A DNA stretch of 64,000 bases from Salvia splendens. Its lineage: Eukaryota; Streptophyta; Magnoliopsida; Lamiales; Lamiaceae. Within the stretch, counting starts at the first letter, position 1, and the number at the start of each line of letters is the position of its first letter. The DNA is taken from the NCBI RefSeq assembly GCF_004379255.2, contig NC_056036.1, forward strand, positions 3,472,001 through 3,536,000, read 5' to 3'. A program made the position numbers and the translations under genes. Below are positions 1 through 64,000 of this stretch, piece by piece. The notes below the pieces were generated by a model that saw only the letters and a program-made list of their open reading frames with translations, did no database searches and had not been told where the DNA came from.

Positions 1-48
1 TTTATAGAAATTAATACATTACAATACGAATTAAAAAAATAAGCAAAC

Positions 49-732
49 TCAGCGACGGCGGTTATGGGCCCACACTTCTTCAATCATGTCGTTCATGAGC
101 TGAACATGGACTTGTTGGTTGCGCATTGAGACCTGGCTAGCTAGAACCTCATTGAAGCCCGGCGGTAATCCTCTAGCGGAGGGCTCGGTCGCCGTGCTGG
201 ACGAGCTAGATGCACCGTCATCATTGTTTCAGTCGGTGATGCTCCCACCCTCATGCTCGACTATCATGTTGTGCATGATTATGCACGCGTACATGACATC
301 GGCGATGACTTTCTTGAACCAGAGACGAGCCGGCCCTTTCACAATTGCCCACCGTGCTTGGAGCACACCAAATGCCCGCTCGACATCCTTCCGCGCCGAC
401 TCCTGTTTTTGGGCAAATAAAGCCCTCTTCTCACCAATTGGGCAGCTGATCGTCTTCAGAAAAACAGGCCACCTAGGGTATATGCCATCGGCCAAGTAGT
501 ACCCCATGTGGTGTTGGCGCATGTTGGCAGTGAACTCGATGGCCTGGCCGTTGCCATTGTATTGCTCGGTGAAGATGGTGGATGAGTTGAGGACGTTAAT
601 GTCGTTGTTCGACCCGGCTACGCCGAAGTAAGCATGCCAGATTCAGAGTCGATGGTCAGCGACGGCTTCGAGGATCATCGTCGGGTGGCTGCCCTTGTAT
701 CCACTTGTGAATTGTATCCACTCGGTCGCCGT
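49..732 (-). pseudogene. PIF/Harbinger transposase (ALP1/HARBI1-like) C-terminal half, two nonsense codons
   Basis: Minus-strand translation gives the C-terminal half of a DDE_Tnp_4 nuclease of the plant ALP1-like type. Visible blocks are PTMILEAVADHRL, WHAYFGVAGSNNDINVLN, HHMGYYLADGIYPRWPVF, RKDVERAFGVLQARWAIV and ADVMYACIIMHNMIVE. The ERAF glutamate is the expected third catalytic residue and the first aspartate region is missing. Two in-frame TGA codons (643-645 and 229-231) stand where family members usually have Trp or another sense codon. The reading frame otherwise continues to a natural-looking stop at 49-51. It is a dead copy, and the 5' half of the gene is absent or too divergent to recognise. 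Confidence 0.8.
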
Positions 733-839
733 GTTTGACGAGCTAGGAGGTAGAAATGTGAGAGATGAGCGAAATGAGAGAGGTGAGATGTTCGTACGAA
801 CAAATGAATTAGAAACGAGGTTTAAATAGCAATAAAAAA

Positions 840-1097
840 CGCGTGTCAACGTCCACGTCCACCGATCCCGCAATGGGGCGCCCGATGGCGCGGACGATGG
901 CCTATCGTCCGCGCCATCGTCCGCCAATCCCACAATGGCGCGTACGATGGCGCGGACGACGCCATAGGGCGCGCCCTATGGATCGGCCGCGGACGAAGGG
1001 GATGGACGATGGCGGACACCCACATTGGGGGCATCGTCCGCGCCCGAGGACGATGGAAGCCATAGGGCGTGTCATCGGGCGCCCATTGCGGGTGCCC
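840..1097. repeat. GC-rich subterminal repeats of the Harbinger element
   Basis: Short repeats built on GGACGATGGCG and TAGGGCGCGCC in both orientations, far more GC-rich than the surrounding DNA. Such repeats next to a TIR are common in PIF/Harbinger elements and may be transposase-binding sites. The MITE at 12568-13050 has comparable CGGACGTCC repeats. Confidence 0.55.
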
Positions 1098-1112
1098 TAA
1101 TTTAAAAGATAC

Positions 1113-1511
1113 ATGTTCACTTTGTTTGGTACAGCCATTAGTTGGAAGTCGAATCTACAACCGGTGGTCGCATTGTCCACAACTGAGGCAGAATATATTG
1201 CACTAACAGAGGCCGCAAAGGAGGGAAAATGGCTACAAGGAATCTTACAAGATCTGGGGATAGAGCTGGGAGCAGTAATGATTAATTGTGACAGCAATTC
1301 AGCCATATGCTTAGCCAAGCACCAAATGTTCCATGAGAGATCTAAACATATCGATGTAAGGAGGCACTTCATCAGAGACGAAATTCAGAGTGGGAAGATC
1401 AATGTGGTGAAGGTTCCCACTGAAGAAAATGCCTCAGACATGTTAACCAAGTCACTACCAACTTTGAAGTTCAAGCATTGCTTGAAGTTGGTGGAAATTG
1501 TGGAATGTTGA
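1113..1511 (+). pseudogene. Copia RNase H C-terminal fragment
   Basis: This is the last ~130 codons of the Copia polyprotein: FTLFGTAISWKS, LSTTEAEYIALTEA and the terminal KSLPTLKFKHCLKLVEI. It equals the end of the ORFs at 2142-4169 and 4989-8240. An ATG created at the host junction opens the frame, but nothing suggests it is a real start. It is the remains of a third tandem unit. Confidence 0.8.
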
Positions 1512-1578
1512 AGTATGGAACAGGATTGAGAAGGGAATCTAGATATTGATGGAGTTTTGCAAGGACAAGGTGGAGATT

Positions 1579-2141
1579 TGTGAAAGTGTGTCCGTGCAAA
1601 CTACTGATTTGATCGAGTGTTGGAGCCGAGCTGCAGCTCAAAGAAGAGATCAAGAAATGAAGCTCGGCTTTGAGCTAGCTCGGCTAGAAAGGAGTTCGGC
1701 TAGAAAGGAGTTCGGCTAGAAAGGAGTTCGGCTATAAAGGAGTTCGGTGAAAGGAGTTCGGTAAGCTCGGCTTACCGAGCTGGAACTAGCCTGGAACTAG
1801 CCGAGAAGAAGAAGGCAGAAGAAGGAAGCTCGGCTTTGAGCTGGAACTAGCCGAGAAGGAAGAGTTCGGTTTTGAGCCGAGTAGCGGTTATAACTAACTT
1901 TGGGAAATAGAGTTAGTTGGATTTTATTTCTTGATTGCATCTTGTATAAATAGCTCGATAGAGCTCAGTAGTGAAGCAGCAGAATTACACCATATACACA
2001 CACACCCAGAGAGATTAATTCTCAAGATAGCGAGCGGTTGTGAGCGGTAGAGTGTGAGTGTGAGTTGATTGTAATTGTAAAGAGTTCATCAATAAGATTC
2101 CGGTCATCTTCTCCGTGGACGTAGGTGGTTTATCACCGAAC
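1579..2141 (+). repeat. Copia-1 LTR A (3' truncated)
   Basis: Starts TGTGAAAGTG right after the polypurine-like AAGGTGGAGATT and matches LTRs B and C. A TATAAATA box is at 1945-1952. The upstream part carries 16-bp tandem repeats (GGCTAGAAAGGAGTTC, about 1683-1745). The last ~70 bases are missing: at CACCGAAC the sequence jumps to an internal position equal to about 6216. The break falls inside the 3' arm of the conserved LTR hairpin. Confidence 0.85.
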
Positions 2142-4169
2142 GTTAATGCAGCAAATGTTACCCAGTCAGAGAGCCTGGATCTGTGGCATGCTAGACTTGG
2201 GCATGTGGGGGAAAAAGGCATCAAGGAGCTTGCTAAGCTGGGTGTAATGAGGCTGGGGACATCAGAGAGGCTCAACAAATGTGAGTCTTGTATTCTTGGA
2301 AAGGCAAAAAGGCTACCATTCTCTGGTGGAAAGCACACTACAACAGCTCCCTTTGTATATGCTCACAGTGACTTATGGGTGCCCTCTCCAGCAGAATCCA
2401 TAGGTGGAGGTAAGTATTTCATATCTATTATAGATGACTATTCAAGAAAGGTATGGGTTTACATCCTCAAAGAGAAGTCTCAAGCATTTGAGAGGTTTAG
2501 AGAATGGCATACTAGATATGAAAATGAGAAAGGGTCAGTGCTGAAGTACTTAAGAACTGATAATGGGATGGAGTTCTTATCTACTGAGTTTGATAGCTTC
2601 TGTAAAATGAAAGGGATAAGAAGGCATAGGACCGTGCCAAGGAACCCTCAACAGAACGGGCTGGCAGAGAGGATGAACAGGACGTTGCTAGAAAGAGTGA
2701 GATGCATGTTGTTCTACTCTGGAATGCCAAAGAAATTTTGGGCAGAGGTTGTTTCTACTGCAGCTGATCTGATTAACAAATGCCCCTCTTCATCAATTTC
2801 TAATGAGACTCCTGATCAGAGATGGTATGGAACTTTGGGAGACTACTCAGGCTTGAAGATTTTTGGGTGTGCGGCTTATGCACATATCAAGCAGAATAAG
2901 TTGGAACCAAGAGCAAGAAAATGTGTGATGTTGGGATACCAAGATGGAGTGAAGGGGTATAGGTTATGGAATATGGATGAAGGGGGTCAGAATATCATTA
3001 TGAGTAGAGATGTAGTGTTCGATGAAGGAGAAATGCCATTCAAGAAAAGTAGAGCACCCCCTGGTGGTGACAGTAGCTCTAGCATTCAAGAGTTTGAGTT
3101 TGATGAGAAATCTGCTTGGTCTGATGCTGATGAGGATGTTGAAATCTCTGAACACCAAGAAGAAGGTGGAGCTTCCAGTTCTCAGTCAGATGAAAACACA
3201 AGAGGTGGAGATCCATCAAATCAAGGAAACAGAAGAAATCCAAGAAGGAATGCAGGCTTGCCCAGCAGGTTTTCAGATTATGATATGAGCTTCTTTGCTC
3301 TTTGTGTAGCAGAGGTGCTCATGTTCTCAGAGCCTTCAACCTATGAAGAAGCCATAAAATGCAAAGAAAGTCAGAAGTGGATCAGAGCCATGGAAGAAGA
3401 AATAGAGTCCTTGTTGAGAAATGGGACTTGGATTTTGGTGAATGACCCAGGGACTCAGAAACTCATAAGTTGCAAGTGGCTATTTAAGAAGAAGGTTGAA
3501 GTTGGGGAAGTTGAAAGCATAATGTACTTGATGATATGTACAAGGCCGGATGTGGCTCATGCTATAAGCGTGGCTAGCAGGTGCATGGCTGATCCGGGTA
3601 GAGAACACTGGATGGCTCTGAAATGGATCTTGAAATATTTGGGAGGATCTGTTATGATTGGTTTGAGATTTGGTGGAAAAGCATGGTCTGAGAAAGATGA
3701 GATTCTTGTAGGCTACTGTGATTCTGATTATGCGGCCAACTTGGATAATAGGAAGTCCCAAAGCGGCTACATATTCACTTTGTTTGGTACAGCCATTAGT
3801 TGGAAGTCGAATCTACAACCGGTGGTCGCATTGTCCACAACTGAGGCAGAATATATTGCACTAACAGAGGCCGCAAAGGAGGGAAAATGGCTACAAGGAA
3901 TCTTACAAGATCTGGGGATAGAGCTGGGAGCAGTAATGATTAATTGTGACAGCAATTCAGCCATATGCTTAGCCAAGCACCAAATGTTCCATGAGAGATC
4001 TAAACATATCGATGTAAGGAGGCACTTCATCAGAGACGAAATTCAGAGTGGGAAGATCAATGTGGTGAAGGTTCCCACTGAAGAAAATGCCTCAGACATG
4101 TTAACCAAGTCACTACCAACTTTGAAGTTCAAGCATTGCTTGAAGTTGGTGGAAATTGTGGAATGTTGA
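2142..4169 (+). pseudogene. Copia-1 polyprotein, 5'-deleted copy (integrase to RNase H, no RT)
   Basis: Open frame from the end of LTR A. It begins in the GAG-pre-integrase domain (LWHARLGHVGEKG, CESCILGKAKR), continues through the integrase core and ends with RNase H. PBS, gag, zinc knuckle and protease are missing, about 1.4 kb compared with the full copy. The integrase reads HSDLWVPSP where the full copy has HSDLWGPSP. It carries the same in-frame RT loss as the downstream copy, so that deletion came before the array formed. The apparent start codon lies in LTR sequence and is unlikely to be functional. Confidence 0.85.
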
Positions 4170-4236
4170 AGTATGGAACAGGATTGAGAAGGGAATCTAG
4201 ATATTGATGGAGTTTTGCAAGGACAAGGTGGAGATT

Positions 4237-4869
4237 TGTGAAAGTGTGTCCGTGCAAACTACTGATTTGATCGAGTGTTGGAGCCGAGCTGCAGCTCAAA
4301 GAAGAGATCAAGAAATGAAGCTCGGCTTTGAGCTAGCTCGGCTAGAAAGGAGTTCGGCTAGAAAGGAGTTCGGCTAGAAAGGAGTTCGGCTATAAAGGAG
4401 TTCGGTGAAAGGAGTTCGGTAAGCTCGGCTTACCGAGCTGGAACTAGCCTGGAACTAGCCGAGAAGAAGAAGGCAGAAGAAGGAAGCTCGGCTTTGAGCT
4501 GGAACTAGCCGAGAAGGAAGAGTTCGGTTTTGAGCCGAGTAGCGGTTATAACTAACTTTGGGAAATAGAGTTAGTTGGATTTTATTTCTTGATTGCATCT
4601 TGTATAAATAGCTCGATAGAGCTCAGTAGTGAAGCAGCAGAATTACACCATATACACACACACCCAGAGAGATTAATTCTCAAGATAGCGAGCGGTTGTG
4701 AGCGGTAGAGTGTGAGTGTGAGTTGATTGTAATTGTAAAGAGTTCATCAATAAGATTCCGGTCATCTTCTCCGTGGACGTAGGTGGTTTATCACCGAACC
4801 ACGTTATATCGTTTGCGTGCTTTATTTTCTCGATTACGTGTGTGAGATCAGCGGCAACGCAACCCAACA
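4237..4869 (+). repeat. Copia-1 LTR B
   Basis: A 633-bp LTR, TGTGAAAGTG to CCCAACA, ending three bases before the primer-binding region. It has a TATAAATA box at 4603-4610, 16-bp GGCTAGAAAGGAGTTC repeats in U3 at about 4341-4403, and an inverted repeat GGTAAGC/GCTTACC in U3. It serves as 3' LTR of the deleted copy and 5' LTR of the complete copy. Confidence 0.9.
4772..4803 (+). promoter_or_regulatory. Conserved LTR hairpin, Copia-1 LTR B
   Basis: Outer stem CGTGG/CCACG, internal loop ACGTA opposite GAA, inner stem GGTG/CACC, apical loop GTTTAT. It lies about 165 bases downstream of the TATA box, so it should be transcribed, and 66 bases before the LTR end. Function is unknown; the same architecture occurs in Copia-2 and the Gypsy element. 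Confidence 0.6.
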
Positions 4870-4871
4870 GG

Positions 4872-4889
4872 TGGCGCCGTCTGTGGGAA
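4872..4889 (+). promoter_or_regulatory. Primer-binding region, Copia-1
   Basis: TGGCGCCGTCTGTGGGAA begins two bases after the LTR. The first nine bases match the complement of the 3' end of plant tRNA-Asp (known end ...ACGGCGCCA); the rest diverges. The identical 18-mer is found in the other two LTR elements of the window. Confidence 0.65.
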
Positions 4890-4988
4890 TTTCCCAAAGG
4901 AGTTCTTGATTGCTTTCTGGGATAGTTAGGGTCCAAGAATTCCGGTACTTGAGCTGATCTTGGCGATTGCCCACCGTCTGTTTGAGAA

Positions 4989-7900
4989 ATGTCTACAGCT
5001 AAGTTTGAGGTGGAGAAGTTCACCGGGAAAAATGACTTTGGGCTGTGGAGGTTGAAGATAAAGGCCATCTTGATGCAGCAGGGCCTATGGAATATCTTGA
5101 AGAATGAAGTCGATGCCGAGAAAGAAGCGGAGGTCGATGAAAAAGAGAAAGGAAAGCTTCAGGATATGCAGTATAGAGCCTACAGCACCCTAATCTTGAA
5201 TTTGTCAGATAGGGTTCTGAGGGAAGTCTCCAAAGAGGAGACAGCTGCGGGAGTATGGACAAAACTTGAGTCATTGTACATGACCAAGTCCATTACAAAT
5301 CGTTTACACCTGAAGCAGAAGCTCCTTGCATTCAGATTCTCAGATGCGAGAGGAATTACAGAGCAACTTGAAGAATTTGGTAAGTGTGTAGATGATTTGG
5401 AAAATATCGATGAGATGATCAAGGATGAAGATAAAGCCTTGATGCTGCTGAATTCGCTTCCTAAGAGTTTTGAACACTTCAAGGATGCGGTGTTACTTGG
5501 AAGAGAGTCCAAGGTTACATATGAAGAAATTCATTCTGCTCTGAAAATGAAGGAATCGCATAAGAATGATTATTCCACTTCTACTAGACAAAATGATCCA
5601 GTGGCTGAGAGTCTTTTCTTGAAGAAGGGTCAGAACAAGAAAGTTTTCAACAAGAAGAAACAAAACAAAGATAAGGCTGAGGGAGAGAGGGAGACTAGAA
5701 GCTGCTACTATTGCAGAAAGCCGGGTCACTTGAAGAAGGCATGTTTTGCTTGGAAAAGGAAGCAAGAACAAGCGATCAATGCAGGTTCAAATACTGCGGA
5801 TCTTGCTCAGGAAGTGGAGGCCAATGAGGCCTTGAATATACTCTCAGGGGCAAGAATTGAAGAATGTTGGATCATGGACTCGGGTTGCTCCTTTCATATA
5901 TGCTCCCACAGATCCTGGTTTCAAAAGTTGACAGCACACACAGGATCAGTAATGTTGGGGAATGATCAGACATGTGATGTTAGAGGGATTGGAGAAATCA
6001 AGCTGAAGGTGAGTGATGGTAGTGTAAAAACTCTCACCGAAGTGAGGTTCATACCTCAGATCAAGAGAAACTTGATTTCTTTAGGGCTGCTGGAGTCCAA
6101 GGGCTACAGGTTTGAGTCCAGTAACGGAGTGCTCAGGGTGACAAAGGGTCCCAGAATAGTCATGGAGGCCAAAAGAAAGAATAGCCTGTATTACTTGGTG
6201 GGTGAAACCGTGATCAATGCAGCAAATGTTACCCAGTCAGAGAGCCTGGATCTGTGGCATGCTAGACTTGGGCATGTGGGGGAAAAAGGCATCAAGGAGC
6301 TTGCTAAGCTGGGTGTAATGAGGCTGGGGACATCAGAGAGGCTCAACAAATGTGAGTCTTGTATTCTTGGAAAGGCAAAAAGGCTACCATTCTCTGGTGG
6401 AAAGCACACTACAACAGCTCCCTTTGTATATGCTCACAGTGACTTATGGGGGCCCTCTCCAGCAGAATCCATAGGTGGAGGTAAGTATTTCATATCTATT
6501 ATAGATGACTATTCAAGAAAGGTATGGGTTTACATCCTCAAAGAGAAGTCTCAAGCATTTGAGAGGTTTAGAGAATGGCATACTAGATATGAAAATGAGA
6601 AAGGGTCAGTGCTGAAGTACTTAAGAACTGATAATGGGATGGAGTTCTTATCTACTGAGTTTGATAGCTTCTGTAAAATGAAAGGGATAAGAAGGCATAG
6701 GACCGTGCCAAGGAACCCTCAACAGAACGGGCTGGCAGAGAGGATGAACAGGACGTTGCTAGAAAGAGTGAGATGCATGTTGTTCTACTCTGGAATGCCA
6801 AAGAAATTTTGGGCAGAGGTTGTTTCTACTGCAGCTGATCTGATTAACAAATGCCCCTCTTCATCAATTTCTAATGAGACTCCTGATCAGAGATGGTATG
6901 GAACTTTGGGAGACTACTCAGGCTTGAAGATTTTTGGGTGTGCGGCTTATGCACATATCAAGCAGAATAAGTTGGAACCAAGAGCAAGAAAATGTGTGAT
7001 GTTGGGATACCAAGATGGAGTGAAGGGGTATAGGTTATGGAATATGGATGAAGGGGGTCAGAATATCATTATGAGTAGAGATGTAGTGTTCGATGAAGGA
7101 GAAATGCCATTCAAGAAAAGTAGAGCACCCCCTGGTGGTGACAGTAGCTCTAGCATTCAAGAGTTTGAGTTTGATGAGAAATCTGCTTGGTCTGATGCTG
7201 ATGAGGATGTTGAAATCTCTGAACACCAAGAAGAAGGTGGAGCTTCCAGTTCTCAGTCAGATGAAAACACAAGAGGTGGAGATCCATCAAATCAAGGAAA
7301 CAGAAGAAATCCAAGAAGGAATGCAGGCTTGCCCAGCAGGTTTTCAGATTATGATATGAGCTTCTTTGCTCTTTGTGTAGCAGAGGTGCTCATGTTCTCA
7401 GAGCCTTCAACCTATGAAGAAGCCATAAAATGCAAAGAAAGTCAGAAGTGGATCAGAGCCATGGAAGAAGAAATAGAGTCCTTGTTGAGAAATGGGACTT
7501 GGATTTTGGTGAATGACCCAGGGACTCAGAAACTCATAAGTTGCAAGTGGCTATTTAAGAAGAAGGTTGAAGTTGGGGAAGTTGAAAGCATAATGTACTT
7601 GATGATATGTACAAGGCCGGATGTGGCTCATGCTATAAGCGTGGCTAGCAGGTGCATGGCTGATCCGGGTAGAGAACACTGGATGGCTCTGAAATGGATC
7701 TTGAAATATTTGGGAGGATCTGTTATGATTGGTTTGAGATTTGGTGGAAAAGCATGGTCTGAGAAAGATGAGATTCTTGTAGGCTACTGTGATTCTGATT
7801 ATGCGGCCAACTTGGATAATAGGAAGTCCCAAAGCGGCTACATATTCACTTTGTTTGGTACAGCCATTAGTTGGAAGTCGAATCTACAACCGGTGGTCGC

Positions 7901-8240
7901 ATTGTCCACAACTGAGGCAGAATATATTGCACTAACAGAGGCCGCAAAGGAGGGAAAATGGCTACAAGGAATCTTACAAGATCTGGGGATAGAGCTGGGA
8001 GCAGTAATGATTAATTGTGACAGCAATTCAGCCATATGCTTAGCCAAGCACCAAATGTTCCATGAGAGATCTAAACATATCGATGTAAGGAGGCACTTCA
8101 TCAGAGACGAAATTCAGAGTGGGAAGATCAATGTGGTGAAGGTTCCCACTGAAGAAAATGCCTCAGACATGTTAACCAAGTCACTACCAACTTTGAAGTT
8201 CAAGCATTGCTTGAAGTTGGTGGAAATTGTGGAATGTTGA
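4989..8240 (+). CDS. Copia-1 Gag-Pol polyprotein lacking reverse transcriptase (1083 aa)
   Basis: An uninterrupted ORF. In order: Gag of the UBN2/DUF4219 type (KFTGKNDFGLWRLKIKAIL), CCHC knuckle CYYCRKPGHLKKAC, aspartic protease DSGCS, GAG-pre-integrase (LWHARLGHVGEKG), integrase core with the DDE set (HSDLWG, RTDNGMEF, GLAERMN), then the start of RT (AMEEEIESLLRNGTWILV, CKWLFKKKVE). It jumps directly to the RT/RNase H connection (YLMICTRPDVAHAISV) and RNase H (LSTTEAEYIAL). Compared with the Copia-2 protein about 245 residues are missing, including the YVDDM active site, yet the frame is kept. With its LTRs almost unchanged, this copy was presumably mobilised by RT supplied in trans. The start is the first ATG after the PBS. 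Confidence 0.9.
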   Translation: MSTAKFEVEKFTGKNDFGLWRLKIKAILMQQGLWNILKNEVDAEKEAEVDEKEKGKLQDMQYRAYSTLILNLSDRVLREVSKEETAAGVWTKLESLYMTKSITNRLHLKQKLLAFRFSDARGITEQLEEFGKCVDDLENIDEMIKDEDKALMLLNSLPKSFEHFKDAVLLGRESKVTYEEIHSALKMKESHKNDYSTSTRQNDPVAESLFLKKGQNKKVFNKKKQNKDKAEGERETRSCYYCRKPGHLKKACFAWKRKQEQAINAGSNTADLAQEVEANEALNILSGARIEECWIMDSGCSFHICSHRSWFQKLTAHTGSVMLGNDQTCDVRGIGEIKLKVSDGSVKTLTEVRFIPQIKRNLISLGLLESKGYRFESSNGVLRVTKGPRIVMEAKRKNSLYYLVGETVINAANVTQSESLDLWHARLGHVGEKGIKELAKLGVMRLGTSERLNKCESCILGKAKRLPFSGGKHTTTAPFVYAHSDLWGPSPAESIGGGKYFISIIDDYSRKVWVYILKEKSQAFERFREWHTRYENEKGSVLKYLRTDNGMEFLSTEFDSFCKMKGIRRHRTVPRNPQQNGLAERMNRTLLERVRCMLFYSGMPKKFWAEVVSTAADLINKCPSSSISNETPDQRWYGTLGDYSGLKIFGCAAYAHIKQNKLEPRARKCVMLGYQDGVKGYRLWNMDEGGQNIIMSRDVVFDEGEMPFKKSRAPPGGDSSSSIQEFEFDEKSAWSDADEDVEISEHQEEGGASSSQSDENTRGGDPSNQGNRRNPRRNAGLPSRFSDYDMSFFALCVAEVLMFSEPSTYEEAIKCKESQKWIRAMEEEIESLLRNGTWILVNDPGTQKLISCKWLFKKKVEVGEVESIMYLMICTRPDVAHAISVASRCMADPGREHWMALKWILKYLGGSVMIGLRFGGKAWSEKDEILVGYCDSDYAANLDNRKSQSGYIFTLFGTAISWKSNLQPVVALSTTEAEYIALTEAAKEGKWLQGILQDLGIELGAVMINCDSNSAICLAKHQMFHERSKHIDVRRHFIRDEIQSGKINVVKVPTEENASDMLTKSLPTLKFKHCLKLVEIVEC

Positions 8241-8307
8241 AGTATGGAACAGGATTGAGAAGGGAATCTAGATATTGATGGAGTTTTGCAAGGACAAGGT
8301 GGAGATT

Positions 8308-8940
8308 TGTGAAAGTGTGTCCGTGCAAACTACTGATTTGATCGAGTGTTGGAGCCGAGCTGCAGCTCAAAGAAGAGATCAAGAAATGAAGCTCGGCTTT
8401 GAGCTAGCTCGGCTAGAAAGGAGTTCGGCTAGAAAGGAGTTCGGCTAGAAAGGAGTTCGGCTATAAAGGAGTTCGGTGAAAGGAGTTCGGTAAGCTCGGC
8501 TTACCGAGCTGGAACTAGCCTGGAACTAGCCGAGAAGAAGAAGGCAGAAGAAGGAAGCTCGGCTTTGAGCTGGAACTAGCCGAGAAGGAAGAGTTCGGTT
8601 TTGAGCCGAGTAGCGGTTATAACTAACTTTGGGAAATAGAGTTAGTTGGATTTTATTTCTTGATTGCATCTTGTATAAATAGCTCGATAGAGCTCAGTAG
8701 CGAAGCAGCAGAATTACACCATATACACACACACCCAGAGAGATTAATTCTCAAGATAGCGAGCGGTTGTGAGCGGTAGAGTGTGAGTGTGAGTTGATTG
8801 TAATTGTAAAGAGTTCATCAATAAGATTCCGGTCATCTTCTCCGTGGACGTAGGTGGTTTATCACCGAACCACGTTATATCGTTTGCGTGCTTTATTTTC
8901 TCGATTACGTGTGTGAGATCAGCGGCAACGCAACCCAACA
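8308..8940 (+). repeat. Copia-1 LTR C
   Basis: A 633-bp terminal LTR matching LTR B except C for T at 8701 as far as can be seen. TATAAATA box at 8674-8681. It ends CCCAACA directly against host DNA ATTAAATACC, a sequence resembling ATCAAATACC in the paralogous segment near 20228. Confidence 0.9.
8843..8874 (+). promoter_or_regulatory. Conserved LTR hairpin, Copia-1 LTR C
   Basis: Same as the LTR B hairpin: CGTGG (8843-8847) pairs with CCACG (8870-8874), GGTG (8853-8856) with CACC (8863-8866), internal loop ACGTA/GAA. It is 66 bases from the LTR end. Confidence 0.6.
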
Positions 8941-9655
8941 ATTAAATACCTAAAAAAAATTCTAACACCTAAAAAATCTAATAAATCAATACTTAAAAAT
9001 TGATTTATTGCAATATTGGTAAAATTATAAAATTGTATGAAATTAATATTGAAATTTAATATGATTCCCTGATAAAATAGAAAATCGAACAGGACAAAAA
9101 TTTGTAACTGTGATCGGATCAAAAACTGATCCTCCAATTCTCATTCTTCATATGACCGGTTAAAAATCAGTCTGAGAGGCGACTAAGACTCCTTAGTTTG
9201 TCTTTATTGAAATCTTCTAGTGCACTTTTATTTGCATATTTTGAATTAAATTTTTTATGTGATAAACTTTTATCAATATACATATATGAGTCTTAAACAA
9301 ATACAAAGGAAAAAGCTAGCAATAGTCACTATAAAATTAGTGTTTAACTAAGTACAGCTTGAGCCACCGTATTGTTTACTCTAGTGAGGTACATTGGGCC
9401 AGAGTAGTTGCAAAAGCCTAACTCCATTTTCTTCATTTTGATTCCCATTTACAGCATCAAAACCAGTGAATTATAGAGATTGAATGTCCCAAAAGTAGGC
9501 GATACACTTTTTGTGAACAATGAACAGAATATGATACACCTTCTTGGGCATTGATGACCGACCAATATGCCCTTACCTTTATATTTTTAGCATATAAAAC
9601 TTTATTATAATTTGAATACATCTCTATATAAAATTTTAGACGATAAGGTGAACAA
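8941..9655. other. Intergenic, part of the duplicated OMT segments
   Basis: AT-rich and without a supportable gene. 9190-9370 is homologous to about 20931-21145 (shared CTAGCAATAGTCACTATAA, GATAAACTTTTATCAATATA). 9390-9470 resembles the TTGGGCC...AGTAGTT...AAAAGCCTAA segment found near the other OMT copies. Confidence 0.6.
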
Positions 9656-9711
9656 TCAGGGAAACACCTCAATTATAGACCTCAGTCCTAAAGTAGGAAT
9701 GGTTTCATATT
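9656..9711 (-). pseudogene. OMT exon-2 C-terminal remnant
   Basis: Minus strand reads YETIPTLGLRSIIEVFP then stop, matching the end of OMT1 and OMT3 (YKITPTLGVRSIIEVFP). Nothing else of the gene is recognisable around it. The homology to the OMT1 3' flank continues downstream (AACAATCA...), so this is the scar of a lost OMT copy. Confidence 0.75.
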
Positions 9712-10373
9712 CATTATGTAATCTATCTACGGACAATTGTCTAGTGTATATTTTGATTGCTATTGTGTGCTCGTAATTTTTTTCTCTGTCTTGGGTTTTT
9801 CCATGTTAAATATTGGTATCGTTTTATTTCATTTGTTGCATGAATCATTTATAACAGGTTCTAGAAAAAACACGGGATTACTGCTCGGATTACACTTTTT
9901 TAGGCTTGATGGATTGCGGTTTCTGATTCGTTACATTAAATAACGGACATCGATCTTGAGAAGCTAAGCTCGACAAACGTTTCCCACGAGAGATGGAGAA
10001 TTAGGGTTTAAAAAATAGAACTTAATCTAGGGCTTTGGAAAAAGAAGGATAAGATTTTACTCAATTCATTCATCGTCATAGAAAGACAAAGATCTATGTA
10101 TATTAAACCATATGTAGTATGACCTTCTATATTCGAGTTTGGGAAGACCCGACAAAGAAAATCCAACTTGGAGCCTATGATATGCTTGACTCAAAACAGA
10201 ACAAGAAGTAATAAAAGTCTATATGCTCATAATCTTTGAGATAATGTGTGGCCTTCGTACTTGGCGCTGGGCACATCCAAGAGCTGCATCCAGATTCGAG
10301 AAATCTCTTCCTCGACATGTAATTTTATTTATCTGTATATATACTGTATAATTTTAGAAGATGAGGCGAACAA

Positions 10374-11514
10374 TCATGGAAACACCTCAATTATGGACCT
10401 CACTCCTAAAGTAGGAGTGATTTTATAATTTTTGAAGCCAGCAGTAGCAAAGAGCTTTGCCCATTCTCTCTCAGTTCTTTCTTTTCCTGGATAATGAGCC
10501 AACATGAGCACATCCATGAGCAGATGAGTTTCAGTTACCTCCTGAGGTTGCTTCTCCTCATCCACAACCATGTCCACAATAATCACCTTTTTACCATTTA
10601 TTTTGCTCTCAGCTATTGCTTCTTTGCATTTTCCTAGTATTTTGATGCAATCTTCGTCTTTCCAGGCGTTTATTATCCACTGTCAATGATAAAGTTGCAT
10701 TCCCATTAAAGGATTTGAACCAAAAAAGAAAACTTTTAGCCTATTAAGACTGGAAAGTTGGTACCTTGAGGAAAACTGCATCAGCAGGAGGAATGAATTC
10801 AAACATGTCTCCACTAACAAACCTCACATTCTCCGAGCCTTCCATGCGAGCAACGACATGTGGCAGGTCTAGCACGATGCATTTTAACCCGGAGAATGCC
10901 CCGGTCAACGCCTTGACCACCTCCCCCGAGCCACCAGCGACATCCACAATCGTTTTCAACCCCTCAAAAATATGTTGGCATTCTTTCACGAGTAAGCTGC
11001 CCACGAAGCGTGCATCAGCGCCAGAGGCCTCATTATACCGTTGATTCCATTTCTCATCTTTGGCTGCAAACTCCCAATGATCCATCCCATTTGTGGTAAT
11101 GAACGCAGAGGGACAATCGTCTCGAAACCATTCACTCATATGATGGAACGGCTCAATGAAGGCCGGATCAGTGAGGGTAAGTGCAAGTGGCACAAGGCTC
11201 AGTGGATCATCTCTTATCAAGAGACGTGAAGCTCTAGGGAGAGAATAAGCTTCTTGGTCGGAGATGGTGACCTTGTCGAAGAACTTGGAGTGGACTAGAA
11301 TTCGCATGAGGCGATAGAGGCCATGGGACTTTTCCTTGTCGATGCAGAGGGCATCGGCCAGTTGAGAAAGTGTGATAGGTTTGCCATGTTTGTGGATGGC
11401 GTCGGGTATGCGTAGCTCAACTGCAGCTCTTAGTGCCATGGAGTTTATGTAGCTGAAAATGTGGTTCCAAACATGAGCTTGAGCTTCAAGAAGATCTTTG
11501 GAGGATGATGCCAT
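10374..11514 (-). CDS. Class II O-methyltransferase, altered catalytic motif (OMT1)
   Basis: Two exons, 11514-10765 and 10679-10374, phase-0 GT-AG intron, 351 aa, a normal length for SAM-dependent class II plant OMTs of the flavonoid/stilbene group. N-terminal dimerisation domain (AQAHVWNHIFSYINSMALRA), winged-helix segment (GKPITLSQLADAL), SAM motif I VDVAGGSGEV at 190-199, then GDMFEFIPPADAVFLK before the intron. The ATG chosen begins MASSSKDLLEAQ, as in OMT3. Oddity: exon 2 opens WIINAWKDEDC where the family has WxLHDWGDE. The catalytic base His (position 254) is Asn and the next Asp is Ala. The rest of exon 2 is intact up to RSIIEVFP. The fold is probably kept but methyl transfer is doubtful. 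Substrate cannot be read from sequence. Confidence 0.88.
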
Positions 11515-12567
11515 TCTTGCTTGGTTTAATCTTTGATTTGATTCTACACTTTGGTATTTTATATCATTGGTATTCTTGTCCCTTTTATAGTAGTCCTTCA
11601 TAAGATTTAATGAGTTTGATTTAGTTTAAAACGTTTAATAGACTTCATTCTGCTGTAAAAATTTATAGCTTTTACCTGAAATGATATGTTGCATATATTA
11701 TATATGAGGTTCTTCTCTAAGCACCGTCTTTGTTCGACACACATTTAGCGTTATTTGTTTAGTTTTATATATTAAGTTTGACTCTCATGCATTAAAAAAA
11801 TGTTATTGAAATATTTAATTTTCATAAAAATCATAATTCGATTTAGCTTGTTTTCTCTAAAATTTCAAACAAATTAATAAAACAACAAACCAAGCTTTGA
11901 TTTTTATGAATTTTATAAAATTAAATATTTCAATAATATTTTTAATATATGAGGGTCAAACTAAATATATATAACAAAACAAACAACGCTAAACGTGCGT
12001 CGAATGGGGATGATGCTCAGATAAGGAGTTCACATATAGTATGCAACATATCATTATCCTAGCTTGTACAATTAGGATATGGACATTTGTAGTTTTCAAT
12101 ATTGTACTTGGTACAAACGTGCCACACGAATAACTAAAATTGTAGAAAAAATACATTATGAACCCTAATTTATTGAATCCAAAATTTATTAATATTAAAA
12201 TTGAGCTGGAAAATAATGAAATGCATAAGCTCATAAAAACAATACAGTAACGAGTTTCAAGTCATTCCGACACAGTTATGTTTTCGGCACTGTCAGTGTC
12301 GTTTGATGGAACTGCATCAGTACTAGACTAGTAGTATAAAATATTTCGTAGTTATCCCATTTGACTAGGGATATTTTGTAATTTTCAAATATTAGGGTTT
12401 ATAGGTGTGAGGCATTTATTGCAGTTTTACCCAAATTCACCGCCGCCACTATGTTTCTTGTCCCGCTACCGGGCGAGCTATATCTATGTTTTTCCCATAT
12501 GTGAGTGAAGAGTTGGGAGGAAATGAATGCCAATCTATGAAACAACGGCGGCGGAAATTAATGCTTA
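11515..12567. other. Intergenic with a long foldback repeat
   Basis: Upstream region of OMT1. It contains the hairpin element at 11681-12054. About 12440-12567 matches sequence downstream of OMT2 (19600-19750) and OMT3 (41170-41240), for example GGAAATGAATGCCAATCTA and GGAAATTAATGCT. No gene seen. Confidence 0.6.
11681..12054. repeat. Foldback (long inverted repeat) element
   Basis: Two imperfect arms of about 165 bases, roughly 11681-11845 and 11890-12054, flank a loop of ~45 bases. Outer ends are ATGATATGTTGCATA and its complement TATGCAACATATCAT. Further paired blocks include TTTAGCGTT/AACGCTAAA and TATTGAAATATTTAATTTT/AAATTAAATATTTCAATA. It is probably a MITE or foldback element; a clear target duplication is not visible. 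Confidence 0.7.
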
Positions 12568-13050
12568 GAGCATCTCCAATGGCGGACATCCGGTCGGACA
12601 TCCGGTCGGACGTCGCGACGGGCGACTGGGACGTCCGCCATTGTGGCTTTTAGGGTCGGATACGGACGTCCCGTGAGGACGTCGGGTGTCCTCGGACGTC
12701 GGCGCGACGGGCGGGTGGACGTCCGCCATTGTGGCGTCCAGTCGGACGTCCGGTCGGACGTCCCGTTTTTAAATTTTTTTTTTTCGAATCATGTATGTTT
12801 TTTCCGATGAAGTTGTTAATTTTTCCCGTTCGTATTCTCGGTCAAATTTTATTTCCGTAAATGTTAATTGTTTTATTTGTAAATGTATATTTTTTTTAAT
12901 TGCGGGATGTCCTAGTGGGAAGGGCGATGGGAAGGGCGGATTGTGCAGGGGATGTCCTAGTGACGTGGCAGTGGGATGGGAAGTCCTAGTGACGTGGCAG
13001 GAGGTGTTTTTGGGATGTCCTAGTGGGATGTCCGCCCACTGGAGATGCTC
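12568..13050. mobile_element. Tourist-like MITE (PIF/Harbinger type), 483 bp
   Basis: TIRs begin GAGCATCTCCA on both sides and continue TGGCGGACATCC / GTGGGCGGACATCC. The element is flanked by TTA (12565-12567 and 13051-13053). The interior has GC-rich CGGACGTC repeats. Paralogous sequence after OMT2 (AATTAATGCTAAGCTCATC, about 19735) lacks it and serves as an empty site. No transposase. Confidence 0.85.
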
Positions 13051-13545
13051 TTAGCTTATCAGATTTTGAGCTTGTGAAATGTTGATAGTTTGGGTACAAT
13101 TTTTCATAATTAAGAAGAAATTCGCAATTAAATTCTACAGTATATTGGATATTGTGACAATTTTGATCAGAATATTTGGAACTATTTAATCTTAAACTCA
13201 ATTTTACGATATGTAGCTAATTAAATCTTCTATGTTTTTGCATGAATTTGGAGCTTGAATTTGTATATTCATCATAATAAAAAACAAAAATTCATGGAAT
13301 AATTTTGAAGCTATTGTATAAAATATAGTAAATTGTTCAGACTTATTTGCAATTATATAGTCAGACGTCCAAAGCTGAGTTCCAGTTACAATAATTAATC
13401 ACATATCCGCCATTATTAAATTGTTTTATATAACAATTTAAGTCATACATATATACTTAGCTTTTAACAATTCAAAATTAAAATGCAGTATTCTATAATT
13501 AAAGTTTGATCAGTATTCATCAAACAATTAATCTAAAACACAATT

Positions 13546-13730
13546 GTTTTGTGCCATGCAGCCCGATATCAACTAATGGGCCTTACTTTAGTAGTTATTT
13601 ATATTGGGCCAAGTAGTTACAAAAGCCTAATTCCATTTTATTCCATTCAATTACAATTTACGATTTGTTTTGCTTCTTCGGTTCTTCCCTCGAAAAACCA
13701 TAATATCTCAATTTTTAAGAAAGTTTCACA
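13546..13730 (+). repeat. Repeated host segment (copy a)
   Basis: Shares long runs with 17352-17538 and 30966-31185: CAGCCCGAT, CTAATGGGCCTTACTTTA, TAGTTACAAAAGCCTAA, TTACGATTTGTTTTGCTTC and TTCCCTCGAAAAACC. More decayed copies are near 20140 and 41750. It marks the boundaries of the duplicated OMT units rather than a known transposon. Confidence 0.65.
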
Positions 13731-13769
13731 AAATAAAATAAATTATAATAATAATAGTCATTTCGTTCG

Positions 13770-13770
<1 letters not shown>

Positions 13771-13865
<95 letters not shown>
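13771..13865. repeat. TTA microsatellite
   Basis: About 31 uninterrupted TTA triplets. The poly-leucine ORF across it is an artefact of the repeat. Confidence 0.95.
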
Positions 13866-14686
13866 GTTATTATTAATAATAAATTGTAAAAATGAGTACA
13901 TGTATATATACTTAATTTTTATGTACTATTGAATAACTAATTGATGATTGTTAAATTGTTTTCCTTGTATCCTCTATATTTTCTCTCGAAAATCATGAAA
14001 TAAAATTAGGTATGATATAGACATAGAGTATATGTGTATACATACTTAATTTTTTAGTATTATTATCCAACTAATTGATAACTATTAAGTCAGTTCCAAT
14101 AGTTAATCTTGAATATTACTTGGAGTTAAAAGAATTAAATACATAATAAAAATAAATTTGAAAGTTTAAAAGTTTTTAAAATAAATTAGTCATAATAAAT
14201 AAGTTAAAAAGTCTTAAAATATTATTCTGAACTTTATCAGATTTAATGCGTTATTTGTTAGACAATTTTATATGTTTGAAATATAGAAAGGGCAATTCAA
14301 TTTGAATTTCCCTAAAGTTTTGGATTTCTATAATTAAAAGAGTACATAAATGGAAAACGTTTTTTTGTGCTAAAATTAGAATATAGTATCTGTGTAATTA
14401 AGAGTATACAAATATGATATTAAACCGTATCAGATAAAAATAATTATTGATATATATGAACGAGGGTGATTACATTCATCGAACGTAGACACTTATCTGC
14501 CTTGGCAATCATTCTCTCTTTTTGCCCATTTAAGAGCGTATATTTTACCATTTAAGAGCGTACGTATATTTTGTTCCTCTTTTTCCCATTTAAGAGCGTA
14601 TAAATACCTCGATACAAATAATAAAAAAAATTAGGAATCCATTTTACACTCACAAGAGCTCAGTCACTGTTAGTCATCCTCCAGCC

Positions 14687-15625
14687 ATGGCGCAGATCAA
14701 TTCGACGGCCAACAACCGCCCCTTGAAAGTCATAGCCGGAGCAGACAACTTCAACAGCAGCCTCAAGGACGCGCTGGTCGCTCAGCTCCGCTCCCTCAAT
14801 ATCGAAGTCGAAGACCTCGGCACCTCCAAATACTACTCCATCGGCGAGGAAATCGGCCGCCGCGTCAGTGAAGCCGCCAAATCTAACTCCGCCACCGAAA
14901 CCCGTGGCCTGGTCGCCTGCGGCACCGGCGTCGGCGTCGCCATATTTGCCAACAAATTCCCCGGAGTCTACGCCGCCACCTGCCTCACCCCCGCCGAAGC
15001 CCTGAACGCCCGATCCATCAACAACTGCAACGTCCTCGCCGTCTCCAGCAATTCCACCTCGCCGGAAGTCGCCGCCGATATCCTAACCGCTTTCCTCAAC
15101 ACGCCTTTCAAATCGCCCTGCCCTGCTTCCGGATCCGATCCGTGGCCAGCCGAGATCCAGTCGTTCCTCGACGGATCCGTCGCGGAGATGGCGGAAATCG
15201 GCGGTGGAAACGCTCCAGCCGTCGATCCGCCGTGTTTCATATGCTATCTGGCGAAATCTCGCCAGGAAAAGGATTATAAGCCTATTGATGTGATGCCTGG
15301 TGGATCGATGATAATTCTGAGGGAGACGCCGACAACGGCGATCGTAAGGTTTAAGGCCGGCAGCGTGGAGCCGGCGCATCACCATACGTTCGGGAATGAT
15401 CTGGTGGTGATGAAGGGGAAGAAGTGCGTGTGGAATCTGACGAAGAAGGAGAAGTACGTATTGGTGGATGGGGATTATCTGTTTACGCCGGCGGGAGATG
15501 TGCACAGGGTCAAGTATTTCGAGGATACTGAGTTCTTCATCAAGTTTGATGGGCCTTTAGACTTGTTTCTGGATGAAGATCTGGCTGCTGCAATTGCCGC
15601 CATTGATGCTGAAATCAAGGATTGA
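14687..15625 (+). CDS. DRT102: DRT102-like protein, RpiB plus cupin domains (copy 1)
   Basis: Single-exon gene, 312 aa. Residues ~12-145 form an RpiB/LacA/LacB sugar-phosphate isomerase-like domain with the ACGTGVGVAIFANKFPGVYAA core, ending ARSINNCNVLAV. Residues ~185-300 form a cupin with metal-ligand motif EPAHHHTFGNDLVV and the later GDVHRVKYF. This pairing is typical of the plant DNA-damage-repair/toleration protein DRT102; its biochemical activity is not established from sequence. It is a close duplicate of the gene at 48358-49296, including upstream sequence, and lies between OMT1 and an OMT pseudogene. The coding region is GC-rich against AT-rich flanks. The start MAQINSTANN is shared by both copies. 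No disabling change is seen. Confidence 0.9.
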   Translation: MAQINSTANNRPLKVIAGADNFNSSLKDALVAQLRSLNIEVEDLGTSKYYSIGEEIGRRVSEAAKSNSATETRGLVACGTGVGVAIFANKFPGVYAATCLTPAEALNARSINNCNVLAVSSNSTSPEVAADILTAFLNTPFKSPCPASGSDPWPAEIQSFLDGSVAEMAEIGGGNAPAVDPPCFICYLAKSRQEKDYKPIDVMPGGSMIILRETPTTAIVRFKAGSVEPAHHHTFGNDLVVMKGKKCVWNLTKKEKYVLVDGDYLFTPAGDVHRVKYFEDTEFFIKFDGPLDLFLDEDLAAAIAAIDAEIKD

Positions 15626-15744
15626 ATTGATGAAGATTTGGATTTGGATCAAATTTTGTGTTTCTGCAATTTCATGTTTTTGGTATTTAAATAAATAAGC
15701 AGAGTTTATCAAACAAAATTAAGAGTACTAATAATAAATGGTTA

Positions 15745-16263
15745 GGTCTCCGTCCTTCAAACATAACAAGTGGTAGGTCAAGCACGACACATTTTCCACT
15801 TTAGTGTTCAAACCCTAAAAAACATGCATGCATTCTTGAACAAGTATGCTGCCCATGAAACGTGCATCAGCCTCATTAAACCCTTGATCCAATTTCTCAT
15901 CTTCGCCTGCAAACGTCCGTAGATCCATCCCGTTTTTGGTGAAGAACAAAACCATTCACTCATATGATGGAACGGGGTCGGTGAGGACAAGTGCAAGTGG
16001 CACAAGGCTCACTGAGAGAATAAGCTTCTTCTCTCTCCTCTTGGTTGGAGATGATGACCTTGTCGAACAACTTTGATTCGCATGACGCGAGAGAGGCTAT
16101 TGCCTATTGGATTTTTTCTTGTTGATCAAAGTGTGATAGGTTTGCTGTGTTTGTGGATCGCGTCGGCTATGCGTAGCTAAACCGCAGATCTTAGAGCCAT
16201 GGATTTAATGTGGTTCCAAACATGAGCTTCAGCATCAAGAAGATCTTGGGTGGAAGATGCCAT
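15745..16263 (-). pseudogene. OMT pseudogene (exon 1 remnant)
   Basis: Minus-strand pieces match OMT exon 1 in order: initiator region MASSTQDLLDAEAHVWNHI, a MALRSAV-like block, HKHSKPITL, PFHHMSEWF, then KCVVLDLP. An in-frame TAG interrupts AVELRIP (AV-stop-LRIA). Parts of the GLYRLMRIL region and the SAM motif are deleted, and exon 2 is absent. It is non-functional. It starts about 120 bases after the DRT102-like copy 1 stop, pointing to a rearrangement junction there. Confidence 0.85.
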
Positions 16264-16386
16264 TCTTGCTTGATTTGATTCATTTTTTTATCATTGGTAT
16301 TGTCCATTTATAGGTAACTAAGCTAATCGTTTAAAAATAATCGACGTTGCTAGTACTATTCGTAGCTTGTTTTAGAGTTTTCAATT

Positions 16387-16639
16387 CTCCCTCCGTCCCC
16401 CTAATATTGTCCCACTTTCACCCGGCACGGGTTTTAAGAAATGTAATGAAAAATGAGTTGAAAAAGTTAGTGGAATGTGAGTTCTACTTTTATATATTAG
16501 TTTTATAATAAAATTTGAGTATGAATGAGTTAGTGGAATATGATGTCCACTTCTAAAAATGGTAAAAAGTGAAATGGGACAAATTTTGTGGGACGGACAA
16601 AAATGAAAAAATGAGACAAACTTTCAGGGACAGAGGGAG
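16387..16639. mobile_element. Stowaway-like MITE
   Basis: Left end CTCCCTCCGTCCCC, right end complementary (GGGACAGAGGGAG followed by TA). Related in the opposite orientation to the MITE at 47982-48235 (shared CCCGGCACGGGTTTTAAG / AAACCCGTGCCGG). The left TA is not preserved. Confidence 0.7.
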
Positions 16640-16677
16640 TACTAGCTAAAAATTAAACACTAGCTAGAAGTTGTGTA

Positions 16678-16880
16678 CCTCCGTCTCATAGAATTAGGCT
16701 ATTTGGGGATGCCACAAGTTTTATTGCATAAATGGTAAAGTAAGAGAGAAAGATAAAAATATAGTTAAAATAACATAGTGGATGGGGGAGTCCATAAATA
16801 ATAAAATTAAAAGAGAATGACCCAATTATAGTGACACATTCTAAAAAGAAATATGACTCGCTTATTTTGGACGGCAGGAG
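16678..16880. mobile_element. Stowaway-like MITE
   Basis: CCTCCGTCTCATAGAATTAGG at the left, GGACGGCAGGAG at the right, TA on each side. Same family as 40321-40506. Confidence 0.65.
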
Positions 16881-17351
16881 TATATCATTTTAACTATTTT
16901 CAAAAGTTATAAATAAAGTACCAAAGATTTGATTGGTTACCAGCACAATTATTGTAACATTGCGATTCCTATGCATTTTAATGGTATGCATTCACCGATT
17001 TAGTTTCGATTCGTTTATTTCACTCACATTATTCTTCATATACTAGGAGTAATTCCGGATAGTGTTTTGGTCCTATATAATCATCATTAATTATTTCAGT
17101 TAATTTCATTAATAACTTTGATATAACCGTCGAAAATCTCAATTTCGGCGGTAATCTATAGTTAAAATGGGTGAAAGAAAGTTACTGGAATATGAGTTTC
17201 TCGTATATATATTAATTTTAAAAGATATGTGAGTGGAATGAGTAGGTGGAATATGGGACTTTTTACCATTTTTGTTAATTATGAACCCAGACTCCTATTC
17301 GCGGGCGAATCAAATGGAAAAACGAGACTCCAATTCGCAGAGAGAGTGTAA

Positions 17352-17538
17352 TTGTTTTGTGCCATGCAGCCCGATTTCAACTAATGGGCCTTACTTTAAT
17401 GATTTATATAGGGCCAAGTAGTTACAAAAGCCTAAATCCATTTTATTCCATTCGATTACAATTTACGATTTGTTTTGCTTCTTCAGTTCTTCCCTCGAAA
17501 AACCGTAATATCTCCATTTATATGAAAGTTTCACACAA
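17352..17538 (+). repeat. Repeated host segment (copy b)
   Basis: Homologous to 13546-13730 and 30966-31185; lies upstream (on the + strand) of OMT2 as copy c does of OMT3. Confidence 0.65.
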
Positions 17539-18275
17539 AAAAAAAAACATATAATGTTCAATTAACAACAGCTTTACCACTACACCATATTAAATTACAA
17601 TTAGTGTTAGTTAGTAGGTGGGTCATGGGTGTGGTGTTGAAAAGATTGAACAAAACATAATACACTTTTTTATGGATAGATGGAGAAAATATTGTTTACG
17701 TCCTGGCAGTTGTCAACAAACGTGTTCTTTAGAAATATACATACAGTAAATTTCAGTGCAAGGAAATATTATAACGCAGTTTCATCAGTTGACACCGAAA
17801 GTGTCTAAAATATCATTTGTGTCGAATAAGGTGAAATTCTGCACAGTGATTTGTGAAGCGGAAACGCGGAATGATGACTTCCAAATCTTCCAACACAGTT
17901 GACATTTTCAACATTTTTGGCGTAGCTACATCATATTACTTCATTCGTCATACGTTAAGTGACATATTTCCATTTTGTGCTTGTCCCACTTTCTAAATCG
18001 GAAACAACATAATTTTCTACTTTATTCTCTTTCGAGCCCAATTAGAAGAAAAAGTCAAATCCCTTCAAAATTTCCTTTGAATGGTTTGGGAGAGGGTTGG
18101 CAGCATAAATAAAATACTAAAAAAATTATCTCCAATTGGTATAAGAAGAGAATTGAGACCACTATATAACTGATACTTTTCTTAACACCGGTTGGTTTTA
18201 TGCTGAAATCCTATAGATTCCTATCATCACGGAAACACCTCAATTATAGATCTCACTCCTAAAGTAGGAGTTATT

Positions 18276-19401
18276 TTATAATTTGAAGCCAGCTGCAGCA
18301 AAGAGCTTAGCCCATTCCTTCTCAGATCTTTCTTTTCCTGGACAATGAGCCAACATAAGCAAATCCATGAACAGATGAGTTTCAGTTGCCTCTTGAGGTT
18401 GCTTCTCCTCATCCACAACAATGTCCACAATAATCACCTTTTTACCATTGATTTTACTCTCAACTATTGCTTCTTTGCATTTTCTCAGTATTTTAACGCA
18501 ATTTTCGTCTCCCCAGTCGTGCAATGTCCACTGTGTCGATGATAAAGTTGCATTCTCATTAATGAATTTGAACAGAACTTATCTCAAAAGGCTAGTCTAT
18601 TTTTTAAGATCGGAAAGTTGATACCTTGAGGAAAACTGCATCAGCAGGAGGAATGAACTCGAACATGTCTCCACCAACAAACTTCACATTCTCAGAGCCT
18701 TCCATGCCAGCAACAACATGTGGCTGGTCCAGCACGATGCATTTTAACCCAGGAAACGCGCCAGCCACGGCCTTGGCCACCTCCCCTGTGCCTCCTGCGA
18801 CATCCACCATCGTCTTCAAACCCTCAAAAACATGCTTGCATTCTCTCACAAGTATGCTTCCCACGAAGCGTGCATCAGAAGCCATGGCCTCATTAAACCC
18901 TTGATTCATTATCCCATCTTTGGCTGCAAACTCCCATATATCCATCCCATTTTTGGTGAAGAATGCAGAGGGACATTCGTCTCGAAACCATTCACTCATA
19001 TGAAGGAACGGGTCAATGTAGATTGGGTCGGTCTGGGCAAGTGCGAAAGGAGCAAGGCTTGATGGATCATCTCTTAACAAGAGACGTGAAACCCTAGTGA
19101 GAGAATAAGCTTCTTCTCTCTCCTCTTGGCCGGAGATGCTGACCTTGTCGAAAAATTTGTTGTGGACTAGAATGCGCATGAGGCGATAGAGGCCATGGGA
19201 TTTTTGCTTGTTGATGCAGAGGGCATCGGCCAGTTGAGAAAGTGTGATAGGTTTGCCGTGTTTGTGGATGGCGTCGGGTATGCGTAGCTCAACCGCATAT
19301 CTTAGAGCCATGGAGTTTATGTAGCTCAAAATGTGGTTCCAAACATGAGCTTGAGCATCAAGAAGATCTTGTGAAGAATCAACTACATCGAGTGATGCCA
19401 T
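18276..19401 (-). CDS. Class II O-methyltransferase with frameshifted C-terminus (OMT2)
   Basis: Exon 1 is 19401-18625 and exon 2 is 18530-18276, phase-0 intron; 343 aa as read. It has the N-terminal dimerisation domain, the SAM motif VDVAGGTGEVAKAVAGAF, GDMFEFIPPADAVFLK, and in exon 2 the intact catalytic block WTLHDWGDENC. Relative to OMT1 and OMT3, two bases are missing after the Phe-Lys codons of AGFKNYK, so the protein ends AGFKL and loses the last ~18 residues (the YKITPTLGVRSIIEVFP strand). That old C-terminus still lies in another frame down to about 18227. An extra EERE insertion follows SGQ in exon 1. All catalytic residues remain, but loss of the last core strand may destabilise it. 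It may be a recent pseudogene. Confidence 0.85.
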
Positions 19402-21726
19402 TCTTGCTTGATTTCATACATTTTTTTTCCATTGGTGTTGTCCCTTTTTATGGGCAAGTCCAAGATGAGATTTAGTGAGTTTAAAGAGATTCTATATTGC
19501 TATAGCCTATAAATATTCATATCTTGTTTTAGTGTATGGACATTTATATAGTTTATAAATTAGTATAATACTAGTACTAGCTAACAATTAAACACTGAGG
19601 TTGGTTATTCCAGCTACCGAGCGATCTATCTATCTATATAGAGTGAGTAAATAGTTGGGTGGAAATGAATGCCAATCTAACATCTAAGTAGTAAGTAATA
19701 TATATGAAACCACGGCGGCGGCGGCGGCGGCTGGAAATTAATGCTAAGCTCATCATCTACTTTTTGTTTAAGTTGACGGCGGCGTGAAGAGGATCGACAA
19801 AGAGGAAAGTTACATTTTTTTTTCAATTTTGATCTAAATATTTTGCTATTTCATTTCAAATTCATTGTATAAATTTGATCTGTTATATTTTTGCATGAAG
19901 TCGAAGCTTAAATTTGTACATTCATCACAATCGAAATTAAAAGTTGGTGTAATACTTTTGAAGCACATTATATTTTTATAAATTGTTCCGACATATTTTC
20001 ATCCACAAGTATTCATATTCCACAATAACTACCTTATCAATTTTAATAATTCAAATTTTAAGTCCAGTAATCTATAATTAAAGTTTTATCAATATTAGTC
20101 AAATCAATTAATTTAAAAGATGATATTTGCCCGTTTACAATTAATGGGCCTAACTTTTAGTAAGTTAATTGGGCCGACTAGTTAGAGGCTTAATTCCGTG
20201 TTCTGAACCTATTTCAATTAGTAGCATCAAATACCTAACAAATTAGGACTAAAAAATGCTCACATGATTCGAGACAGGAACAAAATTTCAGTAGAAATAT
20301 CGTGCGGCAATAAAAATTATACTGTCTCCGTCCCATTCAAGATGGTCACATTCTTGAGTGGCACGAGATTTTAGGAAATGTTGTTAGGTGAAATAAAGTA
20401 GAGAGAAAAAATGTAATTGAATATTTTAACGAGGAGAGCGGAGGTTATTTCCAAAATTAGAAAGTGGTCATCTTGATTGAGACAAACAAAAAAGAAAAGG
20501 TGGTCATCTTAAATGGGACGGTGGGAGTAGTTTAATATGACTTGACTTCCCATTTGACACGTAGGTTATTTTAAAGAAAATAATTTATCAGTTAATAGAC
20601 AAATAAAAAAATTGTTCTCTGCATGCTTTGATTTGGTATGAGATAACACCGCCAAATACCAAAGGATTGAAAATATTTGCTGAACATTCTTTATTCCTTT
20701 ATTTAAATTCATTTTTAAGTAATTTGATTCAACAAATTAAATAAAGACTTTCCTTTTCCAAAAAAGAAAGTGATGATGACTTTCATTTTTCAAGTCAACC
20801 ATAAGTCATCTATCAATGGATCAATAGATAAGGTTGAATTAAATAAACATATTGCAACTAGTGGTCCAGCTAGTAGAATAGAATATATTAAAAATGCAAA
20901 AATAAATATAGCTGACGAAGTAAACGGAGTCTCCTCAGTTTGTCTCTATTTGTTATCGAAATCTTCTGATGTAATTTTATTTACTTATTTACTATATTCA
21001 ATTTTTTATGCATACTATATGATAAACTTTTATCAATATATATAATTAAATAAAGCTAAAAGTTAGTCTTAAACAAAAACCAAGGAAAAGCTAGCAATAG
21101 TCACTATAAGTCAATAATCCAAATTAGTGTTTAAATAAGTACTACAAACTAAGCCCTTACAAATCTATATTTTCAATAAAGCAACAAAACAATAATGTAA
21201 CAAAAAACTTTACTAGTTTGTTATTTGGTTAAAAGTGTCATGACAAAAAATCGAAAACTAGAATCAACAAAAACCTACCTAAGAACACAATTGGATTGCT
21301 GCTAACATACACATTTGTTAAACAAACAAACAAACAAATGTTGTGTATGATGTCCATCAGTATTACATACGGCTCGGTAGTGTAACGGTGAACATGTCCG
21401 TTCACTGATGGCCGACTAGAGTTTCGACACGTGTTATTCATCACTAATGATTATTCAAATCCTAAACAAACTATGAGAACAAAATTGACATGCAAATGGG
21501 AGAGGTCAAAGATGTCTGCCTAGGTTGGCCGTAGAGAGCGACAGATAGGAGGAGTTGGGCTTTTATTACCGACTAATAAGATGGGTGGCCGTTGCTGTGT
21601 TCTATCAATGAGAAAAAGGGGAGGTAGTGCCCATATATTAATACACATTTACTCCAATCTCATCGGTGAACTAACCTAACTCTTTAACATATATAACAAC
21701 TAATAAGGAAGTAAGTGTGTAGCACT
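19402..21726. other. Intergenic, OMT-unit flank
   Basis: No gene seen. It contains a GGC triplet run at about 19713-19733, the MITE at 20322-20527, a decayed GGGCC segment near 20140-20190, and the stretch 20931-21145 homologous to 9190-9370. Confidence 0.55.
20322..20527. mobile_element. Stowaway-like MITE
   Basis: CTGTCTCCGTCCCATTCAAG at the left, complementary GGGACGGTGGGAG at the right, TA duplications at 20320-20321 and 20528-20529. Close relative of 38305-38524 (shared GTCACATTCTTGAGTG / ACCACATTCTTGAGTG). Confidence 0.75.
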
Positions 21727-23851
21727 ATGAGTGGGAGAGAAGAGATTGAAAAAATGAAAACACTGGATGCAGCAGCAGCAGCAGCAGTGGAGGAAGTGCG
21801 TGACATCGCAAAATCCTACTACGACTCAGCAACACCGCAAGTGAAGGAGCAGGCAGAGCTCTTCTTCAACTCCATGGATCTCGACGGGAACAGGGAGATC
21901 AATCTGGTTGAGTTCTTGTCATTCATGAGACAACAAGGATACTACAAGAAGATGCAGAACAACTCATTCTTCGAGATGCTCGACATCTCCGGCCGCGGCA
22001 CACTGGCTTTCATGGACGTCATCACGCTTTATTACATCATCAAAAGCGGCCGCCCTTTCTGCCACTCCTGCCATCGCTTCATTCCCGGAACGTTCTTCTC
22101 CTGCGTCGAGTGTTTCAATCAGCTCGGAGATTCCTTCACTGTGTGCACCTCCTGTCATCTCAACACTAACAACAAGTACCACCACAAGCACGACGGCCGC
22201 TCTGCACTCTTCTTGGACAATTTTACCCTTCTTCAGGCCACCAAACCTCATTTACCAATTACTACTACTACTAATCAGGTCAACCTAAATTTAGATTTTT
22301 TTTTTTTGAAAGCAGATTTCTGGGATTAGATATTTTTTTAAAATGACCTTGTTTTTTATTTGTGTGGGTGTAGGAGGCTGCTCATACTGAACCACCTGAT
22401 GTTCTGTTGTCATCAACTACTGAAACTCAACAACCATTATTATTAATGGGAAAAGGTGATTCTGTTTCGACTTCAACTTCCACTTCAGAGAAGAAGCACG
22501 CGAATAGTGAGGTATGAAATTTAATAAAGCATGAGATTCTGAAAAGTAGTGACAAGTTTTGGTGGACAGACCAAAATGAAAACTAGACCACGGAGTATTA
22601 ATGACCATTGGCTAAAGCAATATACTACTGCGAATCTAGTCAACGGTCAACCTAATTTTAGTTTCTTCTTCTTCTTCTTTATTTTTGTAGTATAACAGAT
22701 TAATTGATAATTATTGTAGGCTGCTAATACTGGAATATCAATAACCGCTAAAACTCAACAACCATTATTACTGGGAAAAGGTGATTCTGCTTCGACTTCG
22801 ACTTCGACTTCTAAGAATGGCGACATGAAGAGCAAGGTATGTAGTACTAAAAGATTTTGAAATGGAGAAAACTTGTCTTTCAATATTATTACTATATGGA
22901 ATACATTTTTGTTTGGCAGATGGAAAAAGTAGGTGATAGAAATTAAAATTAATACGGAAAATTAAAGGCTATTGCAGAAAATAAAGAATCATAAAAGACT
23001 TCATTATGCTCTTTCTTGTTTGACTCAATTACTTTTGATTGATCTAATTGTATCCTTCAAATTTCAATGAACATATTCTCTTCATTCCATCAGAAGTCAG
23101 CTGCCAGTGTAACTGTAACCCCGGCCAAAAGTGTAGCTAAGACTTCGACTCCTAGTGCACGTATCAAGAGCAGCCATGATCGAAATGCAATCGTTCCAGC
23201 AATCAAGCCGGTTCGCTTTTCGTAAGCCTGTCTTTTGGTCTGCCCATTTATAAATTTATAATTTGTGGGTGTTTGGCAGGCTGCTTCAATTTCAACTTCA
23301 ACTTCAACTTCAACTTCAACTTCGGAGAATGATTACATCACTAGCCATTTGACGGATGAGGTGTATATGTAGTTGAATGAAGCACAAGATTTGGAAATGA
23401 AGAAAACTAATTATCTCTTGAAATTATTAATGCCCAAAGCAAAATACTAGAATTTCCTAATCGTTTATGTTTCTTTGGCAGTTGTATAGAGTAGTTCGTG
23501 AGCAGACACAGTCGCCTCCGCCTTCACAGCCGCAGTCGCCTAGTCCTCTTGTAAATCAGTTACCCAATGTAAAAGTCAATAAAATTGAATCTACTACTTC
23601 AACTCCCAATACCATTTGTGTGAGGCCCCCAAATCAACAGGTTATAATTAATTACCCTACTTATTTTTCATTCTACATTACATATAGAAATTTTTGTTGT
23701 TAATTTGATTGAACTTATAAATTAAAATGAATGTTGGTTGTTGAAAAAGGTGACGTGGATGAAGGCAGCGAGTGTCGCATTAAAAGCGTTGGATGCGATG
23801 GTCGCCATTGGCAGCATCGCCGGCGCCGTCTCTGCCTGTACGATCATGTGA
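21727..23851 (+). CDS. EF-hand and zinc-finger protein with repeated Ser/Thr-rich exons (EFH1)
   Basis: Seven exons, all phase 0: 21727-22278, 22374-22511, 22720-22836, 23094-23210, 23280-23360, 23482-23640, 23750-23851; 421 aa. Exon 1 has a canonical EF-hand loop (DLDGNREINLVE, residues 51-62), a degenerate second loop (DISGRGTLAFMD), then a Cys/His-rich module: CHSC, CVEC, CTSC, then HH and H. It resembles a ZZ-type zinc finger and probably binds zinc. Exons 2 and 3 repeat the same theme (TQQPLLL, GKGDS, STSTSTS); exon 5 is again STSTSTSTS; exon 6 is Pro/Gln-rich; exon 7 is a hydrophobic tail (ALDAMVAIGSIAGAVSACTIM). The start is the first ATG after an upstream non-ATG frame extension. A paralogue is at 42597-43220. 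Molecular role unknown; calcium-responsive binding is inference. Confidence 0.75.
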
Positions 23852-24186
23852 TCATATCAAAGGCGGAGTATCTATTTTCACTAGTTACAAATAAATTAGC
23901 AAAGACATGGTTTATGGTTAGCGATTAGCATCACATGAATGATTGTAACTTTGCGATTCCTAAAGACTTTAAGTACTACTATGCTTATGTTATTCATAAT
24001 TAAATACTCCCAACACTTTAACTTGGTTGGACACAAGGAATTTAAATTTAAAAGGCGAGAATTTTCTTATCTTCGTTACAAAGTTTGACCCATCTCCAAA
24101 GGAAAGGGTAAATGGAGAGATAAAGAGAAATAACTATCACATTTACCTCTTCTTCATAAAATTTCATGCTCCAATGGAAAGGGTAT
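23852..24186. other. Intergenic between EFH1 and Copia-2
   Basis: 3' flank of EFH1 running into the Copia-2 5' LTR. Nothing recognised. Confidence 0.5.
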
Positions 24187-24745
24187 TGTTAGGAATGTGC
24201 GTCTCATAAATCAATAATTCAATATACAATGCATGCATGAGTAAAAGGGTTGAACCGAGGGTGCATGCGAGTGTATGAGAAGGACGCGTGCATGTGATCT
24301 TACTCACTCAAGATTCGGTTAGGAGCTGGGTATAAGAGGCTTCATTTGGCTCATGCGGGAATAACAGAATCATTCAGATATACAAGAGAAAATTCGAGAC
24401 ATGAGATAAGAGCGGCAGATACGATTGTTCAATCCGAGTGAGAGATTGAGTGGGGATCTTTGTGATCGAGTTCGTGGTGTCTATTCTGTTCTTCTTCGTG
24501 GTGTTTCGTGGTCTTCTTGGGTGCGGATTAAAAGTTGTGTTTCTTGTATGATCCATTAGAGAAGAGGTTAGTTCTTGTGGATTGATTCTTGTAGTTTGTG
24601 AAGCTTGTATCTCTCGAATCCATAATCAATACAATCGCTTGAGTTCTCCCGTGGACGTAGGCTGATTTTGGCCGAACCACGTATATTGTTGTCGTGTTTG
24701 TTATTGTTTTCTTCGTTCACGTTTACAATCGGAGCTAGAATTACA
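24187..24745 (+). repeat. Copia-2 5' LTR
   Basis: TGTTAGGAATGTGCG to GAATTACA, 559 bases, followed by AAT and the PBS. Contains the conserved hairpin at 24650-24681. Confidence 0.88.
24650..24681 (+). promoter_or_regulatory. Conserved LTR hairpin, Copia-2
   Basis: CGTGG (24650-24654) pairs with CCACG (24677-24681); internal loop ACGTA/GAA identical to Copia-1; inner stem GGC (24660-24662) pairs with GCC (24671-24673), extendable by a T-G wobble. It is 64 bases from the LTR end. Confidence 0.6.
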
Positions 24746-24748
24746 AAT

Positions 24749-24766
24749 TGGCGCCGTCTGTGGGAA
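24749..24766 (+). promoter_or_regulatory. Primer-binding region, Copia-2
   Basis: TGGCGCCGTCTGTGGGAA, identical to those of Copia-1 and the Gypsy element; the first nine bases fit plant tRNA-Asp. Confidence 0.65.
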
Positions 24767-24796
24767 GTTTGATTGAAGAAAGGCGTGAAGTTTGCG

Positions 24797-27700
24797 ATGG
24801 CTGGAAACCGGTTCGATTTTGAGAAGTTTACGAGTAAGAATGATTTCGGATTATGGAAGGTGAGAATGAAGGCCATGCTCGTGCAGCAGGGTCTCTGGGA
24901 AGCTACCAGTTTCGAGTTACCAGACAAAACCACTGATCTTGAAGACAAAGAGGTGGTCAAGAAGATCGACTTGATGGACAGAGCTCATAGTACTCTGATG
25001 CTCAGTCTTGGAGATCGGGTGTTGCGGGAAGTGTGCAAGGAGAAGACTCCTAAGGCAGTTTGGAATAAGCTCGAATCAATCTACATGACAAAGTCACTTG
25101 CCAATCGATTGTTCTTAAAGCAAAGACTGAATTCCATCAAATTCATTGAAGGGAAGGGCATCATGGAGCAATTGGACGATTTTGTAAAGGCAGTGGATGA
25201 TCTTGAATGTGTGGATGGGGAAATAAAGGATGAGGATAAAGCAATCATGTTCCTCAACGCTCTTCCAAGAAGTTTTGATCAAATGAAGGATGCACTTCTG
25301 TATGGAAGAAATACATCTCTCACATTTGAAGAGGTTATGACAGCTTTGAAGGCAAAGGAGTTTCAGAGGATCTCCATCATCAAACCAGTGGATCAAGCTG
25401 GAGAGGTTCTCAGCATAAAGTCAGTTGATAAGAAGAATGAGAAGAAGAAGTGGCCCAAGAAAGGAAAGTCTGATAAAAGGGATGACAAAGAGACCAGATC
25501 ATGCTTCCACTGTAAAAAGCCAGGTCACATCAAGAAAAACTGCTATGCGTTCAAAAGAAAGAAGGAAGAGGAAGGTATTCTTGCTGGAACAGCAGATGTG
25601 GCTCAAGAGGTTGAGAATGCTCAAGTGTTGAACATAGCTGATGTGGATATTGCTGAATCTTGGATTATGGATAGTGGATGCAGCTTTCATATGTGTCCCA
25701 AGATTGAATGGTTTGATAAATTGGTGCAAGCATCAGGGTCAGTTTTCATGGGGAATGATCACAAGTGTTCCATCAAGGGGATAGGGGACATCAGACTGAG
25801 GATGAAAGATGGCTCACTGAAGATTTTATCCGAGGTCAGATTCATACCAGAAATTAAAAAGAACCTCATATCCTTGGGAGCTCTCGAAAGGAAGGGATGT
25901 TCATTTCTCTCATCTGGTGGAGTTATGAAGGTAATGAAGGGGTCTCAGATAGTGATGGAGGCAAAGAGAATACACAGCCTATATTTCTTGGAAGTAGTGG
26001 TTGTGACTAATGCTGTTAATATAGTAGAGCACCAGACTCCAGAATCATGGCATCTAAGACTCGGGCATGTGTCTCTGGATGGTGTCAACAGACTTATCAA
26101 GGAAGGCATCATCCAGGCAGAATCCACCATGAGTTCAAGGGATTGTGAAGTATGCATTCTTGGAAAAAGCAAGAAATTGGTGTACCCCGCTGGAAAACAC
26201 ACATCCTCTTCTGCCTTAGACTACGCTCACAGTGTTATATGGGGGCCATCACAAGTCGCTTCCATAGGTGGAGGTAGATACTTCTTATCAATCATAGATG
26301 ACTATTCCAGAAAACTGTGGTTATTTGTTATGAAGGAAAAGTCAGAGCCTTCTCTAAATTTAGGGAATGGTGTGTAGAAGTTGAGGTGGAGAAATCTACT
26401 GCACTCAAGTGTCTTCGGACAGACAATGGATTGGAATTTCTATCCCACGAATTTGATTATTTCTGCAAACTCAGAGGAATAAAGAGACACAGAACCGTGC
26501 CCAACAATCCTCAACAGAATGGAGTTGCTGAGAGGGCAAATAGAACAATTCTTGAAAGGGTGAGATGCATGCTCATCTCCTCTAGTATGCCCTCCAAGTT
26601 CTGGGGTGAAGCAGCTACTACAGCTGCTGTGTTGATGAACAAATGCCCAGTAGCGTCAATTGAATACCAGACTCCAGATTTTAGATGGTATGGGAAGAAT
26701 GAAGATCATAATAAACTCAAGCCTTTTGGGTGTAGAGCATTCTCACATATCAAACAAGGCAAGCTGCAGCCTAGAGCATTGAGGTGTGTCTTGATTGGAT
26801 ACCAAAAGGGAGTTAAAGGGTATAGACTTTGGTCTATGGAGCCAGGTAATCAGAAAGTAATCATAAGCAGGGATGTGATATTTAGAGAGCAAGAAATGCC
26901 ATATAAAGATCTTGAGAAGGCTGTGATTACAGATAGAATGAATGATCAAGTGGAGGTGGAGCTTCAAGGCAAACCTGATACTGATCAGAATAATGAAGAT
27001 GAGAGTTCATCAGAATCTGATCTGGAAACACACCAGTTTAGTGCTGAGGTAGAGACTACTGATCAAGGTGTTGAGGATTCTGATAACCTCACAAATTACC
27101 AGCTGGCTAGAGATAGAAAGAGAAGAGAAGTCATCAGGAAGCCTGCCAGATACAGCAATGCAAGTTTGGCATATTATGCACTCTGTGTAGCAGATGAGGT
27201 GGAGGCAGCAGAACCTGTGAATTATGTTGAAGCCATAAAAGGCCGAGACAAGGACAAGTGGATCAGAGCTATGCAGGATGAGATTGATTCCCTATTGAAG
27301 AATAAGACTTGGATTCTAGTTACAAGAAAGAAATTGCAGAAGTTGATTGGATGCAAGTGGATTTTTAAGAAGAAAATAGAGGCATCCGAAGGAAATAGGA
27401 TCAGGTACAAAGCCAGGCTAGTGGCTAAGGGATACAATCGAAGAGAATGCATTGATTTTAATGAGATCTTTTCTCCGGTAGTTAAGCACAGTTCCATCAG
27501 AATACTTATGGCCTTGGTTGCTCAAAATGATTGGGAATTACATCAAATGGATGTAAAAACAGCATTCCTTTATGGTGAGTTGGAAGAGAGCATATACATG
27601 GAGCAACCGGAGGGGTTTGTGAGGAATGGAGATGAGAACAAAGTGTGTTTATTGAAGAGAAGTATCTACGGGTTGAAGCAGTCCAGTAGGCAATGGAATA

Positions 27701-28785
27701 TTCAATTCGATCAGCATATGAAGAGGATAGGATTTGAGAGCTCACAATATGATAGTTGTGTATACATAAAGAAGAAGGATGGGAAGCCAGTAGCTTTTCT
27801 CTTATTGTATGTTGATGATATGCTCGTGACAGGATCTGATATGAATGAAATCCTAAAGGTGAAGAATGATCTGAGCAGCCGGTTTGAAATGAAAGACTTG
27901 GGTGAAGCCAAGAGGATATTGGGCATAGACATCATAAGGGACAGGAGAAGAAGAATACTATGGCTTAATCAGAATCATTATGTGGAAAAGCTACTCAAAA
28001 GATTCCAAATGGAGGAGTCAAGAACTGTGTCAACACCAATTGGACAGCAGTTCTTGCTCACTGCTGATCAGTGTCCTAAAAGCAAGGAAGAGGAAGCTCA
28101 GATGAAGAATATTCCATATGCCAACATCATTGGAAGTGTGATGTGCTTAATGATCTGCACTAGGCCGGATTTGGCCCATGCAGTCAGTGTAACTAGCAGA
28201 TACATGAGCAACCCGGGGAAGGTGCATTGGCAAGCTTTGAAATGGATGTTGAGGTATCTGGGAGGAACTTCAGACTATGGTATAATGTATAAGGGCAGTG
28301 ATGATTCGCTCAAGGAAAGTCTGGAGGGATTTTGTGATTCGGATTTTGCATCCAACAGAGATAACAGAAAATCACAAACCGGGTATGTTTTCACACTATT
28401 TGGCTCAGCTATATCCTGGAAGTCTGGTCTACAGTCTGTGGTGGCCTTGTATTCTACCGAGGCAGAGTATATTGCTCTCACAGAGGCAGTAAAGGAGAGC
28501 TTTTGGGTGAAAGGAATCCTGGATTATTTGGGATTGAAGCAGGAGAAGGTTGCTGTGAATTATGATAGTAGTAGTGCGATTTGTCTATCGAAACACCAGA
28601 CATTTCATGAGAGGAGTAACCACATAGATGTGCGGTTACATTTCATTCGAGATAAAGTGAGGAAAGGAAAGGTAGAGGTGAGGAAGATCGCAACAGAGCA
28701 CAATCCAGCCGACGCTTTAACCAAGGTGGTGCCAACATCCAAGTTTTACCATTGCTTGGAGTTGGTGAGAGTTCTGAAAAGATGA
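24797..28785 (+). pseudogene. Copia-2 Gag-Pol with one frameshift
   Basis: Two overlapping frames make one Copia polyprotein of about 1,330 residues: Gag (KFTSKNDFGLWKVRMKAML), knuckle CFHCKKPGHIKKNC, protease DSGCS, GAG-pre-integrase (WHLRLGHVSLDG), integrase (HSVIWG, RTDNGLEF, GVAERAN), reverse transcriptase with LLLYVDDMLVTG, and RNase H (CDSDFASNRDNRKSQTGY, STEAEYIAL). The frame breaks at about 26347, in the integrase after MKEKSE, where one base seems to be missing; downstream it is open to the end. The second integrase block has HSVIWG where Copia-1 has HSDLWG, so the first catalytic Asp is replaced by Val. It is therefore defective in integrase twice over, but its RT region is complete and shows what Copia-1 lacks. 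Confidence 0.88.
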
Positions 28786-28856
28786 AGTTCAGAGGGAAGG
28801 AGAACAAGGACATCATGTTATTGATATAGGAGACAAGGTGGAGATTTGTTAGGATT

Positions 28857-29132
28857 GTGCGTCTCATAAATCAATAATTCAAGATACAATGCATGCATGA
28901 GTAAAATGGTTGAACCGAGGGTGCATGCGAGTGTATGAGAAGGACGCGTGCATGTGATCTTACTCACTCAAGATTCGGTTAGGAGCTGGGTATAAGAGGC
29001 TTCATTTGGCTCATGCGGGAATAACAGAATCATTCAGATACACAAGAGAAAATTCGAGACATGAGATAAGAGCGGCAGATACGATTGTTCAATCCGAGTG
29101 AGAGATTGAGTGGGGATCTTTGTGATCGAGTT
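28857..29132 (+). repeat. Copia-2 3' LTR, truncated
   Basis: Matches the first 276 bases of the 5' LTR up to GATCGAGTT, then switches to unrelated repeat DNA. The half with the hairpin is missing. Confidence 0.88.
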
Positions 29133-29960
29133 GAATGCTAACTATATATCATTTTATCAGTCAGTCAAAAGTATCATTTTATCAACTCAGAATATCATTC
29201 TATCCGGCAAAACTATCATTCTATGCAATAAACCTATCATTTTATCAGTCAGTCAAAAGTATCATTTTATCAACTCAGAGTATCATTCTATCCGGCAAAA
29301 CTATCATTCTATGCAATAAACCTAACATAATCGGCACAATACATAATATACAAACCTACAAAGCAGTAAACGTATCATTTTATCAACTCAGAGTATCATT
29401 TTTATAAGGTTTCTGTCATTTTATCCACTTAGATTATCATTTTATCAGGTAAAAGGATCATTTTATTAAACAAAAAGGTCATTTTATACCAAAAATACCT
29501 ATCATTCTATCGGCTGAAAGTTCATTCTACCCGCCAAAACTATCATTCTATCGGCTGAAAGTATCATTCTATCCGGCAAAACTATCATTTTATGCAGTAA
29601 ACCTAACATTTATAAGCTAAAAGTGTCATTTTATCAACTCAGGGTATCATTCTATCCGGAAAAACTATCATTGTATGCAATAAACCTAATATATATCATT
29701 TTATCATTTTATCAGTCAGTCAAAAGTATCATTTTATCAACTCAGGGTATCATTCTATCCGGCAAAACTATCATTCTATGCAATAAACCTGTCATTTTAT
29801 CATTTTACGTGATATTTGGCGAAATTCAGAGTATCATTTTATCAATCAAGAGTATCATTTTATCAACTCAGAGTATCATTCTATCCGGCAAAACTATCAT
29901 TCTATGCAATAAACCTAACATATATCATTTTATCATTTTACGTGATATTTGGCGAAATTC
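29133..29960 (+). repeat. Short-period array (TATCATTTTATC / TATCATTCTATC family)
   Basis: Dozens of variants of TATCATTYTATS separated by short spacers (AACTCAGAG, CGGCAAAAC, GCAATAAACC, CAGTCAGTCAAAAG). A longer block of about 115 bases containing them recurs several times. A homologous array in the opposite orientation lies at 35080-35566 (shared GGTCATTTTATACC, AAAAATAC and TATCATTCTATCGGCTGAAAG read on the other strand). The ORFs across it are repeat artefacts. Confidence 0.85.
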
Positions 29961-30115
29961 AGAAATTAAATGAGCGAAATGACATATTTACCCCTCCGCC
30001 TTTTTTTTATGAAGTAAATCTAACTTTGAATCTCAGCCACAAGATTAGAAATATGTGCGGTCCAGATTTGGTTATAGGGTTATTACGAGATTTAGGGGTT
30101 ATCATATGATCACAA

Positions 30116-30154
<39 letters not shown>

Positions 30155-30965
30155 CCACTCTTAAAGACCGAACCACCGAACCATACCAAATTAGGGTTTT
30201 TAGATCTAGTTTTTTATGGATGAGAGACACAAATTTATCAATTATTTTCGTCTTCATCACGAGCCTATTTTAATTCATCCGAAGGTAAATAAGTCATACT
30301 AACATGTTACGAAGATTTAACTTCATTCCAGTAGGTTTTTACTTCATTCCAGTAGGTTTTTACTTCATTCCAGTATGGTTATTACTTCATTCCAGTACGT
30401 AAATGCGGTTTTGCCGTGGCGTGTCGTTCTTTCTCTCTACAATAACTATCACCACCGCCACAACGCTGATATGGTGTAATAAACACATGGAATGATGTAA
30501 TAAATTATTGGAATGAAGTATGTGTAAAAGCATTTGAAGTCCTACTGGAATGAAGTAAAAACCTTATCCAATGAAGTAATAACGTTTCTGAATGAAGTAA
30601 TAAACGCATTTGAATAAATTACATTTTTTAATGTAAATAAAGTAAAAACTCAGGTCAATGAATTCAAATGAAACATATGTTGAATCATTTCAAAACCTAC
30701 TGGAAGAAAGTAAAAACATGTTGTAGTTTCAAGGTATTACGTACGGAATGAAGTAATAAACATATACAATGAAGTAAAATGAGCTTGTAATGAAGACCGA
30801 AAAATTTACACAGCAGCACATCTCATCAAAAAAACTAGATCTAATGGCCCAGATTTGGTCTCTAGTTCGATCTTTAAAATTGGTTCGACATTGGTCACAA
30901 CTCTATATATATATATATATATATAATCAATATTTCATCAAATCAATTAATGTAAAACGTATGGT
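29961..30965. mobile_element. Small non-autonomous elements inserted in TA repeats (class uncertain)
   Basis: Two similar right ends (CCAGATTTGG...TCACAACTCTATATATA) occur at about 30060-30150 and 30850-30926. The second unit (about 30152-30902) has inverted ends: TTAGATCTAGTTTTTT at 30199-30214 and AAAAAACTAGATCTAA at about 30828-30843. Its interior is filled with TACTTCATTCCAGTAGG repeats on one side and GGAATGAAGTAATAA on the other, so the interior is also an inverted repeat. The TA runs 30118-30151 and 30905-30926 are target or satellite-like. No coding capacity. Confidence 0.5.
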
Positions 30966-31185
30966 TATGTGCCATTGCCAGTCAGCCCGAATTTAACTAA
31001 TGGGCCTTACTTTAGTGATTTATATTGGGCCGAGTAGTTACAAAAGCCTAATTCCATTTTCTCCCATTCGATTACAATTTAGGGAATCAAAAGTTAAAAA
31101 CCATAGTATTTACGATTTGTTTTGCTTCTTCCCTCGAAAAACAATAATATATCAATTTTTATGAAAGTTTCACAAAAAAAAACAT
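30966..31185 (+). repeat. Repeated host segment (copy c)
   Basis: Homologous to 13546-13730 and 17352-17538, with one ~30-base insertion (AGGGAATCAAAAGTTAAAAA). Confidence 0.65.
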
Positions 31186-32147
31186 ATAGTCAGCTTAGGT
31201 GTCAAAAATTTGAATAAAAACAAAAAATATAAATCTCTTTAATTAGTAAACACGGGTGACGTTGCTCCATTCGTGCATTATCTAATAGGAGTAGTATCAA
31301 TTTCTCCAGACTCCAATGAGTCATAAAAATTTGTACGGGAAGATATATAGACTTATTAATTCCCCATTCAATTAAAAATAGTTTATTATTGAGTAATACT
31401 AATTAACTAGTCGTACTAAGATATATTCTTTAGGTTCATTAAAAGTGTATCACGTTTAGTGTATCACTTTTTGAGTTTGATATACGTTTAGTAAATAAAG
31501 TGTCCCACCATATTAAATTACAATTAGTGTTGGCTAGTAGGTGGGTGTGATGTTGAAAAGATTGAACAAAATATAATACTTTTTTATAGATATTGGATGG
31601 AGAAAATATTGTTTACGTCCCTGCAGTTGTCCTACCATATTTGGTGTCTTCGAAAAATCAGTGGAATATGAGACTCACTTTTTATTTTAATTTTTTAATA
31701 AAATGTGAGTGAATTGAGTTAATGGAATATTAGACTTACTTACCATTTATGGTAAAAATAAAATATAACTTTTATTTTGAAACGGACCAAAATGGCAAAA
31801 TATGACTCTTATTGCGGAACAGAGGTAGTAACACAGTTTCCATCAATTGACGCTAAATGTGTCAACTGATGGAGAAAATATTGTTTACGTCCCGACAGTT
31901 GTCAACTAACGCGGCAGTTGTCCCACCACATTTGGTGTGTTGGAAAAGTTAGTGGAATATGAGACTCAATTTTTACATTAATTTTTTAATAAAATGTGAG
32001 GGAATTGAGTTAATGGAATATGAGACCTACCTAACATTTATGGTAAAAGTAAAATGTGACTTTTATTGTGGAACGGATTGAAATGACAAAATATGACTAT
32101 TATTGTGGAACAGATGTAGTAACACAGTTTCCATCAGTTGACACTAA
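31186..32147. other. Intergenic with a 272-bp tandem duplication
   Basis: 31597-31868 and 31869-32147 are two diverged copies of a ~272-base unit (GGAGAAAATATTGTTTACGTCC ... CAGTTTCCATCARTTGAC). Homologous single-copy sequence precedes OMT2 at about 17680-17810. No gene seen. Confidence 0.65.
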
Positions 32148-33032
32148 GGGCTCGTTTGATTAGATGAGTAGAGTAGGAAAAGGATGGAAAATGCTGACGT
32201 GGACCTTTCTAACCATCGTTTGTTTGCATTTGTTGTTTTTTATCAAGCCCGTTTGAAAAAACACGGCCCGTTTGAAATTAATGTTAGCTACCCATATTCA
32301 ATTGGTAACTCTAACCCCCAAAAACGAAGGTTTAGTGAGACAGAGTTTCATTGTTTGAAAAAGACTCCCCATCTTCTTCCTCTTTTACCCTCTCTCTCCA
32401 TCCTCATTGTTGCTCGAAGGCCACTGCAAAAACGCAGCAAATACGCCATAGCTGCAAAGAAAACTCCATACAGGTCAGTAAATCCAACCATTTTTTTTGT
32501 TGCGTAGACATTCGAGCTCGACGCTCTCCGTCGTGGGTAGATGGTTGTTGTCTGCAGCATCTATGAATGACCCCCAATTTGATTAGACATACAAATGAGA
32601 TTAGATTTGAATTATATGGTGTTTTATTTGGTGCAGGTTCTACAGTTCAATTGTAATTAGGATTGTTACTAAATTCTATTATGTTATTCCCGTTTTTTAT
32701 GTCTATTTGTGATTTGTACATAAAATGAATAATTTTTCCGTTTTCATTAGCAATTTTTTCCGATCTGGTTTGTATCTTGGTTGAATGGGAAAATTTGACT
32801 AGTAGGAAGATATTTTGAAGGTTGATAACTCAGTATGTTTGCATAATGTATGTTCATTAAAGCGGTTTGATTAGTCGCAGTGTATAATATGTGGTAAATT
32901 TCATTTTTTAGGACTTCGAATTTTGATGAGAATCTCCCAGTAGATAAAAGGCATAAGCTAACAATTACAAATGAATGCAAGTAGTTATGCTTAAGTGTTG
33001 TTGGTTGCTCTGTGTTGTAGTTGTGTACAGGC

Positions 33033-34459
33033 ATGGACAGGGAAAATAAAAAACGAAAGGAGATTGAAAATGTATTGGTTGTAGTTGAAGATTTGGTCCG
33101 TCGGCAGCGCCAACAATCTTTTCTTCTGCTCAGTTTGGCTGAGTATTTTAGTCGGCGGAGGAGTAGTGATGACGAAGATGATACAACCATGGTTACTGAC
33201 TTGTTGTGGAAGATACTGGAGCAAATTCGGCGTATGGATAGGCTAATACGTTTAACTGACACGGACTGTGTGAACAATCTCCGGATGGACCGTAACTGCT
33301 TTGGACGGCTGTGTCTACTACTACGTGAGCGCATGGGTTTGAAAGATCGAAAATTTGTAAGCGTTGAGGAGCAAGTGTCTATGCTCTTAAGCATCCTCGC
33401 TCATCACAAAAAGAATCGGATAATAGGGTTTGAGTATTTGCGATCCGGACAGACTGTTTCTCGATATATTCATGAGGTGTTAAGAGGGGTGATTGGTCTT
33501 CATGAGGTATTCATGGCTAAACCCACGCCCGTGGACGACGATTGCGACGACCCCCGGTGGAAATGGTTCAAGGTATTTTCATCAAAACGTCACTGAATTT
33601 ATTTTCCAGAAATGCATTTCATAACTAAATTTAGATTGACTTGGTTGTTCGTATTTTATTAGGGTTGTCTAGGGGCATTGGATGGAATATATATCGATGT
33701 CCGTGTTAGTGTTGGTGATGCACCACGGTATAGAACACGAAAGGGCCACATCGCTACTAATACTTTGGCCGTCTGTGATCGTTTTATGCGATTTGTCTAC
33801 GTCCTAACTGGTTGGGAGGGATCAGCAGGTGACTCTTGTGTTCTACGCGATGCTGTCACACGGGAAGTTGACAAACTACGAGTCCCTAAAGGTACGACAT
33901 CTATGCTGCACTCTGCGATCTTTATGCGGTAATGGACAATTGTTAGTAACTGATATCTCTCATTTTTTCACGCGCAGGCTGTTATTACTTGTGTGATAAT
34001 GGATATGCAAACAGCGAAGGATTCCTCACACCATTCAAAGGGGTGCGGTATCACTTGAAGGAGTGGGGACCTTCTGCGCATAAGCCCCAAAACCCTACAG
34101 AAATGTTTAACATGAGGCACACCATGGCGCGGAATATCATCGAACGTGCTTTTGCAGTATTGAAGATGAGGTGGGGGATATTACGCAGTGCCAGCTTCTA
34201 CCCGATCACAACACAAACGCGTCTCATAATGGCATGCTTCATTCTGCACAATTTCATTCGGAGCCAAATGCAAGTTGATCCAGTTGAGTTGGAACTTAGT
34301 GATGCAAATGTGAACCTTGAAGACCTTGAAGATATAAATGGGGACATTTCAGCAGGGGCGGAAGGAGATGCCGTGGAGTATGTAGATGCAGTTGAATCTA
34401 CTCCAGCGTGGAACCAGACCAGGACAGAGATAGCCGAGTTTATGTGGAATAATGCGTAG
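33033..34459 (+). CDS. PIF/Harbinger transposase (DDE_Tnp_4)
   Basis: Three exons, 33033-33572, 33663-33891 and 33978-34459, GT-AG, giving 416 aa with no stop. N-terminal helix-rich part with RMDRNCFGRLCLLL and HHKKNRIIGFEYLRSGQTVS; then GCLGALDGIYIDV (first catalytic Asp), GHIATNTLAVCDRFMRFVYV, CYYLCDNGYANSEGFL (second Asp) and ARNIIERAFAVLKMRWGIL (Glu). All three acidic residues are present. The C-terminus is acidic and ends AEFMWNNA. The ATG chosen lies just after a possible 3' splice site (TGTACAG), suggesting an upstream non-coding exon. It would cut and rejoin TIR ends, with the ORF1 protein as DNA-binding partner. Confidence 0.9.
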
Positions 34460-36246
34460 CTTAGCTAGTAGTTTAGTACTCTGCAAGGTTGTGCAATTTG
34501 TTTTATCTTCAAACCATTAGTACTTGGTAATCGCTGATTACGAGCTTTCATTTCATTATTTTATAAATGACTTTGATGAACCATGTCCATCATTTTCTTG
34601 CCTATGTTATTTTTATTTTGATCACTAAAATACAATTATATATAGTTGGAAGTGTTATGCAAATAAGATATACTACCACAACAGATCTACTTACAGTGCA
34701 ATAATGGAAAATTATAGTTAAAATTATAGTTGATGATGTGTATAAGATGTAAGGCAAAAATTAAATTCAAGAAGCTTGATGTTTCATAGAGTTAGTTACT
34801 TTGTTAGATGAATGTTAATACAAACTTTGAAATTTTTTTAGGGAATGGATGAAGGAATCATTATATATTTTCTGGACATATTGATGAGTGGATCGTACAT
34901 GTAAGCATAAATTGTAAAGCTATTGAATAGATTTACTACTCTAAAATAAGTAATCTACATAATAAATAATAATATATATAATGCAAAATAAGTAATACCA
35001 TATCTAAACTCACGGCTAATCAAATCAAATAATAAAATAAACTAAAACTACAACTAACACAAAATATTATAAGCTGAAAGAAATTGCATATAAGCTGAAA
35101 AATGATACTTTAACGTGACAAAATGACATAAAACTGATAAAATGATACTTTTGCCCGATAGAATGATACTTTCAGCCTATAGAATGATACTTTCAGCCGA
35201 TAGAATGATACTTTCAGCCGATAGAATGATATGTATTTTTGGTGTATAAAATGACATTTTTGTTTAATAAAATGATACTTTTACCTTGTAAAATGATAAT
35301 CTAAGCGGATAAAATGACAGTTAGCTTATAAAAATGATAGTTTAGCTGGAGAAATTGCATATAAGCAGAAAAATGATACTTTAACGTGACAAAATGACAT
35401 AAAACTGATAAAATGATACTTTTGCCCGATAGAATGATACTTTCAGCCTATAGAATGATACTTTCAGCCGATAGAATGATATGTATTTTTGGTGTATAAA
35501 ATGACATTTTTGTTTAATAAAATGATACTTTTACCTTATAAAATGATAATCTAAGCGGATAAATAGCTTTTTTCATCCTAAACTTCGATTAAAAATGATT
35601 TAACAAGTCATACATTACATACAATTAAGTTTCATACATTTCGCCAAAATATCAATGGACTTAGCCATCCAAATGTACTAATTCAGATCATAGTCATACA
35701 TTACCACAAAAGCAGCTAAAACATGGCAACCTGTTCCTCGATTCCTAAACATCTCCCGATGTGCAGGCCACCCCATTCGACTTTTGCCATCCAATTCCTG
35801 ATGCGGTTTTCGATGACATTTCAATTAGCACCATTTTGTCAATAAATGCTATTGCCTTATTTACGGAGTGAACAGTGCGGGCCTTAATAAAATGCAGGGC
35901 CATCCTCATTTATATCAAGACTAGTGAACACCCAAATATGAACATAAATGAAGTATAAACTATCTATCTCTAAGTAGTGAACACGTCCTTAGGACGGAGG
36001 GTGGAGGACCAAACCCACGGCCATACAAAAAATACAGACACCCCCTTGCCTATAGTTCTATTAGTCTGACATACATGCCTGAACAAAAGAGTAATATGAG
36101 TATCCAATAACAAAAGCTAGAGATCGAGGCTATTGCCGAGAGGTTCAGTTATAAGGCTTTTACATACAACCACTTAAATCAATGGATACTTGGAGCTACT
36201 AGGCTTTGGAAGTCCACCAAAACCATGTCGTCCCTTTGGTGTGCGA
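34460..36246. other. Region between the two convergent Harbinger genes
   Basis: 3' flanks of both genes with the inverted short-repeat array at 35080-35566. No gene seen. Confidence 0.6.
35080..35566 (-). repeat. Short-period array, tandemly duplicated, inside the Harbinger element
   Basis: GATAAAATGATACT / GATAGAATGATACTTTCAGCC units. A ~271-base block (from GAAATTGCATATAAGC) occurs twice, at 35080-35350 and 35351-35566. It is the reverse-oriented counterpart of 29133-29960 and was probably carried in or acquired by the transposon. Confidence 0.8.
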
Positions 36247-37440
36247 TCACTTACCATTTTTTTCCTCAAGGATATGCATGAGGTAGTCGGCCTTCTCATC
36301 ATCGTCGTATCCCATAAAAAGGTCAAGCCTCTCGGGCTCCTTCACAAGTATGTCGCTAGCAAGGAATTTTTGCTTTCTATCCAAACCTGGGACGGTGCGC
36401 AGCAGTGTTGAAACTTCAGTGCGCTTAGCACTTAGGTCAAACTCATACCCGATACGGGTTGTTAAAGTGTCTAGACGCTGGTTCGTGTCTTCGTTCATCT
36501 TTGACATCGCCTCTAAGATTGATTCCAATGCAGACCCTGCCTTCCTTTTACGGTTAGGTTTGTTCGATGTAGTGTGGCTTTTGTAAGAGCTTTCACATCC
36601 GGTATCTGGATTGAGGCTTTCTTGGATCTCCTCTTGGGTGTACAAATCCTCCAGATTGACATTGTACACATCAGGATGAGGCTCACGCATGGGAGAAGGA
36701 ACACCACCAGTTGGTGAAGAGACACCACCAGACGGAGAAGGGGCAGCTCCCATTTTAGCAAAAGCTTGAGTCATGCCCTCGCACAGCAAACCGGCTGCAC
36801 GATCCTTCCCGTAGATGTACTTCCAGTCATTGTAAAATGGCCAAGACTTATACCTCATGTAGCGTGCATTAGAGTCAGCCTACAAGGTAAAACAACAACT
36901 TCAAATTAAAATAGAAAGTGATGGTCAACAATATGTAGAAGAGTTGGGGGGATGGGATCGATTAAACCTTAACGATTTGGGCCCACTGGTCGTCGTTGCA
37001 TTCTATCTTCCAGTCGCCGTCTGAGTTGAACCCAACACCGCTACGGTCAAGCATCATATTCAATGAATTGTAGAATTTCTTCCAAGTGTTGATCTTGGAG
37101 AAAATATGAGGTTGGGCTCTCACAGTTGTTGTAGGGATTTCTCGACGGACAAATTCTTCAACGCGAGTGAGGAATCCTGCTCGGAACCCATTATCGGCCT
37201 TCCAACGGTTAGTCACAAGGTCCTTCAATGCTAGTATGAGGACTTCCTCCTCACGAGGAGACCATGAGCGCCTAGACCTGTCTGGCTTCAGTCCACCAGA
37301 TTTACCACGAATAACACCACCTTCACAACAATAAAAGGTTCATCAATTACTAATCCTTAAAGTTCATGTTAATTGCAGTGCATAAACTAACCATTTGGGT
37401 TGTGGCTTTTTTATTCCGGCAGTATGTGAGAGTCAGACAT
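36247..37440 (-). pseudogene. PIF/Harbinger ORF1, Myb/SANT-like DNA-binding protein, nonsense codon in exon 1
   Basis: Three exons read on the minus strand: 37440-37392, 37320-36968, 36879-36247. Exon 1 begins MSDSHILPE and then hits TAA (37411-37413) before KSHNPNG; the frame is open again through exons 2 and 3 (~335 codons). Exon 2 has the Myb/SANT-like domain (RRSWSPREEEVLILALKDLV, NGFRAGFLTRVEEFV, TWKKFYNSLNMML). Exon 3 has the conserved SWPFYNDWKYIYGKDRA, then a charged helical tail ending HILEEKNGK. If the reading is right the element cannot make full-length ORF1 unless translation starts elsewhere or exon 1 is spliced differently. The next ATG (37228) lies inside the Myb domain. Confidence 0.78.
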
Positions 37441-38304
37441 CATTCACACAAGAATATTTGATCTAAGACTACAAAATCTCCAACAAAAAACTAAAATAAT
37501 GTGACAAAATTGAAGTAATAGCAGAGGGAGCACAAGGTAATCAGTAGTCGACAATGAATCATAAATGACTTTGGAAGGCGTGATGATTTATGAACATACG
37601 CCGGAGCCGACGATGACTGATTAAGCAATACAAAAATGCAACGAGAATTAGTAAGTAAATTTACCTTGGTCCTGTGCCCAGTCAAAGACGTCGGCTTGTG
37701 CTCGACGGTAATTATTTGTCGGCCAAGAGGTGTTGGGCGTCTCCTTTTGGCGGGACTGCTAAGAAGATATTAGAGAAGGCGGTAGTGAAAAATTTGGGGT
37801 AGATCCAAATTATAAATGCTACTTTTGATAAAGGGCAAATTGGAAATTAATGTAATGTGTTAGGGATAAATATGTCATGCAAACCAATAAAACATGCTTC
37901 CAACTAATCCAACCAAACACTGATGTTGCCCACATGTTCCAACACAACTCAACGAACCAAACTCCATTATGCATAATATGCACTACCACAAACATTAAGT
38001 TAGCAACACAACCCTTCAAAAATTTGTATTTGCTACTCATCTAATCAAACGAACCCTAAATGTGTCTAAAATGTCAATTGTGTCGAATAAGGTGAAATAA
38101 TTCGCACAGTGATTGTGATTTGTGAAGTGGAATGACAAGTTCCACACAATTGACATTTTCGGCATTTTTGGCGTCGTCGACGTCGAGTGATGAAACTACA
38201 TTATATTACTCCATTTGTCCCGCTCTAAGTGACATAATTTCATTTTATGTTTGTCCCATTTTAATTGACACATTTCCTAAACAGGAAATATCATAATTTT
38301 TCTA

Positions 38305-38524
38305 CTCCCTCCGGCCAATTCAAGATGACCACATTCTTGAGTGACACGAGATTTTAGGAAGTGTTGTTAGGTAGAATAAAGTAGAAAGGTAAAAGGTAGT
38401 TGAAAATTTTAATAAAAAGAGAGGAGAGATGAGAGACGAGGTTATTTCCAAAATTGAAAAGTGGTCATCTTGATTGGGACAAACAAAAAAGGAAAGGTGA
38501 TCATCTTAAATGGGACGGACGGAG
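38305..38524. mobile_element. Stowaway-like MITE
   Basis: CTCCCTCCGGCCAATTCAAG at the left, GGGACGGACGGAG at the right, TA at 38303-38304 and 38525-38526. Same family as 20322-20527. Confidence 0.82.
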
Positions 38525-38625
38525 TACTTTATTTTCTTTCCCGTCCAATCCCTTCAAGGTTTTCCTTGGATGGATTGAGAGAGGGTGGGTGTTGCAACAT
38601 AAATAAAATACAGAGTAAAATAATA

Positions 38626-38888
38626 CTCCCTCCGTCCACAGTTTAAAGAACAATTTTTCCATTTTAGTTTGTCCAAGATTTATAGAACCATTTACTTTTT
38701 TTCCAATTTTAGTATGCGGATCTCACATCCCACCAACTTTTTACACTCACAATCCAATATAAAATTAATAATTTAAATGGGTCCCACGTTCCACTCACTT
38801 TCTTCCTTTAATTTTTTTTACAAAGTCAAACAATTTCTTAAAACCCGTGCCGAGTTAAAATAGCTCTTTAAATGGTGGACGGAGAGAG
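38626..38888. mobile_element. Stowaway-like MITE
   Basis: CTCCCTCCGTCCACAGTTTA at the left, complementary GGTGGACGGAGAGAG at the right, TA at 38624-38625 and 38889-38890. Confidence 0.8.
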
Positions 38889-38982
38889 TATTTCAAATCG
38901 GTATAAAGAGAGAATTAAGAGCACTGTATAAATGACCCTTTTCTGACTTGGTTTTAGGATGAAATCCTATAGATTCCTATCA

Positions 38983-40125
38983 TCACATAAACACCTCAAT
39001 TATAGACCTCACTCCTAAAGTAGGAGTGATTTTATAATTTTTGAAGCCAGCAGCAGTAAAGAGCTTTGCCCATTCTTTCTTAGTTCTTTCTTTTCCTGGA
39101 TGATTAGCCATCATTAGCATATCCATGAACAGGTGAGTTTCAGTTGCCTCATGAGCTTGCTTCTCCTCATCCACAACCATGTCCACAATAATCACCTTTT
39201 TACCATTTATTTTGCTGTCAACTATTGCTTCATTGCATTTTCTCAGTATTTTGATGCAATCTTCGTCACCCCAGTCGTGCAATATGCACTGTCAATGATT
39301 AAGGAATTTGAACCAACTTATACAAAAAGACCAGTGTGTCTATTAATAATATTGAATAAGGTGGAAAGCTGATACCTTGAGGAAAACCGCGTCAGCAGGA
39401 GGAATGAACTCAAACATGTCACCACCAACAAACTTCACATTCTCAGAGCCTTCCATGCCACCAACCACATGTGGTAGGTCGAGCACGACACATGTTAACC
39501 AGGAAAATGCCCCGGCCAACGCCTTAGACACCTCCCCAGTTCCGCCTGCGACATCCACCATCGTCTTCAACCCCTCAAAAATATTCTTGCATTCTTTAAC
39601 AAGTATGCTTCCCACGAAACGTGCATCAACTGCCATTGCCTCATTAAACTCTTGATTCCAATTCTCATCTTTGGCCGCAAACTCCCATGGATCCATCCGA
39701 TTTTTGGTAAAGAACGCAGTTGGACATTCGTCTCGAAACCATTCAGTCATATGATGGAACGGGTCAATGAAGATCGGGTCGGAGAGGAAAAGTGCAAAAG
39801 GCGCAAGGCTCAGTGGATCATCTCTTATCAAGAGACGTGAAGCTCTGGTGAGAGAATATGCTTCTTGGTCGGAGATGGTGACCTTGTCGAAGAACTTGGA
39901 GTGGATTAGAATTCGCATGAGGCGATAGAGGCCATGGGACTTTTCCTTGTTGATGCAGAGGGCATCGGCCAGTTGAGAAAGTGTGATAGGTTTGCCGTGT
40001 TTGTGGATGGCGTCGGGTATGCGTAGCTCAACCGCATATCTTAGAGCCATGGAGTTTATGTAGCTCAAAATGTGGTTCCAAACATGAGCTTGAGCATCAA
40101 GAAGATCTTCGGAGGAGGATGCCAT
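38983..40125 (-). CDS. Class II O-methyltransferase (OMT3), apparently intact
   Basis: Exon 1 is 40125-39376 and exon 2 is 39288-38983, phase-0 GT-AG intron, 351 aa. Same domain order as OMT1: MASSSEDLLDAQAHVWNHI, GKPITLSQLADAL, GLYRLMRILIHS, SAM motif VDVAGGTGEVSKALAGAF, GDMFEFIPPADAVFLK, then exon 2 with CILHDWGDEDC and the complete end NYKITPTLGVRSIIEVF. The catalytic His-Asp is kept. The usual aromatic residue before IL is Cys (TGC for TGG). It is the only copy in the window with both the catalytic motif and the C-terminus. Likely a phenolic or flavonoid O-methyltransferase acting in the cytosol as a dimer; the exact substrate is not deducible. Confidence 0.9.
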
Positions 40126-40320
40126 TCTTGCTTGATTTAATTCAATTTTTTTTATTTTTTCATTTGTATTGTCCATTTATAGTTAACTAAGGTAAGTCCT
40201 CCATGAGAATTAGTGAGTATAAAAAGATAACGTCGCTATATACTATTCGTAGCTTGTTTTAGGGTTTGGCTGCCATTTAGAATTTTCAAAATTAAACACT
40301 AGCTAATAGTTATACTACTA

Positions 40321-40506
40321 CCTCCCTCCGTCCCATAGAATTAGGTGTTCTAAAGTGGTGGAGTCATTTCCCCTTTTAGTTAAATTGAGCATATATTTTC
40401 CCACTTATTTTTTCCTCTCTCTTACTTTATTGTCCCTACTTTTTCTTCTCTCCTACTTTATTATCTTTTTATTTAATAAGCATCTACTATTATGGAACAG
40501 AGGGAG
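40321..40506. mobile_element. Stowaway-like MITE
   Basis: CCTCCCTCCGTCCCATAGAA at the left, complementary TGGAACAGAGGGAG at the right, TA at 40319-40320 and 40507-40508. Confidence 0.78.
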
Positions 40507-40773
40507 TATATATTTCTCATATTCCAATAAAAATGAAACATTTTCGTTTTAGGTTGTTCTATTAAATATAAAATGTTTTCCTTTTATGTTGTCCTATTAA
40601 AGATGAAAGATATTTTAAAAAGGAAACAACATTAATTATTTCTACTTTTTCTTTCTTTTATTTTATTCTTTCTGCACTTAACTCACAAAACAATGAGACT
40701 GCTAAAGTGGGATGGAGGGAGTACTACATAGATCTCGTGCAAAATGTAAATATCATATTTAATGGGATTGAAT

Positions 40774-41167
40774 CGGGGTGGGGAAAAATACCGAAACATC
40801 GAAATACTAGTTTAGGGTATACCACATATATTGAAGTATTTTAAGATAAAGATTTGATTATTGAATTTTTATTGATTTGAATATTATAACAAAGAATTGA
40901 TTGTGATGGAGTTTTTATTGTTTTGGACGTTATTTAAAAAGGTAAATTGTTATTTAAAATATTTTGGGTATAAAATAAATTTTATCAGCATAATACATGT
41001 ATAACGATATTATGGTACTTTTACGGTATACTGCAATATCGGTAAGGTAACGGTATACCAAAAATTCAGTATGGGTATTATACGATATTTTGTCATATCG
41101 CAGTTTTTCGTACGGTACGCGCAGTATGAAATTCTTGATACGGTATATCGTAGCGACCCATCCCTAT
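40774..41167. mobile_element. Possible non-autonomous hAT-like element
   Basis: Left GGGGTGGGGAAAAATACCGA and right (other strand) TAGGGATGGGTCGCTACGATATACCG are only loosely similar. The interior has repeated CGGTATA / TATACCG words. Target duplication not identified, so the class is a guess. Confidence 0.3.
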
Positions 41168-42596
41168 GATAGAAGGAGTATATTGCTGGAAATGAATACC
41201 CATCTATGAAAGAGGGGCGGCTGGAAATTAATGCTAAGCTCATGTCTACTGTTTTAAGTTGACGATCTTTTATTGGCGAACTGTTTTAAGTTGACGATCT
41301 GTTATTGGCGAAAAGAGGAACGACATAGAGAAAAGTTACGAATTACTTATTTAAATTTTGATCTGAATATTTTGCTGTTTCATTTTAAATTCATTGCATA
41401 AATTTGATCAGTTACATTTTTGCATGAATTTGGAGCTCAAATTTTTATTCATCACAATCGAAATTAAAAGTTGATAGAATACTTTTGAAGCTCATTTTTA
41501 AAATTGTTCGAGACATTTTCAAATTTGTAGGCAGACGTTGAAAGCTGACTTCCCTTATCTTCTGACTTCTCTCCATCCACAAGTATAACTGTATAATTAC
41601 TTTACCACAATTAATAATTTGTTTTATATTACAATTAAGTCATAGTCTATACTTAGCTTTTAATATTTCAAAATTAAAAATCAGTCATCTATAATTAATG
41701 TTTTATCAATAAAATATTAGTCAAATCAAGTAATTTAAAAGATACATGTGCCATTTAGCCCGTTACAACTAATAGGGCCTTACCTTTTAGCAATTATATT
41801 GGGCCGCGTCGTTACAGAAATGATATTCATGTTGCATGATCAAGCAGCTCTTGTCAGTTTCATTCAGACAAAAACTCAGCCGGCTAAGTTTAGATATAAC
41901 AACACCTTTTTCACTTTTTTTTAAATGCTTTTTTTAGTTTTTAATTATGTGATTGGTTTATTTTTCAGTTAGGGGTAAGCAAATAACCGAAAACCGTATA
42001 TCCGATCCGAATCAAATAGAAATTTAAAATTTATTTCGATTTTTTTTAGTTTTTCGAGTCAGTTCGGTTTAAACTTTTGGCTAATTTCGTTTTTTCAGTT
42101 CTGTTCGGATCCACTAATACTACTTCTCCCCTCTCTTTTTCTTACTTTTTTCATCTCTCTTACTTCCAATTTATCTTAAAACTAGTACCGTTTACAAGTT
42201 TATCTACTCCCTCCATCCCTAATAATTTGTCACCATATGACCCGGCATGATATAATAGAAAGTGAGTTGAAAAAGTTAGTGACTTCTACGTTCATATACT
42301 CTCTCCCTTCGTCCCAACTCAAGTGATTGATTTCTTTTTGTTCATTATTTTGCGAAGATGATAATAAATAAGTTGAGAGAGTAAAGTAAAAAAGAGAATA
42401 ATACAGACGAAAATGAAAATTAGTGAAATTTTCAAATTTTTAGAAATAGACAAAAATGGAAATAAGCGACAAATTTTCAAGAACGGATGAAATTTTTTTA
42501 CAGAGTGTGATGGAGTAACTGCGGGCAATAGCAGAAGCATATTTCAAAGCAAGCTCGGAGAAAACCCAGTCGAAGGCAAAACAGTCCTTCACGGCA

Positions 42597-43220
42597 ATGG
42601 ACAGCGACAGAGACGGGAAAGTCGAGATGTCGGAGTTTTCATCGTTCATGTCCAAGAAAGGCTACAAGCTAACAGGCAATCCGGATTTCTTTAAGAAACT
42701 GGACATGGACGGCAATGGAAGCCTGGATTTCTGGGAGGTGATGACGCTCAATTACATCATCCAAAGCGGCCGACCCTTCTGCGACTGCTGCGGCGACTTC
42801 ATCCCCGAAACTTTCTTCTCGTGCGTCCACTGCTTCAAGGCCGGAAAAAAGACCTTCGATTTATGCCTACGTTGCTATCAGTCCAACGCCTTCCAACACG
42901 ATGCCCACGCCGCCGGCCCCAAGTTCTTGGACAACTACACCTTGCTCCACAATCAACAGGCTTCCTCTAATGGTCTGGTATGTGTCAAAAGAGAACTGAA
43001 ATCACTGTATAAGTATAATGGACTACTGACGTATTATTAATTAATTTAAAAATGAAAATCCATAAAATTTTATCTAGACTTCAAATTTGGTCTAGTTCGA
43101 TAGCTGAATGCTCCAACGTTATACGTTGCTAACTAGTACTACGAGTGTGTTTTTCAGGCACGAATGGATGTCGCGGTCAATACGTTTGGATTGGCGGTCG
43201 ATATTTTCAGCAACTTGTGA
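42597..43220 (+). CDS. EF-hand and zinc-finger protein, short paralogue (EFH2)
   Basis: Exons 42597-42977 and 43158-43220, phase-0 intron, 147 aa from the first usable ATG. Two canonical EF-hand loops (DSDRDGKVEMSE and DMDGNGSLDFWE), then the same Cys/His module as EFH1: CDCC, CVHC, CLRC, followed by HDAHAAGPKFLDNYTLL. The last exon encodes ARMDVAVNTFGLAVDIFSNL. Upstream, the frame reads LRAIAEAYFKASSEKTQSKAKQSFTA, matching EFH1 residues ~23-50, but is cut by TAA at about 42515 immediately after ATGGAG. The gene has therefore probably lost its original start and may be N-terminally truncated. It lacks EFH1's repeated Ser/Thr exons. Function unknown. Confidence 0.72.
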
Positions 43221-43699
43221 CGAGTTCTCGTCTAAGATATTTGTAGGCATATGTATTCATGCATAATAAAGTCTGTGATGTGGTGTATTTGATTTTCTAC
43301 ATGTATTACTTAGTGACTTAGTGTTGTGTGGTTTACACATTCATGATGCATTCCAATTTGTTTGAAATAAATTTGCAGTTGTAAATGTTTGATAGTTTTT
43401 GTAGAGATTTGTCTTCTACAAGTGTTTACTTTGACAGACTAATAAATAGATGTGGTTTTTCTATCCTTTTCCTTTACTATTACTCTCAATTTTTTTCCAC
43501 ATGTATGCTTGGTCAACTAATGGTGGCTTGTGTGGGACATCCACACTGATTGAGGCGGATTCACCTCAACATAAAGAATAAAGAAAATGGAAACAAGAGA
43601 CGTAGACAAATCAAATTTGTCTCAAGAGATGTTATCAAAATGAATTAGGTTGTTTCCTGTTTTAATCATCAAAACACAGATCACCTTAAACTCTTAAGC
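43221..43699. other. Intergenic, EFH2 3' flank and IPMI promoter region
   Basis: Less than 500 bases between EFH2 and the isopropylmalate isomerase gene. No distinct element recognised. Confidence 0.5.
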
Positions 43700-46528
43700 A
43701 TGGCTTGTTTTTCTGTCGCCCCAACTTCATCTTTACTCCTCCAAAAGGTATTCATCTCAATCAACTCAAATTTTTTATATGTATTTTAGTATTTGTATGT
43801 GTGTTTTAGTATTCATCTATGATTATGAATTTATGTTTAATTCTTCAGCTGGGCTCTAGTACCAACCATCACATGTCTTTAAACTCTAGTTTGTTTGTTT
43901 CTTAACTATTTTTGGTAGAAATATGTTGGCTTTTATGTTCCCAAGAAACATGCCTCCACAATTATAGTTTCTGCGATCACACCTCAAAAATTCACGCGTG
44001 AGCCTTCCACAACAGGCGCGGTAAGTAGTCAATCTGAAGGTTTTTGATAATAAATACTACTATAAGTATTGGAGAATATTTTGGAATTTTTTCAATTTTT
44101 TAGGTGAAGAGTGGAATGACAATGACAGAAAAGATAGTGGCAAGAGCTTCAGAAAAAAGTCAGTTGAGCCCGGGTGACAATGTATGGGCCAATGTGGATG
44201 TTCTGATGACTCATGACGTATGTGGCCCGGGCGCCTTTGGAATTTTCAAGAGAGAGTTTGGAGAAAATGCAAAGGTCAGTTTTGTAGAGCATGGATATGT
44301 GGATGATTATTGGTAACATACTGAGTAGTTGTTTTGCTCCTTTTCTACATGTGCAGGTGTGGGATCGCGAGAAAGTTATAGTCATTCCAGATCATTACAT
44401 ATTCACAACGGATGAGCTAGCCAACCGTAATGTCAACACCTTGAGGGAATTTTGTACCGAACAAGATATCAAGTACTTCTATGATATTAAGGATGTTGCA
44501 GATTTCAAGGTTGGTAACTGGATACTGAAATTCCAGTTTCTGTATAAAAAAGGACTGAATCTTGTTTTGCTTCTTAACATACAGGCAAATCCAGATTACA
44601 AAGGCGTGTGCCACGTTGCTCTTGCCCAAGAAGGCCACTGCAGACCGGGAGAGGTTAGGATAGTATCTCTCTTACTATTTCAGTTTCTTTTTGGTGCCTA
44701 CAATCTTTCCCACCATTTGCATTGTTGTTTGTATAGATGTTGCTGGGTACAGACTCCCACACATGTACTGCTGGAGCATTTGGTCAGTTCGCTACGGGAA
44801 TTGGAATTACTGATGCAGGTTTTGTGCTTGGTACTGGAAAGCTTTTGCTTAAGGTAGCTGATATCATAATCCTAACTTCACAAGTCATTAGTGTGTTTTT
44901 TTCCTCATCAATTCCTTTGCAGGTGCCCCCGTCTCTGAGATTCGTATTGGATGGTGAAATGCCTGATTATGTGCTTGCGAAAGACTTGATTCTGCAAGTA
45001 AGAGTATATGTATATTATCATATGTATAGTTACAACTTGCAACGCCTTGAGTTTGTGGACTTGCTACTGTTGTGTAGATTATTGGTGAGATATCTGTGGC
45101 TGGTGCAAGATACAAATCCATGGAATTTGTTGGGTCTACTGTTGAAAGCTTGACTGTAAGTTTATCTCTCACGATTTGTAATTTAGTCACCAATGTGTGT
45201 TTGATTGACTGTGTTTCTCTAAAGATGGAAGACAGAATGACATTGTGCAACATGGTCATTGAAGCTGGGGGAAAGAACGGCATCGTCCCTGCTGATGCTA
45301 CAACCTTCAAGTATCTTCAGGTAGTGTGGCGTGACTTTGATATACACCATACTCTCAAAACACATTTCTTCAGTCATCACCACAAATACTTATATTTTGC
45401 GCTTTTTTCTTAGGACAAGACATCGGTACCTTATGAACCAGTTTATAGTGATGGACAAGCAAGGTAGAACTTGATCACATTTGTATGCAAGTTTGTCAAA
45501 ACTATAGCTTCTTACCTGCTTTTGTTTGAGATAAATGTATGCTAATAGCTCTCTCTCTCTTTTGAGTTTTGAATAGATTTCTCTCAGAATACAGCTTTGA
45601 CATCTCAAAGTTGGAGCCCTTGGTGGCCAAGGTGAGCAATTAAATCTTTGAGAAGTTTATGACACAGTTTTCTCATTGTAAGAAAATACTATGATATAGT
45701 TTTAGAGCTATAGATGTGTAGAGAAAGTATGATACGTCTCTCTTTTACATTTCACCTCATCGACTTATTTTGTGTATTTCCTTACTCAGCCTCACTCACC
45801 CGACAACCGGGCATTAGCAAGAGAGTGCAAAGACGTGAAAATCGACAGAGTATATATAGGATCTTGTACCGGTGGGAAGACAGAGGATTTCATGGCAGCT
45901 GCCAAAGTTTTTCTTGCTTCTGTAAGAATATTTTTCTTTTTCTATTTAGTTGGATATAGTATTATTTACAAACATGTTTTGATATAGGGAAAAAAGGTCA
46001 AAGTCCCAACATTTCTTGTTCCTGCAACACAGAAGGTAATGTATGTTTCAAGCAATTTTGAAACTAAATCTAAGCTTTCATCTATGCATCTTAAAACTGT
46101 ATATTTTTCAGGTCTGGATGGACATATATAGCCTTCCACTCCCAGAATCCGGTGGAAAAACTTGTTCGCAGATATTCGAAGAAGCTGGTTGTGATACTCC
46201 GGCAAGCCCCACCTGTGGTGCTTGCATGGGAGGACCTAGAGACACCTATGCACGCATCAACGAGCCTCTGGCAAGTTGCACTATTTTCCTTTCTAATGAA
46301 TAGACATTGTTATGAATGTCGTATGATCCATAGTTGTGAATGCAACATTGTCTGAGATACCTATTGATGATACTACTTTGTATTCAGGTCTGCGTTTCAA
46401 CGACGAATAGGAATTTCCCGGGTCGAATGGGGCATAAAGAAGGGCAGGTTTACCTAGCTTCCCCTTATACAGCTGCAGCATCTGCACTAACTGGCTTTGT
46501 CACTGATCCTAGACAATTTTTGCAGTAA
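43700..46528 (+). CDS. IIL1: 3-isopropylmalate dehydratase (isomerase) large subunit, chloroplast
   Basis: Fifteen exons give 497 aa: 43700-43747, 43919-44020, 44104-44274, 44357-44509, 44585-44653, 44737-44853, 44923-44997, 45078-45155, 45225-45320, 45414-45463, 45577-45631, 45790-45921, 45988-46035, 46112-46270, 46388-46528. The protein interconverts 2- and 3-isopropylmalate in leucine synthesis (in some plants also methionine-chain elongation), with a separate small subunit. The N-terminus ([14 protein letters not shown]) looks like a plastid transit peptide. Aconitase-family blocks: [30 protein letters not shown], and the iron-sulphur cysteines in [12 protein letters not shown] and [11 protein letters not shown]. 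It ends [20 protein letters not shown]...DPRQFLQ. All introns are GT-AG except the last, which starts GC (CTG|GCAAGT). No disabling change. Confidence 0.95.
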
Positions 46529-47331
46529 ATTATTTCTAAAATATCTAGAATTAAAGCGTGTCACTTTATGATATTGCTTCTAGCTGAGGCAAATTAAATT
46601 GCTTTAATATGAACCCATCTGCTTGTTGCATGTATGTGAATGAACTTGTGATACTTATCTTTTGGTTCCATATAAATAGCATAACATATTATAGATATCC
46701 ATGTTTGTGAATAGATACATTTCCTTTTACATAGCTTCTTCTAAAAAGCTTTTATGTGTGCTATTACAAATTTTCTAAAATTACGTACAGCACTATATCT
46801 GTGTAATTAAGAGTGTACAAATATACTCCTACATAATTGCAAATTGCATACATTGTTCATATTAACTAAATTATTGTTTTTAAATTATTCGCATATAAAT
46901 TTAACTACAATTGCAATTGTTATGAATTAATAAAGTATTAAAAAATAAGAGATAAAATTCATGAAATATTTAAGTGAAGTAAAGCTATACTTGTACTTTT
47001 GGTTGTTGATGTCAAGGATCAAAAAAGATATAGGGATGTCAGTCGAACCAAAACATTGAAATATTTGGGCTAGTCCATTGAATTTTATACTCTTACAGAT
47101 TCTAATAATAAAATATAAATATATATTAAAATTAAAGATATAAAGTATATGATGTAATAATATTTAATGTCGAAAACATTCTTAAAAACTGTACGGGGTA
47201 TCAGATAAAAACAATTATTGAATTATTGATATATACGAGGGTTACTATATTCATCGAACGTGGACGCTTATCTGCCTGGCAATCATATGATCACATTTTT
47301 TTGGACGTTTCATTCTAATTTTTAAATAATA

Positions 47332-47582
47332 TTCTCTCTATCGGTAAATAGGAATCTCATTTTTTTTTATTTTAGTCCATTCATAATAGAAATCTCGATT
47401 TATTATACTATAAATAATAATAGGTTCCACATATATTTTACTAACTCATTTCATTCACACCTCATTTAAAATTAATAAATACAAGTAAGACTAATATATC
47501 ATTAATTTTTTTCACTCACTTTTTTTTTACATTTCTTAAAACCACAAGAAAGAAATGAGACCCCTATTCGCGAACGAAGGAG
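47332..47582. mobile_element. Stowaway-like MITE
   Basis: TTCTCTCTATCGGTAAATAG at the left against the complement of CTATTCGCGAACGAAGGAG at the right; TA on both sides (47330-47331, 47583-47584). TIRs diverged. Confidence 0.6.
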
Positions 47583-47694
47583 TACATTTTTTAAAATAGA
47601 AATATTACGCTCTCTATTTTTTCACATTACTTTATTATATCTCCATTTAACTCACAAAACTAAAATACATAAATCTCATGTCAAAAAAGAAATA

Positions 47695-47942
47695 CTACCT
47701 CATTCCATAAAAAATAGACTAGTTTTACTATTTTAGAGTGTCCACCAAAATTAGAATATGTCTAAAAATGAAAACTTTTCAACCAATATTAACTATACAC
47801 ATCATTCTAAATGTGGACCCCATAATCCACTAACACTCATTTCACTACATTTTTCCTTCCTCTCTCTTACTTTATCAATAATACATTCAAATTAAAATCA
47901 GTGTCATTCACAATCTTATCTATTTTTCATGGACAGAGCGAG
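47695..47942. mobile_element. Stowaway-like MITE
   Basis: CTACCTCATTCCATAAAAAA at the left, complementary TTTTTCATGGACAGAGCGAG at the right, TA at 47693-47694 and 47943-47944. Confidence 0.65.
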
Positions 47943-47981
47943 TATTCTACCTAAGGTAGACAGAGAGAGTATTACTTATTA

Positions 47982-48235
47982 CTACCTTTGTCCCTGAAAG
48001 TTTGTCCCATTTTTCCATTTCCATTTGTCCCTGAAAATTTGTTTCATTTCACTTTTATCATTTTTGATAGTGGACCACATATTCTACTAACTCATTCCTA
48101 CTCACATTTTATTATAAAACTAATATATATAAAAGTAGGACTCACATTCCACTAACTTTTTCACCTCACTTTTTATTACATTTCTTAAAACCCGTGCCGG
48201 ATCAAAGTGAGACAATATTTGGGGGACGGAGGTAG
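47982..48235. mobile_element. Stowaway-like MITE
   Basis: CTACCTTTGTCCCTGAAAGT at the left, complementary GGGGGACGGAGGTAG at the right, TA at 47980-47981 and 48236-48237. It ends about 120 bases before the DRT102-like ATG, so it may overlap the promoter. Confidence 0.75.
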
Positions 48236-48357
48236 TAATATTATTCAGATAAAAAATTTAAAAAATCATACCTAGATACAAATAATTGAAAACAAAAATC
48301 ACGAATCCATATTACACTCGCAAGAGCTTAGTAGTGTTACTGCTCCATCCTCCAGCC

Positions 48358-49296
48358 ATGGCGCAGATCAATTCGACGGCCAACAACCACCCTTTGAAAA
48401 TCATAGCCGGAGCAGACGACTTCGGCAGCAAACTCAAGGACGCGCTGATCGCTCAGCTCCGCTCCCTCAATATCGAAGTCGAAGACCTCGGCACCTCCAA
48501 ATACTACTCCATCGGCGAGGAAATCGGCCGCCGCGTCAGTGAAGCCGCCAAATCCAACTCCGCCACCGAAACCCGTGGCTTGGTCGCCTGCGGCACCGGC
48601 GTCGGCGTCGCCATATTCGCCAACAAATTCCCTGGAGTCTACGCCGCCACCTGCCTCACCCCCGCCGAAGCCATGAACGCCCGATCCATCAACAACTGCA
48701 ACGTCCTCGCCGTCTCCGGCAATTCCACCGCGCCGGAAGTCGCCGCCGATATCCTAACCGCTTTCCTCAACACATCGTTCAAATCGCCCTGCCCAGCCTC
48801 CGGATCCGAGCCGTGGCCAGCCGAGATCCAGTCGTTCTTCGACGGATCCGTCGCGGAGATGTCCAAAATCGGCGGTGGAAACGCTCCAGCCGTCGATCCG
48901 CCGTGCTTCGTGTGCTCTCTGGCGAGATCGCGGCAGGAGAAGGATTTTACGCCTGTTGATGTGATGCCTGGTGGATCGATGATAATTCTGAGGGAGACGC
49001 CGACATCGGCGATCGTTAGGTTTACGGCCGGCAGCGTGGAGCCGGCGCATCACCATACGTTCGGGCATGATTTGGTGGTGATGAAGGGGAAGAAGTGCGT
49101 GTGGAATCTGACGAAGAAGGAGAAGTATGATTTGGTGGATGGGGATTTTCTGTTCACGCCGGCGGGAGATGTGCACAGGGTGAAGTATTTCGAGGATACT
49201 GAGTTCTTCATCAAGTGGGATGGGCATTGGGACTTGTTCCTGGATGAAGATCTCGCTGCTGCAAATGCCGCCATTGCTGCTGAAATTAAGGATTGA
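48358..49296 (+). CDS. DRT102: DRT102-like protein, RpiB plus cupin domains (copy 2)
   Basis: Single exon, 312 aa from MAQINSTANNH; an upstream in-frame ATG (48286) is not conserved in copy 1 and is unlikely to be used. The RpiB-like domain (ACGTGVGVAIFANKFPGVYAA) and cupin (EPAHHHTFGHDLVV, GDVHRVKYF) are as in copy 1. Differences are scattered, e.g. SLARSRQEKDFTPVD against YLAKSRQEKDYKPID and WDGHWDLF against FDGPLDLF. It lies between the isopropylmalate isomerase and G3BP-like genes, in a transposon-poorer stretch, so this may be the original locus and 14687-15625 the dispersed duplicate. That direction is inference. Confidence 0.9.
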   Translation: MAQINSTANNHPLKIIAGADDFGSKLKDALIAQLRSLNIEVEDLGTSKYYSIGEEIGRRVSEAAKSNSATETRGLVACGTGVGVAIFANKFPGVYAATCLTPAEAMNARSINNCNVLAVSGNSTAPEVAADILTAFLNTSFKSPCPASGSEPWPAEIQSFFDGSVAEMSKIGGGNAPAVDPPCFVCSLARSRQEKDFTPVDVMPGGSMIILRETPTSAIVRFTAGSVEPAHHHTFGHDLVVMKGKKCVWNLTKKEKYDLVDGDFLFTPAGDVHRVKYFEDTEFFIKWDGHWDLFLDEDLAAANAAIAAEIKD

Positions 49297-49562
49297 TGAT
49301 GAAGATTTGTGGTGGAGGATGGTTTGTGCTTCCTTGTAAATTCTTTCACCTTTGTGAGATTTTATCATTTGGATTTGGTTCAAATTTGTGTTTTCTGCAA
49401 TTTCATGTTTTTTCTATGTAAATAAATAAGCAGAGTTTGTCAAATTTTCGTCATTTCTTCATTTATTGGTATTTGGTAGGATGTTTTTGAGTGGCTAATT
49501 AGTAAGTAGTACATTTTTTGGGAGTAATAAACAAGAAACAGAAATCCTAAATAGCAAAAAAA

Positions 49563-49599
<37 letters not shown>

Positions 49600-49756
49600 G
49601 GATAGCCTCAAATCAGTATATATAGAACGAGTATGTTCCAGCATATCTAATTAATTTGCTTTCTTAAATTGTGTAAATTAAGAAGAAAAAGGTGGAAAAC
49701 TATGACAGTAAGCGAAATACTCCAAAATTACTTGCTCTAAGATGCAAAATGGCAAC
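49297..49756. other. Intergenic between convergent DRT102-like copy 2 and the G3BP-like gene
   Basis: Contains a short AAT microsatellite (about 49567-49599). No gene seen. Confidence 0.6.
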
Positions 49757-52700
49757 TCATTCCGAATAGTGCTGCCCGTTCGACGATCCTTGTTGGTAGG
49801 GCCTTTCTTGGCGCGGAGCTTGCCTATAGAAACCGTTCCCCCTCGGTCTGCTGTAAGGACGCTCAAACCCGTCTTCATTGCTCACCCTGCTGCTGAAACC
49901 ACGCCCTCTCGTTCCCTGTATCTGGTAGCTAACCCTGCCTCTACCCCGTGTTCCTGTTCAAAACAATTCATCCATGATCAAGAACATCAGATATAATAGC
50001 TTGCTGCTATGAACTTGAGTTGTTTCAAAGGATAATTTGATAAGCGTTTGATGGTATAATACATACTTCCGCCTCGAATGGGGTTGTTTCTGTTAGGTCT
50101 CCGTCCTTCAATGTAGAGTTCGTATCCACCAATATTAACCATGGATGCCTGAAAAGACGGAGTGCACCGGTTAATAACATTTAAAAGTGTCGTTCCAAAC
50201 GATGCATAAAACTGAGGGAGATAAATAACAGCAAATATTCGGACCTTGACAGCATTCTGCACCCCGGAGATGTCTTCAAATTCAACAAAAGCATAGCATA
50301 CATCTATATCCTGCAAAGATGAAATAGAATTTAGATATCAACTTGAAAAGTATGGAGGAACTGGCAAGGCAGAAACAGACCTTTCGGGTTCTAATGGCAA
50401 CACCATCTGGCCTCAGCTTTCCGAACTTTTTGAATTCCTCCCCAATTTCAGAAGCAGACATTGTAGTAGGCACATTTCTTACGTACACCGACTTGACTTC
50501 CACTGTAGAAGAAATAGGAAGATAGAACGTGAATATATACTTACTTACTACCACCATCAAAGGCTTGCTTTCACAAACTGTGAAACGTGAATTTGAATTT
50601 TAGAATCACCTTCATCTTCCATAGCTATTGTGTCTTCGAAGGTTTCAGTTCCAGACCTTTCGATTTGGTTTGATGATGCAGCTGGTAGCTGGCTAGGGAT
50701 TTCAGGCCCGTGTTGCCAATCTGGAGTAGTAGGCTTGTTAAACGAAGGTTGACAAGTCACTGCTGGAACAGGCTGCCCCTTAACCTGTAACTACAGAAAT
50801 CACAAAAAAATAATAGAGATATAATGAGTTCACACTTATTTGAGCAAATGCAAGAATTGTGAGACATAGATGTGATAACATACTATAGAAGCATATGTAT
50901 GCTTTTGTGGCTCTATTGCAGGCTCTTCGACAGGAGGCGAAAAATGGTCAGGTACAGAGTTCATTGTTCCCTGCAGTGAACCATTCGAGTGAACTGCAAA
51001 GTTCTCCTCAAGGATCTTCTCTGTTTCAGGGACTTGCTGTATATGTTCCTCTTGATAGTTATTGCCATTGATAGGGCCGTCCTCTTCAAGCTTTGCAGGC
51101 ACTGTGAACTCCCTAGGCTGGATATTCCCACCCATCACATACAACACTGCAAAAGTATGCAACTATTTAACATCAGGTAAATTATTGGTTGTATCAGAAT
51201 GACGAAATAGTTAATCATATTGTGTCACCGACTTTCAGCATTTTCTTGAAAATGTCCCCAACTAATGCATTCACTTCAAAAACTCTTAACTTCGGAAAAA
51301 GTTTAAATGTTGTCCTGCTTGACTTAATCCGGCAATGGAATGATGAGTGAGCTCACTGAATTCTTAGGTGGATACCGTGGGTTTTTATTCCACCTCACCC
51401 ACTAATTGGTAGCGTTTTGCAGAAAAAGAAACCCACCCTAGTCACTCTAATTTAAGTTTTTTTTCCTGGGAAAGCCATTTAGTGGGTGACGTACAAAAAA
51501 AGATCCACCTCAATCAGAAACAATCCACCCTAAAATGGGCAAGTTGACTCATAGTTCCATTGCCAAATTATGTCAAGTAAGGGCGTAAATCAAAGTTCAG
51601 GGTTTTTTAAGTGAACATTAATTGAGGACATTTTCAAGAAAATGCAAAAGATTGGGGACACAAATGTGATTGCCCCTTAAAAATGACAGATTTCAATAAA
51701 TGGACCTTGTTCTCGAACTATAGTTGGAGAATGGATCTTTTGATCGAGATTGCCCCGAGGTAAATAGGCAATTGGATGGTGCAGAGCTAGCTCGTCATCA
51801 ACATAGTGGAAGATATCATTCAAAACAAAATATCCTTTCTCTTGAGGTGCTAGGAAAAAGGTTTCCACAAACTTTTTCCTCACATTGTAACCCTTTAAAT
51901 GAACTGAACCCGAAACCATCACTAGAACACCACCATTCCAAGATTCTAAAGAATGTGCAGTCTTGACTTCTATAGCCGTATAGCTCAATGACATGACAAG
52001 TTGATGGATTTGCTGCAACAATTTAAGAGAAGGGAGGGCTTAACATGTATTCAGTTTCTAACTACAAATTAAATCTGCAAGTATATTACATTTTACACCT
52101 GTCATTCTATAGAACTGTTATACATCATGTGACAAGTTGGGTTCGAGCATTAGAATAGAGTGTTTAGCAGAGATGTTCATCCAGTAACCACAAACAGATA
52201 GAGATAGGGACAGAGTTCCAATCTATTTACACAATTTAAAAATTGAACTAATACTTACCATAAGATATCAAAAAAATTGTAGTAGTAATATTTAGAATCC
52301 ATCATGAAATATCAGAAATACTATAAGTCATGTAGATTATGTAAGCATATTATGCTTGGAATGCCCTTAACCATGCCAAGCCTGCAGAATACAATCTCAT
52401 GTATAATGGATTTTAACAGCACGGTGTTGTTTTAGAAAGAGCTATATGGTAAATCCACTTATGATGATAGGTAAGAAGCAAGACTGAATCTTAACATTAT
52501 TAGAGCAGAATCATACAAAAATGGATTACACGCATCATAATATTGAGTTATGAATAAATGCAAAGAATAAATTAACTACTCCAATCTGTGGTATACACAT
52601 GATAAAAGATTCACAAAAGTTACCAGCATAGCACTAGCAGTTTCTCGTGTGTTTCCTTCGATTCGAAGCATGGTGCTGGAATCACTGTAAAACTGATGCA

Positions 52701-53444
52701 CAAAATCCGGTTGATTCTGTAACATCTGATAGTACTGTCCAACAAAGTATGTACCCACCTAGAAAAAAATTCAATAATATCCGTCAATGATTCGATCACA
52801 TATATATAATCTATAGAACCTTTTTCTATAGTATTATTTAGGGGACATTTCTTCTACAGTCCCACCACCCAATCGATGGACACGGTTGAAAAACCAGACT
52901 TGAAGAATCAAAAAGATACAATGCAACATATGACATAATTATACATCTGCATTACAATTGAGTTACAATTGAAAAATAATCGCATTAGTCTATGTCTCTA
53001 TCCCTTTATTAGAATCTTTTTTTTCCTGGGTTGAGAGCAGGAACTTTATTAGTATACTGCATGATACTGAAACCACCCCATTCCCATAAAAAAAAAGAGA
53101 CCTAATGCAAGAGTTGTCTTCATTTGTGCAACAGGGCCTTAAATGCATAATAACCGATTACAAATCCACAAAATAGATAAACACAACCAAAATTATGGCC
53201 CCAAATAGTCTACACAGAAAACAATATACCAACTTCTGAAACATAAACAGAAGCTAGAGCCACTTTTGTACATACATTTAAAAACATCTATTCACTAAAA
53301 TTCAGACGGTGCAATCTGGTATTGCTCCTCCAGTTGTACAGCGCCAAAAACAGACAGAAACGTATAACCAATAGGCCTAAGGGTTTAGAGAGAGAGGAAT
53401 AAGACCTGGGCAGCAGTGACGGGCAGAGGATAAGCCGTGGCCAT
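49757..53444 (-). CDS. G3BP-like protein, NTF2 domain plus RRM
   Basis: Nine exons on the minus strand: 53444-53406, 52758-52624, 52012-51706, 51146-50884, 50790-50610, 50502-50381, 50310-50245, 50148-50067, 49953-49757; 463 aa. The N-terminal NTF2-like domain (VGTYFVGQYYQMLQNQPDFVHQFY ... SLESWNGGVLVMVSGSV ... RKKFVETFFLAPQEKGYFVLND) is followed by a low-complexity acidic/Pro/Gln middle. Then comes an RRM (KSVYVRNVPTTMSASEIGEEF with RNP2 VYVRNV, and CYAFVEFED as RNP1), and an Arg/Gly-rich tail (RGRGRVSY, TRGRGFSSR) ending GQHYSE. This is the architecture of Ras-GAP SH3-binding (G3BP) proteins, RNA-binding cores of stress granules; plants have several. All splice sites are GT-AG and frames join. 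Exon 5 could also start six bases later. Confidence 0.92.
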
Positions 53445-54022
53445 CGCGAGATAAAAACCCCAGATTCAAACGAGAAACCCCAGATCTAGAAACCCCAATC
53501 ACCAAGATCTATAATTGATAAAAAAAAAATTCAATCCCAACCAAGGCACATCCAGTTTCGGGAATTCACATTAGCCCCCTTCGTCAATTCGACCATGAAA
53601 CACACTCACACGCAGACAGTTGCTCTCAGTTGTGGTGCTGCTACTGATGAGTGTGATCTCTGTGTGTGTGTTGTAGGGGTTGGATTTGACTCTTGCGCTG
53701 CTGCCTTTTGGTATATGCTGTGTTACCAAAAAAAAAGACTACAACTTTTTTGTATTGTTTTTATTTATTCGCATCTTTTTCACCTTCCATTATTTCTTTT
53801 TCGTAGTAATGTTTACATTTATACTATTAAGAAATGCACTTTTATTTTTATCCAAAATCTTGAAATTTTGTAAGCTACTATATTTAGTAAAAGATCATAA
53901 AAAAATACCCATTAATTGTGCTTCAGCATATTTTCCCAGCGTTCTAAAAATGCATAAACATTCCACATCTCATTTCAAAGAACAAGCCTTGAAATTATGG
54001 AAATGTTTTGAGAATATAGGTG
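53445..54022. other. Intergenic, G3BP promoter side up to the Gypsy insertion
   Basis: Includes likely 5' UTR and promoter of the G3BP-like gene (minus strand). The ORFs at 53595-54135 have low-complexity Phe/Leu-rich translations and are not supported. It ends with the left target duplication AGGTG (54018-54022). Confidence 0.55.
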
Positions 54023-54605
54023 TGACGGGGTACGAACTAAACAAGCCCAAGGAAGAGTATGAGTTCGGCATTACCAAAGAGTTCGGAGGAGTTCGGCATT
54101 ACCAAAGAGTTCGGCCTCAGCCTACAGCTCGGTAAAAGCCAACCAATCAAGCTCTGCTCTCAGGTCGGCATCAAGCTCTACTCTCAGATCGGCAACCAAA
54201 GCAGTTCGGTCTCAGTATTCGACCGAACAAGGAGTTAGTGGACCCATGCAGGATTTCCACAACTTCCAACACACCCACTACCACGTGGCGTCAACTCAGG
54301 CCACGATCTTAGGCCATGACCTACACGACCTCCACGACCTAGAGTGATGATGTAAGCCACGATCTTAGTTCAATGTATAAATAGAACTTAGATCTGGTAG
54401 AAAAGGGTTAGAATCTCTCTAGAGAAATAATCATATAGCAAGTCTGTGTTGTAAGCTGTAATTCGCAGATCAAGCAATACAAACCTGCCCCCATTTCTCC
54501 CCGTGGACGTAGATTTACCTCAGTAAATCGAACCACGTAAAATTCTCTGTGTCGTAATTTATTTTTACGAGCATTTATCATCATCAAAAATTCGCGGAAT
54601 CATCA
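54023..54605 (+). repeat. Gypsy 5' LTR
   Basis: TATAAATA box at 54377-54384. U3 has repeated GTTCGGCATTACCAAAGA words (54063-54110) and many TCGG words. Conserved hairpin at 54502-54537. Confidence 0.95.
54502..54537 (+). promoter_or_regulatory. Conserved LTR hairpin, Gypsy 5' LTR
   Basis: CGTGG (54502-54506) pairs with CCACG (54533-54537); internal loop ACGTA/GAA identical to the Copia elements; inner stem GATTTAC (54512-54518) pairs perfectly with GTAAATC (54523-54529); loop CTCA. It is 68 bases from the LTR end. Confidence 0.65.
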
Positions 54606-54606
54606 C

Positions 54607-54624
54607 TGGCGCCGTCTGTGGGAA
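54607..54624 (+). promoter_or_regulatory. Primer-binding region, Gypsy
   Basis: TGGCGCCGTCTGTGGGAA starts one base after the LTR. Nine bases fit the 3' end of plant tRNA-Asp; the 18-mer equals those of both Copia elements. Confidence 0.7.
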
Positions 54625-54681
54625 CCAGAGAACAAAATTTGTGATAAAGCGAATTTTTGATCCATTTTTTCCACCCAAAAA

Positions 54682-55734
54682 ATGCATACCAGATCGCAGA
54701 GTACCCGTATTCCTGCCCGTGAGAACCAGGAGGAAGCCAATCCATCCCATAGGTCGGGAAAACAGCCTAGGGATAAATCCACCACCAGTTCTCATGGTGG
54801 AGGAACAAGCCGCTCCAAAAGCCGTCACACCGAGTCTTCCCAGCAGCCCGATTTGAACGAGGCTGTCAAGCTGTTTTTGGCGGAAAAGCAGGAGGAATTC
54901 TTAACCTTCCTGCAAAAAAGCCAAAAGCAGCCGGGGACAAAAACGGCGGATTCTCCCTCTCCCTCCATACGAGACAGTCACTACCGCAGTAGTGTCATGT
55001 CTTCCAGAAGAAAGAATCCTCGGTACCGGAATCACAGGAGAACTCCATCTCCTCCATACCGAAGAAATGTCGGGTTCGCCATGTACGGAGTATTGAGGAC
55101 TCCGTTCTCGGACGATATTACCCGAACTCCCCTTCCACAGAACTACCGAACTCCGTCGATAACCTATGACGGACTCGTGGATCCTCATGACTTCCTGGGA
55201 CGCTATCAGTATAATATGGCGAACCAAGGTCTCAATGAGGTCCATATGTGCAAGCTGTTCCCCGAGCTGCTCATCGGGAACGCCAGAAGGTGTTTCGACA
55301 GCCTTCCTCAAGGCAGCATTAGATCCTACCGAGATCTGATGGATGCTTTCCACAGGAGGTTCTTTCAGAAAGCGGAAGCCCGAAATACTTCGGCTCAGCT
55401 GCTTTCTATACGTCAAGGTCGCGACGAAAAGATCAGCGACTTCCTGACGAGATTCCATAAGGAATGCCTACAGGTAGATAATCTCAATGATCTACTTGTC
55501 ATTTCGGCATTCCAAAATGGAATCCTGCCCGGAGCTCTCTACAGAAAGCTCGTGGAGTGCGGTCCGCAAACAGCTCAAGAGATGTGGGACCTTGCGGACA
55601 AGTTTTCTCGTGCCGATGAGGCAGACCGTCGAAAACGGTCTTTAGACAGCTCATCCAGAGAAGACAAAAAGAAGCCCGGTCATAGCGATCAGAGGCATCC
55701 TCGCCGAACACCTTCTCCACTAAAGGAGAGATAG
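54682..55734 (+). CDS. Gypsy Gag (350 aa)
   Basis: Intact ORF 77 bases after the LTR. The N-terminal third is basic and Ser/Pro-rich. Residues ~165-310 are a Ty3/Gypsy Retrotrans_gag capsid domain (ARRCFDSLPQGSIRSYRDLM, FHRRFFQ, LLSIRQGRDEKISDFLTRF, LLVISAFQNGILPGALYRKL, MWDLADKF). The C-terminal tail is Lys/Arg-rich (RRTPSPLKER). No CCHC knuckle is seen before the stop, where the pol deletion begins. It may assemble particles with help from an autonomous relative. Confidence 0.9.
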   Translation: MHTRSQSTRIPARENQEEANPSHRSGKQPRDKSTTSSHGGGTSRSKSRHTESSQQPDLNEAVKLFLAEKQEEFLTFLQKSQKQPGTKTADSPSPSIRDSHYRSSVMSSRRKNPRYRNHRRTPSPPYRRNVGFAMYGVLRTPFSDDITRTPLPQNYRTPSITYDGLVDPHDFLGRYQYNMANQGLNEVHMCKLFPELLIGNARRCFDSLPQGSIRSYRDLMDAFHRRFFQKAEARNTSAQLLSIRQGRDEKISDFLTRFHKECLQVDNLNDLLVISAFQNGILPGALYRKLVECGPQTAQEMWDLADKFSRADEADRRKRSLDSSSREDKKKPGHSDQRHPRRTPSPLKER

Positions 55735-55857
55735 CGGTCATCCGAGGTGATCGAAAAAGAGCAAGTGTGTTCGCAGATTGCGCTTAAAAGTGCCGAGCAA
55801 TCAGTTCGGCACCATCAAGCATAGCAATCACAGCAGCCGGAATCAGAGGCCGGCGAA

Positions 55858-56289
55858 ATGGCCGAAGTCACACCGGAGCCGAACTCGATGGAGTACGGCA
55901 CTGAAGCCGTGATTCGGTTGAGATCGGCATATCCAGTCCCCGAACTCAATTTCTCCTCAGAAATGAATGGTGATGGACTGAGAGCCGAACTAGATCTTGC
56001 CGAAGAAAGAAGAGAATTGGCCTGCCTAAAAGCAGCCAAGTACAAGGAGCAAGTAGCCCGGTATTACAACCAAAGGGTGAAGAAGCTGCAATTTCAAGTG
56101 GGAGATCTCGTCTTGAGAAACAACGAAGTAAGCCGAGCAGAAAAGCTGGGCGAACTCGAGCCCACATAGGAAGGTCCATATCGGGTGTCAGAAGTCCTCG
56201 GCAAAGGGTCTTAAAAATTGACTCACGCGTCAGGAGCACAAGTACCCCGAACATGGTACGTTTCCAACCTCAAGAAGTTCCATTTGTAA
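55858..56289 (+). pseudogene. Gypsy integrase C-terminal remnant
   Basis: Translation matches the C-terminal part of plant Ty3/Gypsy integrases: EYGTEAVIRLRSAYPVPE, LDLAEERRELACLKAAKYK, VARYYNQRVK, FQVGDLVLRNNEVSRAEKLG, EGPYRVSEVLGKGS, VPRTWYVSNLKKF. In-frame stops at 56167-56169 (TAG where the family has Trp) and 56212-56214 (TAA where the family has Tyr). Everything upstream in pol is deleted. Confidence 0.88.
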
Positions 56290-56450
56290 GAGACAGTCCG
56301 GTCAGTCAGTCTTATGTGTTTTCTTTGTTTTTTACTTGTTCTTGTCTCTACGTGCGTTGTGTCTGTCTATGTGAGTGTCGTCTCTTACAAATAAAACTGA
56401 GGTATCTCGTTCTTCAAAGGCTGATCCCCTTTTTAGAACATACAAGCCAA

Positions 56451-56806
56451 CGATTGTGCGTCAAAGCTTCTAAAGAGGATACAAGACCACAATTCAGCTT
56501 AAACAAGCAGTTCGTCTGAAACGAGCTGCAACAAGCCCACGATTGTGCGTCAAAGCTTCTAAAGAGGATACAAGACCACAATTCAGCTTAAACAAGCAGT
56601 TCGTCTGAAACGAGCTGCAACAAGCCCACGATTGTGTGTCAAAGCTTCTAAAGAGGATACAAGACCACAATTCAGCTTAAACAAGCAGTTCGTCTGAAAC
56701 GAGCTGCAACAAGCCCACGATTGTGTGTCAAAGCTTCTAAAGAGGATACAAGACCACAATTCTGCTTAAGAATCAAGCACTTCGTCTGAAACGAACTGCA
56801 ACAAAA
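56451..56806 (+). repeat. 89-bp tandem repeats, four copies
   Basis: Unit starts at 56451, 56540, 56629 and 56718 (CGATTGTGYGTCAAAGCTTC ... AAACGARCTGCAACAA), nearly identical; the last copy is slightly diverged. It follows the pol remnant. Confidence 0.92.
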
Positions 56807-57071
56807 GTCCGATTCTCGCGATAAAACTTGCCTGAATTAGGACAAGGGAAAGTCCAATCCACGCGATAAAACTCGCCGAATTAGGACGACCAAGTTCGGT
56901 CAAAGCAGTTTACCTCATAAGACCGAGGACGACCATGTCTAGTCAAAGAGGTTTACTGCATAAGACCACTTCGGTTAACTGGGAAAGTCCGATCCACGCG
57001 ATAAAACTCGCCGAATTAGGACAAGGGAAAGTTCGATCCCGGCGACGAAAATCGCCAAATTAGAACACAAA

Positions 57072-57656
57072 GACGAGTCCGGTCAAAGATGTTTATTTCA
57101 TCAGACCAAAGACGAGTCCGGTCAAAGATGTTTATTTCATCAGACCAAAGACGAGTCCGGTCAAAGATGTTTATTTCATCAGACCAAAGACGAGTCCGGT
57201 CAAAGATGTTTATTTCATCAGACCAAAGACGAGTCCGGTCAAAGATGTTTATTTCATCAGACCAAAGACGAGTCCGGTCAAAGATGTTTATTTCATCAGA
57301 CCAAAGACGAGTCCGGTCAAAGATGTTTATTTCATCAGACCAAAGACGAGTCCGGTCAAAGATGTTTATTTCATCAGACCAAAGACGAGTCCGGTCAAAG
57401 ATGTTTATTTCATCAGACCAAAGACGAGTCCGGTCAAAGATGTTTATTTCATCAGACCAAAGACGAGTCCGGTCAAAGATGTTTATTTCATCAGACCAAA
57501 GACGAGTCCGGTCAAAGATGTTTATTTCATCAGACCAAAGACGAGTCCGGTCAAAGATGTTTATTTCATCAGACCAAAGACGAGTCCGGTCAAAGATGTT
57601 TATTTCATCAGACCAAAGACAAGCCCGGTCAAAGAAGTTTACTTCATAAGACCGAG
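57072..57656 (+). repeat. 39-bp tandem array, 14 identical units plus one variant
   Basis: Unit GACGAGTCCGGTCAAAGATG... with a strict 39-base period from 57072; fourteen copies look identical and the fifteenth (57618-57656) is diverged. Precursor-like single units lie upstream at about 56890-56970. As 39 is a multiple of three, both strands stay open across the array. Confidence 0.97.
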
Positions 57657-57801
57657 GACAAGTACGATGAAATTTTTTCGCTAAGCTGTAAATACACAGT
57701 GTTAGAAGCGAAAACAAAAACAAAATTTCATTTTCAAATCTTGTTCGGCACACAACTCCGCTACCCTACAAGATGGCGTTACGCTATTACAAAGGACTGT
57801 T

Positions 57802-60664
57802 CTACTGTCCAGGGTTGCTAAAGTTGAGCCATCTATTCACAAAATCCTCGTGAAGCTGAGTTCGGGCGTTCCAGGCAGCTGCAGAATAAGCAGGTCGACG
57901 AGATGCTCTAATCGACCTGCCACCTCTTCTCTGAGCCCGGGAAGCCCTAGCACCTCGGCGGCGAAGAGTCTCTTCACGAAGCAGTTGTTGGTCTTGCTCA
58001 CTCATAATCACAGCTCCTCTACGAACTTCAGCCTGTTCTCGTCTTGACGTTTCCGGCTGTTCCAGAGTTCGTTGCTGACTTGGAGTACGGTTTTGAGCAA
58101 GTGAATCAAAGGTTTGATCTGGAGTGCGAGCATCTGTTGGCACGATATGCCGAAGGAATCTTTCTATGGAGGGGCGCCGAGAAAGAACAATGTTGTACCG
58201 AGAAGCCCAGCGCCGCAATGATGTCACGACTTGTTGGCAAGCCGAGCTCTCCAGCGCATTGTTCCTCCGGAGTACATTATATTCCTCCCACAGTTCGTCA
58301 ACTCGACTCTGAACATCTGATATGGTCATTCCCCCGCGCACACGGATGTAATCCTCGTACGCAGTCCTCTCAGCAATGGTCGTATTCAGCTCGGCCTCCA
58401 GATCATTCTTATCGGACTCTAAGTCCTTATTATCGGCATCCAGCTTCACCAAACGAGCCAGAAGCTCGTCATTCTTCGTCTGATCGGCTATAGCTCTTTT
58501 CTCAGCTTCGTCTAAAGCCGAGGAGTACAGCCGCTTCCAGTGAAGTACCTCCAGCTCCTGGAGAGTTAAGAATACAAAGCAGCTACGTCAGTTCGGCATT
58601 TCAGCTTACCGAGCAGGTAGTAAACCACAACAGGAGTAAGAGAGTACGAAAGGCTATACGAAGACACAAGAGCAGAAAGAAGAATTTTTTCATTCATAAG
58701 AAAAAATTTTTCTATACAAGGAGGGCTTCAAGGCCATTTTACATAAAGGAAGAAACTAAACTAAGAGAAGGGAGACGAAATCATACTTCGCTAGCTTCGT
58801 CTCCACCTTCTCGGTGAGGTTCAGCTTCCTTCTCATCTGCTTCAGCTTCAGCCTCTGCCTCCTTGCTCTCCTCAGCCTGCTCGGCGCCACCGTAGCCGAT
58901 CTGCTGCGTCTCCTGATCGGCTTCCTTCTCCGGATGCCCGGCTCGCTCGACTTCGGCCTCCCGCTCCAGCGGCTCGGCCTCACCCTCTCCGTTGTAAGTC
59001 GAAGCGGGTGAAACGGGTCCCACGGAGGCAAAGATAGCCTCCAGGTTCTCGTCCCGATCAGCTCGACAACTCCGGACTCGGTCTGCAGAAAGCAGGACCG
59101 AAGATGAAGCGAGCTCCTCAAGGAGCGGCAGATTCTGAAGCCGAGCTGCTATCTCTCGGCTGTACAGAGGCAGTACGACATCGGCCCCCTGCTCGCCCTT
59201 ATCGGCAATTAGCCTTACCAGACTACCGACAAAAGCCGAGAACTGGCTACTCAAAAAGAGTTTCTCCGTGTAAACACGGAGAGCCTCCCCCTGGGCAACC
59301 ACGGCGGCAGCATCACTCCGTTTCGTCTGCTCTCGCTGGATGACGAGCTGGTTTTTGGCAAACTGAGCTTCATCCTGGGCCGAAATCCTAGCAGCTCTGG
59401 CTTTCTCAAAGTTTGCCTCGGCCTGCTCGGCCCGGTGACAAGCAGCCGCCAATTTCCTCTGCATCTCAGCATAGTCGTTGGACGCTTTGGAGAGTTCGAC
59501 GGCGACGAGCTTGGAGAGCATATCGTTCCTCTGAAAATGGACAAGGAAAAAAGTCAACAGAGGGCACCAAAAATACAGGACAGAAGCCAAGCCAAAGAAT
59601 CAAGAAGACAATTCACCTCGGCGAAGTCCGTGGGCCATAAAAATGGCTCACAGATATGCTCCGAAGGAGGCGCCAAGACCACGTCTTTCTCTGGCGCTCT
59701 CGGGGGCTTCTGGGTCCTCCCCTTCCTACTTGCCGAAGTCGACTCCGGCTTCTTTGGACCCGAAGAGGTCTTTTGCCTCTTCGGATTCTTCTCGGCATCA
59801 GGCGCCGAGCTGGTAGCCTTCTCTTTCTCCGGCTCCTCAAGCTCGGAGGACTTTCGGATAGCCTTATTCAGCATGAACACTGCCAAAAAGCAAGAAAACA
59901 AGGTTAGTTTTCTTCGTTAAAGCAGTAGAGCATAAAGATAAAGAGAAATCCTCACCCTCGGCCTCTTCGTCCGAAGACGAGATATTGAACACGAGGTCGC
60001 CCTTGACGAGCTCAGTTTCCGAATACTGTTTCCTAATCATAGGAATCTTATTGAGCTCGCCCTCGAGCTCGGCCAACGGTTCTAACCGAGGATGGGGAAT
60101 CACGGACTTCGGCCTTCTCCAAGGAAAGCCCGGAGCCGAAGTCCTATTATAAAAAAAGAAACGGTTTTGCCATTTCGGCCACTTGGTTTTGCAGAAGGCC
60201 CTAAAAGGCTGTAAGGGGATCAAGTAAAACCAAGATCCCTTCCTTTTAAACTGGAAAAAATTAAGGATTGCCCTCAGAGACAGATCCTTATCTAGCCTAC
60301 GCAGTTCGGCAGCAAAAGCCGATAAGTGCCTCCAAGAGTTCGGAGTCACCTGACCTAAAGGGAGTTGAAAAAAATCAAGAAGCTCTACAAAAGGTGGGGG
60401 AAGAGGAAAACGAAGCCCGCATTCTAAGCAGGCTTCGTAAACGGTGGCATAACCCTCCGGCGGGTCGTTAGCCCTATGATCATCGTCGGGAACCACCGCC
60501 TTCCCCCCAGGTAAAAAATATTTCTCGTGAAGGGATATCACAGTATCCTTACTCAAGATACTGTGAAAATACTCTACGGTCTTCTCCCCGGATTCTTTCC
60601 GGCTAGAAGACCCCTTATCCCCTTTCCTACCGCTACCCGACACCGAAGAAGAAGAAGAAGACAT
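57802..60664 (-). CDS. Antisense ORF gene of the Gypsy element (putative gypsy-type transposon domain plus coiled coil)
   Basis: Four exons on the minus strand: 60664-59956, 59879-59617, 59530-58787 and 58557-57802, GT-AG borders; joined frame about 823 aa. Exon 1 is Ser-rich, then resembles the plant "putative gypsy type transposon" domain (PF04195-like: ISLHEKYFLPGG, DPPEGYATVYEACLECGLRF, LPPPFVELLDFFQLPLGQVTPNSW, GSWFYLIPL). Exon 2 is Lys/Glu/Pro-rich with FMLNKAIRKSSE. Exons 3-4 are long charged helices, probably coiled coil (RNDMLSKLVAVELSKASNDYA, AACHRAEQAEANFEKARAAR, LESDKNDLEAEL), ending in an Arg-rich part and NRWLNFSNPGQ. If the third intron (donor GAA|GTATGA) is not used, the protein stops at EASEV (58781). 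Antisense ORFs at this place are known in Tat elements; function unknown. Confidence 0.75.
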
Positions 60665-60984
60665 TTTTCTTACTTTTTGAAAGTGAAGAAAGTCTGAAGA
60701 AGCTCTTGAAAGCGGAAGAAAATTTCTCGAGAAAGAGAGAGTATAGAAGACGCAACAGCAAAGGTGTTCAAATGAGGAAGAAAGAGCATATTTATCAGAT
60801 TCGGCGAAGATTTCAAAATCGTCGCACCGTTTCGAATCCCACCTTTTCAGGATTCAACGGCCGGATTTTACTGTCGCATTTAATGCAGTCACATGCAAGG
60901 CACGTCCCCTGACGTCAGCCTCCCCCGTACCTTTATCCAGAATGCCGAAGTGACTCGCTTCGCCGAAGTGATTCACTTCGTCTT

Positions 60985-60997
60985 TCGGGGGGGGTAG
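60985..60997 (+). promoter_or_regulatory. Polypurine tract, Gypsy
   Basis: A run of G (CGGGGGGGGTAG) directly before the 3' LTR, expected site of plus-strand priming. Confidence 0.65.
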
Positions 60998-61580
60998 TGA
61001 CGGGGTACGAACTAAACAAGCCCAAGGAAGAGTATGAGTTCGGCATTACCAAAGAGTTCGGAGGAGTTCGGCATTACCAAAGAGTTCGGCCTCAGCCTAC
61101 AGCTCGGTAAAAGCCAACCAATCAAGCTCTGCTCTCAGGTCGGCATCAAGCTCTACTCTCAGATCGGCAACCAAAGCAGTTCGGTCTCAGTATTCGACCG
61201 AACAAGGAGTTAGTGGACCCATGCAGGATTTCCACAACTTCCAACACACCCACTACCACGTGGCGTCAACTCAGGCCACGATCTTAGGCCATGACCTACA
61301 CGACCTCCACGACCTAGAGTGATGATGTAAGCCACGATCTTAGTTCAATGTATAAATAGAACTTAGATCTGGTAGAAAAGGGTTAGAATCTCTCTAGAGA
61401 AATAATCATATAGCAAGTCTGTGTTGTAAGCTGTAATTCGCAGATCAAGCAATACAAACCTGCCCCCATTTCTCCCCGTGGACGTAGATTTACCTCAGTA
61501 AATCGAACCACGTAAAATTCTCTGTGTCGTAATTTATTTTTACGAGCATTTATCATCATCAAAAATTCGCGGAATCATCA
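60998..61580 (+). repeat. Gypsy 3' LTR
   Basis: Same as the 5' LTR by eye over all 583 bases (offset +6975). TATA box at 61352-61359, hairpin at 61477-61512. Followed by the right target duplication AGGTG. Confidence 0.95.
61477..61512 (+). promoter_or_regulatory. Conserved LTR hairpin, Gypsy 3' LTR
   Basis: Identical to the 5' LTR hairpin (54502-54537). Confidence 0.65.
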
Positions 61581-63268
61581 AGGTGCATGAACCATTCTTA
61601 GGCACTGTGTCACACCAATAGTAAATAGTAAGCATTTATGCTAAATCCAAGCGTACATTACTGAAAAGAATGAAATAAAAGAAGGTTATGGCTATTGTTC
61701 AAAGACATTAGCGATTAACATGTCTTTTTACTACTTTCTACATTAGCTAGCACACAGGTTGGTTTTCCGATGGAATCTTCGCGGTATGTTGCCCCTTTCT
61801 CTTTTGTCGTCCGTTGGAGTTGGTCTTTCTTTTACGCGTACAGGCTTCTTGGACAGTTAGGTGCGTGTGAAGTCGCACATTCTGCATCTCCCGATCTTGT
61901 GATAATCTTACATCTGTGATCTATCTAGCATGAATTGTGGCTCTTTAGAGGTGAGAGTAGTTCTCTCCTAGATAGTGTATTGCTCATAGTGATGACTCCA
62001 TTTCTGTCTGAGAGTTATGAATCCAAAGTTGATATTTCAACAGCAAGGAAATGAAAACTAGTGATAAAAGTGAAAACTAGCAAAACTCAGCATTGAAACT
62101 GCCTGAATAGGAAAACATAGGATCAATTGAAACTGTCATGGTGTTTCATTCTTTAGTTTTGTTTAGAAGAGCACAAATATGAAGAGTCGAATGTGAGAAC
62201 GATTTATCAGAAGTCAGAGGCTTCAAAGCAGGCTACATGAGAGGAGACCAGCAATGCATTTTGAACACCCAAATATAAACAGCTTGGATTATGTATTCAA
62301 ACAGATTTGTGAACAAGAAGAGCATCTAGAACCATGAGTTTTGCAGATCAGGAGATTACTACGTCTTGCTTGAGTAAAGATAGAATTTTGTTTTCAGGGT
62401 CACAAATCTTGGAGATGCAAACATGCAAGAATATAGTTAAACACAACGCAAAAATTTTCTTGGCTTTGTTGCTATGATTGTCTTTGCCATTTTAATGTGC
62501 TAATTTTATACAACATTCTTGGTACCATCTGTTATCATCTTCTTCAGTTGGGAAGATTATATCTTTCCTGTTGGGATCCAAATGCAAAGTCAGTTTCTAA
62601 GTATTTGGATTCAAAATCTTATTGGTTTGCATTGGGAGTTGAGAGAGGTGCTCTGTCTGATGCCATTTGACTAGGAATAAAGCTGCTCAGGAAGACTGAA
62701 TTTTTCACAAGCTGGAAACAGATTCACAATTTTGGCCCTTCTATGACTATCTATGGGTTGGATCTTTGTCAACATTTGACCTAGACAAACACACAACACA
62801 ATACACATAGAGGAGTGTGCTTTTTCTTAAAAGCATAAAATCATTGAAGAATTATTGAAGAAAAGAGACAAGAAAATCACATGGTAAATGGAATAATAGG
62901 CCAAAATCTGTTTGGTACAACTCAATAGCAAGTTGATGGTGCCATTCCCTTCCACAACCAAAACATTATCATATCATATCTCCCTCCGTTGCTGACCATA
63001 AGTAAGTTCTTCAACAAAAGTTACAATAATATCCCCAACTTTTACCAGCCACAAAATGAAATCAACAAATCTACACAAGCTAAAAAACCGACTTAGACTA
63101 ATGAAATCTACAATGTAGATACAACAACAGTTAAGTTTGATTTTAAACTTAACACACATTCCTTAACAGAAGGAAAAAACCAGCAGTGGTTTTCTAGTTT
63201 GTGTAGTATCAAAGACAAAACTGCTCCACGTTCGAATACTTGTCGGTGTTTAAAGAGTCCTTAGGCCC
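61581..63268. other. Intergenic between the Gypsy element and the PDLP-like gene
   Basis: Starts with the right target duplication. No ORF, MITE or repeat could be supported. The end near 63268 probably includes the PDLP 3' UTR. Confidence 0.5.
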
Positions 63269-64000
63269 TTAGTAATCTGCAGAGTGAAACATCAATGCAT
63301 TAACACAAGGGGGAAAAGAGCATATGATCATCACAAACAAGATTTAAGAATCAAGAAAACATGTTGTAGCTATTTGAATACTTTACCATCTTTTTTCTTC
63401 AATAAACCTCTTGCAAAGAGCAAGCAAATGACCAAAAACCCCACTCCTGCTGCCCCTCCTACTATGATAGCCACTGTCTTTCCTGTATTAGGCTCTCCCC
63501 CTAAAATAAACAATGAAAGTCCAACTTGCATTAATGAAATCTAAGCTCAACAAACATCTACTTCATACTGGCAAATCATTAAAGCCCACATGTGAACACC
63601 TCCATTATTAATACTCATAAGCACATATCTCATGAAATAATTTACTAATAAATACTACTAGTTTAAAGAAAGGAAACAAGCTCACAAATCAATGATGGAA
63701 AAGCCTTAAATTAGTATCAACAACATTTATACCCACCCCTACTCAGCATTAAATAAATAAAGTCAAGAAAACATTGAAGAAAATCAATAAACAAGACTAG
63801 TACCTGAAGATGAAGAAGGAGATGAGTAGGAAGCAGAAGAAGATTTCTTGGGGATCCCATTAGGGTAAAAGCTATAGCTTATGAAACACTTGTGAAGATA
63901 GATTTGACCAGAGATGGAGCTCCCACACTCAACCTGAGATTTCTGGACAGCATTTTTAACACACTCCACACAGTCAGAAGCCCCCACATCACCTTCACAT
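63269..64000 (-). CDS. Plasmodesmata-located protein (PDLP)-like, 3' end only
   Basis: Minus strand, continuing beyond the right edge. Visible exons: 64000-63804 (partial), 63500-63387 and a tiny last exon 63276-63269. The protein shows the end of a second DUF26 (Gnk2-type Cys-rich) domain (CEGDVGASDCVECVKNAVQ, CGSSISGQIYLHKCFISYSF), a Ser-rich linker, and a transmembrane helix (TVAIIVGGAAGVGFLVICLL), then the short cytosolic tail ARGLLKKKDDY and stop. Two DUF26 domains, one TM helix and a very short tail, without a kinase, are typical of PDLPs, which sit in the plasma membrane at plasmodesmata and affect callose and cell-to-cell traffic. The signal peptide and first DUF26 lie outside the window. 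Confidence 0.85.

Follow-up and report, generated by a model that had tools for sequence, protein, structure and literature searches.

A covarying hairpin in the LTRs of Copia and Gypsy retrotransposons of Salvia splendens

LTR retrotransposons make up a large share of plant genomes, and to our knowledge few RNA structures governing 3′-end formation, packaging or priming in these elements have been described. In the window analysed here (64,000 nt of S. splendens contig NC_056036.1, positions 3,472,001–3,536,000), the LTRs of two Copia families and one Gypsy-type element contain what appears to be the same two-helix hairpin. Is this a selected structure, and if so, what might it do for such different elements?

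Hairpin copies and the elements that carry them

All five hairpins reported by the first-pass annotation were recovered as exact matches, including the outer stem, the ACGTA/GAA internal loop and the inner stems (Table 1). Its list was incomplete, however, as a sixth, truncated copy was matched by the covariance model at 2111–2145. The model, built from 45 relatives including three of the window's own five hairpins, scores these five at E 5.1e-12 to 2.4e-10. In the truncated copy (first unit of Copia-1), identity with 3774–4799 stops at 2141 and from 2145 on the identity is with pol sequence beginning at 6216, giving a natural chimera in which the LTR ends at the 3′ side of the hairpin, an arrangement that counts in favour of a 3′-end-processing module. 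For Copia-2, the 3′ LTR is matched over 28846–29132, stopping ~178 nt short of where the hairpin would lie, so a single copy is seen in this family.

Table 1 Hairpins, flanking signals and coding regions in the window.
Feature	Element	Position	Strand	Details
Truncated hairpin	Copia-1, first unit	2114..2141	+	Sequence identity and model match
AATAAG, poly(A)-signal-like	Copia-1	4749..4754	+	Starts 23 nt before hairpin
Hairpin	Copia-1, second LTR copy	4772..4803	+	Inner stem GGTG/CACC; exact match; cmsearch 52.8 bits
Primer binding site (PBS) TGGCGCCGTCTGTGGGA	Copia-1	4872..4888	+	
gag-pol ORF	Copia-1	4989..8240	+	Copia gag and integrase-side domains
Hairpin	Copia-1, 3′ LTR	8843..8874	+	Exact and covariance-model match
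AATACA	Copia-2	24628..24633	+	Starts 22 nt before hairpin
Hairpin	Copia-2, 5′ LTR	24650..24681	+	Inner stem GGC/GCC; exact and model match
PBS TGGCGCCGTCTGTGGGA	Copia-2	24749..24765	+	
gag and pol, two overlapping ORFs	Copia-2	24773..28785	+	Domain matches including RVT_2
AATACA	Gypsy-type element	54476..54481	+	Starts 26 nt before hairpin; outside the 44 sequences used for spacing
Hairpin	Gypsy-type element, 5′ LTR	54502..54537	+	Inner stem GATTTAC/GTAAATC; exact and model match
PBS TGGCGCCGTCTGTGGGA	Gypsy-type element	54607..54623	+	
gag (PF03732)	Gypsy-type element	54682..55734	+	Domain match
Hairpin	Gypsy-type element, 3′ LTR	61477..61512	+	Exact and model match

Copia-2 combines RVT_2 with a Copia gag, as in Ty1/Copia elements, while no RVT_2 match was found in either half of the Copia-1 ORF. 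The window's Gypsy-type element yielded gag and no reverse transcriptase (RT); this gag is 88% identical to that of a Gypsy element with RT, and a protein search with it gave one match. The one Gypsy element examined elsewhere (C1:2504400-2510800) carries both hairpin and PBS, and encodes RVT_1, two RNase H domains, H2C2, rve and SH3_Tf2-1, with RNase H and integrase following RVT_1 as in Ty3/Gypsy. RT domains are therefore present on both sides, bearing out the proposal that the hairpin crosses superfamilies. Using Copia-2 RT as a tblastn query, matches were obtained in 8/8 hairpin-linked one-kb slices placed for RT, and in 3/12 hairpin-linked long stretches, with none in the other nine. The carriers are one group of Copia elements and a Gypsy lineage with a second RNase H domain. 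At 30 high-scoring RVT_2 loci (150 scored, from 14446 first-look candidates), no covariance-model match was found within 1.5 kb of RT, nor in a further 2 kb scanned at six of them, and loose text patterns gave one match each in L276 and L349, both spurious. As the scan was set by distance from RT and not by LTR limits, absence of the hairpin from other Copia elements such as these is likely rather than proven.

Across the 806 Mb of host genome searched, at least ~2,000 exact hairpin copies were counted, with the abundant GATT class coming on top of this number. The pattern CGTGGAYGTAGBN{4,33}GAACCACG alone occurs 1579 times genome-wide vs 0 for its reversed form, so the hairpin is commoner than chance. 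Among the matches listed for exact patterns in viral and genome contig collections, most are GC-rich and were treated as chance. One viral-catalogue contig, resembling a plant LTR fragment, carries a fully paired variant (L002:850-885); a search of viral contigs with Copia-2 RT found no relative.

Inner-stem covariation, outer stem and folding

Inner sequences were read with CGTGG-AYGTA...GAA-CCACG held fixed (n = 69). Across an alignment of 45 hairpins, both sides had changed with pairing retained in 56 sequence-by-pair cells, compared with a shuffle mean of 18.0 and a count that high in 0/500 shuffles; 96.7% of inner-stem cells are paired, and the covariation score is 0.374 vs ≤0.130 for slid partners. 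The pair-level measure taken alone (three pairs changed on both sides) was not above shuffles (454/500). Of the first four inner positions, 97% are paired in the plant sequences vs 47% in chance matches from bacterial and viral contigs. Compensatory changes in the inner stem thus go beyond chance, as expected of a selected structured RNA, and the paired structure proposed in the first-pass annotation, which depended on the inner arms continuing to pair, survives. That annotation had allowed either RNA or a cruciform. G.U cells outnumber A.C cells by 11 to 2, and less clearly in wider sets (9 vs 3 and 20 vs 8), an excess that, in small numbers, modestly favours sense-strand RNA over a DNA cruciform. 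GAAA, GCAA, GTAA and TTCG tetraloops occur in some families, too few to weigh.

The outer stem and the 5+3 internal loop are nearly invariant. In the aligned set the outer stem was fixed by the search patterns and is uninformative; a search for variants of its middle pair found a single compensated double change. Because the outer stem hardly varies its pairing is unproven and, with one compensated change, it may be conserved as sequence. Fourteen PBS places were fetched without imposing the motif; 13 have the hairpin, with outer stem and internal loop exact in 13/13, all of the GATTTAC form and from one family. The bulged-G (sarcin-ricin / loop E) motif has a GUA/GAA core with a bulged G, a U.A pair and a sheared A.G pair, and AYGUA/GAA holds what we take to be its core letters plus one extra base. 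A presumed likeness of the outer stem to the tRNA-Arg anticodon arm was set aside.

Compared with shuffled sequences, folding energy gave z-scores of −2.99 (Gypsy), −1.95 (L002), −0.44 (Copia-1) and −0.43 (Copia-2), i.e. the Copia hairpins are thermodynamically ordinary, no better than shuffles. In best folds of 131–136 nt the hairpin is kept in Gypsy alone and lost in Copia, both Copia results weighing against the RNA-hairpin reading favoured below.

Signals flanking the hairpin

An AATAAA-like word starts 21–27 nt upstream of the hairpin in 37/44 sequences (sd 1.7 nt), resembling the fixed-distance AAUAAA-like signal of retroviral-type poly(A) hairpins; the seven sequences without a word so placed count against a 3′-end module. 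This word is the tightest neighbour of the hairpin, tighter than the PBS or the LTR end. TTGTAA/T is found at −41 to −60 in 35/44 sequences, and the TATA-to-hairpin distance has an sd of 31. LTR-end distances of 66, 64 and 68 nt, given by the first-pass annotation as nearly constant, fit PBS starts 68, 67 and 69 nt past the hairpin. The hairpin-to-PBS distance has its mode at 66–73 nt, with 16 of the 29 sequences that have a usable PBS, a clustering that also counts against a 3′-end module. Constancy does not extend to the whole set, however, where the hairpin-to-PBS distance runs from 38 to 119 nt (sd 16.6).

On C1, the hairpin lies upstream of 37 of 44 examined exact PBS places and is absent from the other seven, apparently two families, and is thus not indispensable. 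A family with a Met-type PBS (L319) also has it, at 7/10 places. Strict linkage to the TGGCGCC primer site is ruled out by these carriers and by same-PBS elements without the hairpin. CCACG is followed by T in 44/44 sequences and then by A or T; the 3′ base of the hairpin is followed by TA or TTA and then T-rich sequence, and the last seven bases 5′ of the hairpin include almost no A. UA and CA also occur inside the hairpin itself.

Possible roles and related systems

The reading we prefer, held with about even confidence on these sequence patterns, is that of a conserved RNA hairpin at or near the R/U5 border forming part of a poly(A) / 3′-end-processing module. It would belong to the portion of the LTR that is transcribed. 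Cleavage of plant mRNAs is expected 10–30 nt past the near-upstream element, and the 21–27 nt spacing would place the hairpin at the expected cleavage position. With the hairpin folded, the downstream TA would lie ~20 nt away from the signal rather than ~55, and we propose that the hairpin compacts the signal and so fixes the 3′ end of R. If in R, the hairpin would also be carried by the genomic RNA, in its 5′ leader ahead of the PBS; alternatively, cleavage before it would make it U5-only. Its presence in two superfamilies would be best accounted for by an LTR module recombined between co-packaged RNAs. As a test of the cleavage site, a search for retrocopies with the hairpin followed by poly(A) was negative, with one match, apparently unrelated, vs 12 in the control.

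Each of the three window families has the hairpin 5′ of its PBS, as do most of the exact PBS places examined on C1, and this position would also suit a U5 element of the genomic-RNA leader, acting in packaging, dimerisation, primer tRNA placement or initiation of reverse transcription, with closeness to the poly(A) signal being mere LTR anatomy. The 66–73 nt cluster fits this explanation, which is possible if rather doubtful, since the PBS distance varies widely across families vs the tight poly(A)-like-word distance, and the hairpin may be missing beside the same PBS and present beside a Met-type one. Recruitment by the hairpin of a host RNA-binding protein or RNase that tunes element expression (processing or silencing) seems improbable: a conserved asymmetric internal loop in a variable stem does resemble a protein-binding site, although the loop was imposed by the search patterns in one set and the unimposed set is a single family, but the ~23 nt spacing to the poly(A)-like word would need a separate explanation.

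Selection on the outer sequence as DNA, either a transcription-factor site or a cruciform downstream of the promoter, would account for the nearly unvarying outer arms and the T that always follows CCACG (CCACGT presumably reading as an ACGTGG-type core on the opposite strand). We regard it as very improbable, as a factor site leaves the inner-stem covariation unexplained and a double-stranded cruciform does not predict the G.U excess, small as the numbers are. Shared descent with no present function, the hairpin having merely been carried along when Copia and Gypsy elements exchanged LTR sequence, fits the similarity of the flanks as well (TTGTAA, AATAAA-like word, Y-rich run, TAAA, GT-rich stretch), but is scarcely credible given the covariation, as an inner stem kept paired through dozens of sequence changes is not expected of a passenger.

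Beyond the preferred 3′-end module, the sequences could be read as one widespread plant RNA element, a hairpin with a bulged-G-like loop that both recruits a host protein and draws the poly(A) site together, and that Copia and Gypsy elements have passed to each other within an LTR module as a shared 3′-end or leader control device; this joint claim is unlikely as a whole. The sequence evidence points to a shared control element in two retrotransposon superfamilies. A covarying hairpin with thousands of copies, common to Copia and Gypsy, is a defined target that makes the R/U5 border, the choice between 5′ and 3′ poly(A) sites and LTR module exchange directly testable. For LTR finders it would also provide a structural landmark by which to place that border.

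No description of such a hairpin was found in Rfam or in the literature searched. Rfam gave 0 families at gathering score for the whole window; two weak snoRNA matches around the Gypsy hairpin are on the opposite strand and far below that score. HIV-1 has a retroviral poly(A) hairpin, and in HTLV-1 the RNA that separates AAUAAA from the cleavage site is folded. The likeness is an LTR-transcript RNA structure adjoining AAUAAA at the R/U5 border; in contrast to both, the plant hairpin leaves the signal outside, has a conserved internal loop and occurs in two superfamilies.

Conserved noncoding signals are also known from LTRs of plant Pseudoviridae (Retrofit, Sire). For these LTRs the available part of PMC3601003 reports that R is very short and that a conserved poly(A) signal is lacking, with no such hairpin mentioned, whereas in the present elements an AATAAA-like word stands at a tightly set position and the hairpin is there as well. 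Sirevirus repeats are likewise palindromic, noncoding and conserved in plant Copia elements, most with a CGG-CCG core, but differ in position, being upstream of the TATA box in the LTR or, as an inverted repeat, at the PPT (PMC2829016, in part). Retrozymes are non-autonomous plant retrotransposons with structured RNA, in their case hammerhead ribozymes (PMC4918200, in part), from which the window is set apart by the Rfam result above. Citrus LTR-IRAP primers LTR 7 and LTR 9 contain GACGTAGGCTAAAAGCCGAACCA and GTAGGCGGGGATTGCCGAACCA; in the available part of PMC7876178 these serve as PCR primers only, without comment on structure, and they correspond to parts of the hairpin in which the inner arms pair as GGCT/AGCC and GGC/GCC.

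Inner-stem pairing across the genome

All five hairpins of the first-pass annotation are exact matches in the window, reading CGTGG-ACGTA, inner stem and loop, GAA-CCACG. Pattern searches of the whole 806-Mb assembly returned 839+740 matches to CGTGGAYGTAGBN{4,33}GAACCACG, 204+193 to CGTGGAYGTAGANVN{3,31}GAACCACG and 17+22 to a form with an inner stem not beginning with G, counts that leave out the GATT class, which includes the abundant Gypsy form (inner stem GATTTAC/GTAAATC); reversed-pattern controls gave 0 matches for each of the three. Among the matches listed (about 100 places per pattern; all 39 for the non-G form) at least 69 different inner sequences can be read, some of them known from one copy each that has probably decayed. 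Across the first four inner pairs of the 31 present at two or more places, 120 of 124 cells show pairing, whereas 20,000 re-deals averaged 87.6 and never exceeded 106. The equivalent figures over 68 sequences, one of the 69 being too short, are 253 of 272, 188.7 and 216.

Compensatory change in the inner stem, claimed from three families in the window, is borne out by an alignment of 45 hairpins (44 distinct inner sequences from the Salvia splendens genome, plus one from viral-catalogue contig L002). Outer stem and internal loop letters were set by the search patterns, so their invariance here is uninformative, while inner pairing was not demanded. Inner-stem cells are paired in 96.7% of cases, with both-sided changes at inner pairs 2, 3 and 4 in 19, 15 and 22 sequences. 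The inner-stem covariation score is 0.374, compared with 0.144 (sd 0.014) for shuffles, a significance overstated by the relatedness of the aligned sequences, and at most 0.130 for slid partners; the bare count of double-change pairs (3) does not exceed that of the shuffles. With GC, AU, CG and UA pairs all represented, relatedness is unlikely to account for the pairing. RNAalifold, supplied with no structure, recovered the same nine pairs, and 174 of 180 first-four cells are paired in the 45 sequences versus 151 of 320 in 80 distinct chance matches from bacterial and viral contigs. Double changes at the middle pair of the outer stem were seen at two places: one is compensated (CGCGG/CCGCG) within a recognisable hairpin, and the other looks unrelated.

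A DNA cruciform, being double-stranded, would treat G.U and A.C alike, whereas sense-strand RNA tolerates G.U. In the alignment, 11 inner-stem cells hold G.U and 2 hold A.C or C.A (two-sided binomial 0.02); the corresponding counts are 9 and 3 in the 31-sequence set (0.15) and 20 and 8 for all inner sequences (0.04), the cells being non-independent throughout. This imbalance favours, without proving, action as RNA rather than as a cruciform. Five related-looking hairpins on several contigs (Table) differ in the closing inner pair (G.U vs A-U) and in the loop (GAAA vs GCAA), a GNRA-type tetraloop being kept.

Elements carrying the hairpin

Both Copia-1 and Copia-2 encode Copia gag (PF14223); RVT_2 was found in Copia-2, and the Copia-1 ORF had no RVT_2 match. 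The Gypsy-type element carries gag PF03732 and an antisense ORF with PF04195; RT was not found among its ORFs tested. Copies of this gag showed 97–100% identity, in open frames of 356–405 codons, at all 116 genome places scored (8403 first-look candidates).

Features of the window and of other loci (window positions unless a contig is named)
Feature	Location	Observation
Copia-1	1116-8940	Three-LTR tandem, units near-identical; LTR-to-pol deletion in first unit, LTR breakpoint at hairpin
Third Copia-1 LTR copy	to 2141	Identity to 3774-4799 runs out, at hairpin
Sequence following it	from 2145	Identity to pol (6216 onward)
Copia-2 3' LTR	28846-29132	Matched identity stops ~178 nt short of hairpin position
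Another repeat family	begins near 29147	Beyond Copia-2 3' LTR
Gypsy element	54022-61580	Gag in sense; antisense ORFs including PF04195
Second inverted repeat	54284-54305; 61259-61280	Same arms, CGTGGCGTCAACTCAGGCCACG; upstream of TATA box of Gypsy LTR
39-nt unit array	56951-57789	Within Gypsy element; several frames open
Gypsy element on C1	C1:2504400-2510800	GATTTAC hairpin; same PBS as window elements
Five related-looking hairpins	L332; C9:16499184; C14:22329453; C14:22754875; C15:12244770	
L002 (IMGVR_UViG_3300011977_000147)	500-1000	Plant-LTR-like stretch with hairpin

The proposed crossing of superfamilies holds, as RT domains were found in hairpin elements on both sides, the Gypsy side through one element examined. 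With Copia-2 RT as tblastn query, Copia RT was detected in 8 of 8 1-kb slices placed by offset inside hairpin elements and in three (L267, L268, L269) of 12 long stretches with the hairpin; the other nine, short, truncated or Gypsy-type, had no match to this query. Hairpin-element RTs share 46.5 to 63.4% identity with that of Copia-2. In an unrooted tree of 12 hairpin rows, picked for their hairpins and including window Copia-2 (L267 and L268 are near-copies), and 12 of 30 high-scoring RVT_2 loci, the hairpin-element RTs occupy one side of a branch with 100/100 support (L339 is partial and L340 long-branched); across it the hairpin is probably absent, none having been found in the RT surroundings searched. 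The C1 element has a gag with 88% identity to the window Gypsy gag, followed in Gypsy order by RVT_1, RT_RNaseH, RVT_3, Integrase_H2C2, rve and SH3_Tf2-1. The Tat group of Gypsy elements is marked by a second RNase H.

Primer site TGGCGCCGTCTGTGGGA occurs 2692+2730 times in the genome. At 24 of its first 30 places on C1 a CGTGG...CCACG hairpin lies 60–110 nt upstream, and none was seen on inspection of the remaining six. Fourteen of the next 17 were inspected (two apparent neighbour repeats and one known hairpin-bearing place were left out): 13 have a hairpin whose outer stem and loop match exactly, all in the GATTTAC Gypsy form and hence not a phylogenetically broad sample, and one lacks it, giving 37 of 44 overall. 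The seven hairpin-less places look like two element families, L353-L355 with L370, and L356-L358, three places ~7.1 kb apart.

LTR position and a possible role in RNA 3' ends

In the standard plant poly(A) layout, UUGUAA and AAUAAA accompany a U-rich region where the RNA is cleaved at a YA dinucleotide. Among 44 flanked hairpins (L002 dropped), 37 have AATAAA, AATAAG, AATAAC or AATACA starting 21–27 nt upstream (sd 1.7) and 35 have TTGTAA or TTGTAT at -41 to -60; the remaining upstream 20-nt bins hold at most 3 and 7 sequences, respectively. A is nearly missing from the seven preceding bases, and the first bases 3' of the hairpin are T, then A or T, in 44 of 44, with a T-rich stretch beyond. 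In both superfamilies the covarying hairpin keeps a fixed place with respect to a poly(A)-like word. A nearly constant distance to the LTR end had also been claimed, and the data bear this out in part: hairpin-to-PBS spacings cluster (16 of 29 at 66–73 nt) but span 38–119 nt overall (sd 16.6; the 29 exclude 14 of the 44 hairpins in which a PBS match within 150 nt was lacking and one with a spurious match). TATA-to-hairpin distance is 135–253 (n=25, sd 31).

The favoured reading is that the hairpin lies within R or at its end, where it would bring the cleavage site closer to the signal and thereby set where the RNA stops; in R, it would be present in the 5' leader as well. Cleavage after the hairpin is a proposal, since UA and CA also lie inside it. 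The single window chimera, an LTR ending at the hairpin 3' side and then pol, fits this reading, as the expected remnant of a reverse transcriptase jump from pol to another RNA's 3' end. Counting against the reading, a search for retrocopies (hairpin copies with poly(A) behind) was negative, the folding energy of the Copia hairpin is ordinary, wide folds of Copia-1 and Copia-2 lack the hairpin, and some element families do without it.

The hairpin belongs to an already known kind, the cis-acting RNA structure in an LTR. No Rfam family reached gathering score anywhere in the window, and around the Gypsy hairpin there were only two weak snoRNA matches (E up to 5). No description of it was found in the portion of the open-licence literature consulted: in the sections consulted, PMC3601003 states that the LTRs of plant Pseudoviridae share no conserved poly(A) signal, PMC2829016 treats other palindromes, of Sirevirus elements, and in PMC11656987 "hairpin", "stem-loop" and the motif letters searched for are all absent. 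L002 may be plant or chimeric DNA. The hairpin also occurs beyond the Salvia splendens genome, since Citrus LTR primers in the consulted part of PMC7876178 include pieces of it that add two more paired inner stems.
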